NCBI GenBank assembly: GCA_026168455.1
Contig: CM047426.1
Span: 37,945,175 to 38,009,174 of the forward strand
Length of the DNA stretch: 64,000 bases
Direction: 5' to 3'
DNA from: Theocolax elegans
Lineage: Eukaryota > Arthropoda > Insecta > Hymenoptera > Cerocephalidae
Positions 1-64,000 of the stretch are shown piece after piece. Numbering within the stretch: position 1 is the stretch's first letter; each line of letters begins with the position of its first letter. A program made the translations under genes and the position numbers. The notes beneath the pieces are model-generated. The model was not told the origin of the DNA, made no database searches, and saw only the letters and a program-made list of their open reading frames with translations.

Positions 1-39
1 AAAAACACTGGTTTTATAGTTTTTGTGAACGCCCTGTGA

Positions 40-1984
40 TTGATGAACTGTTGTGCTCAAGGGCAAGAAGCATGTCAAGCAGTAATCGCAGCTGGTGGAA
101 GCCAAGTATATGTTGGAGCTCCGTTCAATATGGTTAAAGGACAAAAAGCGACCCTAAAGCCAGCCCAACCCTACGCTATTAAAATTAACGCGTCGGATCG
201 GCTGGCATATGTCGACATTCTTTAGTGAATTCAGTCCGCACCAACCGTCAAGTCGCTGGGAGAAAAAGGTTCCCGCATCAGGCGTACCAAAACAGAGGAA
301 CTGTTCATTGAGTTTGGGAGATCTGGTGTGGGGACATCAGAACTTGAGGCGGCGGTCACGTCCATATTATGGGGGTTGGCTGGCTACAAGAAGCGACATT
401 GCAAGATGTGGCAGAGATAATATCTGCGGTGATCAGGCCAAATGTCATGCTTTTTGGGAGTATATAACGCAGAGGATTTTACGGAGGCACCCAGAAGACC
501 AGTATCCTGCTTCCGACTGCAGCGGCAACAAAGCTGCTACAAAATGGAAAGCTCAAAATAAGCTGAGTGAACTGCAGGTTTGGCTTTGCGAAGCTGCTTC
601 GTGATGCTACTCGTCATATCGCGAGGGATTGCAGGGATTGCGGTGTTTGCGGCGCTGTCGAGAAGCTACAAAGCAGTGGATTATACGTCAAACAAAAATC
701 TAGCCGAGGTTCTCAGAAATGGCTAAGGAGCTCTATATCAACGTAAACTACTATGCTGTGGCCCAGGATCTGCTGACGCAGGTAGACAATGTGGCTTTGG
801 GCGTCGTCGCAAAGAGCATCGATGAGATACAATACTTTGGTAATGTCTCTATTGCGGTAGTAGCTGTATGGTTGGGCAACCATGGGCTATGTCTGGCGGC
901 TGAAAAGTAGGAAGCAGTGCTCATCTTCCAAATGAAGCAAAGGTGGTACACCACCTTTACTATGAATGATAAGCCTATAAGTGCGGCGGACATGGTAAAA
1001 TAGCCGGAATGGATCGCAGGGTCGAAAGCTGTAAGAGTAGTTTGTTGGGCATAATACCCAATACCGGAAGGACAAAGCAGCCACGTCAGGCCCTCTTAGC
1101 GATAATAAGCTCCGTAATTTTGTATAGAGCTCCGATATAGGCGAATGCTCTAAGTACCAATATGAGTTACGGGGCATCCTGTCGACGAGCCTGCAGAATA
1201 ACCGCGTTGAGGGTGGCTCATGTTTATGAAACCGTGTCAGATATAGCCATCTCGGTGATCGCGGGGATCCCTCCCATCGATCTTTTGGTGCTAGAGAGGG
1301 CTGATACGTATACAAAAAAGATCGGCGTAGCTCAGAAAACAAGCGAAGCAGCACGTGTCTATAGTAGTCGGTGGTCAATCAGTACCACTATATAGTGATA
1401 GTGATAGCAGAGATGTTCGCACCGCGTCGTTCAAGATGTTGCGAAATGGACAAGTAGGAACACGTATTCGACACTTTTTATCTGACTCAAGTGCTTACCG
1501 GTCATTAGTGCTTCCGCAGCTGCCTGCACCGCATCCGTACATACAGGAATGCGGAGTGCCCGACTTGCCCATTATCGACGAATATGTCCTGTCCTGGAGT
1601 CCTGGTTCTCCAAGGATGTCTTCCAAATCTTTTGAAAGGGTTCTTTAACTCTAGAGGACATTGGCATATACCGTTTGGTTTGAAAGAGGGTTGGGACCAA
1701 ATGTGGGTTCACTGCTACACACGAGGTAATAACGGTGGTTTCCGAGGAGGGAAGGTTAGTCGAGAAGAGGAGCCCTGTAAATACTCAATGGTAGGGTACG
1801 TGATTTTCAATGGGTATAGGTCATATTCTAAAAACACACACTAGATTTGAACTCTAGATATGTTAAAATATATACTTATAATATGCTTTTAGCAAATCGA
1901 AAAATTTTATTGTTACAAAGCTTCTTCTACGAGGAAGCAAAAATTAATTAAATATTACTATCACCAACATTTAAAATAATAATG
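40..1984 (+). mobile_element. Decayed R1/TRAS-like non-LTR retrotransposon, copy 1 (gag and RT 3' part)
   Basis: Remnant of a LINE whose ORF1 (gag-like) and ORF2 (reverse transcriptase) would drive target-primed retrotransposition. Gag-type peptide is readable in shifting frames: KINASDRLAYVDIL near 180-223, a TSELEAAVTSILWG stretch near 340-380, and a zinc-knuckle remnant (HIARDC then CGVC) near 615-650. From about 719 the frame resembles the end of the RT domain (WLGNHGLCLAAEK at 870-907, then EAVLI after a stop). ITALRVAHVYETVSDIA and VIAGIPPIDLL at 1200-1285 are the conserved post-RT block of R1/TRAS/I elements. LTQVLTGH, CFRSCLHRI and AECPTCP at 1480-1575 form the C-terminal cysteine motif. 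Endonuclease and most of the RT are missing between gag and the RT tail, so this is an internally deleted, many-times-frameshifted copy. AT-rich 3' UTR follows to about 1984. Clade assignment is from memory of motif patterns. Confidence 0.72.
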
Positions 1985-3647
1985 ATCTGGTGTGGGGACA
2001 TCAGAACTTGAGGCGGCGGTCACGTCCATATTATGGGGGTTGGCTGGCTACAAGAAGCGACATTGCAAGATGTGGCAGAGATAATATCTGCGGTGATCAG
2101 GCCAAATGTCATGCTTTTTGGGAGTATATAACGCAGAGGATTTTACGGAGGCACCCAGAAGACCAGTATCCTGCTTCCGACTGCAGCGGCAACAAAGCTG
2201 CTACAAAATGGAAAGCTCAAAATAAGCTGAGTGAACTGCAGGTTTGGCTTTGCGAAGCTGCTTCGTGATGCTACTCGTCATATCGCGAGGGATTGCAGGG
2301 ATTGCGGTGTTTGCGGCGCTGTCGAGAAGCTACAAAGCAGTGGATTATACGTCAAACAAAAATCTAGCCGAGGTTCTCAGAAATGGCTAAGGAGCTCTAT
2401 ATCAACGTAAACTACTATGCTGTGGCCCAGGATCTGCTGACGCAGGTAGACAATGTGGCTTTGGGCGTCGTCGCAAAGAGCATCGATGAGATACAATACT
2501 TTGGTAATGTCTCTATTGCGGTAGTAGCTGTATGGTTGGGCAACCATGGGCTATGTCTGGCGGCTGAAAAGTAGGAAGCAGTGCTCATCTTCCAAATGAA
2601 GCAAAGGTGGTACACCACCTTTACTATGAATGATAAGCCTATAAGTGCGGCGGACATGGTAAAATAGCCGGAATGGATCGCAGGGTCGAAAGCTGTAAGA
2701 GTAGTTTGTTGGGCATAATACCCAATACCGGAAGGACAAAGCAGCCACGTCAGGCCCTCTTAGCGATAATAAGCTCCGTAATTTTGTATAGAGCTCCGAT
2801 ATAGGCGAATGCTCTAAGTACCAATATGAGTTACGGGGCATCCTGTCGACGAGCCTGCAGAATAACCGCGTTGAGGGTGGCTCATGTTTATGAAACCGTG
2901 TCAGATATAGCCATCTCGGTGATCGCGGGGATCCCTCCATCGATCTTTTGGTGCTAGAGAGGGCTGATACGTATACAAAAAAGATCGGCGTAGCTCAGAA
3001 AACAAGCGAAGCAGCACGTGTCTATAGTAGTCGGTGGTCAATCAGTACCACTATATAGTGATAGTGATAGCAGAGATGTTCGCACCGCGTCGTTCAAGAT
3101 GTTGCGAAATGGACAAGTAGGAACACGTATTCGACACTTTTTATCTGACTCAAGTGCTTACCGGTCATTAGTGCTTCCGCAGCTGCCTGCACCGCATCCG
3201 TACATACAGGAATGCGGAGTGCCCGACTTGCCCATTATCGACGAATATGTCCTGTCCTGGAGTCCTGGTTCTCCAAGGATGTCTTCCAAATCTTTTGAAA
3301 GGGTTCTTTAACTCTAGAGGACATTGGCATATACCGTTTGGTTTGAAAGAGGGTTGGGACCAAATGTGGGTTCACTGCTACACACGAGGTAATAACGGTG
3401 GTTTCCGAGGAGGGAAGGTTAGTCGAGAAGAGGAGCCCTGTAAATACTCAATGGTAGGGTACGTGATTTTCAATGGGTATAGGTCATATTCTAAAAACAC
3501 ACACTAGATTTGAACTCTAGATATGTTAAAATATATACTTATAATATGCTTTTAGCAAATCGAAAAATTTTATTGTTACAAAGCTTCTTCTACGAGGAAG
3601 CAAAAATTAATTAAATATTACTATCACCAACATTTAAAATAATAATG
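1985..3647 (+). mobile_element. Tandem second copy of the LINE 3' part
   Basis: Near-identical direct copy of 321-1984, offset 1664 bases and then 1663 after a single C deletion near 2938 that shifts the frame in the PPIDLL block. The 5' gag part upstream of 321 is not repeated, so the duplication starts inside the element. It ends at the shared AATAATGA, after which unique AT-rich sequence begins. All the stops of copy 1 are repeated, so the element was already dead when it duplicated. The high identity indicates a recent segmental duplication, not a second retrotransposition. Confidence 0.8.
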
Positions 3648-4300
3648 ACACATGTTTAAGTGTAAACATTTCAAATTTAATTAATTTAAGTATTTAATAT
3701 ATTTTTAGTACTTGTTTAATTTATTTTTATGTATCATAACACGTTATTTTAATGAAACGTAATCGTACGAATAAGTCTAAAATAATACAGACCTTCGAAT
3801 CATGTACATGGATTAATTCTAATTCTAGAAACACCAGCTGTCTTTTTTAAATAGTCTCGCATGATATGATATTATTCACGTTTTTGGTGCACCACATCGA
3901 ACATAATGAAGTTAATTGTGAGGGTTTTAGTATATACTAAAACGTTCACAGTAACTGATTCCATCAAGTATCTTAATTTATATTTTACATGTCGGATTAT
4001 AAAATATTTTATTAAGAAAATAATAAAAATACTTTTAAAATTGATTATTTAGGGGTACGAAATAGGACAACGACTTTATTTAACAAAAATAATTGGAAAA
4101 CGTTTAAGTGTTTCCAAAAAGGAAGCAAACGCGAGACAATTTGGTTTAACGAAATGTGACGAGCAATATACACGGCACTTTTTTCCTCAAATAGCATCTA
4201 TACTTTAAAAAAACTTTGCATTATATTTACATATATGGGGAGGAAGGTAACTTCGAAGATTCGGAATAATTGGGAAATTATAGACTACCCTAAATTGTAC
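3648..4300. other. AT-rich intergenic stretch without recognisable feature
   Basis: No convincing reading frame, repeat or RNA was recognised. It lies between the duplicated LINE and the inverted repeat family starting near 4302. Confidence 0.4.
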
Positions 4301-4301
4301 A

Positions 4302-4660
4302 CTTATACAGGGTCTTCAAAAACGATGGCATTTTACACATACTATGCAATAGACTAAAAATTTCCAAGCAAAAAAGCTAAGAAAAATTTTATGATCCGAA
4401 GCATAGTTTAGCCGTAATTAATTGTTAAATATTTGGAAATATCAGCCAATGAGCGCATAGTACCGGTGTCGGAGAGCCGGGGAGCTCCACAAAGTGGAGA
4501 GTCTTACGCCTCGAGTGCAACTGCCCCGCCGTTGCCATGACAACAGAAAACACAAGTTGCTAGTAAGGAATAATTTTGAAGGAATGTAGTTTTGCAATTG
4601 TATCCAAGCCAAAATGAGTAAAATCAGATGATCCTCCTTAGAAGAGATAGAAATTTAAAT
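4302..4660 (+). repeat. Dispersed repeat, left member of an inverted pair
   Basis: Two blocks, about 4403-4470 (AGCATAGTTTAGCCGTAATT and onward) and about 4555-4650 (GTAAGGAATAATTTTGAAGG and onward through GATGATCCTCCTT), recur in reverse complement at about 11080-11250 with scattered mismatches. The sequence starts with an ACAGGGTCTTC-type end near 4304. The pair encloses the whole 4.7-11 kb region, so the two could be the arms of one large foldback element or two insertions of one family in opposite orientation. Confidence 0.6.
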
Positions 4661-4867
4661 GCCTGATTTGACAGTTGTACAGTGTTTACGTTACATTACC
4701 TTTGGCGATGTATATATAAATACACCGAGTTTTGCTTGTGTTGACTGTTTATCTAACCGCTTGACGTATCGGTTATCCGATTATAAAAAAGGTATTTTTT
4801 ATATCTAAGTTTTTCAATATTGTTTGTGCGTTCTTTTAATTTGTTATTTGTGTTATCAATAAAATAG

Positions 4868-4905
4868 CCTGAAGAGGTTGGCAGACCACGCCAACGAAAC
4901 GTCGT
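4868..4905 (+). ncRNA. Hammerhead-like core motif (possible Penelope/retroelement ribozyme)
   Basis: CTGAAGA fits the hammerhead CUGANGA box. It is followed by GTTGGC and GCCAAC, which pair perfectly as stem II, then GAAAC and a GTC/GTT cleavage-type trinucleotide. One unpaired G sits next to stem II and I could not find a good stem I, so catalytic activity is doubtful. Such minimal motifs occur in Penelope-like and other retroelement ends. Confidence 0.3.
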
Positions 4906-4909
4906 TTGG

Positions 4910-5209
4910 AAGAAAAACTTTTTGTTTTTTTTTTCTTTTCCTTCGCCTCCGTCAGATCGACAAAAATTCCTATTAAAATCTCTAATCGTCGCCGAGGTCT
5001 ATGCTTTTATTACAAGTCGGTAAACGGCCGACTTGTAGAGAGAGGGGGAAAAATATCGCGAACTAAAATAATATGCCCATGTCAACGGGACTGGTATAAG
5101 GCAATACGATTATTTATTAATTGCGAATAAAACACGATTGCGTGAAGTGGTACCACTTACTTTATAAGCTGCTGTAGTCGTTGGTAAACAACGACCAGCC
5201 GATCGGTCG

Positions 5210-5241
<32 letters not shown>

Positions 5242-5395
5242 AACTCTCGCTGCGGTGTAGGACGGATTGTCCGTTCGCCCGTGCACTCTCCCCCTCGCGC
5301 GCGTAGTCGATCTCGCCCGTGTAGCCACGACGAACCGAGCCGAGCTGAATCTCGCCGGCACGAGCCGATGCGAACATTACGATACTGTTCGCTCG
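4910..5395 (-). mobile_element. Solo-LTR-like segment, minus strand (main part)
   Basis: Read on the minus strand, this holds a GC-rich leader, a GA-rich tract (5205-5241), and AAGTAAGTGGTACCACTT at 5145-5162, a palindrome overlapping a splice-donor-like sequence. The same arrangement occurs at 60880-60965 and, more loosely, at 39450-39570 and 37030-37045, all in LTR-like regions. The start of this LTR is displaced to 10053-10104 by the inserted element at 5396-10042: the minus strand at 10104 begins TGTAACAGTAAGG, comparable to the TATAACGGTAAGC start of the 39137 LTR. The exact 3' end was not resolved. Confidence 0.5.
5386..5395. repeat. 10-bp direct repeat flanking the TIR dimer (left)
   Basis: TGTTCGCTCG at 5386-5395 is repeated exactly at 10043-10052, on either side of the two tandem TIR elements. 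It is best read as the target-site duplication of the insertion. Confidence 0.65.
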
Positions 5396-6392
5396 ACCGC
5401 CCTTACCCCAGCCCGCCGACCTACGGAATTTTATAAAAAAAAAATGCTATCCGATGTATTTTTAATTGTACTTTCTAAAAAAACAAGAAATTTTAATTGT
5501 ACCCCCACCGTTTTTGAGAAAAAAAATGACAAAGTATTGCAATATTAAAACACCGATACCTCACCTTACAATCGTTCCTTCGTCCTAATTATGGTGTAAA
5601 AAAATTGTACCTTTTTTGCACTTAATTGTACCACCCTCACTTTCATGAAAAAAGCATCGGTATAGCAGTAAAATATAAAAAAAGCAATACCGTCATATGG
5701 AGAGTCCGTTCTCAGCTACTGCGCATGCGCGGCCACCGGAAGTACGAGAGGGGCTTTTCCACCGCGCGAGTTTTCAAAGTGTCAAACAAAGAAAAAATGC
5801 ACGGAAGGCGTTGGAAAAAATACCCATTGACACATCATTAACCAGGATCAATAGAATTGTCGGAATTACGAATTGTACCCTCTTAGTTTTTGAGAAAAAA
5901 AATGCCAAAGTATGGGAATAATGAAAGGTCGGTTACTCGTTTTAGAATCGCTTTTACGTCAACGTAGGCGCCCAAAAAAATTGTACCTTTTTCGTACTTA
6001 ATTGTACCACCCTCACTTTTCCGAAAAAATAACGGTATAACGCAAAAATATTAAAAAAGCAATATCGTCTGATTGACAGTCCGTTTTCAGCTACTGCGCA
6101 TGCGCGGCCAACGGAAGTGCGAGATTCGCATGCACACGAGCTTTTCAACCGCACGAGATTTTAAAATCGTAAAAAAGGGAAAAAATGCATGGGAGGCATT
6201 GATGAAATATCCATCGTCGCATTATTATTATTAATTACCAGAACGCATTATTATTATTAATTACGGCCCCGTCTTAGTCAATAACCTGAGGGATAGTTTA
6301 TTTTTAAAAACATAAAGCAAATCAATAATAAAGAGTTCAGATAAATACCTTTCCATATAATTATATATATATAAATAATATTATATACGTAA

Positions 6393-6440
<48 letters not shown>

Positions 6441-7716
6441 ATGTATGCATAGATAGGGTGGACCATATTTTTATTGTTGATTTGCTTTATGTTTTTAAAA
6501 ATAAACTATCCCTCAGGTTATTGACTAAGACGGGGCCGTACTTACTTCTCAATTTTTCAACCCAAAACGAGTTATAGACGACTGTCTACATAAGTCTCAA
6601 ATACTCACATAAGCCTCATAAATAATAAACACTTTTGTTATTACTTGCTTTTTTCGCGATTTTAAGACGCCTGCCTTCATAGGCCCGCTGGTAATTATTT
6701 AATTATTTTTGCTCAAATTTAATGTGTAAACCAACAAACTAATGATGGTACAATTAAGAACAAATGAAAAAGAATATTTAATACGTCTGTTAATTGTTAA
6801 ACAGCTGTTGTGCACGCTGCTTTCAACGTTTCCACCTGTAACCTGACAATAACTTTTTTTTTCTCAAAATCTCAGGTGGTACAATTAATTTTCTGTAAAG
6901 TTTATTAAATATAAATAAAAATACATCGTTAACTATTTTTTTCAGAGTCATTATACCAACTTTCACGTTTTTTTGAATTTTAAATCGCCCGCCTTTTCGT
7001 ACGCCACAACTGCGCATGCGCGATGCCCATGCTTGCCCCTGATTATTATTTAATTATCTCTGCTCAAATTTAATGTGTAAACCAACAAACTAATGATGGT
7101 ACAATTAAGAACAAATAAAAAGAATATTTAATTTGTCTTTTTATTGTTAAACAGCTGTTGCACACGCTGCTTCCAACGTTTCCACCTGTAACCTGACAAT
7201 AACTTTTTTTTTCTCAAAACCTCAGGTGGTACAATTAAATTTTCTGTAAAGTCTATGAAAGATAAATGAATATACATCGTTGACTATTTTTTATAAGATC
7301 TTTCGAGCATTTTTTAATGTATTCATGACTTTTAAATAACGCGCCATAAGAAAGCCCCTATGCATGCGTTTCTCGTATTTCCGGTGACCGCGCATGCGCG
7401 GTGACTGGAAATATATTTGCACTATGTCAGTATAATTTTTTTGATTTTTTATTTATTGTATTATATTATTTCGCAAAAGTAACGGTGGTACAATTAAGTA
7501 TAAAAAAGGTACAATTTTTCTGCACCTTTCCTTTAACGTTAAAACCACTTTAAAAGGAGCTATTGGCGGATTAATATTCTAGTACTTTAGGATTTTTTTT
7601 CTAAAAAACTACGGGGGTACAATTGAAAATTTTTTTTTGTTGAAAAGTACAATTAAAAATACGTCGATTAGCATTTTTTTTTATTATATTTCGAAGGGTC
7701 GTCGGGCTGGGGTAGG
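5396..7716. mobile_element. Non-autonomous TIR DNA element, copy 1 of a head-to-tail dimer
   Basis: The left end CCGCCCTTACCCCAGCCCG matches the reverse complement of the right end (CGGGCTGGGGTAGG) with about 25 imperfect terminal bases. The first half is studded with AATTGTACC motifs and the second half with the mirrored GGTACAATT form, typical of subterminal transposase-binding repeats. Four copies of the palindrome GCGCATGCGC lie at 5721, 6096, 7012 and 7390. No transposase frame is present. Short frames (5626-5921) are repeated in copy 2 simply because the copies are near-identical. The 10-bp target duplication would suit a Mutator-like family, but that assignment is tentative. Confidence 0.75.
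6264..6538. mobile_element. Snap-back MITE nested in TIR element copy 1
   Basis: Perfect inverted arms of about 65 bp start CGGCCCCGTCTTAGTC and end GACTAAGACGGGGCCG, separated by a (TA)n core. TA dinucleotides flank both ends. A diverged form of one arm (GGGGCCGAACTTGCTTTC) recurs at 11970. Confidence 0.7.
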
Positions 7717-8713
7717 ACCGCCCTTACCCCAGCCCGCCGACCTACGGAATTTTATAAAAAAAAAATGCTATCCGATGTATTTTTAATTGTACTTTCTAAA
7801 AAAACAAGAAATTTTAATTGTACCCCCACCGTTTTTGAGAAAAAAAATGACAAAGTATTGCAATATTAAAACACCGATACCTCACCTTACAATCGTTCCT
7901 TCGTCCTAATTATGGTGTAAAAAATTGTACCTTTTTTGCACTTAATTGTACCACCCTCACTTTCATGAAAAAAGCATCGGTATAGCAGTAAAATATAAAA
8001 AAAGCAATACCGTCATATGGAGAGTCCGTTCTCAGCTACTGCGCATGCGCGGCCACCGGAAGTACGAGAGGGGCTTTTCCACCGCGCGAGTTTTCAAAGT
8101 GTCAAACAAAGAAAAAATGCACGGAAGGCGTTGGAAAAAATACCCATTGACACATCATTAACCAGGATCAATAGAATTGTCGGAATTACGAATTGTACCC
8201 TCTTAGTTTTTGAGAAAAAAAATGCCAAAGTATGGGAATAATGAAAGGTCGGTTACTCGTTTTAGAATCGCTTTTACGTCAACGTAGGCGCCCAAAAAAA
8301 TTGTACCTTTTTCGTACTTAATTGTACCACCCTCACTTTTCCGAAAAAATAACGGTATAACGCAAAAATATTAAAAAAGCAATATCGTCTGATTGACAGT
8401 CCGTTTTCAGCTACTGCGCATGCGCGGCCAACGGAAGTGCGAGATTCGCATGCACACGAGCTTTTCAACCGCACGAGATTTTAAAATCGTAAAAAGGGAA
8501 AAAATGCATGGGAGGCATTGATGAAATATCCATCGTCGCATTATTATTATTAATTACCAGAACGCATTATTATTATTAATTACGGCCCCGTCTTAGTCAA
8601 TAACCTGAGGGATAGTTTATTTTTAAAAACATAAAGCAAATCAATAATAAAGAGTTCAGATAAATACCTTTCCATATAATTATATATATATATAAATAAT
8701 ATTATATACGTAA

Positions 8714-8759
<46 letters not shown>

Positions 8760-10042
8760 ATGTATGCATAGATAGGGTGGACCATATTTTTATTGTTGAT
8801 TTGCTTTATGTTTTTAAAAATAAACTATCCCTCAGGTTATTGACTAAGACGGGGCCGTACTTACTTCTCAATTTTTCAACCCAAAACGAGTTATAGACGA
8901 CTGTCTACATAAGTCTCAAATACTCACATAAGCCTCATAAATAATAAACACTTTTGTTATTACTTGCTTTTTTCGCGATTTTAAGACGCCTGCCTTCATA
9001 GGCCCGCTGGTAATTATTTAATTATTTTTGCTCAAATTTAATGTGTAAACCAACAAACTAATGATGGTACAATTAAGAACAAATGAAAAAGAATATTTAA
9101 TACGTCTGTTAATTGTTAAACAGCTGTTGTGCACGCTGCTTTCAACGTTTCCACCTGTAACCTGACAATAACTTTTTTTTTCTCAAAATCTCAGGTGGTA
9201 CAATTAATTTTTCTGTAAAGTTTATTAAATATAAATAAAAATACATCGTTAACTATTTTTTTCAGAGTCATTATACCAACTTTCACGTTTTTTTGAATTT
9301 TAAATCGCCCGCCTTTTCGTACGCCACAACTGCGCATGCGCGATGCCCATGCTTGCCCCTGATTATTATTTAATTATCTCTGCTCAAATTTAATGTGTAA
9401 ACCAACAAACTAATGATGGTACAATTAAGAACAAATAAAAAAGAATATTTAATTTGTCTTTTTATTGTTAAACAGCTGTTGCACACGCTGCTTCCAACGT
9501 TTCCACCTGTAACCTGACAATAACTTTTTTTTTCTCAAAACCTCAGGTGGTACAATTAAATTTTCTGTAAAGTCTATGAAAGATAAATGAATATACATCG
9601 TTGACTATTTTTTATAAGATCTTTCGAGCATTTTTTAATGTATTCATGACTTTTAAATAACGCGCCATAAGAAAGCCCCTATGCATGCGTTTCTCGTATT
9701 TCCGGTGACCGCGCATGCGCGGTGACTGGAAATATATTTGCACTATGTCAGTATAATTTTTTTGATTTTTTATTTATTGTATTATATTATTTCGCAAAAG
9801 TAACGGTGGTACAATTAAGTATAAAAAAGGTACAATTTTTCTGCACCTTTCCTTTAACGTTAAAACCACTTTAAAAGGAGCTATTGGCGGATTAATATTC
9901 TAGTACTTTAGGATTTTTTTTCTAAAAAACTACGGGGGTACAATTGAAAATTTTTTTTTGTTGAAAAGTACAATTAAAAATACGTCGATTAGCATTTTTT
10001 TTTATTATATTTCGAAGGGTCGTCGGGCTGGGGTAGGGTCGG
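7717..10042. mobile_element. Non-autonomous TIR DNA element, copy 2
   Basis: Near-identical to 5396-7716 at an offset of about 2320 bases. The junction at 7711-7720 fuses the right terminus of copy 1 to the left terminus of copy 2 with no target duplication between them. That points to tandem amplification of one insertion, or to transposition of a dimer, not two independent insertions. The GCGCATGCGC palindromes lie at 8041, 8416, 9332 and 9711. Confidence 0.75.
8583..8857. mobile_element. Snap-back MITE nested in TIR element copy 2
   Basis: Same palindrome as at 6264-6538, with a slightly different TA-repeat length. It was therefore present before the 2.32-kb unit was duplicated. Confidence 0.7.
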
Positions 10043-10104
10043 TGTTCGCTCGTGTTGCTCGAATTCGTCAAACGGTAAGGTAAACAATACCTTACTGTTA
10101 CAAA
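10043..10104 (-). mobile_element. Displaced start of the minus-strand solo LTR, with target duplication
   Basis: 10043-10052 repeats the TGTTCGCTCG of 5386-5395. On the minus strand 10104-10076 reads TGTAACAGTAAGG, then TTTACCTTACCG, the short palindromic start seen in the other LTRs of this window. Confidence 0.45.
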
Positions 10105-10471
10105 ATATTGTTTAGTATTTCGAATTTTAATAGATTTTCTCGCTAAAAATTGACGACAATGAAAAAATTTAAAAGCTCCTTCCATTGAAGCTTCTTCCAT
10201 TAATAATGAGACATTTTAAAACTTTTCTTAAATCAGACAAATATTGTCTATTTTTTCGATATTAGAGATTCAAATACCAAAAAATTAACAAATAAAATAA
10301 AAATCAGTAGATTCCTAGTTCGAACAGATAATATTAAGTTAATTTAATAATTATTTTAGATTCGACAAATATTGTCTAACAATTTATCACATTTTAATAC
10401 ATTTTCTCAGCTGTTCGAGCTAGAGGAATCTACAGATTTCTATTTCATTTGTAAATTTTTCTGGATTTTAA

Positions 10472-10850
10472 GACAATGCCAAAGATTTTTTAGAAATTTA
10501 AATTTTGCGCCACAAAATTTATCAAATTTTCCATGTTTATTGTAAAAATAAGTGTTTAGATAAAAATAAAGAGTTGTCCCCGCTAAGTATCATAACATAC
10601 AACGTTTCTGTCAAAGATGAGAAATTAATATTGTTTCGTTTTTTTGAAAACTCTTTTTAGTAAGTCAAACTTTCGTCAAAAACGAAATCATATTATTTAC
10701 TGTCCCTTGGCAGAAATGTTGCTTGTTAAGATATAGCTAGCGGAGACAACTCTTTATTTTTATGTAAAACAATTATGTTTGTTAGAAACACGGAATAACC
10801 GATTCATTTTTTAGCGTAAAATTTAAATTTCTAAGGAGGCTTTGGCGCCG
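10472..10850. repeat. Imperfect palindrome / foldback element
   Basis: Left arm (CCAAAG..AGAAATTTAAATTTTGCG at 10478-10510 and AATAAAGAGTTGTCCCCGCTA at 10566-10586) is the reverse complement of 10738-10850 with mismatches. The centre lies near 10660. A second weaker inverted pair (GTAGATTCCTAGTTCGAACAG at 10307 and CTGTTCGAGCTAGAGGAATC at 10411) precedes it. It looks like an old snap-back MITE; no coding capacity. Confidence 0.6.
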
Positions 10851-11059
10851 CCTTAAAGCTTTTAAAATTCGAAAAAATAGACAATATTGACCTAATCCAA
10901 ATTAATGATTAAAACTGCGTATTATGATTTTAGTCATTTTATAAAGAATTTTTTGACAAATAAAGCCATTGAAAATCGAAATAATAGATATAATTATTCT
11001 GTTAAAAGTATATAATAAAAATACTTTGGCAAATAATACCATAAAACTTCGCGACATTC

Positions 11060-11262
11060 GAAAATATTTTCTATCTCTTCTACGGAAGGATCATCTGATT
11101 TTACTCATTTTGGCTTGAATACAATTGCAAAACTGTATTCCTTCAAATTTATTCCTTACCGGCAACTTTTATTGCTCTCCGGAACCGGTATAATGCGCTC
11201 ATTGGCTGATTTTTCCCAATGTTTAACAATTAATTACGGCTAAACTATGCTAACATGTTAGA
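11060..11262 (-). repeat. Dispersed repeat, right member of the inverted pair
   Basis: Reverse-complement match to parts of 4403-4650, including GATCATCTGATTTTACTCAT and AATTAATTACGGCTAAACTA. Confidence 0.6.
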
Positions 11263-11317
11263 GTATGTTAGAGTAGGTATTGTATGTTTCGGATAAAAAA
11301 CTATTAATATAATAAAA

Positions 11318-11360
11318 GTTGGCCTGCGATGGCTGGCTTCGTAGGGCGTCGGGCTTTTGC
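11318..11360 (+). mobile_element. Truncated tRNA-SINE head
   Basis: GGCCTGCGATGGCTGGCTTC then GTAGGGCGTCGGGCTT matches the tRNA-like head of the SINE seen in full on the minus strand near 20700-20794. Box B and the tail are missing. Confidence 0.55.
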
Positions 11361-11510
11361 AATTATTTAATATTCCTATAAACTGAAAGCAAGTTCGGCC
11401 CGATTTAGCCCTACCGGAAAATCTCACATGAGAATCACCTGATTCTCAAGCCAAAATCTCATGTGATTCTAATGTAACGAATACATGTAATGAATACTCG
11501 GTACGTATTA

Positions 11511-12200
11511 TACCCCCTTACCCCAGCCCACAAAAATTATTTATATGCAATAAAAAAAAATGCTAATCGACGTATTTTTAATTGCATTTTTTTAAATAAC
11601 TGCTACTTTTAATTTAACCCTCAAATTTTTTAAATTAATTAATTAATTAATAAAAGAAGTCATCAGGTGTAACTTCAATAATGTTTATTTCTCGAGAAAT
11701 ATTGAGTTTTTTATTGCGTAATTAATATTAAAAAATTGAACCTTTTCTTTTTTAATTGAGACACCTATAATTTCTTAAAAACTCATATATTTATTTAAAA
11801 ATTAAAAAAAAAAACATTTTTGATAAATCAACTGTACGTTACCGCCATACGGTGCATGCGTAGATACTTTCGGAAGTTTCGGAACGCCAATTTGAAAGTA
11901 ATGTGGAACGTGCTTTGTGTTTTTAAAAATAACCATCCCTCCCATTACCGAATATATGGGGCCGAACTTGCTTTCAAGGGTTGAACTCGCTTTTCAATTT
12001 TAACAAGCAATGGAATTTCCAATTCTTCAACACAAAAAGGGTTATTGATGGTAGTTCGCATAAGTATCTGAGAGACTTCCGAAAGTATCTGCGCATGTGC
12101 CGTACGGCGGTGTCGCACAGATGATTTATCAAAAATGTTTTTTTTTAATTTTTTAAATAAATATATTATTTTTTAAGAAATTAGCGGTGGCTCAATTATA
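11511..12200. mobile_element. Degenerate relative of the 2.32-kb TIR element
   Basis: It starts CCCCCTTACCCCAGCCC, followed by the ATGCTAATCGACGTATTTTTAATTG-like subterminal block of 5396-7716. It contains an inverted pair around GTACGTTACCGCCATACGG (11833) and CCGTACGGCGG (12100), plus a match to the CCATCCCTC..GGGGCCG arm of the nested MITE. The right terminus is not recognisable. Confidence 0.55.
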
Positions 12201-12512
12201 AATAAGAGTTGAAAGTATTTCAGATTCATAGTATATTTTCAGAGTATCGGAATCATAACGTGAATTTTCAAAGCATAGACTTAAAATTTTTTTAAGAACT
12301 GTCTTATAAAAGTAATATGAAATATATATGAGACATTGATCTTGAGATTAGAAATTTTAATACAGCAGAATATAATAGTTTCTAGATATTGGTATAATGT
12401 AAAATGTTGATCGGACCACTTCTCGTGTAATGCCCCATACATAATATTACATATATATATGTAAAGCCACTGTCAACAGTGTCTTAATTATATGTATAGA
12501 AGTTGAACGTAC

Positions 12513-12604
12513 CGTAGAAAATTTTTTAATATCGGCAAGATTTTCGGTAGTTGGTTCAAAAGTGCACAATTCGTAGCCAGCTGTCATTTCAAAAAGCATG
12601 TGAC
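12513..12604 (-). CDS. Slob: Slob/PXK-like pseudokinase, internal exon (C-lobe)
   Basis: Minus-strand exon with acceptor TTCATAG at 12605-12611 and donor ACG|GTACGTT at 12513/12512. It translates as HMLFEMTAGYELC then FEPTTENLADIKKFST. It joins in phase to the exon at 12792-13104 (split Gly codon G|GT), restoring FDTLSFGHMLFEM, the helix F region of the kinase fold in the Slob/PXK family. Downstream exons are not found before the repeat at 12200. The paired splice sites, matching phase and open frame argue for a real host gene and not a processed copy. Slob versus PXK cannot be settled from these residues, although AGYEL favours Slob. Confidence 0.6.
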
Positions 12605-12791
12605 CTATGAAGCATAATAATAGGATTAAACATTTCTTTTAGTTTAAATACTTGTATATAAATTCTAATAGTTATGTTTAGTAAGCCATCAATAATATTA
12701 TTTGGATATAAAAACGGTATATAAGATTCGCTAAATATGTATAATAATAATTAAATATATTTTAAAAACATAAAGATTTATATATAACCAC

Positions 12792-13104
12792 CGAAAGAAA
12801 GTGTGTCGAAGGACTCTGGTACCAGACGATGTTTGCTCTTCTGTAGTCTAGAAGCAATAATCGGCTGAATTCGACTGGTAAATCCCAGTAAGGAATTCTC
12901 GAGAGATGCAAGTCGTGCCACTCCATTTTGCACGATAACGTTACCCGAATGCAAATGTGTTACCGTGGGGAAGTCGCGCTCCTTTAACAAGACTAACGCT
13001 TCCAGTATTTGTCGACCCATACGCTGAATTTGTGATATGGGCAAACCCTTGCCCCGACTTCCGTATTTTTCTGACCAATCCTCGTTCCAGCAATTTCTCT
13101 CGAT
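12792..13104 (-). CDS. Slob: Slob/PXK-like pseudokinase, internal exon (catalytic-loop region)
   Basis: The 313-bp minus-strand exon is bounded by an acceptor (TTGTTTCACAG just above 13104) and a donor (TTCG|GTGGTT below 12792). It encodes 104 residues: WNEDWSEKYGSRGKGLP, GRQILEALVLLKERDF, HLHSGNVIVQNGVARL and LENSLLGFTSRI. The HLHSGNV sequence stands where active kinases have HRDxxxxN, so the catalytic Asp is absent, as in Slob and PXK, which are scaffolding or channel-regulating pseudokinases. Slob binds the Slowpoke calcium-activated potassium channel and 14-3-3 in flies (known for the family, not shown here). The exon is intact. The upstream intron carries the 3.3-kb palindromic element at 13522-16850, and earlier exons were not recognised in this window. 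Confidence 0.65.
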
Positions 13105-13797
13105 CTGTGAAACAATTAATACTTTATATTTAAATGTTCTCTTTATAATATGTGGCACTTTTAATATGAGAATCTAGATACGTATCTCTGGATGAAAATG
13201 TCTAAAATAATAAACGATAAAATTGAATAAAAAATAATAGGAGGTAATATTCATTAAAATGATAAACCATAAAATACAGTGATAAACAGTGGATACTTTT
13301 TATAAGAATTCGGATATTTTATCAGTTTTTATCATTTATTTTTACTTTACTTTTGTTATTAAATAAAATTACTTTTATTTAATTAATATTGTTTACTTTC
13401 AATATATTATCATTTTCGTTGTTTTTATACTTGAAGCAATATATAAGTTAAAGTAATTTTATTAATTTAATTTAATATTTTTCTTCAATATTTTAACGTA
13501 GATTTTAAATTAGCGGTACCAACCCGTGTAAAAATATAAACTATTGCCAAGATATTGCAGAGATATTGGAAATAGCTATTGCAAACATATTGCCAATATA
13601 TTGCTGCTTGATAGGAATATATTGGAAATACATTGCTAATATAGCGCTAAAGCACACTTACCCTAAGGTGCCCAATATTTGGCAATAGTTGATAAATTAT
13701 TTATTTATTAATATAGTGATAAATAAGGTTTAAATTAAATTTATAACTTAACTTAGCTAGAATCGGGTAAATTAAAAAAAAAATAAAAAAAAAGTTT

Positions 13798-13866
13798 GCC
13801 AGCCCCGGGAATTGAACCTTCAATCTTTAGATCCAGATGCTTGCTCTTTACCACTGAGCTATTTTG
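13798..13866 (-). repeat. tRNA-like segment (left outer arm)
   Basis: The minus strand holds a box A (TAGCTCAGTGG) and box B (GGTTCAATTCC) at normal tRNA spacing. The acceptor stem does not pair well, so this is tRNA-derived sequence and not a confident tRNA gene. The mirror copy is at 16085-16153. Confidence 0.6.
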
Positions 13867-14177
13867 TTATTTTGATTTTTAACAGTTAATTTCAGGCTAT
13901 AAACACCAATTTAGAAAACGTTTGATAAACTTTCTAAGTCCAAACTTTATAATTACAAATTAAAATTAAATTCAAATTAAATTCAAATAAATTGAATAAA
14001 TTGAATTTATAAATACAACCCGCGTAAAAATATAAACTATTGCCATTATATTGCCGAGCAATGGGCAATAGTTATTGCAAACATATTGCCAATATGTTGC
14101 CGCGACAATTGGCAATGTATTGCCAACATACCGCCAAACAGCATCCTCCCATATCTTTGCCAAATATTGGCAATAGT

Positions 14178-14421
14178 GTCACGGACGATTCCTTACTTGT
14201 TGATTTTTGTGTGTTAATAATTGACCTAATTATGTGTCGGATTCGCGCGGGTGGGAGTTTATAATTTGTGTACGTATTGCAAGGTGGCAATTTTGAGCGT
14301 TCCGCTCGCGAGGCTTTAGCTGACGCGCGCTTGCTCGCGATTTCCGAGCAATACGTACGATTGCGAAAGGGTTCGCGGTTCAAGGTACGTCGATCTAGAT
14401 TTACCTAAGATCGTACGTGAC
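14178..14421. mobile_element. 244-bp MITE with 6-bp target duplication
   Basis: Ends GTCACGGACGAT and ATCGTACGTGAC form a 12-bp inverted repeat with one mismatch. AATAGT flanks both sides (14172-14177 and 14422-14427). The opposite arm of the host palindrome (15755-15780) holds the uninterrupted sequence with a single AATAGT, which is a direct empty-site control. GC-rich relative to its surroundings. Confidence 0.85.
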
Positions 14422-14505
14422 AATAGTTACTATTTTATCATTTGTAAACTATTGCCAATATGTTAGCCATACCTCATAAATTTAAAAAAAAAAAAATAAT
14501 ATTAT

Positions 14506-14575
14506 CCAGCCGCGGGATTTGAACCTTCGATCTTTAGATCCGAATGCTGGCTCTTTACCACTGAGTCATTTTGCT
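14506..14575 (-). repeat. tRNA-like segment (left inner arm)
   Basis: Minus-strand box A (TGACTCAGTGG) and box B (GGTTCAAATCC). Mirror copy at 15614-15684. Confidence 0.6.
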
Positions 14576-14585
14576 ATTTTGTTAT

Positions 14586-15493
14586 CCCGAGTAGAAATGA
14601 TTTCCAGGCAAAAAGAAGGCCCTGTTCAGGTACCTGACGAATATTAAAAGGCCCTGAACAGGTGCCTGTAAAGGGCCTTTAAAAAATGTAATGGGGTGGA
14701 GATCAGGGCCTGTTTTATGTAATACTATTTTGTGGGTATGTTCAGGTGATATTAAGGCACTTAATTAGTAGTAAAAACTAAATCTGAATGTATTTGTTAT
14801 TTTACCTTTGTTTTTAATTGTTAACCTTTAGAGGACGGGAATTTTCAAAACCACAAAATATACTAATATAAAGTTACATGCGTGTGTGTGTGTGTGTGCG
14901 TGTAGGTTTTGTAAATAAAATAAAATGCATTTTAATACATTAATATTTATTAAACATAAATTTTATAGATAATATAATTAAAATATATGGTTTAATATAA
15001 TTTCCAAATAATTACAACAATCTTAATATAATATTATTAACTTTGAGCTTTTTTTATACAATACAAAATTAAATCTTTTCACATATTTAAAGCAATATAA
15101 TACTGCATAAACTTTTATATTATTAAAGTGTTTTTTTAAACTTTCACTATTTATATATTGTATTTTCCTTTTCAATCGATACCTTCGAACTCTTAGTAAA
15201 TTATATTTATATACTATATATTATTACTCATTTATTACTCATTTTATATTTATAAAAAACTCTTGATAAAATTCTAACCTGAAAATTTATATACAATACT
15301 ATATAATTTGTAGATATTATTACTAACCTCACATTCGAATTAACAAAATTGACTTTTACTATACGTCACATCCGAACTAACAAAATTAGGCCCTGACTTA
15401 AATTCCATTACATTCGTATCCCGGCCCTTAACAGGCGGCCTTTTCAGGCCCTGTTTTCTAATTCAGGCGGCCTGGCTAGAATTTCTACTCGGG
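14586..15493. mobile_element. Non-autonomous element with CCCGAGTAGAAAT ends and 2-bp AT flanks
   Basis: Inverted ends CCCGAGTAGAAAT / ATTTCTACTCGGG lie between AT dinucleotides. Subterminal GGCCCTGTTCAGG-like repeats recur at both ends in mirrored orientation. The ends resemble the CCCAAGTAAAAAAAAT left end of the BEN/TNP2 transposon at 18007, so this could be a derivative mobilised by such an element (inference). It contains a (TG)n tract at 14882-14900. Confidence 0.65.
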
Positions 15494-15613
15494 ATGAGGA
15501 GTTAATTTCAGGCTATAAAGAACAGTTGAAAATGTGGTTAAAAAATTTCTAAGTCCAAAATTTTATGAATTCAACTGTTCTTTATAGCCTGAAATTAACT
15601 CTTAATAACAAAA

Positions 15614-15684
15614 TAGCAAAATGGCTTAGTGGTAAAGAGCCGGCATTCGGATCTAAAGATCGAAGGTTCAAATCCCGCGGCTGG
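15614..15684 (+). repeat. tRNA-like segment (right inner arm)
   Basis: Mirror of 14506-14575; box A TGGCTTAGTGG and box B GGTTCAAATCC. Confidence 0.6.
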
Positions 15685-16084
15685 CTAATATTTTTTTTTT
15701 ATTTTTTTTTTTTAAATTTATGACGTATGGCCAACATATTGGCAATAGTTTACAAATGATAAAATAATAACTATTGCCAATATTTGGTAAAGATATGGGA
15801 GGATGCTGTTTGGCGGTATGTTGGCAATACATTGCCAATTGTCGCGGCAACATATTGGCAATATGTTTGCAATAACTATTGCCCATTGCTCGGCAATATA
15901 ATGGCAATAGTTTATATTTTTACGCGGGTATTGTATTTATAAATTCAATTTATTCAATTTATTTGAATTTAATTTGAATTTAATTTTAATTTGTAATTAT
16001 AAAGTTTGGACTTAGAAAGTTTATCAAACGTTTTCTAAATTGGTGTTTATAGCCTGAAATTAACTGTTAAAAATCAAAATAACA

Positions 16085-16153
16085 AAATAGCTCAGTGGTA
16101 AAGAGCAAGCATCCGGATCTAAAGATTGAAGGTTCAATTCCCGGGGCTGGCTA
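16085..16153 (+). repeat. tRNA-like segment (right outer arm)
   Basis: Mirror of 13798-13866; box A TAGCTCAGTGG and box B GGTTCAATTCC. The anticodon stem is poorly formed. Confidence 0.6.
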
Positions 16154-16310
16154 ACTTTTTTTTTTATTTTTTTTTAATTTACCCGATTCTAGCTAAGTTT
16201 AGTTATAAATTTAATTTAAACCTTATTTATCACTATAATAATAAATAAATAATTTATCAACTATTGCCAAATATTGGGAACCTTAGGGTAAGTGTGCTTT
16301 AGCGCTATAT

Positions 16311-16721
16311 TTTTTTTTTTTTTTTATTCTTGATTTTGTGCCCTCTTTTTTCCTGGCACTTCCTACCGTTTATCCCCTGGGGGACTTTAACGGTGTCCAC
16401 CTACCACCTATGTGTGGGTGCTTTTATCCCTCTCTTAATAACCCCACCATCTCGCATTCGCCCGGGGTTATGCCCGTGGATGAGGGAAACCTGTGAAGCA
16501 GGGAAAACCTCACCCGAGATGGCCGGTGTATGAAAAATTCTTTTTGGGTGTCAAAGTCACATTGCGTAGGCCTTGACACCGAAACCGAATGTTTCACACC
16601 TCCCGCTCACGTTGTGAAGTGTGAAAAACACCTAAGCCACGAAAGCCAAGCGACCGAGAACGTCACCCATCCACTTGGGTACCGCGCTCAATACTGCTTA
16701 ACTTCCGTGACCGCGTCGGTT
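16311..16721 (-). mobile_element. 5S rRNA-derived SINE with 15-bp target duplication
   Basis: The minus strand ends in poly(A) (poly(T) at 16311-16325), and the insert is flanked by the exact 15-bp repeat GCTTTAGCGCTATAT (16296-16310 and 16723-16737). Its minus-strand head, 16712-16666, reads GAAGTTAAGCAGTATTGAGC, then GCGGTACCCAAGTGGATGGG, then TGAC. This is the conserved internal control region (box A/C) of 5S rRNA. The body of about 340 bp is unrelated to 5S. The left arm of the host palindrome (13640-13665) shows the empty site. This fits the SINE3 class, transcribed by RNA polymerase III from an internal 5S-type promoter. Confidence 0.8.
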
Positions 16722-16911
16722 TGCTTTAGCGCTATATCAACAATGTATTTCCAATATATTCCTATCAAGCAGCAATATATTGGCAATATGTTTGCAATAG
16801 CTATTTCCAATATCTCTGCAATATATCTTGGTTTATATTTTTACGCGGGTTGGTACCGCTAATTTAAAATCAACGTTAAAATTATTAAATTTTGTTTAAT
16901 CATTCTCTTCT

Positions 16912-17152
16912 CGTGTCCATACATTGACTCTTGGGTGTGTATGTATGTGTGATGAGCGTATATAAGTGCATGGCGCTGGTGAGCATCTCGTGCTCTGTAT
17001 ACGCGAGCTTTTCGGTTAGTTCGTCCCGAGCACCTCTCGAAGAAAGTCTAATCTTGACAAGAGCAATGCTAATGCTCATATGTATATAATTATATTATAA
17101 TACAAAACTACATTTGACTTTTAATCAATTGTGCATTATTCTTCCCACATAC
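16912..17152 (+). mobile_element. Possible short solo LTR with TATA box
   Basis: The segment starts TGTCCATAC and ends TTCCCACA. It contains GCGTATATAAG (16957) followed by a GC-rich stretch and an AT-rich tail. It interrupts the outer inverted flank of the preceding palindrome. No target duplication was found, so the boundaries are uncertain. Confidence 0.35.
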
Positions 17153-17199
17153 ACAAATTCAATAAAAATATTGAAGAAAAATCTTCGCGACCCGAATTA

Positions 17200-18006
17200 T
17201 AGCCCTGCAAGACATCATAGTCTAGCTAAAAGTTACTTTTGTTGTTGCAACTAAATTTGTATTTGGAACTAAAAAAGCTTTTAATAGTTATTATCAGTTG
17301 TAAAAGAGCAAATATAATTTGAACTTATTGCTGTATATATATTTTAGGATGTGCAAATAAAGTTTATAAAAAAAATAAGTTATTGTTAAATAAAAATTTT
17401 TTTATTAAAATTCCATAATAAATTTATATACATGTTATTGATCTCCAAAGCATCCTTGTGATATGTTACATAAATAATTTTTTCTATTACAAGATATCAA
17501 AATACATTGACCTTTTATGTCTTCTGGTATACAAAAATATAACTCATTTTCTTGTAAAAAAAACATTCTTGAATATGTTGAATTCCTGGTAGATTGAATG
17601 CTTATCATTTAGTTTCCTTAACGGATTCAGAAAAATTATTTTTGTTGATTACTCTCTACTATGATGCAAATATATTTTATAACTCCTTTTAATTCGGAAT
17701 ATGTTTCTATAACCAAATCATTAATTTTCGAGTCTTCACAGTAAGATTTGGTTGTACTTATATCGAACACCTTTGTAAATCACTTTTTGATAACTCGTGC
17801 AAGAACCAGTAAAATTTAATTGTTCTTCCTTCTCATTAAATATGTAACAATTTCCTGTACCGATTACATCATTATTTACCTTAATACAACATTATATCCT
17901 ATTTTCAAAATTTTCCAAGAAATCCAACACCCTTGATCCAATCAGAAAATATGTTGAAACTACTATGAACAGTTTGACACAGAGGTCAAATAAAAGCTTG
18001 AGACAT
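17200..18006. other. AT-rich intergenic stretch without recognisable feature
   Basis: No supported gene or repeat. The minus strand shows an acceptor-like TTGCAG followed by a short open stretch at 17200-17170, too short to call an exon. Confidence 0.35.
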
Positions 18007-18088
18007 CCCAAGTAAAAAAAATATATACAGACTACGTATGAATTGTGTCTAGATGACTGCATATAATCTTCATGGAAAAATGAACATA

Positions 18089-18262
18089 TATAATCTCTAT
18101 AAATACTATATGGAATATATATATAATCACTATAACTACTATATAGAAGATATATAATCTCTATAACAACTGTGTAGAATCTTTATTTCTACATCACTAC
18201 TATTTAGAACATATGTATAATCTTTATAACTACTATACATGATAAAAAATATGCTAAAAAAG
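18089..18262. repeat. Left subterminal repeat array of the BEN/TNP2 transposon
   Basis: Four to five imperfect ~35-bp units of ATAATCACTATAACTACTAT type. The array is bounded on the inner side by ATATGCTAAAAAAG and matches the reverse complement of 38982-39136. Confidence 0.7.
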
Positions 18263-18419
18263 AGATTTATTTTTAATAAATACAAAATTTATTACATTAA
18301 CAATTAAATAATCAAACAATTAAGTTGGCCAGCAATGCACAGAACAAATCCAAAATTAACATAAAAGGTGTCGAAAAATTTGTTTATTCAAATTTTTTTT
18401 TCTTTATGGCATTTAGTTC

Positions 18420-18529
18420 TTATGCACTTTTTATTTCCTGTAGTATTGATCGTACGCTAGATTTAATTTGCTGTCTGCTCTGAAATTCCCATTTTGGATT
18501 CTGATACGTTCCATATTTTTGTGCATAAG
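18420..18529 (-). CDS. BEN-domain gene, terminal exon
   Basis: The minus-strand acceptor ACAATAG lies just above 18529. The exon reads AYAQKYGTYQNPKWEFQ then SRQQIKSSVRSILQEIKSA to a TAA at 18420-18422. An alternative frame is also open, and the phase does not fit the donor CAG|GTAAAG of the previous exon; it fits if the donor is instead CTG|GTATAA near 18671. The splice into this exon is therefore unresolved. Confidence 0.5.
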
Positions 18530-18657
18530 CTATTGTATAAAAATATAATAATAAAAACCTTGTATTAAATTTCCGTGTAAATAATTTCATAAACGTACTT
18601 AAAATTGTGTCTACTGCTAGTGTGTATGTAATTTTGGACGAATTTCACCTCCTTTAC

Positions 18658-18805
18658 CTGTGCTTTTATACCAGTCAGTGTACACATCTGTAAGGCATTA
18701 TCGGTAAATATTCCTTTAAACAAGCCTCTAGCTAGTTCGGTGGATTTTTTTGAAATATTTTGTAAATTTGTTAAATAGATTTTTTTAATATAGATACCGG
18801 AATTA
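18658..18805 (-). CDS. BEN-domain gene, exon 10, 3' part (core of BEN domain)
   Basis: Minus-strand reading continues from 20823-20807 across the SINE insertion: NSGIYIKKIYLTNLQ, STELARGLFKGIFTDNAL and MCTLTGIKAQ, then a donor CAG|GTAAAG below 18658. The pattern of LI..SG.Y, LAR.L, F......C.LTG is the BEN domain signature, a four-helix DNA- and chromatin-binding fold found in insect repressors such as Insensitive and Elba factors and in some large DNA viruses and polydnaviruses. The domain reads open across the full exon once the insertion (one 12-bp target copy) is discounted. Confidence 0.75.
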
Positions 18806-20794
18806 GGTTTTTTTTTTATTATTTTAACGTCGCTCTTTTTATGCTTCTAAACCGGTGCTAATCAGCGACGGAGGTCATACGAGTCTTGGTGAACCCTGGC
18901 GAAAATAATCATATGATTATTCATGCGAATTATCGAGTGATTTATCAAGTGATTTATCGGGTGATTTATTGAGTGATATATCACTTGACGATTTGGCGCT
19001 ATTTATCACTTGATATATATATCACTAAACCAAAATATTTAAGAAATGTGCAAATGACTATTTCTAGATTCAAAATTCGATAATAAATAGTTAAAAAATT
19101 ATGTCAAGAAAACATAAAATAAATAAAAAAAAGTATTACACATTTTTCTGTTTATGTTAGTTATTCACCCATCCACTTATTAACCGCGGTCAATGCTGCT
19201 TAATTTTCATGATCAATCATTTCGCAGTCTATTCTCAATGCTACATTCACATAAGCAGTTACAAAGATAATAAAAACATATTTGTAGACATTTCAAAAAG
19301 CCCAGTTAGAATTTATTTTAATGGTATTAATTTTAATGGAATAAACATATTTTTAAAAATATGGACAATTTCATACAAGTTAAAATTTTAATGTACATAT
19401 CGGTACCATATTAGAAGAACAATATATATTTAGTAATATATTGCAGCAATTTCATATTAATTTAACTAGACTTTTTGAAACGTCTACAAATATGTTTTCA
19501 TTATCTTATTGTAACTGTTTGTGAATGTAGCAGATAGAAGATAGTAAATCATACAATAGAAAATACTAAAATCAGTATGGAAGTAATAATTAATTAAGTA
19601 ATATTTAACATTTCAAATACATATATTTCGTTAATCCAATTATTAAATATCAAAAAGTCCTTCTACAAAGGTGTAAAAATTCGCAAGTATGATGTAATTT
19701 CAATTACGTATTAACAATTCTTATCTTACTTTGTAAAAACTTACTGCAACAGAAAATACTGAAATCAAAATGCGGAATCATCAAATTTTCTGCTGAAAAA
19801 TTTAGTACATTTACTCAAAAAGTATACTACATAAAATTTATTTCATAATTATTAGCCCTGGCTTATCTTATATCAATAAATAAACAATATAATATTAATA
19901 ATTATATTCATTTGTGCATATTAATTTCTCCATATGTATTAAAACGTAAATATCTCTTTTTTATTGGTGTAAAATTATTTTTTGTATTTTTTTAAACCAA
20001 TAAAATAGAGATATTTACGTTTTAATAAATTATGGAGAAATTAATATCGTACAAATGAATGAATATTACTTCCATACTGATTTTAGTATTTTCTATTGCA
20101 TGATTTACTATCGTCTACCTGCTACATTCACAAGTTACAATAAGATAATGAAAACATATTTGTAGTCTTTTCAAATAGCCTAGTTTTGTCCATATTTTTA
20201 AAAATATGTTTATTCCATTGAAAATAATACCATTAAAATAAATTCTAACTGGGCTTTTTGAAATGTCTACAAATATGTTTTTATTATCTTTGTAACTGTT
20301 TGTGAATGTAGCATTGAGAATAGACTGAGAAATAATTGATCATGAAAGTTAAGCAGCATTGACCGCGGTTAATAAGTGGATGGGTGAATAACTAACATAA
20401 ACAGAAAAATGTGTAATACTTTTTTTTTATTTATTTTATGTTTTTTGACATAATTTTTGAACTATTTATTATCGAATTTTGAATCTAGAAATAGTCATTT
20501 GCACATTTCTTAAATATTTTGGTTTAGTGATATATCAAGTGATTTATCAAGTGATAAATAGCACCAAATCGTCAAGTGATATATCACTCAATAAATCACC
20601 CGATAAATCACTTGATAAATCACTCGATTATTCGCGTGAATAATCATATGATTATTTTCGCCAGGGAAGAAAGCACTTGTTGAAAATACATTCGCGCCAG
20701 TGGTGCTTGTATCAATCGGCCGGGGCCGGGAATCGAAACTGGGACCTCCAGATTACGAGCCCGACGCCCTACCGACCGAGCCATCGCAGGCCTC
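18806..20794 (-). mobile_element. tRNA-derived SINE inserted in a BEN exon, itself split by a MITE
   Basis: The insert is bounded by the exact 12-bp repeat ATACCGGAATTA (18794-18805 and 20795-20806). Minus strand: head GAGGCCTGCGATGGCTCGG (20794), box A TGGCTCGGTCGG and box B GTTTCGATTCC, then CAAGCACCACTGG. After the MITE at 18894-20666 the tail resumes with ACCAAGACTCGTATGACCTC and AGAAGCATAAAAAGAGCGAC, ending in an A-rich tract near 18807-18820. Same family as 63793-63959, 59031-59145 and 11318. Transcription would be by polymerase III. Confidence 0.82.
18894..20666. mobile_element. 1.77-kb snap-back MITE (CCCTGGCG ends, 2-bp AA duplication) carrying 5S-like segments
   Basis: The ends CCCTGGCGAAAATAATCATA and its inverse lie between AA dinucleotides. 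The SINE copy at 63880-63890 (GCTTTCTTTACCAAG) provides the empty site. The arms (18894-19400 and 20160-20666) are near-perfect inverted copies with a row of GTGATTTATC units near the ends. Each arm contains a 5S rRNA-like piece (19165-19210 and 20341-20388: GTTAAGCAGCATTGACCGCG, then GTGGATGGGTGA). A smaller inner hairpin lies at 19915-20045. The short frame at 19209-19391 is not coding. Confidence 0.78.
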
Positions 20795-20806
20795 ATACCG
20801 GAATTA

Positions 20807-20823
20807 AGTATTAACTCCTTCAC
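20807..20823 (-). CDS. BEN-domain gene, exon 10, 5' part
   Basis: After the acceptor ATTTCAG above 20823, the minus strand reads VKELI and joins through the ATACCGGAATTA target site to NSGIYIKK at 18805. Together this is the first helix of the BEN domain. Confidence 0.65.
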
Positions 20824-20921
20824 CTGAAATCATTTGTAATTAATTTTTTAGTAATATGCTCTAGTTTTATTTTTATTACTACAATTTTATCATAAAAAAT
20901 TTATTACATAAAATACAATAC

Positions 20922-20977
20922 CTTACCTCCATCCTTAAATGAATATTTTAAAGTCCATTCATCATGGTTGGTAGTTT
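20922..20977 (-). CDS. BEN-domain gene, exon 9
   Basis: Acceptor AATAATCAG lies above 20977. The reading TTNHDEWTLKYSFKDGGK ends at donor AAG|GTATTG below 20922 (an alternative donor G|GTAAGG lies at 20927). With the AAG|GTATTG donor the phase joins VKELI of exon 10 directly. Confidence 0.55.
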
Positions 20978-21103
20978 CTGATTATTTTAAAGTGAGTTGA
21001 GATGTGCACTAATGAAAAGATAAATTTTTATTTGAAATAGTTAAAACCTATATAAGCACTTATTTTAAAATCTACCTTTTTTGTTAAGTACTTATTGGTT
21101 TAC

Positions 21104-21236
21104 TGGTGGACGAAAGAACAGTTTGCTCATTTTCTTTATCATTTTCGTCAGAAAAATCGTACAGGTTATCGAGAATCGTGGAACATTTACGAACAGGTAC
21201 TGCATTTTTTTTAATTTTTCCCATGTCTTGGTGATA
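21104..21236 (-). CDS. BEN-domain gene, exon 8
   Basis: Acceptor ATCTATAG lies above 21236. Reading: YHQDMGKIKKNAVPVRK, STILDNLYDFSDENDKEN and EQTVLSSTS. The donor is A|GTAAAC near 21104 or A|GTACTT near 21092; both are phase 1 and match exon 9. Acidic, probably disordered linker of a multi-exon nuclear protein. Confidence 0.55.
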
Positions 21237-21328
21237 CTATAGATAATTATAAATTAAAAAGTACATTTTAATATGGTGATGTTATCATGATTCTATTTGT
21301 TGAGTTGTAAAATATTATAAAAATTTAC

Positions 21329-21406
21329 ATGATCATCAGTGTCAAACAAATCATTTTCTATACTCAAATTGAACTCACGAGATCTCTTTTTTACTTTAAG
21401 TACTTC
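21329..21406 (-). CDS. BEN-domain gene, exon 7
   Basis: The 78-bp phase-0 exon between TTTTACAG and CAT|GTAAAT reads EVLKVKKRSREFNL then SIENDLFDTDDH. It carries a basic cluster (KVKKRSR) that could be a nuclear localisation signal. Confidence 0.55.
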
Positions 21407-21485
21407 CTGTAAAAGAAGATTTATTATGTAATTTATGTATATATTTTAGACCTAAGTATCAATTTATTATATATTTGAGACATAC

Positions 21486-21599
21486 TTCAGTGGCACAATC
21501 ATTATCATTTATAGAATCCATCTTTTCCAAAATATTTAACTCTTGTGAGCATTTAGTATTCTTTATTTCTTGATAGCAATCTCCCTTTCGCATCATAGG
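21486..21599 (-). CDS. BEN-domain gene, exon 6
   Basis: The 114-bp phase-0 exon between TTTTACAG and GAA|GTATGT reads PMMRKGDCYQEIKNTK, SQELNILEKMDSIN and DNDCATE. No domain recognised. Confidence 0.55.
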
Positions 21600-21681
21600 C
21601 TGTAAAATTAATTTTATTAATTGTTAGTTTATAATTGTAATTATTTATTTATTTTTCAATAATAGTTAAAATTATTCATAC

Positions 21682-21780
21682 TATGTCGGCATCTTCGGCA
21701 AGAGATTCAATATCATCGTCATCATCTGAAATTACTGGCATTCCAAATGATCTATTTTTTGATATTCGATGAGGTGCACT
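21682..21780 (-). CDS. BEN-domain gene, exon 5
   Basis: The 99-bp exon between TTCTCAG and ATA|GTATGA reads SAPHRISKNRSFGMPVIS then DDDDDIESLAEDADI. The acidic run suggests a disordered linker. The phase does not match the only GT donor of exon 4, so either the true donor is different or the gene is decaying here. Confidence 0.5.
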
Positions 21781-21889
21781 CTGAGAAAAAATCATTCAAT
21801 TCAATTTACAAAAAGATAATGTGAATACAATCAACAGTTTTTATAAGAATTCTAAGAAAAACTGGTAGAAATTCAATAAATTCTCAAAC

Positions 21890-21995
21890 TCTTCGCGTTT
21901 AGCGTAGGATCAGTACAATCCGCGAATTTATCTTTATCGGATGTGATCGTTTCGGTTATATTATTTAATATTCTTGATTTTAAAGAATCTAATTT
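21890..21995 (-). CDS. BEN-domain gene, exon 4
   Basis: After acceptor ATTTACAG the reading is KLDSLKSRILNNITETI, SDKDKFADCTDPTLNAK; the best GT donor is AAGA|GTTTGA. Phase 0 on entry fits exon 3. Confidence 0.5.
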
Positions 21996-22077
21996 CTGTA
22001 AATAAAATACATTAAAAATATTACTTTTAGATTCTATTAATACAAAAATAAATTCAATATTTTATTTTTAAACTTAC

Positions 22078-22160
22078 ACAAATTATTTTCTTTTTGTCAG
22101 ATTCATATTTGTTAAATTGACTAATAATGTCTATTTTGATATCGTCAATTCCTTCATTAA
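22078..22160 (-). CDS. BEN-domain gene, exon 3, 3' part
   Basis: The minus-strand reading NEGIDDIKIDIISQFNKY, ESDKKKIIC ends at the strong donor TGT|GTAAGT. It is separated from 22383-22497 only by the TTAA-flanked MITE. With one TTAA kept, the frame runs straight through (IPNSI into NEGIDD). Confidence 0.6.
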
Positions 22161-22378
22161 GGGGATGTCGTACCTTCATTTAAAATACACACTTACCGAT
22201 ATTTACTGATTTTTCAAATTTATCATTCAATTTGAATATTTGTTCAATTGTATGAATTGAGGAATATTCTACAATGTGTAACAATTGTGCGCGTGCTAAA
22301 AAAATTTAGAAAAAATGAAAATTAAAAACTATATTTGAAAAATCAATTACAAAAATCTGTAATTTGTACGGACTCCCC
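22161..22378. mobile_element. piggyBac-type MITE with TTAA duplication, inside a coding exon
   Basis: The 218-bp insert has TTAA on both sides (22157-22160 and 22379-22382) and inverted ends GGGGATGTCGTAC / GTACGGACTCCCC (GGGGA..CGTAC shared). TTAA targeting is the hallmark of piggyBac-like transposases (also of Kolobok). No coding capacity. It lies exactly inside exon 3 of the BEN-domain gene. Confidence 0.8.
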
Positions 22379-22497
22379 TTAATACTGTTTGGAATGTCAA
22401 CTCCAGATCTATATTTCGTAAAAAAATTACTTTCTGTTCTATCGTTCTTCTCGTTTATTTCCGGCAATATTTGGCGTTGATGCAATTTACCAGGTTT
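22379..22497 (-). CDS. BEN-domain gene, exon 3, 5' part
   Basis: After acceptor GTTCTTAG above 22497 the minus strand reads KPGKLHQRQILPEINEKN, DRTESNFFTKYRSGVDIPNS up to the TTAA insertion site. Phase 0 matches the AAA|GTACAG donor of exon 2. Confidence 0.58.
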
Positions 22498-22586
22498 CTA
22501 AGAACATTAATTCAATTATAATTAAATGATTGCACATATATAATTACATTTTACATATTATTTAATTTAAAACTATATAACTGTAC

Positions 22587-22730
22587 TTTGACTTTTGTAT
22601 GTTCTTTATCGTTTTCCATTTTTTCATGCACTTTATTAGTAATTTCTCCTTTTTTGTTTTTATTTTTTAATTGTGATTTTTCTTTGACACTCTCCTTTAT
22701 AATTGAATCCATGATTTTTAGCAATGGTTC
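22587..22730 (-). CDS. BEN-domain gene, exon 2, 3' part
   Basis: Reading EPLLKIMDSIIKESVKEK, SQLKNKNKKGEITNKVHEK, MENDKEHTKVK to a donor AAA|GTACAG. Strongly charged, likely disordered. It is cut from its first 13 bases (27511-27523) by the gypsy element at 22731-27510, which duplicated GGTTC on both sides. Confidence 0.6.
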
Positions 22731-22953
22731 TGTTATGTCTTTATAAGGAATTAATAAAAGATGATCTAAGTAAGAGTAACTATTATTTATTATATTTATC
22801 AATTATAATCGTGGAAACTGTTAATAGCTAGGAGGGCTAACGTCAGCACTGGAGCGCGGTCAAACGGCGAGTGCCCACTCTCTTACATTTCACTAAGACG
22901 CTCACTAGTATACATAGGTGTCGCTGTTAGCGGTAACTCACGCATATACTACA
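22731..22953 (-). repeat. 3' LTR of the gypsy element
   Basis: 223 bp; differs from 27288-27510 at three bases (near 22844, 22857 and 22879). Bounded by the polypurine tract on one side and GGTTC on the other. Confidence 0.88.
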
Positions 22954-22986
22954 ATCCTCCTTCCTTAATTTACAACAACGTACACT

Positions 22987-23907
22987 TTAAAGATCGAGTC
23001 GAGTAGGTGGTTTTCTAATTCTCGATGATCTTCTAACATTCACAGGTTGCTCGGTAACAATATCTTTATTATTTCCGACAGTCGTATCGGTTGTTTCTAA
23101 TCTTTCGGTACCGCTAGGCGCGTTTACAATATGTTGATTATTTGCTGTCTCCTCGCAATCCGTTACAATTTTATCGGCGTTTGCCGCACTCTCTAACACT
23201 TGATGGGACGGTTGTTGCCCTATCGATTTCGTGATGCTTCTGTCGGAAGTTTGTGTTTGATTATCAAGTTTAAATTTACCGCTCTCGCGTCGTCGCAACT
23301 GGTCCACGTGCCGTTTCCAGATTTTACCCTCATCAGTGCGCACATTGTAAGATACCGGACTTACCTTCTCTATTATTTTCGCATCAGTCCACCTACCTGC
23401 TCCGTAATCTTTAGCTACTACACAGTCATTTTTATTAAAATTTACTTTGCGATTTCCTTTAAAATATATTTTCTGATCGTTTTGTTTTTTAATAACATTG
23501 TTTTTTGCCGATTCATGTAAAATACTCATTTTTGTTCTAAACTTCCTTCCTAGTTGTAATTCGGCCGGTGAGTACCCGGTGGTACTGTGATCTGTGCTAC
23601 GGTAATAAAATAAATATTTTTGTAAGGCCTCGTGCCTTGAGTTATTATCTTTAAGTAATATTTTAAATTTATCTTTAAAGGAACGCACTGCGTTCTCGGC
23701 TGCTCCGTTGGAAGCGGGGTGGTAGGGAGCCGTCCTAAAATGTTTGATGTTATTTTTACTCAAAAACATTTGAAAAGACTCTGAGGTAAAAGTAGGCCCG
23801 TTATCCGATACAATTATTTTACACAGACCCCAGCTCGCAAAATATTCTTTTAAAATCGCAATGGTTATATCGGCCGTAATACTACTCATTCTCTTACCTC
23901 TAGCCAT
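22987..23907 (-). pseudogene. gypsy pol, integrase C-terminal part
   Basis: Second half of the integrase catalytic core and its C-terminal region. SDNGPTF carries the second catalytic Asp and NGAAENAVR the Glu of the D,D-35-E triad. A basic tail follows (SSRIRKPPTRLDL). It overlaps the upstream frame by about 20 bases. The protein is split by a single-base deletion near 23895-23900 (EVREMSSI expected). Integrase inserts the cDNA into host DNA; this copy is broken. Confidence 0.85.
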
Positions 23908-25217
23908 TTCGAGTACGCGTCGGTAATAATCAAATACATAAAACCGTTTATCGATCCACAGAAATCTAGGTGAAGCCGATCGCTAGGTGATTCTGGCCAA
24001 GGCCAGACGTGTAGCTGGCTTTTGCGAGGGTTTCCACCCTCTGATAGACACAATTTACATGACTTAGCAACGTTCTCTATATCCCGATCTATGCCTGGCC
24101 ACCACACGTAAGATCTAGCGATCGCCTTCATCTTTACTATACCCACGTGTACCCCATGGATATTTTTTAATATATTCGGTCGACAGCTAAGTGGAATAAT
24201 TAGTCTATGACCCCTCATAATACATTCGTCTTCCGCATAGAGTTCCTCTTTACAATTTTTAAAGGCACGAATTTTATCGCTAATCTCGCTAGGCCACTCG
24301 GATCGCACGTATTCGTATACTAATCTTAATGTCTCGTCTTTACTCGTTTCGAACTTTATTTTTTCTATGTCTAACGTTCCTATGTCGTCGCATACATAAT
24401 TCAAGTACGAGTATTCTCCCTTAGCATCTGTAATTACCTGATTTGTTTTGAATTCGTGTACTAAAACTCGAGAGAGTGCATCCGCTGGGCCGTTGTCCTT
24501 ACCTTTTATACTTCGAATTTCGAAATCGTACCCAGCGAGAAACACTGCCCATCTCTGTAGTCTACTAGCTGCCATTTGGGGAATACCTTTCTTTGGTCCG
24601 AAAATGAAAAATAATGGCTTATGATCCGTCTCTAAAACAAACTTTCTTCCGTAAATATATTCGTGGAATTTTTTAATTCCGAAAACTAACGCTAGCGCCT
24701 CGCGATCTAGTTGCGAATAATTTCTTTCGGCGGGCAATAATACCCTCGCCGCATACGCAATTGGACGTTGCGTGCCGTCGGAGTACACGTGCGATAAAAC
24801 TGAGCCTAATCCCCACGGTGACGCGTCGCATGTGACTTTAATTGGAATTTCGGGATTATATGGTCCAAAAAGTTCGTGCGAAATCAACCCTTCTTTTACT
24901 TTTTTAAATGCTTCCTCACAGTCTTTGGCCCAATGCCATTTAATTCCTTTCCTTAACAATTTGTATAAAGGGTAGATCACCTTCGCAAAATTTTTTATAA
25001 AAGGTGCGACATAATTAACTATGCCCAGGAAAGACTGGAGTTCTTTAATGTCTGATGGTGCTTTCATTTTAACTATCGCTTCTATGCTTTCCTCCGATAC
25101 ACTGAGACCGGATTTGCTAAGCTTGTACCCCAAGAATTTAATTGAGTCTCTCGCAAATTCGCACTTTTCTCGCCTCACCGTGAGACCTTTCTCTTTAAAT
25201 ATGGATAGCACTTTAAA
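23886..25217 (-). pseudogene. gypsy pol: RT thumb, RNase H, integrase N-terminal part
   Basis: Starts after an in-frame TGA in the RT domain. RT connection (REKCEFARDSIKFLGY), RNase H-like domain (TCDASPWGLGSVLSH and LETDHKPLF), then the H2C2-type integrase zinc region (HGVHVGIVKMKAIARSYVWW then CKLC) and the first catalytic Asp (LHLDFCG). Ends at a frameshift after YSKWLEVRE. Length and order are normal for Ty3/gypsy. Confidence 0.88.
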
Positions 25218-26024
25218 TCACTTTAACGATATGAAAACATCGTCAAAATATACTGCTGTACCTGATAAACCGTTCACTACTTTTTCCGTTTCACCTTGAA
25301 AAAGTGCTGCCGCGGACGCGATACCGTAACTTAACTTATTGTATTGGTATAGACCCTTATGTGTCGAAATTGTCGTCAATTTTATAGATTCATCATCCAA
25401 TTCGACCTGTTGGTATGCGTTCGCGAGGTCTAATTTAGAAAAAACAGTTCCGTTACCCATTTTATCTCTTATTTTCGCGATGCGCGGAATCGGGTATCTA
25501 TCGATCACGAGGTTAGGATTGACTGTGATTTTATAGTCACCACAAATGCGCACTTGCCCGTTTGTTTTTAACACCGGCACTATGGGGGTGCTCCAGTCGC
25601 TATGGTTTACTCTCTCTATGATCCTTTCCCTGGTCAACCGATCCAATTCCGCCTCCACTCTATTACGCATCGCGAACGGAACTTGGCGCGGCTTGAAACA
25701 AACCGGTACTGCATTTTCTTTAAGCTTGAGCGTGAATTTCCCTGCTTTGTATAAACCTAACTCATTTGAAAATACCTCCGGAAATTTTTTTGCGATGAAT
25801 TCAGTTAACTCTGTTTCCTTAACTGCGTTAATACTTATGTCCGATTTAAGATTACTAACCTTAAATATATTGAGCGCTCGAATCCATGGTCTGCCTATAA
25901 TAGGAGTTTCACTTTTGCCCGGCAACACGAAAATTTCACCTTTATATTGCTTGTCGTTAAACTTGATTTTAACCTCTAATACCCCTTTAGGAACAATATT
26001 CGCACCGTCATACGCTTGGAAACT
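25218..26024 (-). pseudogene. gypsy pol: protease end and reverse transcriptase fingers/palm
   Basis: Continues the gag frame past a TGA at 26025-26027. GRPWIRALNIF closes the protease; the RT motifs are STPIVPVLKTNGQVRICGDY, FSKLDLANAYQQV and the active-site YFDDVF. The frame ends TCGTTAAAGTGA directly after the active-site motif, and the segment between YFDD and REKCEF looks shorter than usual, so a small deletion may accompany the stop. In-frame with both neighbours. Confidence 0.88.
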
Positions 26025-27257
26025 TCATGAGGTTAATTTTAGTTTAATGTTAGCTAACTCGCTCGCCGATCTGTAAAATTGATCGGAAATGGCCGATATG
26101 GCCGAGCCGGTATCAATTTCGCATTTCCACCGTTTACCTTCTACCTCGATGTTTACATTGTACGGTTCTTTCGCGTCGCCTTTATTATCTATTTTCTTAC
26201 TCGACTCGTCTAACACGAAAATATTATCGAATCTGTCACTCATGGCTTCGACCTCTTCTACGAAATTTTGTTTTCCTCCAGCATTGTATACGTTTCTCAC
26301 GCTCTCACTTTCCTTACCCTTCGCCGAATTCTTGTTACGTTTGTTATTCTTACAGACACTACGTAGGTGCCCTACCTTGCCGCACGCATTACATTTATAA
26401 CTCTTGTACTTACATTCTGACGCTATATGGTTCGGCTTACCGCAACAGAAACATTTTGGCGAACCGTTACTTCTACTCGCTTGTTTATTAATAGATACTT
26501 TCTTATCTGCTACTAGGTTGACCGCCTCCGCCGTGGATCCTTGCATCCTGGCCGCGTCCCGACTTGCCGCTTCCACCGAGGTTGCCAGCTCGATTGCTCT
26601 ATGGTAGGTTAAATTGGTCTCCCCCAGTAACCTTTTCTTAATGGCGTCGCTCTCGACACCCCATACAAACTGGTCTCTCAGGTTGGTGTCCAGGTTGCTG
26701 CCGAACTCACAATATGTCGACATTTTTTGTAGATCTGCTACGTATGCTTTTATATCTTCGCCCTTCTTCTGTCTGCACTCTTTAAATTTGTACCTTTCCA
26801 TGATGGTACTTGGCGCTGGTTGTAGATGGTTTTTCATTATTTTTGCCAATTCCGAGAGTGGCATGTGAGCAGGCGCTCTTGGTGTGCATAAGCTACGTAA
26901 CAACGCGTAGACTTCCTTGCCCAGTAATGTGATAAATAACGGAACAAATTTTTTCTCTGGGACCTCGTTAGTAATACAATACTGCTCGAGTCTCTCAAAC
27001 CACAACGACCAATCTTCGCCTATCGAAAATTCTGCTATACTACCGATTGTACCTCTTATTATCGGCATCTGCGCCTGTTGCGTTTGAGGTTGATTCGCGC
27101 CATTGCCCCAATCTGCTAGCTGCTTGGCTGCTATTAATTTGTCACCTTCTTCTTTCACCTTCCTTTGTGCATCTGCAAGTCTTTTTCTTTTTTCTTCCAC
27201 CAGTGCTTCTTTCTTTTCCAACGCTTTTATCCTCTCATTCCACTCTTCTGTATTCAT
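26025..27257 (-). pseudogene. gypsy gag with zinc knuckles and aspartic protease start
   Basis: 410-residue frame from ATG at 27257. N-terminal coiled-coil-like Lys/Glu-rich segment (residues 6-50), capsid region (about 80-240), two CCHC zinc knuckles (CFCCGKPNHIASEC at 269-282 and CNACGKVGHLRSVC at 289-302), and the retropepsin motif DTGSA at 382-386. Gag packages the RNA into particles. The protease follows in the same frame with no separating stop in the design; the terminal TGA at 26025-26027 interrupts the protease and is taken as a nonsense mutation, although programmed readthrough cannot be excluded. Confidence 0.85.
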
Positions 27258-27287
27258 TTTATAACCGTTTCAATCCTCGTCGCCAAT

Positions 27288-27510
27288 TGTTATGTCTTTA
27301 TAAGGAATTAATAAAAGATGATCTAAGTAAGAGTAACTATTATTTATTATATTTATCAATTATAATCGTGGAAACTGTTAATAGCTAGGAGAGCTAACGT
27401 CAGCACTGGTGCGCGGTCAAACGGCGAGTGCCCACTTTCTTACATTTCACTAAGACGCTCACTAGTATACATAGGTGTCGCTGTTAGCGGTAACTCACGC
27501 ATATACTACA
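27288..27510 (-). repeat. 5' LTR of the gypsy element
   Basis: 223 bp; partner of 22731-22953. Followed downstream (toward lower coordinates) by AT and the TGGCGACGAGG primer-binding-like site. Confidence 0.88.
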
Positions 27511-27523
27511 GGTTCCTCATCAC
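27511..27523 (-). CDS. BEN-domain gene, exon 2, first 13 bases
   Basis: Acceptor TTTGTTAG lies above 27523. GT completes the split Arg codon of exon 1, then GAT GAG GAA continues into EPLLKIM at 22730 once one GGTTC copy is removed. The in-phase junction supports both the exon call and the insertion model. Confidence 0.6.
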
Positions 27524-27671
27524 CTAACAAACCGAAAATAGGTTATTTTAGGTTATAGCACAAATATTTAATTATGTGTGTATAAATATATATAAATTAG
27601 AACCATTGAATAGTAATCAATTATTAAAGAAGAATATTGGTTGTTTGCTAGTTTTAATTAATCTTACTTAC

Positions 27672-27870
27672 GATTACTAGAAATGATGTGTCCGTCATAT
27701 AAGCGACCTTTAGAACTATCCTCAGGATACAAAAACTTAATTTTTTCTCTCGGCAATAACTGCGAATCACAATTTGTATCAATAACAATAGATCTTTTGT
27801 ATACAATACACATTGATGTGTCACTGCAGTCGATTAAATATTGCATTTCCAAATTCTTAATGCAATGCAT
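27672..27870 (-). CDS. BEN-domain gene, first coding exon
   Basis: ATG at 27870, donor ATC|GTAAGTAAG at 27672. 66 codons: MHCIKNLEMQYLID, SDTSMCIVYKRSIVID, LLPREKIKFLYPEDSSKG, RLYDGHIISSNR. The 199-nt length leaves one base (C), completed by GT in exon 2. A compact N-terminal module precedes a long charged linker and the C-terminal BEN domain, a layout I associate with multi-exon insect BEN proteins (memory only). It points away from the TNP2 gene, leaving a shared promoter region of about 950 bp that now contains a MITE. Confidence 0.6.
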
Positions 27871-28818
27871 TTTTGCAATTAAAACATTTGTTATATTTTA
27901 ATACGACTATTTTAAATTTTTAGTTGTTTATAACATTTTATTGTCTGCTATATGCTTAACGATTCATCGATTCAGTCAATGTGAACAATTATACACGGCA
28001 TATTTCAGTGCAAATAACTGTCAAATTTGCGATTACATCCCAGACGGAAATTTATTTTTCCAGAAAGAGCTAAGAAAAGCTAATAAATTTTATAATGAAT
28101 TTATAATATGCAGATTTTGGACTCTGTTAATAGTTAGTAAGAATTTCTAACTTTTATTAGCTCTTCTTAGCTTTTGCTAGATTTTATTAGCTTTTAGGTT
28201 TTTTTCAAAAGCAAAAGAAATTTGCGAGTTTAAAAAAGTTAATAACTACTAATAACTTTTTTAAATTATTATATACAATAAATAAGTATTTAGAATTTTT
28301 ATGAATATTTACCAATAGCAATCTTTTATTAATAGCTTTTGTTTTTTTGCATACATCACTTATAAACAGCTAAAAACAGTTAAATATAGGAAAATTCAAC
28401 AGTTACTATTAGTGTCATTTTATCGTTTTTCACGATATTTTCGAAATGCAAAAATCTAATAAAACCTAATAAAGCTTAGAAATATTTACAAAATTTTAAA
28501 AACAACTAATAAAATCTTATAAACATTACCAAATTTTTTAAACTATTACTAGAATCCAAAATCCGCACTTTATAAAGTGTTATGAAAATCTAATAAAAGC
28601 TAATAACTTTTATTAAGTATTTATAAACATTATTCGCATATGATTATTTCCGCTAGGGATCATATTTAAAACATGAAATCAAGAAAAACTTATAAGTATT
28701 ACGTGAAAGATAATGAAATGGTTAGAGAATATTTTATTAATAAATAAGAAAATATATTTGTTAATTTTATTAATTGACAGAATAAATTACTTAATTATTC
28801 TTATATCCTTGTTAGCCC
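27871..28818. promoter_or_regulatory. Divergent intergenic region between the BEN and TNP2 genes
   Basis: The two genes are transcribed away from each other, so both promoters should lie here. No TATA box was assigned. Most of it is occupied by the MITE at 28039-28658. Confidence 0.35.
28039..28658. mobile_element. 620-bp snap-back MITE, relative of 18894-20666
   Basis: The ends CCCAGACGGAAATTTATT and (inverse) CCCTAGCGGAAATAATCATATG lie between AT dinucleotides. The arms are inverted copies (GCAGATTTTGGACTCTGTTA versus TACTAGAATCCAAAATCCGC). The right end shares AATCATATG with the larger MITE at 18894. It contains many AGCTAATAA-like units. Confidence 0.65.
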
Positions 28819-30025
28819 ATGGACATTCCTTTGAGTACTTTAAGAAGATGGAATCAAAATGACAATGTTAATCAAAATATGCATTTAGATTCACCGATAG
28901 AAGAGTTTTTTAACGAAGATGATAACAGTGAGATAATTATGTAATAATAACCCGTTGCTTGTTTATTTCTTTGTAATTTTTATATTGTTGATTTTTTCAT
29001 TAAATATTTAATACACATTATAAACTAATAATTTTGTAGTGTTTGTTTACTGAGGATAATTATGATTCGGATACATCAAACACTACAGCAGAGGATTGTT
29101 TTCTGAATGATGATAATTTTATGGAAACAAATAATGAAAAAGACTGGATAAAACAAGTATTGTACAACTCAGCAACAGTGACTGTTGGCGAAGCGGTGAA
29201 TTTGATATTAGATTTTTTTTTTTTAATAACTTAACAATGGAAGGATTGAAAAATTTATGAATATTATTAGATCAGTTATTACCAAAACCGCATAATCTCC
29301 CGAGAACAAAATATAAACTTTTAAAATTATTGGAAACTTTAACTCCTTTTGATGAAAATGTTAAAAAACACCAATTTTGTGCTGATTAATAGGTCTTTCA
29401 GAATCATCTGCATCGACAGCAGTATGCCACAATTGTGGTAACAATCAAAATTATGATTTATTTATTGAATATAATTTACAAAAGCTTATCCAAGATGCTT
29501 TCGAAGTCAGGGATCTAAAGAATCTAATAGATGAGCATAATATGGAAATTGAAAAAACTGAAAAAAACTATATATACGATTTTACGACAGCAAGAGAGTA
29601 TAAAAAACTAAGAGAAGGTCCTCTTAATGGTAAATATGACGTGTGTTTATTATGGAATACTGATAGAGCACCAGTTTCGCAGAATTCAAATGGACAAATA
29701 TGGCCAGTATAGGCTAAAATTTTAAATATACCAGTAAATAAAAGAAAATCCTACCAATTTATAGTTGGTTTATATTATAGTACTAGTAGCAAACCTCCAA
29801 TGAATTCTTTCTTGAAGCCGTTTGTTGAATCTTTGAAATCTTTGTATAATGTCGGAATTGAATGGTTTAATAAAGTCAACAAATTCTATCGAGTGCAGTA
29901 AAGTTTTTGGACCAGTTGCTACATTAGATGCTCCAGCAACAGCTACTGTACAAAACATAATGCAATACAATGGTGCATGTGGTTGTACACTATGTGAGCA
30001 TCCTGGTGTTTGCTGTTCGACAGGG
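28819..30025 (+). pseudogene. TNP2-type transposase, N-terminal part (degenerate)
   Basis: The readable path uses several frames. A possible first exon at 28819-28940 is MDIPLSTLRRWNQ.., followed by a short intron. 29040-29215: FTEDNYDSDTSNTTAED, then SATVTVGEAVNLIL. 29420-29790: a cysteine pair CHNCGNNQNYDLFI, KNLIDEHNMEIEK, LLWNTDRAPVSQNSNGQIWP, STSSKPPMNSFLKPFVESL. 29900-30025: SKVFGPVATLDAPATATV, MQYNGACGCTLCEHPG. NTD..P and the DAPA..VQN..QYNG.YGC..C motif are typical of the TNP2/DUF4218-like transposases of CACTA/EnSpm elements and their animal relatives. It has at least two stops and two frameshifts. The protein continues at 37638 after the solo LTR; the AGGG duplication marks the break. 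Confidence 0.75.
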
Positions 30026-30104
30026 TGTGAGGTGGTAAATACCTCACATAATAAGATAATATTAAAAACCTTGTCGTCGTCCAGTACCTGAAACATAAAT
30101 ATAT

Positions 30105-31757
30105 GGGTGGTTCTCTGTAACATCGAAGATGAAAAAAATAAATATTGCTATAACTGTGGGAATATGTTTTAGAGGTATCCAGTAGTTCTCCTGAATTTTT
30201 TCAGATTTTTTCTGGGCCATTATTTTAAGTTACAGAGAATCAAAGTTGACATTTTAGCACTTTTTTGCATTATATGCCCATTTTCATGAATTTTTAGCTC
30301 CCAGGGGATGCATTTTTCACTAAAAACATAAGTATGACTTTTTTTGTAAAATTTTCCGAACTTTTCATTAAAAATACTTTTAAAGACATAAATGTATGCT
30401 GTCACACTCTTGTAAGCCATTTAAACCTTAAATAGTGAAAATCAGCAATTCTGCTCCGGACTCTGGTAACCTAATACTGTCTAAAAGATGTCTTTTTATA
30501 GTCAGAAACTGCCTAAAAATTTCCAGATGGGTCTAAATCATTAAGATCACTTATGGTCAAAATATCCGGGAAAAGTGCCCGAAATATTAATAGAAATGTA
30601 TATTTGTTGCCTTATAACGATGAATCTATTAGCATGATCATTGCAAAAAAATTTGTGCACTTACCTTGGAGTGGTAGAAAAGTATCTTTATTTGTTTCAG
30701 TATCCATCTAATCCCCTGTAAGATGCTAAAAATACAAATATTATTATAAAATTATAAAAAATTATTTTTTAAACATTTATAATGCTGAATTTTTAGTTTT
30801 ACATCCCTTACAAGAATTATAATACTAATCTGAAGGATTACTATAAATATATAAACATCATTATTACAATAACTGAATATACGTATTTAATACAAAAGAT
30901 ATATAAATAAATCGGATATATAATTGTAATGAATAATATGATAACGTGACAGTGACAAGTTTGTGAAATCTAAACAATGTATTGCTGAATAATAATAATA
31001 ATAATGTTGATACTTTTATAGTAATCCTTCAGATTAGTATTATAATTCTTGTAAGGGATGTAAAACTAAAAATTCAGCATTATAAATGTTTAAAAATTAA
31101 TTTTTTACAATTTTATAATAATATTTGTATTTTTAGCAGCTTACAGGGGATTAGATGGATACTGAAACAAGTGAAGATACTTTTCTACCACTCCAAGGTT
31201 AGTGCACAAATTTTTTTGCAATGATCATGCTAATAGATTCATCGTTATAAGGCAACAAATATACATTTCTATTAATATTTCGGGCACTTTTCCCGGATAT
31301 TTTGACCATAAGTGATCTTAATGATTTAGACCCATCTGGAAATTTTTAGGCAGTTTCTGACTATAAAAAGACATCTTTTAGACAGTATTAGGTTACCAGA
31401 GTCCGGAGCAGAATTGCTGATTTTCACTATTTAAGGTTTAAATGGCTTACAAGAGTGTGACAGCATACATTTATGTCTTTAAAAGTATTTTTAATGAAAA
31501 GTTCGAAAAATTTTACAAAAAAAGTCATACTTATGTTTTTAGTGAAAAATGCATCCCCTGGGAGCTAAAAATTCATGAAAATGGGCATATAATGCAAAAA
31601 AGTGCTAAAATGTCAACTTTGACTCTCTGTAACTTAAAATAATGGCCCAGAAAAAATCTGAAAAAATTCAGGAGAACTACTGGATACCACTAAAACATAT
31701 TCCCACAGTTATAGCAATATTTATTTTTTTCATCTTCGATGTCACAGAGAACCACCC
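30105..31757. mobile_element. 1.65-kb near-perfect palindromic element
   Basis: The ends GGGTGGTTCTCTGTAACATC and GATGTCACAGAGAACCACCC are the termini of two arms of about 750 bp each, joined by a loop near 30900-31010. AT lies on each side. A 66-codon frame occurs in both arms (minus 30220-30420, plus 31442-31642) because the arms are the same sequence; it has no independent support as a gene. Confidence 0.8.
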
Positions 31758-31899
31758 ATAAATAATATTAATATAGGTAATGAACCAAGGGTACTATTAT
31801 TGGAACAACTTACCTAGCACAGGTAATGCCTGTGCATTACCTGTGTATAAATGTCGTTGATACCTCCTTCTGGGTCAAGGGAAAACTCCTACATGGCTA

Positions 31900-33385
31900 C
31901 CCGATAAGCGCACTTTTGAAAAAAAGAATTCTTTAAGAATTAACGAATGTCTGCGATAAATAATTCTATAAGTATTAAATAAGTATCTGTAAAGTATTCT
32001 TTATGATCCAAAATTTGAATAATATATATAAAATTATTGATTAAATGAAAATTATTCTATGTACACTATATAAGTATTTAAAAAGTCTTTTTTAATTAAA
32101 AAAAAAGTTAAAAAATAATATTCTTTTAATTAAAGTACGCCTTATAAACGCCGTAAAAATATTGAAAAAGAGTTCTTTTTCAATTCTTTTTTTGTCTATA
32201 GGTTATATATTATTAAATATATTTAAATAATTCGTTTATTGATTGTTATGTAATAAATTCATTATGTCACTTTATAGTGAAATATTCTAATAAATACTTA
32301 TGCAGACTTGCACCAATTATTAATATATGACTTTTAATAAATGGTTATAGCATTCTATCTAAAATTACTCTGCAGTATAGTAAACTTTATGGAATTTTTC
32401 TGATTCTCAATTATAGGTTAAGTTGCCTATTATTGTACTTTTATACAACTATAATTAACGTATTTGACAAATCTGAATCGACAGGAATGTGCTTACTTTA
32501 CTTACAAACCGACTAAATCATTAGTTTATTAGTATTAATAACGGAATAATGCAATAAATATTAATAAAATTCCGGAATTATTCAATCGGGGTGTAACAAA
32601 TAAGAACGATTCGAAGTAAAATATAAAAACGTGTTGATGGCGCAAGCGGTAAGATTTCCGACTTTGACGCAGAGGGTCCCAGGTTTGAATCCCGACGTCC
32701 GGTGCAGATTTTTTTCGTTATTTAATGTATATTCTATTTAATTTCAGAAAATATATATTTAATAAATTAAAATGTTTAAAATGCTAAATAAAATAGAATA
32801 AAATAGAAAAATTTGACCCGGCAAGCCGCTACAAAATAAATTTTTATATGGGTTTTTTCACTCTTTGAAGAGTGAATAAATAATACGAAAAGTGATGTTT
32901 AACTTGAAGCCGACTGCTGCACTTTTGACTAGTCAAAGAGTGAAATATCACTCCATTCGAGTGAAATTTCACTCTTCAAAATTTAGAGAGTGATTTATTA
33001 CAGAAATCTCAAAAAAGAATTGAAAAATAGTTGTCCATGGACATTTGTTAATTCTAAAAGAACTCTTTTTCAATTCTTTATTTGGGTTGTTTTTATGGGG
33101 AATGACTTTTAGAAGTATAAAAGAATACTTTTCAAATATTTAATTATTTTTTTTGTAATAAAAGATTTCTTTTCACTTCTTTAATATTTCTTTCATGGGA
33201 TATACCATTCGTAAAATTTCATTCGAATTTAAAAAATTCTTTATTAATACTTAAAGCATTACAATATACGGGACATTCGTTATATTTATAAGTTATTGTA
33301 AAGAATTCTTTTTAAATTCTTAAAAAAAATAGAATTTAAAAAGAATTCTTTAAAAAATATTATTTATTTCTTTGTCCTTATCGGG
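31900..33385. mobile_element. 1.49-kb TIR element with TA duplication and repeated AAAGAATTCTTT motifs
   Basis: Inverted ends CCCGATAAG.. / CTTATCGGG lie between TA dinucleotides (31898-31899, 33386-33387). A dozen or so AAAGAATTCTTT-like boxes crowd both ends. Inside are a tRNA-like segment (32636-32705) and a CACTCTTTGAAGAGTGA palindrome cluster (32850-32998). No transposase. The element sits in the solo LTR and was later included in the tandem duplication. Confidence 0.7.
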
Positions 33386-34411
33386 TATGTAGCGACTCCT
33401 TGGCACTGGCTCCTGCTGGTCCTGGGCATCGTTACCTGTAGGGAAGATTAGAAATTAGAATGGTGACGTAATTGTTTAAACTAAATAAGGAAGAGTTTGT
33501 AATAAATGTAGTGTGTAGGATAGGTTAGAGGTAAGGTTGACATGTGGTATTAGAGAGGTTAAGAAAAAGAAAGTAAACAATGCATAACAACAAAGCTTGA
33601 GCCATTCTCATCACCGAATAGTATGAATAGATAAAAGGAAAGGATGGAAATAATGGAATTAAATTGGTTTGTTTTATATGTCGGAGAGGAAGAGAGAAGA
33701 ATAAACAAATAACACTTACCATAAACGTCGAACTAGTTGAAGAAGAGAAAGTGGTTACTCGCTGTTGGTGATGGAAGATGATGGAAACGCCGATCCGCAC
33801 AAACAACACCTCCGGATGAAGGAAACTCCTTCTCTCGTAGACGTCGTCGCCGTGAAGCCGCACCAGGTTCGGATCGCCGCACAACCGCCGAGTATTTGTA
33901 AACACGAAAGTGAGAGAGACGGAGTGAGAACAGACTCGCGCGCGAAGCAGTACTGCCGTATGCGTGTACATAGGCGGCGGCGGAGAGGGGGGAGCTCACT
34001 CGCTTGCACCACGAGGACTACCGAGAGAGCGCGCAGGCGCAACGAAGCGCGGGACTCTCTCGGACTCAACTCCCGTGCGTAAGAGAGAGAAAAGAAGAGT
34101 GCGAATTGCACAAGTGGAGGCGCTAACCCAGCTAACACTTGGCACTGACGATGAGATTCGCACCGCTAAATTTGAATGGGTAGTACGGAAGGAATGAAGG
34201 TGGCAGTAGGATCGATAGCACCTGTTGACATGCCAATAATGGGGAAAACGGGTGCCATATTTAAATGAAGGAAGTTGATAGCACCGCGGGTCGGCTTTGA
34301 CGGAAATTTAGGAAAAGGAAGAAGAAAGCGGAAGAAGGAGGAGAGATTCATTACTAGCTTATCCGTTAAGTGAGACGCCAGTGCATTTACGAAGTTCAGA
34401 TATTATTTTGA
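31938..34411 (+). repeat. Tandem duplication, unit 1 (~2474 bp)
   Basis: Repeated almost exactly at 34412-36885. It begins inside the 31900 element and ends inside LTR sequence, so the duplication is a genomic rearrangement and not a transposon copy. Confidence 0.88.
32636..32705 (+). repeat. tRNA-like segment
   Basis: GATGGCGCAAGCGGTAAGA (box A) and AGGTTTGAATCCCGACG (box B) at tRNA spacing. The flanking stems are not convincing, so it is probably tRNA- or SINE-derived. Confidence 0.5.
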
Positions 34412-36885
34412 AAATTAACGAATGTCTGCGATAAATAATTCTATAAGTATTAAATAAGTATCTGTAAAGTATTCTTTATGATCCAAAATTTGAATAATAT
34501 ATATAAAATTATTGATTAAATGAAAATTATTCTATGTACACTATATAAGTATTTAAAAAGTCTTTTTTAATTAAAAAAAAGTTAAAAAATAATATTCTTT
34601 TAATTAAAGTACGCCTTATAAACGCCGTAAAAATATTGAAAAAGAGTTCTTTTTCAATTCTTTTTTTGTCTATAGGTTATATATTATTAAATATATTTAA
34701 ATAATTCGTTTATTGATTGTTATGTAATAAATTCATTATGTCACTTTATAGTGAAATATTCTAATAAATACTTATGCAGACTTGCACCAATTATTAATAT
34801 ATGACTTTTAATAAATGGTTATAGCATTCTATCTAAAATTACTCTGCAGTATAGTAAACTTTATGGAATTTTTCTGATTCTCAATTATAGGTTAAGTTGC
34901 CTATTATTGTACTTTTATACAACTATAATTAACGTATTTGACAAATCTGAATCGACAGGAATGTGCTTACTTTACTTACAAACCGACTAAATCATTAGTT
35001 TATTAGTATTAATAACGGAATAATGCAATAAATATTAATAAAATTCCGGAATTATTCAATCGGGGTGTAACAAATAAGAACGATTCGAAGTAAAATATAA
35101 AAACGTGTTGATGGCGCAAGCGGTAAGATTTCCGACTTTGACGCAGAGGGTCCCAGGTTTGAATCCCGACGTCCGGTGCAGATTTTTTTTCGTTATTTAA
35201 TGTATATTCTATTTAATTTCAGAAAATATATATTTAATAAATTAAAATGTTTAAAATGCTAAATAAAATAGAATAAAATAGAAAAATTTGACCCGGCAAG
35301 CCGCTACAAAATAAATTTTTATATGGGTTTTTTCACTCTTTGAAGAGTGAATAAATAATACGAAAAGTGATGTTTAACTTGAAGCCGACTGCTGCACTTT
35401 TGACTAGTCAAAGAGTGAAATATCACTCCATTCGAGTGAAATTTCACTCTTCAAAATTTAGAGAGTGATTTATTACAGAAATCTCAAAAAAGAATTGAAA
35501 AATAGTTGTCCATGGACATTTGTTAATTCTAAAAGAACTCTTTTTCAATTCTTTATTTGGGTTGTTTTTATGGGGAATGACTTTTAGAAGTATAAAAGAA
35601 TACTTTTCAAATATTTAATTATTTTTTTTGTAATAAAAGATTTCTTTTCACTTCTTTAATATTTCTTTCATGGGATATACCATTCGTAAAATTTCATTCG
35701 AATTTAAAAAATTCTTTATTAATACTTAAAGCATTACAATATACGGGACATTCGTTATATTTATAAGTTATTGTAAAGAATTCTTTTTAAATTCTTAAAA
35801 AAATAGAATTTAAAAAGAATTCTTTAAAAAATATTATTTATTTCTTTGTCCTTATCGGGTATGTAGCGACTCCTTGGCACTGGCTCCTGCTGGTCCTGGG
35901 CATCGTTACCTGTAGGGAAGATTAGAAATTAGAATGGTGACGTAATTGTTTAAACTAAATAAGGAAGAGTTTGTAATAAATGTAGTGTGTAGGATAGGTT
36001 AGAGGTAAGGTTGACATGTGGTATTAGAGAGGTTAAGAAAAAGAAAGTAAACAATGCATAACAACAAAGCTTGAGCCATTCTCATCACCGAATAGTATGA
36101 ATAGATAAAAGGAAAGGATGGAAATAATGGAATTAAATTGGTTTGTTTTATATGTCGGAGAGGAAGAGAGAAGAATAAACAAATAACACTTACCATAAAC
36201 GTCGAACTAGTTGAAGAAGAGAAAGTGGTTACTCGCTGTTGGTGATGGAAGATGATGGAAACGCCGATCCGCACAAACAACACCTCCGGATGAAGGAAAC
36301 TCCTTCTCTCGTAGACGTCGTCGCCGTGAAGCCGCACCAGGTTCGGATCGCCGCACAACCGCCGAGTATTTGTAAACACGAAAGTGAGAGAGACGGAGTG
36401 AGAACAGACTCGCGCGCGAAGCAGTACTGCCGCATGCGTGTACATAGGCGGCGGCGGAGAGGGGGGAGCTCACTCGCTTGCACCACGAGGACTACCGAGA
36501 GAGCGCGCAGGCGCAACGAAGCGCGGGACTCTCTCGGACTCAACTCCCGTGCGTAAGAGAGAGAAAAGAAGAGTGCGAATTGCACAAGTGGAGGCGCTAA
36601 CCCAGCTAACACTTGGCACTGACGATGAGATTCGCACCGCTAAATTTGAATGGGTAGTACGGAAGGAATGAAGGTGGCAGTAGGATCGATAGCACCTGTT
36701 GACATGCCAATAATGGGGAAAACGGGTGCCATATTTAAATGAAGGAAGTTGATAGCACCGCGGGTCGGCTTTGACGGAAATTTAGGAAAAAGGAAGAAGA
36801 AAGCGGAAGAAGGAGGAGAGATTCATTACTAGCTTATCCGTTAAGTGAGACGCCAGTGCATTTACGAAGTTCAGATATTATTTTG
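34412..36885 (+). repeat. Tandem duplication, unit 2 (~2474 bp)
   Basis: Second unit. The breakpoint has AATTAA microhomology (TTTAAGAATTAACG at 31933 versus TTGAAAATTAACG at 34408), suggesting replication slippage or end-joining. Few differences from unit 1 (for example TATGCGTG at 33960 versus CATGCGTG at 36433), hence recent. Confidence 0.88.
35109..35178 (+). repeat. tRNA-like segment, copy in the duplicated unit
   Basis: Same sequence as 32636-32705. Confidence 0.5.
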
Positions 36886-37637
36886 AAAATTAGTTGATTA
36901 CATAGATTATTGTTGTAGCGAGGATAGATATTGTTGAAAGAAGAAGGAGTTGATTTAGAAAGTTTATTGTCCGATAAAGGATTATTTTGAGAGGAAGTCA
37001 AGGAAACATTGTTGGAGGATTTCCGAGATATTGACTCGCGTGCGGTAAGTGGACTGCCCGCCGGTCACGTTTTATTTCGTTGATACATATATCGTTAGTT
37101 TGTGGATTATTTCTGGTATCGCGGTTTTGATTTAATGGAGGATTAATACCCCAATCATTGATTATGAGATTTTAAATAAATAAATTGTCATAAATTGCGA
37201 TCTAAAATTAGTGTTATAATTTTTCCTATGTTAGTTAAAAGTTCGCGACTTCGTCTGTAAGATTTGAATTTGTAAAGATTATATTATGGATAAAAGTGAA
37301 GTAAATAAATAGTTAATTACTTCCTTACACGGACGATTAAATTTATTCCTCTTTGTCTGATTTCAATTATTCCCCTGTGGCTGTGATTAATTATTTAGGA
37401 AAGGATTTGTTAGTCCCTCCATTTTCCCGTCGGCGAGACAAGGATCCACGGCACAGGTAAGAAGTTCGTGCACGTGCTGAGTCGGCCATTTTGATAGGAC
37501 GAAGAACGAATATTAATTACCCCATTTATTTAAACAAATACACACATATATATCGAGATTATTATTATTATTATTATCTGTTGTACGTGGTGTACGGGAT
37601 TCCCCACATTTATGTAGGAAACGCTACGTCACAAGGG

Positions 37638-38855
37638 TTAGGACACGCGTGTGTATCCTATTTTGCCAAATGAACCTCCACTTCGTACGAAAAATAGTAT
37701 TTTGGAGCAAGCTAATGAGGTAATACGTAATGATTTACATCATTTGAATGGAGTAAAAGGAGTTTCGATTACAGCAACGATACCTTACCTTGATTGTGCT
37801 TCATCTTTTGTCGTCGACCATATGCATGCTATATTGTTAGGAGTTGTTAGAATGCTTATTAGTTTATGGTTTGATGGAAAGAATAAGAAAAAAGAATTTT
37901 TTATTAGAAATCAAGTTCAAAATCAGATAAACAAAGAAATAGAATTAATTGTTGTACCAGATTTTGTAATTCGACTTCCAGTTATTCTCAAGTATCGGAA
38001 ATATTTAGAAGCGTCACAATTAAGAGATTTTTTACTTTTTTATTTTCCCAACATATTAAAAAATCGATTGCCCGAAAAATATTATAGACATTTCTTGTTA
38101 TTAGCACATGGAACGAGAATTTTGTTACAAGAAAAAATTCATCTACAACAAATAAATGTTGCAGAGTCATTGCTCGGTTTATTCGCACAAAATATTGAAA
38201 GTTTATATGGATTAGAAAAATGTACCTTTAACGTTCATCAGCTAACACATATGGCATACTTCATGAGAAAATGGGGCCCTTTATGGACATGGTCTGCTTT
38301 TTTTTTAAAGACGCTATAGGACACTTGAAAAAATTGAATCATGGACCTAACAAAGTGGATATGGAAATTATAAACACTTTAAATCTGTTAAATGTGCGTT
38401 ATATTTTAAAAGATTTATTAAAATTCAATATTGACAATGAAAATGAATGCAGTATGCAATCAGTACTAGAAAAACCTATAAAACACAATTTAAATATACA
38501 TGAATTAGAAGTGCTACAAATGTTTAGTATTACAGAATCTATTGTTATTAATAATAATATAACTCAAGTTTTTACTAGAGCTGTCATAGGAAAAGAAATA
38601 TTTACATCATCACTATACAAACGACAGAATAAGCGACAAAATTCAATTGTAACCTGGAATTCTAAAACACAGTTCGGCATTATTCAGTTTTTCATTCAGG
38701 CAAATAATTCCGCTTTTGCTATTGTAAGAGAGTATGTGCGCAATTATAAAGAAAAATATACGATACATAATCAAATTAAATTAGATCTACATGATAAAGT
38801 TTTATTTATGGATCACTATGTGTGTTTAATGCCAAATGCACACGAAAGACGTTAA
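37638..38855 (+). pseudogene. TNP2-type transposase, C-terminal part
   Basis: After the AGGG site the sequence reads GHA, then in the next frame VYPILPNEPPLRTKNS, VKGVSITATIPYLDCAS, VVDHMHAILLGVVRMLISLW, LLLAHGTRILLQ, CTFNVHQLTHMAYFMRKWGPL, WTWSAFF. A frameshift at the T run near 38300-38308 is followed by DAIGHLKKLNHGPNKVD and an open C-terminal part to a TAA after PNAHERR. DHMH..LLGV and the HxLTHL/H-like blocks are hallmarks of the TNP2/DUF4218 transposase family (RNase H-fold, cut-and-paste). About 400 residues are nearly intact, with only two frameshifts, so the inactivation is fairly recent. The gene ends 130 bp before the right subterminal array. Confidence 0.82.
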
Positions 38856-38981
38856 TCTGTGTAATGTATGTATGTACGAGTGTTTATACCGTTTGGTTTT
38901 ATCAATAAAATAATTTTATGTGGAATCTCAATTACTTAATTATTAATGTAATAAATTTTGTATTTATTAAATATAAATCTT

Positions 38982-39136
38982 TTTTAGCATATATTATATA
39001 AACTTTATAACAACAGTATATAAGTCATATAAAGATTATGTATGTTGATTAAATATATATTCTATATAGTAGTTATAAATATTATATATATTATATACAG
39101 TAGTTATAGTGATTATATATATTCTATATAGTAGTT
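38982..39136. repeat. Right subterminal repeat array of the BEN/TNP2 transposon (truncated)
   Basis: Inverse of 18089-18262: TTTTTTAGCATAT, then units of TATATAGTAGTTATA and GATTATATATATTCTATAT. Cut at 39136 by the gypsy LTR. Confidence 0.7.
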
Positions 39137-39440
39137 TATAACGGTAAGCGAGTTACCGATCAGGTAAGCAACGCGAAAGAGGATATACAGCGCGGCGCGC
39201 GCACGAACGCGCGAGAATCGTGCGCGCCCAGCTGGGAGGGAGTTCGCGCGCGCACGGCAACAACAACGTGTTCACGACCGTGGTGAATCTTTTTACGTGA
39301 TAAAAGATCGTAAGGACTGGTGCATTCAGTGTGTGGGTGTGAGGCTTTCTCCCCACCAATCTCCACGTCGGCGTGCGGAGCAGCACATCCCACAGGGAAT
39401 GAGAGAAGGAGGACAGGATTCGACCGCCTTCCCGACCATT

Positions 39441-39484
<44 letters not shown>

Positions 39485-40278
39485 GCACGAGGACGAGCTA
39501 TCTCTCCGTTGCCCAGTCGTTTCCCGCCGAGGCGAGATATTTAGATACGCGGTAAGTGGTGCACCACGTTTAGACCCGCGTGTCTAATTAATATTTCGTG
39601 TCCCGATTTACCTGGTACGGTCCAGGTGAGGAAACGTTCCTCCTTTCCCCCTCTCGTGACAAATCCCGCCCGGGTAGACGGTTCGGTGGTTCGCGGGAGC
39701 CACTTCACGAGAGAAGGCGCGCGTGACGTAGGAAGCTTTTACGTCAAAGCTCTCTACGTCAGAGATACATACGTCACGCGGTGTGACCTATAGCTATCAG
39801 GTTAAGCAGCCGATCATTCCCGGATCGGTTGCTCGTAACTCTGCTGTTAAATAGATTTTAACTAATTGTTTTCGCGCTGACCTCGAGGGTAGTCATCGCT
39901 ACGACTCCCCGTAAATTGTTAAAGTTAATTTATAGTTAATTTGTTAATATTCAATTGTTAATTTAATAAATTGACTCGGCGAGACAATCTTTCTCGCCGA
40001 TTAACGTAAAATATCGATTGTTGATAGTGTTTTACCGGTTACTGTCCTATCCTACGAATACCGCCCTCTCCGGTGTTTATCCTAGTTGGCAATTTTGGGC
40101 ATAGGGCCCAACACACGGTATCTAAGTCAAACGAGGTGTTTGATGTTGTTAACGGTATTGCACGAGAATCAAAGTGATTTCCGGCCGCATCGTGGGACTG
40201 CACACTTAAGGTTGGTAAGTTGGGACAAATTGGGCCTAACCGTGGGCCTTACATTTCTCCAGTACCCACCCCGTTACA
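39137..40278 (+). repeat. 5' LTR of the second gypsy element
   Basis: Start and end are defined by comparison with 62696-63212. Includes a GC-rich block, a (GA)n tract at 39444-39481, GGTAAGTGGTGCACCACG at 39550, and the end CACCCCGTTACA. The other copy lacks about 39482-40095. Confidence 0.78.
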
Positions 40279-40280
40279 AC

Positions 40281-40298
40281 TGGCACCCAATACGTGTG
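40281..40298 (+). other. Primer-binding-site-like sequence
   Basis: TGGCACCCAATACGTGTG begins two bases after the LTR; the TGG start is expected for pairing with the CCA end of a tRNA primer. Confidence 0.5.
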
Positions 40299-41278
40299 GA
40301 TTTGGTATACAGGACATCAGAAAAATCAACAAGCACGATATAGTTGTTCAATTGTTAATAATATTGTTAATTAACAATTGGATAACTCGTGAACAATAAC
40401 GAGGTCAGCAGTCGCGTTTCGAAATTGTGAAGTATATTTCGGTACTCTTTCGTTTCCCCTCGAGGCGGGATTTGTTTATTAACAAATAGAATTGTTATAA
40501 ACAAATAAAAAATTTTTATAACAAATAAAAATTTTTTTTATTTTCTCGTCTCGACTACTTTGTAGTAGACACAGGAAATTGGTTCCTGGTCGAACATAGG
40601 TGGCGCCACTAGAAAAAGGTCGCACAAATTGGAAATTTGGTGGGTTTTCGAACGGAATCGATAGACCGACCAACGTTACTTGGAAATTGAGTAGTTTGGA
40701 CCAAACCAAGTAACTAGCGCTACCTAGAGGAACGAAAGAACGCGACACAACGCGACATGACCTGGTGGCAATTAATCGGTCTAAATAAATTGTTTGTAAG
40801 TGTATGCAAGGTATAACTGGTTTTTGCTGGCGCAAAACAGGAAGCTTATAACCTGGCTCAGACCTTTACAAATTGTATTATAGGTTATAGTTTTGTAAGA
40901 GGTCAAGCGCGCGGTAACTTAAATTTTTTAATTTATATATTTATTGATTTATTTATTATTTATTATATAGTACCGTTAAGTTAGCGCAAGGTAAGAGCCA
41001 GGCAGTAGTTTATTGTAAAATTTATTAGCAAATTTGTTAAAAATAGTTTAAACTCTGTAGTGCTTCCTGATCAAAGTAAGACAGAACTTACTTTTGGTAT
41101 CCGGTTTTGTGCTTTAGCGGTTAGCTTAGGTTGAAGCAAAACCCAGTTACGCGGATTGGACATTTGGCAAGTAACGCCAGAGTTAAATATTCGACAGCAT
41201 ATAACCTTGCACACACATAGTACGTCAAGCCAGCGAGGCTACATACTGTTAAACGTATAAACGACGCTACAACTGAAG

Positions 41279-42073
41279 ATGGCCGCTCCGCAGAAAGACG
41301 TCGATGGTCAAATCGACGCATGGATTGAGACGCTGACCCGGGAGCAAATTGAACTACACCTGGACGCCTTGAACCTAAAATCGGCAGGCTCGGTTCATAG
41401 GAAAGCCGAGCGACTCCACCAGTGGCTATTAGGGAATTATTCGGCCCAGGAGTTTAACCAGGAGGAAGATGAAGCCACAGCAGTTCGCAGCCGTCTCCAA
41501 CGGAGAAAGAGGTGGCTACAGATGCTAGGTGAACATCAAGACGAGGAGTCTGATGAACCTAGCCCAGATCAAGAAGTGTATCTGGTACTGCGGGAGAACG
41601 CTGAGGTTAAGGATAACCTGCACAGGACGGTGCAGGATTTTGATGACGTCGAGCTAGATGAAACGACGTCAGCCGCGACCAACACAGAGCTACAACCCGA
41701 ACGAGAGGAAGAATGGCTGTCATTGGTCTCAGACGAGGGGAACATTTTTAAAATCCCTCGATCGTTCTCCCAGACCTTGGTGCAGCTTATCAAAAAAGTG
41801 AAGGACCTTACTGTAAAAGTGGATAAGCTGATGTCCGAGCGCACTCAAACCGCTCACAGCACGAGATTGGACGGTGCCAACCAATCTCACCATGTACAAT
41901 TTCAATACACATATACGTGTTATGGTCCTGATGTGAGCGAGATAAATGTGGCGCAAGTAAATGGCGAGCAACAACGCACAAGCGCCCCTCAGTCTAAGCC
42001 TGATGGAGCTTGGAAGGGGGGGAATGCGCGCGAATCCCAGAGGATTCCTCAAGCGTGCAGCTCGCCAAACTAG
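41279..42073 (+). pseudogene. Gag-like frame 1 of the second gypsy element
   Basis: 264-residue frame from ATG at 41279, opening MAAPQKDVDGQIDAWIETL. It has a SAP-like helix-turn-helix appearance near residues 20-50 (REQIELHLDALNLKSAGSVH), then an acidic region and a coiled-coil-like SLVQLIKKVKDLTVKVDKL type segment (about 165-185). No virus- or host-specific function can be assigned. The capsid portion follows in other frames. Confidence 0.6.
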
Positions 42074-42115
42074 AGTCGGACATTCTCAACACCAAGCTTC
42101 TCTACGTCATCGAGG

Positions 42116-43144
42116 TTGAATGGAACACCTCGGGACTTCGGCGGTATTGTTAAGAAGTGGCAGGTCAAGTTCTCTGGCGACAAGAGCCAGAGCATCGATG
42201 CCTTCCTAACCAGGATCGAAGATTGCAGGATCCTGGCCAACCTGTCAGAGGACGAGTTACTGCCGTCACTCTCGGAACTTCTGACAGACACTGCCGCCAC
42301 GTGATACCAGAACAAGAAACACAAGTGGCACTCCTGGCAAGATTTCGTGACTTCGGCTAAACGTTGGTACGGAATGAGCCAACGTTTCCAGCAGAGGATC
42401 ATCGCCGAGTCCAACGCACGGACTCAAGGACCCGATGAATCAGTTAGGGACTATATGACGTGCTCTATCGCAATAATGCGAAAGATAGTCCCTACGCCGA
42501 CTGAAGCGCAGCAGCTCGATCATTTGTATCGGAACATGCTGCCACAGCTTCAACGGCTGTTCAAGAGTGCGGAAGTGAGCTCAATTGAACAAATGCTGGA
42601 CCTCGCCACGGAAGCGGAGCAGACGATAGAAGGCGAGAAAGTATATCGTCCACCACCTACGGAGGAAGGGTCTCTGCTTCCCGAAATGGTGTATATTCTG
42701 AAGCGGAAAAAAGGTTCGCCGAAGGCTAAGGTAGCAGCCGCTGAGGTAAACTCAGCCAAACCAAGCGAGCCAGACGTCGTCGACCGCATCGCAAAGATGC
42801 TGGAGGATGCGCTGCGGCCCATCGTCTCCCAATTGGCGTCGACGACCCGACAGTCCCGTAGGGGAAGCCCAAGGTCTGGCTCTCCAAAGAAAGGCTCGCC
42901 TGCCAACCGATCTCCGAAGAGTAGGAGATTTGGCAGACCGAATGGCCCGAGCAAGAGCTTCGGACACCGGCAGAAGAAGAAGAGTGTTAGTCCACTGGGG
43001 GAAAAAAGGAAGGAACAGCCGAAAAACCGAATGGGCTTGACTTTCGATCAGACTAAGGCTCTTATCTGCGGCGGTTGCGGGAAAATTGAATATTCCCTCA
43101 GGTACTGTCCGGTGTGCTCGGGAAACGCCAAAGGGAGCGGTTAA
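42116..43144 (+). pseudogene. Gag capsid/nucleocapsid region of the second gypsy element
   Basis: 42116-42304 reads GTPRDFGGIVKKWQVKFSGD, SIDAFLTRIEDCRI; 42347-43144 continues ARTQGPDESVRDYMTCS, then a basic Ser/Arg-rich tail and a single cysteine cluster CGGCGKIEYSLRYCPVC near 43066-43116, standing where zinc knuckles are expected. A stop at 42302 and a frame change separate the two halves. Retroviral-type Gag fold (retrotrans_gag) by pattern. Confidence 0.65.
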
Positions 43145-43335
43145 CCGGAACGAAAACCGCGACCCAAGAGCTTGAGTCCCCGCTGTCCCAGGTGAGTTCG
43201 GGACAGACCCGCTCCGACCGAGAGTATGGTCCAGAGAGGAGCGGAAATGGGCCTCAAAAGGAGGAACGGTCCCAATAAGCCAGCAGACCAACCTCATCCT
43301 ATAAACCAGAGGATGAGAGTCGTTGGTGGCTACTC

Positions 43336-43791
43336 GTGGAGATTGAGGGCTTTCGTATAAGAGCCCTATACGATCCTGGAGCCTCCACAACCGTGATGGG
43401 ACCCAGCGGTCTGCAAATCGACGCAGCATTGGACAAGGAGCTCATTGTTGCGAATGCCGGACGCGTCAAGATGGCGGATGGTAGTTACCAACCGCTAAAC
43501 GGTCATGTGATCTTACCTTTCAAAGTCGGAAATGAGACACGTGAATTCAGGGTAGCGATCATACCAAATCTTGACGCCGAATGCTACGTAGGAGTAAATT
43601 TCGTACGAGCATTCGGAGCCATATTGGATCCGGATAGCGACCGCCTGTTCTTCAAGTACAGCAAGCAGCAGATCCACCTACTTAGTTGCTGGCATAGGGG
43701 GTATGTCCACCATCTCGTCCGCTGGGATAGCGGACGCAACCAAGGCGGAAAGGGAAGAGCTGCAAGCGCTAGTAAGCAAAGTGCTGTCTAA
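43336..43791 (+). pseudogene. Aspartic protease of the second gypsy element
   Basis: RIRALYDPGASTTVMGPSGL at the start corresponds to the retropepsin A(L)xDTGA motif with Thr replaced by Pro; KMADGSYQPLNGHVILPF is the flap region; VGVNFVRAFGAILD closes the domain. DPGAS in place of DTGAS would probably inactivate it if it is not a sequencing or decay change. Confidence 0.7.
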
Positions 43792-44943
43792 TACTTCTCC
43801 CAAAATCGGACGAACCCAACTCATCGAGCACTCGATTGACGTGGGATCAGCTCGCCCGATAAAGCAGATGTATTACCCGGTGTCGAAGAAGATCCAGGAG
43901 GAGATGCACCGCCAAGATCGAGATATGCTAGATTTAGAGATCATAGAACCCTCGGACAGCGGTTGGTCATGCCCCGTGGTGATGGTATGCAAGAAGAACG
44001 GATCACGTCGGTTTGGCATTGACTTTAGGAAAGCCAATGTGCTAACGAAACCAGACGCTTATCCCCTCCCGTTCATGCAGGATATCTTGCGCAAACTGAA
44101 GAGATGTCGGTACATTAATACTCTGGACATGAACTCAGTGTATCATCAAATACCTCTCCAGAAGGAATCGCGTCCTTGTACGGCTTTCACAGTCCCGGGG
44201 ATGGGACTGTATCAGTTTAAGCGGATGCCATACGGACTGGCATACGCCGGCGCGACCTTCCAACGCATGATTGACCAAGTTGTTGGTTCTGATCTCGAGC
44301 CTAATGCCTTTTCTTACATCGATGACATTATTATAGTCACCGAGACATTTGAAGGGCACAAGAAGTATCTCGAGATGGTGCTGAAAAGTCTGACGAAGCT
44401 AACTTGACAGTAAATAAAGACAAGTGTGTCTTTTGTCAAGATGAAGTGAGATATCTTGGCGTGCTGGTCAACAGGGATGTAATTCGTCCCGACCCAGCCA
44501 AGACAGAGCCTATAAGGGTTTATCCGGTTCCCAAGAACCTCAAACAGCTTCGACGATTCCTCGGCATGGCGTCGTGGTATCGGCGTTTTATCCCGGATTA
44601 CGCCACGATTGCCGAACCGCTTACCCGTCTCACGAAGAAGAACCACGGGTACGAATGGTTAGATGAACAGGAACAAGCCTTCCAGCAGCTGAAGGCCCTG
44701 ATCATGACTGCTCCAGTTCTTCAACGTCCCAGTGCAGACGGACTGTTTAGCCTGCACACGGACGCGAGCGATACCGACATAGGAGCTGTGCTCGTCCAAG
44801 AGAGGAAAGGGTCATTGAGTTTGCCAGTTGCATTCTCACAGCACCCGAGAAGAATTATAGCGTTACGGAGAGGGAATGCTTGGCCGTGGTCTGGGCTATT
44901 AATAAGTTCAGACCTTACATCGAAGGGTACCACTTCAAAGTGA
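43703..44943 (+). pseudogene. Reverse transcriptase of the second gypsy element
   Basis: 43703-44407: SARPIKQMYYPVSKKIQ, SGWSCPVVMVCKKNGSRRF, IDFRKANVLTKPDAYPLP, RYINTLDMNSVYHQIPL and the catalytic YIDDII. A frameshift near 44400 leads into 44404-44943: VNKDKCVFCQDEVRYLGV, RFLGMASWYRRFIPDYA and the RNase H start (LHTDASDTDIGAVLVQ). Typical Ty3/gypsy order. Confidence 0.85.
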
Positions 44944-45345
44944 TAACGGATCATAGTAGTCTTTGCTGGTTGTGTAATATGAGAAATCCAACCAGCCGAC
45001 TAGCGAGATGGGCTCTAGAGCTTCAAGCGCATGACTTTGTCGTCGAGCACAGAAAAGGAGCTCTGCATCACGTTCCCGATGCCCTATCTCGCATGTATGA
45101 AGACGACGAGCCTACAGTAGCAGCAATGTCGGGGGCTCAAACTACTGAAGATCCTCGGTACCTAGACTGGATCCAGAACGTTTCCGACAGACCTCGTGAT
45201 TTCCCCGACTGGAAAATAGTTGGAGGAAATCTATACATCTATCGCCCCGACAAGGAGTTAAAGGAAGTGATGGATGACGAGCAAGCATGGAAGCTGTTCG
45301 TACCCGTAGAGAATCGTCACTCTATTCTGAGAGAGTGTCACGACG
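44880..45345 (+). pseudogene. RNase H and integrase zinc-region start, second gypsy element
   Basis: Frame reads AVVWAINKFRPYIEGYHF, VITDHSSLCWL, HHVPDALSRMYED, then a linker and SILRECHD, where it is cut by the insertion at 45346. The zinc region resumes at 47906 with PSAGHLGREKTFARMAQNYY. Confidence 0.82.
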
Positions 45346-47900
45346 CACAGTGGTTTCAAATGCGAAAAAAATGGGCAAAATTCACGACCCGGTATGCATT
45401 TTATCGTACGGATTTTTTTTTGTGCGAAAAAGTATCTTTTACTACATAGAATACGAAACCGTGCAGGCGAAATCGCCAAAAATAAAAGTTCTAAAACCCG
45501 CTGGAAGCGAAACTCGAATAAACGAGTTTTTGAGTGTTATTTCTTATATAACTTCATTTTTTCGTGTTTAAAAGCACCTTGAAGCCATGCTTTTGATTAG
45601 TATTATTGTTAGTAAACGTAGGGTAAGATGTCCCGCTATAAAAATAGTGTAAATAATAATTTTGGACTATCAAAATCATTTTTTCTTATGGAAATGTGGA
45701 AAATCCCTATTTTCATGCGTTAAAGCACACTGCTTAATACCTATATCGTGTGCGTACGAGCATTTACGCACGTGTATTTATGACTCTGTTTGTTTACGCG
45801 TGTATGTATGTGTACGTATGTGTGTGTCAGTATGTATGCGTGTTATTTTTGTGTTTCATTATTCGCTTGTATGTCAAAATCCTCGAAAGCTAGCGATTTT
45901 TGATGGATTAATTAACAAGAATTAATTATCTAAGCCTGTACATTTATTGCATCCTACAGATACTTTTTTTTACACCTTTAGGATTATATTTGTGTATTTA
46001 TAGCTAATGCACATATTTAATTTTCATTAATTTCATGTCTAATTGTAGAAATGCCCAAAATCCGGTGTATCTTGGAGGTTCAATTAACAATAATTAACCA
46101 ACTAACCCTGCATATTTCTTGCAACTTATGAGTACTTTTTTGTTAGATCCTTGGGAGTATTTAGAACGCCTTTAGATTTCATTACTTCCACAGTTATATA
46201 TGAAAATTCGCGAAATCCAGGGGTTTTTGAAGATTTAATTAACAATAATGACTTACTACTGACAGATACTTTTTCTGACACTTTTAGTAGTATATTTACA
46301 GATTTACAACTAGGTTCACTTTTAGATTTTATTAGATTCACATTTAATTGCGACATTTCCCGAAAATCGGAGGTTTATGGATGGCTTTATTAGCAATAAA
46401 TAATTAACTAAGCTTGTACATTTTTCTAACTTACAGATACTTTTTTTTAACACCTTTAGGAGTATATTTATAGATTTATAGCAAATGTACATATGGGTGT
46501 GTCTCAAAAATTTTTAGATTTTGAATTTAAAAAAAAATTTTTTTTTTTTTTCACACGTTTTAGACTTTGTTTTTCTTGTATAAATATACATTATAATCAG
46601 CAATTAACTTGTGTGATTTGTTTTTTTAACGCGCTACAAAATAAGGATATTTCCCATAAGAAATATATACAAAAAAAAACTACATACAAGGGGGTCAAAT
46701 CGGATGAAGTTGAAGATATGAAGACGATTAAAACACTACAATTTAAATATTAGACACGCTAGCGAGTTAGCATCTGACTTCGTGATTTAGTATATTATTT
46801 TTTAATGATCACACGATCAACCAGCACAATTACATATATTTTAACACTGTGCCGCTAAAAAATGTCATTAAAAATATAAATTCACGCGTCAAAGTATTAT
46901 ATTTCAATGATCATAACTTATTTAGTTTTAATGACACAGTGATCTAAAACTTCTAGATGTGTTTATTAATTAAAAAAGAACAGTTATGCATTATTGCACT
47001 TATGATATTTTGACGCTGAATGTACAGAAAGTCAAAAAGTCTAATTATAGGTTTTTTAAAAGATTGAGCATCGCTAATTTAAATGTGTGGCATTTTGTTT
47101 CTATAGATGGTATACTCTTGAATCTGGATTTGTTAAGCAATATTATTGTAGTTTTAAAACATGTGTCAATCTCGATTGATTAAATTAAATGCTGAAAAAG
47201 TTACAGCACAATGAAATTAATAAAAATTAAATATGTGCATTAGCTATAAATACACAAATATAATCCTAAAGGTGTAAAAAAAAGTATCTGTAGGATGCAA
47301 TAAATGTACAGGCTTAGGTAATTAATTATTGTTAATTAATCCTTCAAAAATCGCTAGCTTTCGAGGATTTTGACATACAAGCGAATAATGAAACACAAAA
47401 ATAACACGCATACATACTCACACACATACGTACACACACATACACGCGTAAACAAACAGAGTCATAAATACACGTGCGTAAATGCTCGTACACACACGAT
47501 ATAGGTATTAAGCAGTGTGCTTTAACGCATGAAAATAGGGATTTTCCACATTTCCATAAGAAAAAATGATTTTGATAGTCCAAAATTATTATTTACACTA
47601 TTTTTATAGCGGGACACCTTACCCTACGTTTACTAACAATAATACTAATCAAAAGCATGGCTTCAAGGTGCTTTTAAACACGAAAAAATAAAGTTATATA
47701 AGAAATAACACTCAAAAACTCGTTTATTCGAGTTTCGCTTCCAGCGGGTTTTAGTACCTTTATTTTTGGCGATTTCGCCTGCATGGTTTCGTATTCTATG
47801 TAGTAAAAGATACTTTTTCGCACAGAAAAAAAATCCGTACGATAAAATGCATGCCGGGTCGATAATTTTGCACATTTTTTTCGCATTTGGAGCCACTGTG
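45346..47900. mobile_element. Transib-like snap-back element with RSS-like ends and 5-bp CGACG duplication
   Basis: Both ends read CACAGTG, a 12-base spacer (GTTTCAAATGCG or GCTCCAAATGCG), then AAAAAAATG. CGACG lies on both sides (45341-45345 and 47901-47905); one copy restores ECHDDPSAGHLG of the host integrase in frame. CACWRTG ends and a CGNCG-type 5-bp target are the Transib pattern, the DNA transposons related to RAG1. Arms of about 670 bp are inverted. The core (45950-46520) has about four diverged ~150-bp direct repeats (GATACTTTTTTT..CACCTTTAGG..). No transposase frame. Confidence 0.75.
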
Positions 47901-47902
47901 CG

Positions 47903-48872
47903 ACGACCCCTCAGCTGGCCATCTCGGAAGAGAAAAGACATTCGCCCGCATGGCCCAAAACTATTATTGGCCACGGGTCTACGCAGAAGTTGCAGATTAC
48001 GTCAAGCGATGTCAAGTGTGCCAGCAATGTAAGGTCGAGCAACGTGCTCCCTCAGGGTAATGGGTCACCGTCAATCGGATAGACTATGGCAGGTGGTATC
48101 AGGAGATATCACTGGCCCGCTTCCACGCTTTAGCCGAGGATACGAATACATCCTAGTATTCCAGGATTTATTCACGCGCTGGATTGAAGCAATCCCGATA
48201 CGAAAAGCTAACGCAAAGACGATAGTCCGAGAGCTTCACGAACGAGTGATTAACCGGTTCGGCACCCCGGAAGTATTTCATTCGGACAACGGGACCGAGT
48301 TTAAAAATAAACTTGTAGACGAATACCTCGAAACTAAGGGAGTGTATCATTCGACGACACCCCCTTATCACGCACAGGCCAATCCTGTCGAGAGGGCCAA
48401 TCGGACCCCTAAGACAATGGTGGCGTCGTATATCCAGGATAAGCACAGCGACTGGGACGACAAGCTGCCAGAGTTAGTCTTTGCACTAAACACAGCGGTG
48501 CAAAGCTCTACTGGATGGAGCCCGGCTATGCTGAACTGTGGTCGCCTACCCGAGGCGCCTAGTACAGCTCGTCGAGAGCAAGACCGGCTTGCCCAGCAAC
48601 AGTGTGAGTTCCGTCGACTGCAGGTATGGAACGACAAAATCAGACAGTTGCCAAGACTGCACGAGAACGCAAATCGTCAGTCGGCTGCCAGTAAGGCCCG
48701 GCAAGCCGAAATCTTCAACTCACGACGAAGGCCAGCGGAATTCGAGGTACGAGATCTGGTGTGGAAACGCAACCGGATCCTCTCGTCCAGTGCACAAGGT
48801 ATCTCGGCTAAGCTTGCTCCGAAATACACAGGGCCATATCCGATCATCACTAGGAAAGGTATGAATACATAG
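47903..48872 (+). pseudogene. Integrase of the second gypsy element
   Basis: 47906-48050 gives the zinc region (AGHLGREKTFARMAQNYYW.., VKRCQVCQQCK). 48060-48872 gives the catalytic core: VVSGDITGPLPRF (first Asp), EVFHSDNGTEFKN (second Asp) and AQANPVERANRTPK (Glu), then the C-terminal SH3-like part (RRRPAEFEVRDLVWKRNRI, KLAPKYTGPYPII). Stop TAG at 48870 stands where the copy at 62010 has TAT. An in-frame TAA-free path from 48015 to 48060 is lost by a stop at 48058. Confidence 0.84.
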
Positions 48873-49497
48873 GTCATACAAGATGATCTAGGGGACCAAG
48901 AGGTATCTCATATAGAGCATCTGAAGAGATACGTACCCGAAAATGATGCTGACTCAACTGATGATGATCAACGTGAGCAACCTCAACCGCCGAGGGATCA
49001 ACAGGTGAAGTGCGACTCGCCTGTAGCGAGCGAATGCTCCCCTGCGAGGGAGAATAATGCGAGCGAGTCCCCTGGCGAGGGAACTCGATGTAATCCGCGC
49101 AAGACGTCGCGTACGTCTTTAGATAAGTCCCGCGTTCCCAGACGACAACGTGGTCGTCCCCGAAAAACCACCGCGACCGTAAAGCGCCGATCACCAGTAG
49201 ATCAGTCTGCCGATGCAGATTCTGAACCAGTTCCCCCGAGACGAGGACGAGCAGTGGCCGAAGGCTGAGGCGGCCTTCAAAGAGGCTGCCTTTGAATACA
49301 GGTTAACCTGTAGCCCCAGCTTTCATCAAGCGGAACGGGAGGTTCTGACGAACCTAGTTGTCCGCTCTGCCGCTGCAACGAGATCAATCGTCTGAAACAG
49401 TTTCCTCGCATCCTGATATACCTGAACAAGAGCAACTCGGTAACCCTCTTTCCCGTTCCTTGAGGAACAGAGTCCACATACAGAGTATGCGGAATCT
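48873..49497 (+). pseudogene. Pol C-terminal tail and 3' non-coding part, second gypsy element
   Basis: Reads VIQDDLGDQEVSHIEHLK, RYVPENDADSTDDD, then a basic tail with an AT-hook-like RRQRGRPRKTTATVK, stop at 49268. The same part recurs at 62000-62460 with an extra 15 residues. The AT-hook-like GRPRK may help DNA binding by the integrase tail (inference). Confidence 0.65.
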
Positions 49498-49537
49498 GGA
49501 AGGGGGGTATAACGGTAAGCGAGTTACCGATCAGGAT
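49498..49537 (+). repeat. Polypurine tract and truncated 3' LTR
   Basis: GGAAGGGGGG, then the first 30 or so bases of the LTR ending GATCAGG; the equivalent junction is intact at 62688-62730. Confidence 0.75.
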
Positions 49538-49917
49538 AACACAACAATTACTGTACAAATATTGCATAGGACTATTTACTAATATCTTCATTTTATTGAT
49601 TAGTAAATTTTTAATTTAATTTATGTTAAACTTCTATGTACAAGTATTTAACATTTACTTTACTATACTTTACTTTATTAGACCAACATAATTTACAAAA
49701 CATTACAAAAATGCAGTAAAACCCTATAATATTAATTTAATGATAAATTTTAAATTAAAAAGAGATAAGATTAATTTATATGTACATAGGGTGGCATAAA
49801 ACTTAATTCTATAGTTTAAAAACTAAAATAAAACTAAATAAAACTTAAAACTATAATTGTAATGTATAAAGCCCTACACTGGGCCAGTATTACCTGTATA
49901 CTGGACAGGGATTGACC
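49538..49917. other. AT-rich stretch without recognisable feature
   Basis: Low-complexity A/T sequence; no gene, repeat end or continuation of the BEN/TNP2 right terminus could be found here. Confidence 0.4.
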
Positions 49918-50472
49918 TTATACCCAATATCTTATTAACATTGATCTAGCTGTTGTAAAACTTTTAGTGGACGCATACATATTTCTAGCAAAAGCAATAT
50001 ATTCTATACTGTTTAATCTAGCAGGACATGTTAACCCTACTGCACAAGTAACTCTAAAGTGAGAAAACATTTCTTTATGCTGCTTAGAAGAGTCACATTT
50101 GCATGTAGATGTAAAAACAATATCATCAACTACAACAATGTCTTTATAAACTGGTTGCCGTTTTAGTAGATACACAGAATCAGTAAAAATTTGTTTACCT
50201 CTAATACCTTTGTCAAAATACAAAATAGCTTAATTATTTCCTATGTAATTTAGGTCACCATACGACATTCTAAATTCATTATGTTGAGGTATCTTATTCT
50301 CTTTTATACGTGGAGGAATCATTTTCTTACCATTTTGAAACACCATATCATCTATTTTGCTAAATATGTTTTCAATAGGTTCATCATATTTATCATTAGA
50401 ATTATCAGCATTGTGTATTATTGATTCTTTTACAAAATTTATTTGCCAAAATTTAGAAAAACAATTATTCAT
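49918..50472 (-). pseudogene. Unknown protein fragment (KIDDMVF / TARSMLIRYW family)
   Basis: Minus-strand reading NNCFSKFWQINFVKESII, FSKIDDMVFQNGKKMIPPR, PQHNEFRMSYGDLNYIGNN, one stop at 50230, then ILYFDKGIRGKQIFTDS, VVVDDIVFTSTCKCDSS, VTCAVGLTCPARLNSIEY, STKSFTTARSMLIRYW. Amino acid composition and a conserved cysteine set (CKC, TC..GLTC) look like true protein. I do not recognise the family; a transposon accessory protein is a reasonable guess because the 5' half is repeated in inverted orientation at 51252-51487 around a palindromic element. Confidence 0.5.
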
Positions 50473-50483
50473 AATATAATTAT

Positions 50484-51240
50484 CGGTCCTTCCGAGCTAA
50501 ATGCTTTATTTTTGTAATAAAGCAGGCCCATTATACCCTTTGTCCACTATGGTTGGTGGAATTTCCCAGAGTAACGGTCTTTTTCAAAAATTAAAACAAA
50601 AATTAAAGGCGTTTCGTCCTCGATCCCCAGTTTGGACTCCTCAGTAAGGAACTGGAGATCATACCTTAGACGCCTGTCGCAAGATGAACTGCGACGCCAA
50701 CAAGATGTTATGCGGCTGTATATGTAGAGGAAGACGACCATCTCTTCAACGAGTATAGTCGTTTCCATCTAGCGGTGGGAGAGACCACCAGCCAGAGTGC
50801 GACGTATTAGACCGAGTCTAATACAAGCATTTAGTTCGGAAGAACCGATAATTATATTATAAATTATCACCGAACGTTAAATTTATTTTGTTTTCATAAA
50901 CCTGCGACTCGGTCTAATACGTTGCACTCTGGCTGGTGGTCTCTTCCACCGCTAGATGGAAACGACTATACTCGTTGGAGAGATGGTCGTCTTCCTCTTT
51001 ATATACAGCCGCATAGCATCTTGTTGGCGTCGCAGTTCATCTTGCGACAGGCGTCTAAGGCATGATCTCCAGTTCCTTACTGAGGAGTCCAAACTGGGGA
51101 TCGAGGACGAAACGCCTTTAATTTTTGTTTTAATTTTTTAAAAAGGCCGTTACTCTGGGAAATTTCACCAACCATAGTGGACAAAGGGTATAATGGGCCT
51201 GCTTTATTCCAAAAATAAAGCATTTAGCTCGGAAGGACCG
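50484..51240. mobile_element. 757-bp palindromic element with CGGTCCTTCCGAGC ends
   Basis: The ends CGGTCCTTCCGAGCTAAATG and inverse; the arms are inverted copies about 370 bp long, meeting near 50850. A 61-73 codon frame (METTILV..EESKLGIEDET) is present in both arms. The inverted similarity continues into the flanking unknown-protein sequence. Confidence 0.7.
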
Positions 51241-51251
51241 ATAAATATATT

Positions 51252-51487
51252 ATGAATAATTGTTTTTCTAAATTTTGGCAAATAAATTTTGTAAAAGAAT
51301 CAATAATACACAATGCTGATAATTCTAATGATAAATATGATGAATCTATTGAAAACATATTTAGCAAAATAGATGATATGGTGTTTCAAAATGGTAAGAA
51401 AATGATTCCTCCACGTATAAAAGAGAATAAGATACCTCAACATAATGAATTTAGAATGTCGTATGGTGACCTAAATTATGTTAGTTG
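51252..51487 (+). pseudogene. Inverted copy of the unknown protein's N-terminal part
   Basis: Encodes the same NNCFSKFWQINFVKESII to RMSYGDLNY stretch as 50472-50240, with one residue change (DESIEN for DEPIEN). It then diverges directly after DLNY, where a GTTAGTTG sequence could be an intron donor or the edge of the inverted duplication. Confidence 0.55.
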
Positions 51488-51539
51488 TATTCTTATAGTC
51501 CCCTTCAAGCTTATACATTTTTACTAATGTTTCCCCAAT

Positions 51540-52365
51540 TCAGTTACAATAAATATGTATTCGTTTGTATTCACGTTAATCATTTTGTTCGCATTATAAT
51601 TGGAGATACGTCTATGAGAACGATTACCATTTGTTAAACAAAAACACTTGAAGCAAATATATATGTTCTAATATCCAAAAGTAACTGTTTTCTTACTACA
51701 GGGTTCTGCAGGACTTCCAATGCAGGATTTGAAATTTTTCAAATTACACATTATAAAACTATTAATAAAATAAATAAAATATTGATGAAAATATTAATAA
51801 AACTATTAATAGCAGCAGCACCCAACATTAGTAATGCTGGATTTCCAATACTAGCCCCAATAGACAGAGTTGCACAGACAAAACTTCGTTAAAATTAAGC
51901 TTTAAAATGTACGTTGTTTTATATTTTGATGTAAAACTGTTTTTATAAATACATTTCATATCAAATTTAATTTATGTTTGTTTTATTGAGAGTATCCATT
52001 ATTTTTTTCACTTATTTTTGTTATTTTTCAAACTGTTAGTCTCATTTTTATAAACGATGGAGCTACATTTCCTGAATTTCTTTAAATATTTAACTAAAAT
52101 ATAAATAAAACTTGTACTATTTTACTGTAAAACATTTTTGATGTTATAAAATACTTTATTGGAAAGTTGCACAAAAATAATATAAGTATTTGCTATTATA
52201 TTTACTTAAAATATTATTTCAACAAAATAAAAGCACATTTATAGCAATACTTGCTATTTAAAAAGTAATAATTTTATGCAACAATTGACTTTAATTTTAT
52301 ATAAATTTGCTGTCACTATTTTTATGTAAATGATTTGAAGCAAATTTATAATATAAGGACTTACA
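51540..52365. other. AT-rich stretch without recognisable feature
   Basis: No supported gene or repeat; long A/T runs. Confidence 0.35.
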
Positions 52366-52766
52366 TTGACGCAAATTTTGGATGAGCAGATACAAATTGT
52401 TTTTTGGAAAGTTGCTGTCAATTTGCAATCATATGTCTATTGGGGAGTAAACACGAAAAGTGGCATACACGTGAAAAAATCAGCAATAGAAGATGCTTAC
52501 AGCAAAATTGAGCCTTCAATATTTTATATCGGTTTATGTTGTGCTACGTGGGGCATAAAGTACTTGTACAAAGATGTGTAGAAGAAGCTCGTCAGGTTTT
52601 AAAGAAAACTATAGCAGACAAAGTAAATGTTGAACGCCTTACTCGTAAGAAGACAAAAGCCATCAAGCATCATGTTATTCATTACTTAGATTATTTTAAG
52701 TTCCCTGAAAAATTGTACACTATGCATGTTAGTAAAATAAACAATTATGCACATCGTGCAATATGA
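52366..52766 (+). pseudogene. Unidentified coding-like fragment
   Basis: Two overlapping frames read TQILDEQIQIVFWKVAVN, HVKKSAIEDAYSKIEPSI, then (shifted by one near 52545) VLVQRCVEEARQVLKKTI, DKVNVERLTRKKTKAIKH, VIHYLDYFKFPEKLY. Composition looks protein-like, with one frameshift. Not recognised; no neighbouring exon found. Confidence 0.35.
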
Positions 52767-52769
52767 ATT

Positions 52770-53565
52770 GCATGAGCGCACATGAAAATAAGTGAAGAAG
52801 TGCCAGAACTTAATGGATTGATGGAACTGCAATATACTGAATAGATTCAGTAAATGATGTCAAGGTGTAGCATATTATGCGTACCAAAGTTTACATAATA
52901 TTTACATAATATATACGCTTGTAGTTGTATTAATTGATTTAATATTTGTAATTAAACCTAAAACATTCATGTTTACGTTACTTATATTTAAATATTAAAT
53001 GCAGTAAACTGTTAAAAAAGCAACACAATAAGTTTAAATAATTTGTATTAGACTGTTATTACCTGACTCTTTAAGTCGGTTTCAGCGGGTTTGTTTGCAA
53101 AACAATACATTTTTGTTTTTGCGGAAGACCCGTATACGGCTCCTGAGCCTTTCGGTTAACTTCTACCTACCTTACGTTACTATTAAGGGTAGAGTATGAT
53201 ATACAATATAAAAAAAATCAATTTTTTTTAATTTTAGAAACAAGTTCTAAATGTTACGTAGAATATGGGTAAATAACGTTTAATATTATAAAAAGCTTAT
53301 TAGCTTACATAATTTCAGCATTAAATAATCTTCAGTTAATGCAATAAAAGTCATGTATTTTTATCTTTAAACAAATATTTAGTCGATACTTTATACGTTA
53401 TAGGTTAAGATAAATTTTGTATAAGTTGTGATGTGGGGATATCACTTGGTGTAACCTGAAAAGTAAAAAGATATATTATATTATATATTATTATTTAATT
53501 AATAATAGGAGTGATTAATATTTTACAACTATACTCATCTGTGTTGATCCGGGTAAAGATATATA
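52770..53565. other. AT-rich stretch without recognisable feature
   Basis: Nothing recognised except a GC-richer island near 53060-53170 of unknown nature. Confidence 0.35.
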
Positions 53566-53579
53566 CAGGGTGATCCAGA

Positions 53580-53614
<35 letters not shown>

Positions 53615-53651
53615 ATATATATATATATATACCTATATATATATATATATA

Positions 53652-53700
53652 CTAGGGGGGCTTCGCCCCCCTGCGCGCTTCGCGCGCCAACCCCCTATTT
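53652..53700 (-). mobile_element. Helitron-type 3' terminus (two hairpins plus CTAG)
   Basis: On the minus strand: GGCGCGCGAAGCGCGC (stem with GAAG loop), then GGGGGGCGAAGCCCCCC, then CTAG followed by T. A GC-rich hairpin just before CTRR and insertion next to T is the Helitron 3' signature. Two consecutive hairpins are unusual. The 5' TC end was not located; the body probably extends to higher coordinates. Confidence 0.6.
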
Positions 53701-53994
53701 TTAATTTCGAAAAAGGTTTTTCGTAATTAATTTATTTAAAATAATGTTTTAAATTGTATTTTTTTTCACTACCATGGACACCTTAAAAATTAAACAGATT
53801 CACACAACACCTTGGAAGTATTGCTATAGTTATTATAATTTATAAATAAATGTTTACTAAAATTTAGTGTAATGAAATCAGAATAAAAATAATAAAAAAA
53901 ATAAAGACATATTAAATGTTAACTGTAAATTTTAAACTATATGAATTCTTATAAAGCTTAAATTTATATTTTAATAATTATAAAAGTTAATGAA

Positions 53995-54740
53995 AAATTA
54001 ACTTACCGAAAATAGTAAAGTACATATACTTACTAAATTGTAGTATTTTAGTTAACAACTTATTAAAATTTTGGATTATTTTAAACCGTTATAAATAGAA
54101 ATTCACCTTCTAAAATTAATTTATTTAATGACGAACGATCATCGCCAAAAGTTCTATGTCATTAATATTTTGTACTTTAATAGTAATAAAACTTTCTTCT
54201 TAATTAAATTAATTTTTGTATTAATTTTAAAGAATTATTTATAAAATTTTAGCGCTATATAAATAAAAACCTGTTTCTTCCATTTCTCCCGTGATTCGTA
54301 ATTTGCACTCTCTTTCAAAATTTGCGTTTTAATCCATAATTATATCCAATTTATTTTTACTATGCAGAGCCCAAATATTTATTTTGATTATTATAAACAA
54401 ATTCATTTCTTAAATATCCTTCTATTTCTAATAAATACATACTTGTTTATTTAAAATATTGTGTTATATAAATATAAATTATCTACACACTTATATATCC
54501 ATACAATTTTGAAATATTAATTTAAAAAATATTTAAATTAAATGCTTCTAAATTAATAGTTTTTGAAAATCTATTCAAATGTAATTCGTATTTTATATTG
54601 CCACTGTTAAAATTTGAATTTTCTTTTGCCTATACTGTTTATAATAGAATTATCTTAAAAATGCAATAATTAATATATTTAATTTTTAACCCATTGTATA
54701 TATCATATGGATATTTGGAAAAGTGTATGTTATACTTGAT
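53995..54740. repeat. AT-rich direct repeat, copy A
   Basis: AACTTACCGAAAATAGTAAA onward through AATTTGCACTCTCTTTCAAA to GGAAAAGTGTATGTTATACT recurs with about 85-90% visual similarity at 55764-56500; a short third piece (AATTATCTTAAAAATGCAAT onward) lies at 56918-57002. Confidence 0.65.
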
Positions 54741-55032
54741 TAATATTTATTTAATCTTCAAACAATTTTGCATCTGTATTTAAAGCATTACATTGCATTT
54801 TAGATCCGTTATTATTATTGGGTATACGTTTAAAAATTTTATGAGTTTTATCAAGAATGAGTAGACAAATACACATTCTTTCAAGTTATGTTCACAACTT
54901 TTTTTTGCGCACGGAAAAAATACGTATATTATGTATTCTTGAAAAAACAATTTTAAAATATATATATTATATAAATATTACGCCGCACGCACACACACCC
55001 ACATACATACATACATATATATACATATATAT

Positions 55033-55747
55033 GGTCTATTTCACGTCAAGTGGTACGATGCTAATTATGTGTAGAATTTATCCTTCTGGGTTAGAATTTC
55101 TAATCTTAAGGTCAATGTTACATGAACTACATGTCAATATTCAACTTAAAAAAGTGTAAGTTCGCCGCAATTGATTTTTTTATCCAAAAGTCTAAAAGAA
55201 AGCTTGAAGCAATACCTTTCAAATAGTCTGTAGCTTTTTATGGCCTTCAATTCTGTAAAAAGTTATGATAATTAAAAGAAAGACAAAAAATTCACAAAAA
55301 TTAACATGGTATTTCCCATTTAAATTTTTAAAAAAATTTGGTGTTTGTGTGTTCAAAAAATGTGATCTTTTGAGCGGTGTTAGATCAAAATCGATTGTGG
55401 CGTGGTCGCCTTTTTTTGATATTCAATATTTCCCGGCGTTCTATCTCTTCGAGATTTTAAAATTAGGAATTGTAACCCAAGTAGATAAGTTCTAAAGATT
55501 ATTTTGAACAAAAGTTGTTTATAATGTATTTTTAAAAAAATCAATAGATTTTGAGATAAATAGCTTTGAAAATAATAATTTCTCTAAAAAATTGTAAAAT
55601 TTCCATTTTTCATGGTGGAATAACTCTTAGGCAAATTATTTTTAACACCTCAAATTTTTTTTCTATCTTCTGGAAGATATTTCCAGTCTGTTCACAAAAT
55701 TTGGAGTGATTTCAAAATTTCATCGTACCACTGATGTGAAATAGCCC
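55033..55747. mobile_element. 715-bp MITE with GGTCTATTTCAC ends
   Basis: The ends GGTCTATTTCACGTCAAGTG and GTGAAATAGCCC (inverted, with GGTACGATG/CATCGTACC inside) are flanked by ATATAT. The internal part (TTCTGGGTTAGAATTTCTAA) recurs at 56732. Confidence 0.55.
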
Positions 55748-55763
55748 ATATATATGGTAATGA

Positions 55764-56500
55764 ACAATTAACTTACCAAAAATAGTAAAGTGCATATACT
55801 TAATTGTAGTATTTAGTAAAAACCTATTAAAATTTTAGATTATTTGAAACGGATTTAATAGAACTTTACCTCCTAAAATTAATTTATTTAAGTCATCGCC
55901 AAGAGTTCTATATGTCATTAATATTTTGTACTTTAAGAGTAATAAAACTTTCTTCTTAATTAAATTAATTTATGTATTATTTTTAAAGAATTATTTATAA
56001 CATTTTAGCGGTATATAAATAAAAACCTGTTTCTTCCATTTCTCCCCTGATTCGTAATTTGCACCCTCTTTCAAAATTTGCGTTTTAATCCATAAGTATA
56101 TCCAATTTATTTTTCCCTTTAGTTACAGAGCCCATATATTTATTTTAATTATTATAAACAAAGGCATTCCTTAAGTAACCTTTTGTTTCTAATAAATACA
56201 TACTTGTTTATATAAAATATTGTTTTATATAAATATACGTAATCTACTTACTTATATATCCATACAATTTTTAAATTTTGATTTGAATAATATTTAAATT
56301 AAATACTACTAAAATAATAATTTTCGAAAAATTTTTGAAATGTAATTCGTATTTTCTATTGCCTCTGTTAAAATTTGAATTTTCTTTTGCCATTACTGTT
56401 TATAATAGAATTATCTTAAAAATGCAATAATTAATGTATTAATTTTTAATTTATTGTATATTTCACATATAGCTATTTGAAAAAGTGTATGTTATACTTG
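55764..56500. repeat. AT-rich direct repeat, copy B
   Basis: Second copy of the 53995 repeat with small indels. Confidence 0.65.
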
Positions 56501-57002
56501 ATTAATATTTATTTTATCTTCGTAAAATTGTGCATATTTTTAAAAACATTACATTAAATTTTAGGTCCGTTTTTATTTTATGAGTTTTATCAGGAATAAG
56601 TAAACTAATACACATTCTTTCAAGTTATATTCACAACTTTTTTTTGCGCACGGAAAAAATACATATATTATCTATTCTTGAAAAAACAAATAACACGTAC
56701 ACACACATACGCACACACATACACACACACACTTCTGGGTTAGAATTTCTAATTTCAATGTAAATGTTATATAAAATACATGCCAATATTCAACTTAAAA
56801 AAAGTGTAAATGCGCTACAATTGATTTTTTATCCAAAAGTTTGAAAGAAAGCTTGGAGCAATACCTTTCAAATAGTCTGTAGCATTTTTATGGCCTTCAG
56901 TTCTGTAAAAAGTTATGAATTATCTTAAAAATGCAATAATTAAAGTATTTAATTTTTAACCCAGTCTATATATCACATATGGATATTTGGAAAAGTGTAT
57001 GT

Positions 57003-57096
57003 TCACACACACACACTCACACACACACTCACGCACGCACACGCGCACGCACACGCACACGCACACGCAAGCACACACACGCACGCACACACACAA

Positions 57097-57128
<32 letters not shown>

Positions 57129-57156
57129 GACATATATATATATATAACATATATAT

Positions 57157-57238
<82 letters not shown>

Positions 57239-57378
57239 ATATATATAACACATATATATAACATATATATATGACATATATATATAACATATATATATAA
57301 CATATATATGACATATATATATAACATATATATAACATATATATGACATATATATATAAAACATATATATATATATAT
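57003..57378. repeat. (CA)n then (TA)n / ACATAT microsatellite
   Basis: About 110 bases of CA-rich and 260 bases of TA-rich simple sequence; the long overlapping frames here are artefacts of the repeat. Confidence 0.9.
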
Positions 57379-58087
57379 GTTGAATTCTGAATTCTTAGAC
57401 ACGGCGGCGGCGGCGGCGAAATATTTATATATTATAGAGAGATTTATATTCCAGTTCAGGAAATTAATTCGAGTATAATCCCGTCGGAATTTTTAAAACA
57501 TATTAATTAGGCGAGGCGTAATTAATTTTTGAAATGGGCCAATCAGAGGCCGGATTAGAGAAGATAGGTGTGCGGTGTTGCCGCGCGAGACTAATGCAAC
57601 AGGTGAACGAGTGAAGCTGCCGAGGTGCCTGAACATATCTAATGCGTATAGCAGAAGCGGAGATCGCGAAAGCGAATGAATTGCAAAATGTATTTTACGA
57701 GATTGATTGAATTTTTATTTAAGTTTAAATTAGATTGCAGGCTAATAAATTCATTACTATTATTATAAATTTATTTACTAAATCTATGATATGCGTGCGT
57801 TGTAAATATGAGATTATTACAGTTTTTAATCTCATCGTATTTACATTAATTTATTGAAACCTTTGTGACGAATTTTAAGACAATAAAATTTTGAATTGAA
57901 TTAAGTTTTGGGTACAATATAGCCAATAAATACGTTTACCATGAAGATATATCGCTACATATTGGAAATATATTAGCTAATTTTGCAAGTATATTGGCAA
58001 CAATATTGCTAGTGAAATAATTCCTAGTCCGTGTAAAATGAAATTTAGCTCATCCCTCAATGCTCCGCTTAAAAAACAATACCACCG

Positions 58088-58230
58088 TGAGCGCTCTCCG
58101 ATGCTCGCGCACATCAAATTTTGTGTTCGCGGAGTAAGCCCGCCGTCGGCGCTCTCCGAGATTCGCGCTCATCAAATTTTGTACTTGTGGAGTAAGCCCG
58201 CCGTGGACGCTCTTCGACGTTCGCACTGCA
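58088..58230. repeat. 58-bp minisatellite, about 2.5 units
   Basis: GCGCTCTCCGA..TCGCGC..ATCAAATTTTGT..GGAGTAAGCCCGCCGT recurs at 58-base spacing starting 58091, 58149 and 58207. It is bracketed by two related direct repeats (57955-58050 and 58448-58545, CAATATTGCTAGT..AGTCCGTGTAAAAT). Confidence 0.7.
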
Positions 58231-59030
58231 AGAGCAAACGTGCTCGAAAAAAGTTACTTCGTTAAAATTACAATTCATTGTGTTTCAGACTTAATAAATA
58301 TTTTGGAAAACTCGTTCCAAATGTTTAGCATTATAATTGCAATAGTCTGGCTGTTGAATTGAATTGAGTGTTCAATATACAAAATGCCAATGAATAACTA
58401 TACAAGAATATATATAAATATATATCTATACAAGAATATAATAAATACCAGAAATTCGCAATATATTGGTAATATATTAGCAATAATATTGCTAGTAAGT
58501 TAATTCCGAGTCCGTGTAAAATAAAATCTAGGTAAACCCTCGATGAAGTTTTATAATAGTCTGGGAATCATCTAGTTATAGTATATCTATAATATGTTTA
58601 CGTTAACCAAATATTTTTAAACTGATTTTTTATAATATATTAAGTATATGCTGAACAAATCGATATGATTAAAATTGGATCATATCTTTACTAAAAATCG
58701 GTAGTATGAGAAATCGTGGATGTATGTCACGTATCTTAGTAATTATTCGGATGACCAAAAAAAGATGTTCATCCACGTTTTCATCCACTTGAGGTAATAA
58801 AAGATCATCGATTCGTCGGTAGTATTGACAATTTGGTAAATGTTACGAAGTTATGGAATTTAACGCGCGTGCGTTTCGTGCATTTGTCAGTGCATGAGAA
58901 GCACGGGCATCTGAACTATAGGGAACGTTAGGGACGTGAAGATGTAAAGAGGATCGCGGTGGTTCCATCGAGAGGACAGGAAACTGTAATTATTAGACTA
59001 ATTACAGTGACCGATGATATCTTCCGATGG

Positions 59031-59145
59031 ACACAAGCACCACTGTTTCAACTACATGTGCTTTGTTTACAGACGCACCGTTCACCTCCGTTGCTGATTA
59101 GCCCTGGCAGCATAAATAGAGCGACGTTAAATAACAAAAAAAAAA
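59031..59145 (+). mobile_element. SINE 3' part (tRNA-SINE family)
   Basis: ACAAGCACCACTG, ACCTCCGTTGCTGATTAG and CATAAATAGAGCGACGTTAA, then an A run, match the tail of the SINE at 18806-18893 and 63850-63950. It lacks the tRNA head. Confidence 0.65.
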
Positions 59146-59471
59146 TCATTTTCTTGATTTTACATTTGATTCATTCAATCAATCTCGTAAAATATATTTT
59201 GCGATTCATTCGCTTTCGCGATCTCCGCTTCTGCTATACGCATTAGCTATGTTCAGGCGCCTTGGCCGCTTCGCTCGTTCACCTGTTGCATTAGTCTCGC
59301 GCGGCAACGCCGCACACCTATATTCTCTAATCCGGCCTCTGATTGGCCCATTTCAAAAATTAATTACGCCTCGCCTAATTAATATTTTTTAAAAATTCCG
59401 ACGAGATTATACTCGAATTAATTTCCTGAACCGGAATATATATATGTTACCTATGTTTCTGGATCACCCTG

Positions 59472-60585
59472 TATAAATAAGCGGAGTTGATTGGAGATCA
59501 GCGGGTCCGGGGTCTCTCCGTGTCAGCCAATCTCTGGCATGCTGCATCTGAAAAGAGAGAATTATGTTAATATTTTGTTTAATAAACGAATTTAATTTGT
59601 TAATACGTACATGTAATAGTTAGGGAGCAAACAGAATATTAAAGCAAAATAATAGAATTTAACAGACGTATTGAAAATATTAAAGGTTGGATATCCAACT
59701 AAAAAGGGAGTTATTAACATAATAAAGAAAGGGATTAATTAATTCAAAGAATTACTAGAGGGAATAACAAATAAATAAGGTAGAGAATTAATTAAAAAAA
59801 ATGAAGAGGTGAAGAATATTATTAGTTAAGGAGGGCATTATATATTTAAAAAGAAAACATTTATTTCAAGGATGTAAATAATTAAATAATGTAATAATAA
59901 TCAATGAAATGTACTTATGTATGTAAGTACTAAGGTAGTACATACTTTACGTCGTGGGGATGTCGAAATTCGCTGTTGACAACGAAGAGGTTGGTAGTTA
60001 GCCGTGGACTGCATCGCCTGGGGAAACCTTTGCCCTGGGGAAACCTCCGTTCGCGCATCACTCCACGTTAGCACCCGGGTACTAACCCCGACGGTCGGGA
60101 TCGCGCACACCCGGTGAAACGTGCGCGATGCGTGTTGTGTACATGCTCAGTTGTCGCCATCTTGAATAGATCCATGGCAGCCCACAAAAAAACGAATTTC
60201 ATGAAAAAGAAAATACCAGAAGATAGAATTTAAATAGCTCTTTCCACCCACATCTTCCGATTAAACTGCTCCGTTTTTCGTTTTTCAGAAAAAAATTAAA
60301 TAAAAAGCTAATAATCATATAGCGTAGAAATGTAATATCTCCGAAAATATGAACTTCATTAATACGTTCGCAACGTCAAAAAACTACTCCCGGGCTATAC
60401 TTTACTGCTCCCGAACAGTTAAGTTAATATTATAAAAACAAAAATTAAGAATTTGCGACAGATAATTAATAGTTAATAAAAAATTTGTTTCACCGACGTG
60501 ACCGATACCAGTGAGCTTTAAATTTATTTTTAAATAAATAAATAAATAAATTGTAATGGTAAGTGATATTCACTCACCATTATAC
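59472..60585. other. Intergenic stretch with no confirmed gene
   Basis: Mostly AT-rich. A GC-richer island at 59950-60175 contains CGCCATCTTGAAT (a YY1/Pho-like core is GCCAT) but no gene start was found beside it. Confidence 0.3.
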
Positions 60586-60589
60586 GAAT

Positions 60590-61394
60590 TCGGTAGGTAA
60601 ACACGAGTGCTATATATAGATATAGATATAGATATAGCCAACGACTCGAACGGTCGATGCCCGCGCAACGAAAATCGGCAATGTAGGAGAGAGCGTTTAG
60701 TAGAACGACCGGTACAAGAGAGAGATCGCGACGACACGTGTGTCTAAACGTCTCGGTTTACGTAGTTATTTTATCCACGAGCTCTTCCGTGTGGTTTTTT
60801 AGCTGTGTTAGTTTAATATACGCACGACGCGGATTGATCGGCGGTCGAGAAACTATCCCGCCGACATATCAATCGTAAGCGAGAGAAAGAAAGAAAGCTG
60901 TCCATTCTTGGTGGTTTCTCTGCGATTCGAGGATAATTAAAAGTAAGTGGTACCACTTCTCGCGCGAGCGATAGTTATCGCGTATTAATTAATTTTAACG
61001 TGATCGTTCGTATTTTTAAGAGAGTTAGTTCGCGTACCCCTTTTTTCCCTCTCGTGTTGAGCCGACGTTTACGACTCAACTCTCGTGCGTGCGTTGACCT
61101 AAAACGTTAATTGTTTTGTATTTAGTACATATCATATTTCATGTAATACATCTGATTATATTTAATTTCATCTCAAGTCGTCTTAATTCGTATATTTAAA
61201 ACCGTCGCATATAGTTTTTCCTCTGTTATCCTAAGAGTCATATAAACATCATATATATAGTTATATATTTTGTTTAATCATTGAGTACGAGATACCTAGT
61301 CGGCGATACTAGTCAGGTTTGTACACCACGAACTATGTGGTTATAAGACGGGCAAATCGATGATTTTTCCCCTGGGCGAGCACACCGTTACAAA
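60590..61394 (+). mobile_element. LTR-like leader sequence
   Basis: GC-rich sequence with a GATATA repeat (60615-60640), GAGAGAAAGAAAGAAAGC (60881), AAGTAAGTGGTACCACTT (60952) shared with the LTR at 5145, and an end CACACCGTTACA (61383-61394) like the CACCCCGTTACA end of the 39137 LTR. The start was not determined. It may be the 5' LTR of the deleted copy that follows. Confidence 0.4.
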
Positions 61395-61398
61395 CAAA

Positions 61399-61429
<31 letters not shown>

Positions 61430-61613
61430 ATATAATATAATATAATATAATATAATATAATATAATATAATATAATATAATATAATATAATATAATATAA
61501 TATAATATAATATAATATAATATAATATAATATAATATAATATAATATAATATAATATAATATAATATAATATAATATAATATAATATAATATAATATAA
61601 TATAATATAATAA
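61395..61613. repeat. (AAAT)n then (TATAA)n microsatellite
   Basis: About nine AAAT units and roughly 36 TATAA units replace the primer-binding region expected after the LTR-like end. Frames rich in Tyr/Ile here are artefacts. Confidence 0.9.
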
Positions 61614-61616
61614 CAA

Positions 61617-63212
61617 ATAGAATTGTTTTTAGTATTTTTCTCGTCTCCACTACCTAGTAGTAGACACAGGAAATTGGTTCCTGGTCGAACAGAGGTGGCG
61701 CCACTAGAAATAGGTTGCACAAATAGGAAATTTGGTGGGTTTTCAAACGGAATCGGTAGACCAACCAGCGTTACTTGGAAATTGGATAGTTTGGACCACA
61801 CCAAGTAACTAGCACCACCTAGAGGAATGAAAGAACGCGACACAGCGCGACATAATCTGGTGGCAATTAATCGGTCTAAATAAATTGTTTGTAAGTGTAT
61901 GCAAGGTTTAACTGGTTTTTGGATCCTCTCGTCCAGCGCACAAGGTATCTCGGCTAAGCTTGCTCCGAAATACACAGGGCCATATTTGATCGTCAGTAGA
62001 AAAGGTATGAATACATATGTCATACAAGATGATCAAGGGGACCAAGAAGTATCTCATATCGAGCATCTGAAGTGATACGTCCCCGAAAATGATGCTGACT
62101 CAACTGATGATGATTAACGTGAACAACCTCAACCGCCGAGGGATCAACAGGTGAAGTGCGACCCGCCTGTAGCAAGCGAATGCTCCCCTGCGAGGGAGAA
62201 TAATGCGAGCGAGTCCCCTGGCGAGGGAACTCGGTTTAATCCGCGCAAGACGTCGCGTACGTCTTTGGATAGGTCCCGCGTTCCCAGACGACAGCGTGGT
62301 CGTCCCCGGAAAACCACCGCGACCGTAAAGCGCCGATCACCAGTAGATCAGTCTGCCAATGCAGATACTGTATCAGTTCCCCGAGACGAGGACGAGGTCG
62401 TCCTGCAGGCTCATGACCGAAGCGGACGTAAAGCGCCAGCAGCGGCCGAAGGCTGAGGCGGCCTTCAAAGAGTCTGCCTCCGAATACAGGTTAACGTGTA
62501 GTTCCAGCCTTCAACAAGCAGAACGGGAGGTTCTGACGAACCTAGTTGTCCGCTCTGCCGCTGCAAAAAGATCAATCGCCTGAAACAGTTTCCCCGCATC
62601 CTGATAAACCTGATCAAGAGCAACTCGTTAACCCTCTTCCCCGTTCCTTGAGGAACAGAGTCCACATACAGAGTATGCGGAATCTGGAAGGGGGGTATAA
62701 CGGTAAGCGAGTTACCGATCAGGTAAGCAACGCGAAAGAGGATTTACAGCGCGGCGCGCGCACGAACGCGCGAGAATCGTGCGCGCCCAGCTGGCAGTAC
62801 CGATATAGCGCGCGCGCACGGTGTAAATACAGGCCGAGATAACAGTCTCTTTTATCGTGTTTTATTGGAGAAGCGTGGGTGTGTGTGATACGGTGTGGGT
62901 GCGGACAGGCTTCCCCCACACGACCCAACACGCCGAGCAAAGCCGTACGCCTCCACCACTCCGGATTCCGTCCACGGGAAAGACGGAAGATCATGGCCAA
63001 TTTGCCCAAAGGAGTGAGAGAGAAAGAGAGATTGGCATAGGGCCTAACACACGGTATAAAAGTGAAACGAGGTGTTTGACGTTGTTAACGGCATTGCACG
63101 GGAATCAAAGTGATTCCCGGATGCATCGTGGGACTGTACAGTTAAGGTTGGTAAGTTGGGACAGATTGGGCCTGATCGGGGCCTTACATTCCCCAGTACC
63201 CACCCTGTTACA
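61617..63212 (+). mobile_element. Internally deleted copy of the second gypsy family
   Basis: 61617-61920 matches the leader 40530-40825 (GTAGTAGACACAGGAAATTGG onward). At 61921 it jumps straight to the integrase C-terminal region (match to 48777 onward), runs through the pol tail and purine tract (62688-62695), and ends with a 517-bp LTR (62696-63212) that lacks the 39482-40095 part. Pol codons here (TAT where the full copy has TAG) help identify mutations in the other copy. Non-autonomous. Confidence 0.8.
62696..63212 (+). repeat. 3' LTR of the deleted copy
   Basis: TATAACGGTAAGCGAGTTAC start and CACCCTGTTACA end; followed by an AAAT-rich tract. Confidence 0.75.
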
Positions 63213-63334
63213 AAATAAATAAATAAATATATAAATAAATTGAGTATATGCACAGGACGATTAAAACCCTCTTGACGAAAATTACCTACTTTGCACATTA
63301 CGACTTCGTACATTGTTACATGTGTAAACCGCAA

Positions 63335-63375
63335 CGAGTGGTTGCGAGTGCGTTGCGAGTGCGTTGCGAGTTCGT
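63335..63375. repeat. Short GTTGCGAGTGC tandem repeat
   Basis: Three to four imperfect 11-base units. Confidence 0.6.
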
Positions 63376-63560
63376 CGCGACGATCACATGTAAACAATAA
63401 CACGAGTCGAGGTCAATTGAGGATAATTCTCAGAATTCAACCGAAATAATACTTATTATTTTCGATTTAAATTAAATTTAAAATATGAAATACGTAAATG
63501 TTATAAACAAATTAAAGTTTTTCCAAATCGAAAATTTTTGTTCAAATTTTCCAAATTTTT

Positions 63561-63705
63561 CAAATTTTTTAAAATTTTACAAATTTTTTAAAATTTTACA
63601 AATTTTTTAAAATTTTACAAATTTTTTAAAATTTTACATATTTTTTAAAATTTTACATATTTTTTAAAATTTTACAAATTTTTTAAAATTTTACAACTTT
63701 TTGAA
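63561..63705. repeat. 19-bp AT tandem repeat, about eight units
   Basis: AAATTTTTTAAAATTTTAC repeated with single-base variants. Confidence 0.85.
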
Positions 63706-63792
63706 AATTTTCAAATTTAATTAAATTAATTAATTAGCGAATTGATTGGCATTAAATTAATATTAGAAAAATAAAAAGACTTACAATTTAAG

Positions 63793-63959
63793 AGGCCTGC
63801 GATGGATGGTAATCTGGAGGACCCAGGTTCGATTCCCGGCCCCGGTCGATTAATACAAGCACCACTGGCAAATGTATTTTCAACAAGTGCTTTCTTTACC
63901 AAGACATCGTATGACCTCCGTTGCTGATTAGCACCGGTTTGGAGCATAAACAGAAAAAA
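63793..63959 (+). mobile_element. tRNA-derived SINE with 14-bp target duplication
   Basis: ACTTACAATTTAAG flanks both sides (63779-63792 and 63960-63973). Head AGGCCTGCGATGGATGG with box A partly deleted, box B AGGTTCGATTCCC, body ACAAGCACCACTGGC..GTATTTTCAACAAGTGC, tail GCACCGGTTTGGAGCATAAA and A run. This copy lacks the MITE found in the 18806-20794 copy and so shows that MITE's empty site. Confidence 0.85.
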
Positions 63960-64000
63960 ACTTACAATTTAAGTCTTTCTTTTTTTTATTAATTTTCTTT

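Follow-up and report, generated by a model that had tools for sequence, protein, structure and literature searches.

BEN is a type of DNA-binding domain known from chromatin factors and viruses, and, to our knowledge, the second protein of the plant CACTA transposons is not a BEN protein. Plant CACTA elements need both a transposase and a DNA-binding protein coded by the element itself (PMC2613891; here and below, cited papers stand for those parts of their text that were available). The TRC elements, which include SmTRC1 of Schistosoma and the TRCs of Tribolium and Aedes (DeMarco et al. 2006, PMC1636069), share with the element described here a Transposase_21/TNP2 protein, ends that start with CCC, a 2-bp target duplication and the motif [LVI]DX[LM]HX3LG. 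They differ from it in that a BEN gene is not mentioned for TRCs in the available text, where the authors report having found no relatives of the other proteins of SmTRC1 (PMC1636069).

Structure of the window copy

The window, that is, the whole stretch of 64,000 nucleotides of Theocolax elegans DNA that was analysed, was compared with relatives found elsewhere in this genome of 658 Mb, and positions 18007-39141 were recognized as a dead copy, riddled with insertions, of a two-gene DNA transposon of ~6.1 kb. Of the 21 kb that it spans, later insertions account for about 15 kb, and the copy is inactive. Its features are the following, with the strand where one applies:

18007..18312, left terminal inverted repeat; outer end CCCAAGTAAAAAAAATATATACAG; holds the ~31-33 bp array; its start is the start of L009, L010 and L011
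18420..27870, minus strand, broken BEN gene; by visual reading it has ~9 exons, running from a start codon near 27870 to a stop at 18420
~20824-20795, resuming at 18811-18565 past an insertion, minus strand, BEN-domain exon of the window copy; BEN call from L009, L015 and L021
18812..20794, insertion splitting the BEN exon, a later event; holds a nested ~1.77-kb palindrome
18894-20666, the nested palindrome; ends CCCTGGCG...CGCCAGGG, flanks AA/AA
22161..22378, 218-bp insertion in a BEN exon; TTAA at both ends
22731..27510, minus strand, LTR retrotransposon in BEN exon 2, Ty3/gypsy type (RT, RNase H, H2C2); LTRs of 223 bp, 99% identical; 5-bp duplication GGTTC
28039..28658, 620-bp insertion between the BEN and TNP2 genes; ends CCCAGACGG...CCGCTAGGG, flanks AT/AT
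28816..30026, plus strand, 5' part of the TNP2 transposase gene, with a frameshift and stops
30027..37633, 7.6-kb composite insertion inside TNP2; palindrome 30058-31801 and 2.47-kb tandem duplication 31907-36892
37634..38855, plus strand, 3' part of the TNP2 transposase gene; internal deletion near 38796
38931..39141, right terminal inverted repeat; contains the array 39053-39141; outer ~90 bp missing

A sequence-only reading of this DNA had proposed two divergent genes between mirrored arrays, with each gene ending close to its array, and both observations were borne out. TRF detects an array on the left (18086-18237, period 33, 4.8 copies, score 157) and on the right (39053-39141, period 31, 2.8 copies, score 134), positions 38931-39140 match 18312-18098 in inverted orientation (77.6% over 219 positions, E 1e-39), and the stop codons of both genes lie ~180-200 bp internal to the respective array. 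The left terminal inverted repeat opens at 18007 with CCCAAG, the array being an internal part of this longer inverted repeat, and on the right ~90 bp of the end found in intact copies are absent beyond 39141. The BEN gene of the window shares 92-98% nucleotide identity with those of L009-L011.

Ends and unit of mobility

The ends of the element are CCCAAGTAAAA except in one distant lineage, which has CCCGCGTAAAA, and the inverted repeats measure ~270-400 bp; the end sequence is CCCAAGT in families 1-3 and CCCGCGT in family 5. Given that the window copy has lost its right end, target duplications were counted in its relatives, and a 2-bp duplication flanks every one of the 12 copies with legible CCC ends on both sides: AA in L009, L010 and L011; TC, TG, TA and TA in L014 and L016-L018; TG and AA in L021 and L023; and TG, AT and CA in L028-L030. 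A 13th copy, L015, was left out of this count because its left end is altered to GGCAAG(T), and its flanks differ (TC/GT). The family 3 copy L021 also matches an empty site in a neighbouring repeat, the alignment being best when exactly 2 nt are removed. In L012, L013, L019, L020 and L022 the inverted repeat of the element was not found.

At separate sites, spread over several contigs, the BEN gene lies between the inverted repeats and is enclosed by the target duplications. In several distinct families of this genome, a unit running from CCC to GGG and bounded by 2-bp duplications carries both TNP2 and a gene with a BEN domain, which upholds the earlier proposal of a two-gene transposon that includes BEN. 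That proposal had also called the element CACTA-like, which holds at the level of the superfamily; the CACTA ends and 3-bp duplication of the plant Spm/En type were not found, and the CCC ends and 2-bp duplications place it in the TRC group (PMC1636069). It is therefore probably a TRC-group transposon of the CACTA superfamily whose two genes move as a unit, with BEN as the predicted DNA-binding partner.

Linkage of the two genes across the genome

The earlier reading had asked whether BEN is present in most copies and moves with TNP2, and the genome-wide count agrees with this. A divergent BEN domain was found upstream, within 20 kb, at 26 of 36 TNP2 loci, against ~0.05 of 36 expected by chance, and the distance between the two was 3.8-5.2 kb in 19 of the 26 (36 of 41 rows were counted; the five omitted ones were short and fell at the 3' end of copies that the list already contained). 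A wider set of 147 TNP2 protein matches, obtained after three overlapping or continuing rows (C3:77322199, C5:37483627, C5:37484549) had been left out, was divided at an author-chosen 41% into 86 closer and 61 distant matches. Among the closer ones, 62 had a divergent BEN within 25 kb, 22 had no detected BEN and 2 had BEN in another geometry; BEN was undetected with the queries used near 60 of the 61 distant matches.

Had TNP2 copies with the same arrays always lacked BEN, the two-gene interpretation would have been undermined, which was not the case. Among five other close copies that were fetched, the BEN gene is present together with both ends in L009, L010 and L011, and a decayed part of it is left in L013; L012 gave no BEN match in the fetched stretch, which spans just part of that side. 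No BEN was found in the stretches fetched for L019 and L020, whose TNP2 is akin to that of family 2. Families 2, 3 and 4 carry BEN in the same geometry, and family 5 more weakly.

Identity and conservation of the two proteins

The TNP2 of the window has 27 database relatives at E <= 0.001 (best 52% identity), with Transposase_21 (PF02992) precomputed for 11 of them; no relatives were found in collections of viral contigs and genome contigs. Open frames of 767 aa (L009), 775 aa (L016), 766 aa (L021) and 806 aa (L029) were recovered, and the L009 protein scored 25.6 bits (E 8e-6) against PF02992, slightly below the cut-off of 28.6. The TRC motif is present as VVDYMHAILLG in L009 and as VVDHMHAILLG in the window.

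The BEN identity read from the window stands for its relatives: against Pfam BEN (PF10523, cut-off 23.2), family 3 scored 34.1 bits and family 2 scored 29.9. Family 1 scored 23.4 bits in one splice model only, barely over the cut-off, and fell under it with the full model (19.6) and with a short piece (18.4, where DUF4806 scored 19.2), while family 5 had no Pfam match. The window exon by itself scored 19.8 bits for DUF4806 and 14.0 for BEN, both under cut-off, so that the domain was called as BEN from relatives at other loci of this genome. DUF4806 in place of BEN is favoured by the window fragment and the short family 1 piece, but it was rejected, as families 2 and 3 favour BEN. DUF4806 has itself been described as a BEN subtype (PMC11075544, available text), and 69 and 54 DUF4806 entries were noted in two Hydra species. 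A PDB match was obtained to the BEN protein BEND6 (E 0.0015). Searching the protein database with the BEN models returned no homologues, which says little because the gene has many short exons; no BEN relatives were found among viral contigs. For the N-terminal domain of the element BEN protein no PDB relative was found by sequence (best E 0.3), and its structure model has a mean pLDDT of 45.

Both TNP2 and BEN are conserved as proteins between families. By a rough estimate, dN/dS between families is 0.19-0.29 for the BEN domain, which indicates purifying selection, and 0.19 and 0.11 for TNP2, the third pair being saturated; synonymous sites are nearly saturated between families. For the BEN exon of L009 and L010, dN/dS is 0.81, from very few changes.

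Possible roles of the BEN protein

Mirrored arrays had been taken to mark the element. This is valid for family 1, the only one in which the 31-bp array was found; arrays were not found in families 2 and 3 and were dismissed as a defining feature. In family 1 itself k-mer enrichment was weak (46, 87 and 16 of 300 shuffles reach it), though TRF detects the array. Family 5 has AAACTTT/AAAGTTT clustered subterminally, with an enrichment reached by 0 of 300 shuffles. No subterminal repeat was outstanding by k-mer maximum in families 2 and 3, in which the single palindromes TATATA and ATGCAT were nominally enriched (uncorrected).

We infer that BEN may be the counterpart of TNPA of the plant CACTA elements and bind subterminal DNA on behalf of the transposase. 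In this scheme cutting and joining at the CCC ends would fall to TNP2, which would have in the BEN protein a sequence-specific DNA-binding partner encoded by the element itself. The BEN domain, at the C-terminus of that protein, would bind subterminal inverted-repeat DNA (the 31-bp array in family 1, AAACTTT/AAAGTTT in family 5), and this binding could bring the ends together, regulate the element or both, as TNPA does for maize Spm/En. It is also quite possible, if short of likely, that BEN is instead cargo of the same element, an anti-silencing or chromatin factor that counters host repression or steers expression. BEN proteins are known chromatin and transcription factors (PMC4574769), TET/JBP dioxygenases, to which a role in escaping silencing is ascribed, occur in some fungal DNA transposons (PMC12730594), and outstanding subterminal repeats are missing in families 2 and 3. 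However, the similar position and spacing across families and the repeats of families 1 and 5 fit transposition machinery too, and the two roles are compatible, since TNPA has both (PMC1636069).

The origin of the association was also considered. Independent capture of host BEN genes in several TNP2 lineages, with no ancestral second gene, would agree with the very divergent BEN of family 5 and with the distant TNP2 matches near which BEN was undetected; nevertheless, this is unlikely, and families 1-4 are probably of one origin because they share their layout as well as both domains, N-terminal and BEN. It is extremely improbable that BEN is a gene of the host that had TNP2 elements land beside it, or that the two are neighbours by chance. 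Although BEN genes are numerous (100 matches in the genome) and 38 of 101 lack a divergent TNP2 among the matches listed, five of the seven weak BEN loci that were fetched, counted as unlinked in the wider tally, do carry one. Chance neighbourhood was rejected on the linkage at 26 loci and on the target duplications flanking BEN-containing units at separate sites, and these duplications already contradict the host-gene explanation.

If BEN fills the place of the second protein, it would represent an animal counterpart to the DNA-binding protein of plant CACTA elements, and the element could offer an experimental system with apparently recent copies. It could also be a source of BEN-type gene expansions in invertebrate genomes, and annotators would have to allow for mobility of many predicted BEN genes. 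A broader proposal is speculative and rather doubtful, namely that BEN is the missing TNPA equivalent of animal CACTA/TRC elements in general, and that lineage-specific BEN/DUF4806 swarms of animals (for example in Hydra, and perhaps bracovirus BEN) are transposon-borne or transposon-derived.

Comparison with known systems

No transposon carrying a BEN gene was found in the literature, in agreement with the initial impression that such an element was undescribed. Spongebob_HMa / EnSpm-4N1_HM of Hydra is alike in its CCC ends, 2-bp duplication and length of ~5.8 kb, but the available text mentions no BEN gene, and its authors did not find the exact transposase (PMC4298943). Bracovirus BEN genes resemble the element gene in having an N-terminal conserved domain (68 aa; ~60 aa in the element), a C-terminal BEN domain and introns; the likeness noted is one of layout, and they differ in being viral virulence genes in wasp-borne circles (PMC4574769). 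The fungal DNA transposons with TET/JBP genes, EnSpm included, also combine the CACTA superfamily with a chromatin-related second gene, which in their case is an enzyme acting on methylated DNA, whereas BEN is of a DNA-binding type (PMC12730594). Finally, plant CACTA elements (Spm/En, Tgmt*) are alike in pairing a tnp2 transposase with an element-coded protein that binds subterminal repeats, a binding that is predicted for the element described here, but they differ in their CACTA ends, their 3-bp duplication and the production of the second protein via alternative splicing (PMC2613891).

A two-gene mobile unit and its relic in the window

A single mobile unit with two conserved genes, CCC ends and 2-bp target duplications is shown by the copies described here, and the window (C2:37945175-38009174) holds a relic of it. 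The mirrored arrays and divergent genes proposed in the sequence-only reading were both recovered: inverted arrays enclose 18.1-39.1 kb, TNP2 lies on the plus strand in two pieces, and a multi-exon minus-strand gene heads to the left array. The TNP2 identity is firm, with 27 related proteins at E <= 0.001 among 7830 candidates; the best match is 52% identical, and a protein of the wasp Eretmocerus hayati is among them at 40%. The last exon of the minus-strand gene is BEN-like, but it is broken in the window and its Pfam scores (DUF4806, 19.8 bits; BEN, 14.0 bits) are both under cut-off. Three loci elsewhere in the genome (L009, L010 and L011), which form family 1 with the window element, align to it starting at its first base, 18007. 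Relative to L009, the window copy has five insertion sites, jointly ~15 kb of 21 kb, and a right end short by ~90 bp, leaving 5.9 kb of element sequence. The other features of the window are as follows.

Features of the window
5395-10037: 2.3-kb tandem duplication, 99.7%, repeat-rich, palindromes inside
18894-20666: nested ~1.77-kb palindromic element, ends CCCTGGCGAAAATAATC...GATTATTTTCGCCAGGG, AA on either flank; apparently a non-autonomous TRC-like element with CCC ends, within the larger one
22731-27510: Ty3/gypsy-type LTR retrotransposon, LTRs 223 bp and 99% identical, duplication GGTTC, adjoining open frames
28039-28658: 620-bp insertion between the TNP2 and BEN genes, ends CCCAGACGGAAAT...ATTTCCGCTAGGG, CCC...GGG, AT on either flank
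30058-31801: 1.74-kb palindrome, arms 92% identical
31907-36892: 2.47-kb tandem duplication, 99.3% identical, within the TNP2-splitting insertion
41261-48872: fragments of gypsy-like proteins, with an integrase core at 48033-48872; apparently another LTR element, broken, right of the transposon

Families and linkage of the two genes

All copies come from one genome (658 Mb, 1277 contigs), in which the TNP2 3' half as a DNA query gave 41 matches, 6 long ones at 95-100%; 16 stretches of 9.9 kb were fetched around matches. L009 is 6091 bp long with a stop-free TNP2 frame of 767 aa, and the L010 frame is broken (592 aa). Both genes are present and divergent in family 2 (L014-L018; TNP2 ~70% nucleotide identity), family 3 (L021, L023, L024) and family 4 (L022, with a stop in the BEN reading); BEN was not found within the stretches fetched for L019 and L020, whose TNP2 is akin to family 2. 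The TNP2 protein query gave 1440 first-look candidates in the whole genome, where TNP2 genes appear very abundant, and many of the listed matches have stop-free frames of 750-830 aa.

As to whether BEN travels with TNP2 in most copies, 26 of 36 TNP2 loci taken from the DNA search have a BEN match upstream on the opposite strand within 20 kb, at 3.8-5.2 kb in 19 of these, the random expectation being 0.05 of 36 (maximum 3 in 20000 trials). For the protein query, the best 150 candidates were scored and 147 rows used, split at 41% identity. Among the matches listed, 62 of the 86 at or above this value have a divergent upstream BEN within 25 kb, 2 have BEN in another geometry and 22 have none detected; below it, BEN accompanies 1 of 61, and in the other 60 it is either absent or too divergent for the queries used. 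At E <= 0.001, BEN queries gave at least 100 matches for family 3 (best 150 of 242 candidates scored) and 87 for family 1; 63 of 101 BEN matches pair with listed TNP2 rows, or 68 counting five of seven weak loci fetched separately.

Termini and insertion

Inverted repeats of ~270-400 bp surround both genes in ten copies (L009-L011, L014-L018, L021, L023), and L024 has an inverted pair at 78% identity. The ten share CCCAAGTAAAA ends, except for the left end of L015 (GGCAAG). Flanking dinucleotides agree in nine (AA, AA, AA, TC, TG, TA, TA, TG, AA) and are mismatched in L015 (TC/GT); these nine and three copies of family 5 (L028-L030) bring the 2-bp duplications to 12/12. At L021, the joined flanks align across the junction with a neighbouring repeat unit, best on removing exactly two bases; therefore, the whole unit, including BEN, inserted there.

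Seven loci with the weakest BEN matches (L025-L031) were fetched from those listed for the family-3 BEN query. A divergent TNP2 gene was found in five (L027-L031) and not in the fetched L025 and L026; that of L027 is nearest to protein P0003 (25% identity), and those of L028-L031 to scallop and tick proteins (31-35%). Family 5 (L028-L030) has CCCGCGTAAAA ends, target duplications TG, AT and CA, and inverted repeats 99.7-100% identical over the outer 364-367 bp and 99.5-99.6% further in, over 442-502 bp. Because these ends are near-identical, their sequence suggests recent movement. No Pfam match was found for the family-5 BEN-like domain, whose relation comes from tblastn searches that used the BEN sequences of families 1-3.

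The BEN protein and its possible role

In approximate splice models, hand-typed by eye, the protein has an N-terminal domain of ~60 aa, a weakly conserved linker and a C-terminal BEN domain. Against a Pfam BEN cut-off of 23.2 bits, family 3 scored 34.1 and family 2 29.9; the family-1 scores were 23.4 for one splice model, 19.6 for the full one and 18.4 for a short piece. PDB matches were BEND6 (E 0.0015) and NACC1 (E 0.03 and 0.04). Among families 1-3, dN/dS, approximate here since synonymous changes are close to saturated, was 0.19, 0.27 and 0.29 for the BEN domain, 0.22 and 0.30 for the N-terminal domain and 0.19 and 0.11 for TNP2, one pair being saturated in each of the latter two; the BEN exon of the close copies L009 and L010 gave 0.81 from very few changes. 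Such sequence comparisons indicate that both genes were maintained as proteins during family divergence. BEN homologues outside this genome were not found in the protein database, where multi-exon genes are expected to be poorly represented.

TNP2 would be the cut-and-paste enzyme, and the BEN protein may bind subterminal DNA, by analogy with plant TNPA, which, according to excerpts of PMC2613891 and PMC1636069, binds subterminal repeats and is needed together with TNPD. Family 1 has its 31-bp array in the inverted ends, and in family 5 an AAACTTT/AAAGTTT motif is strongly repeated, to a level reached in 0/300 shuffles. In families 2 and 3, comparable subterminal repeats were not found, beyond a nominal and uncorrected enrichment of individual palindromes; this lack argues against a simple one-motif model. 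The main rival to subterminal binding is that BEN acts as an anti-silencing factor of the element, a role with a precedent in the fungal transposons bearing TET/JBP described in PMC12730594.

Comparison with known systems

No description of a BEN gene in a transposon was found in the portions available of open-licence PMC literature on the BEN domain or DUF4806 and transposons, and the BEN passages of PMC4574769, PMC5704228 and PMC11075544 do not describe one. An excerpt of PMC7642931 lists 69 and 54 DUF4806 entries in Hydra alongside many transposases, and Hydra possesses CCC-ended EnSpm elements, according to a passage of PMC4298943. The CACTA-like label given from sequence alone narrows to the TRC group, whose tested marks, as set out in PMC1636069, the element carries; the CACTA ends and 3-bp duplication of the plant type are not those of the element.
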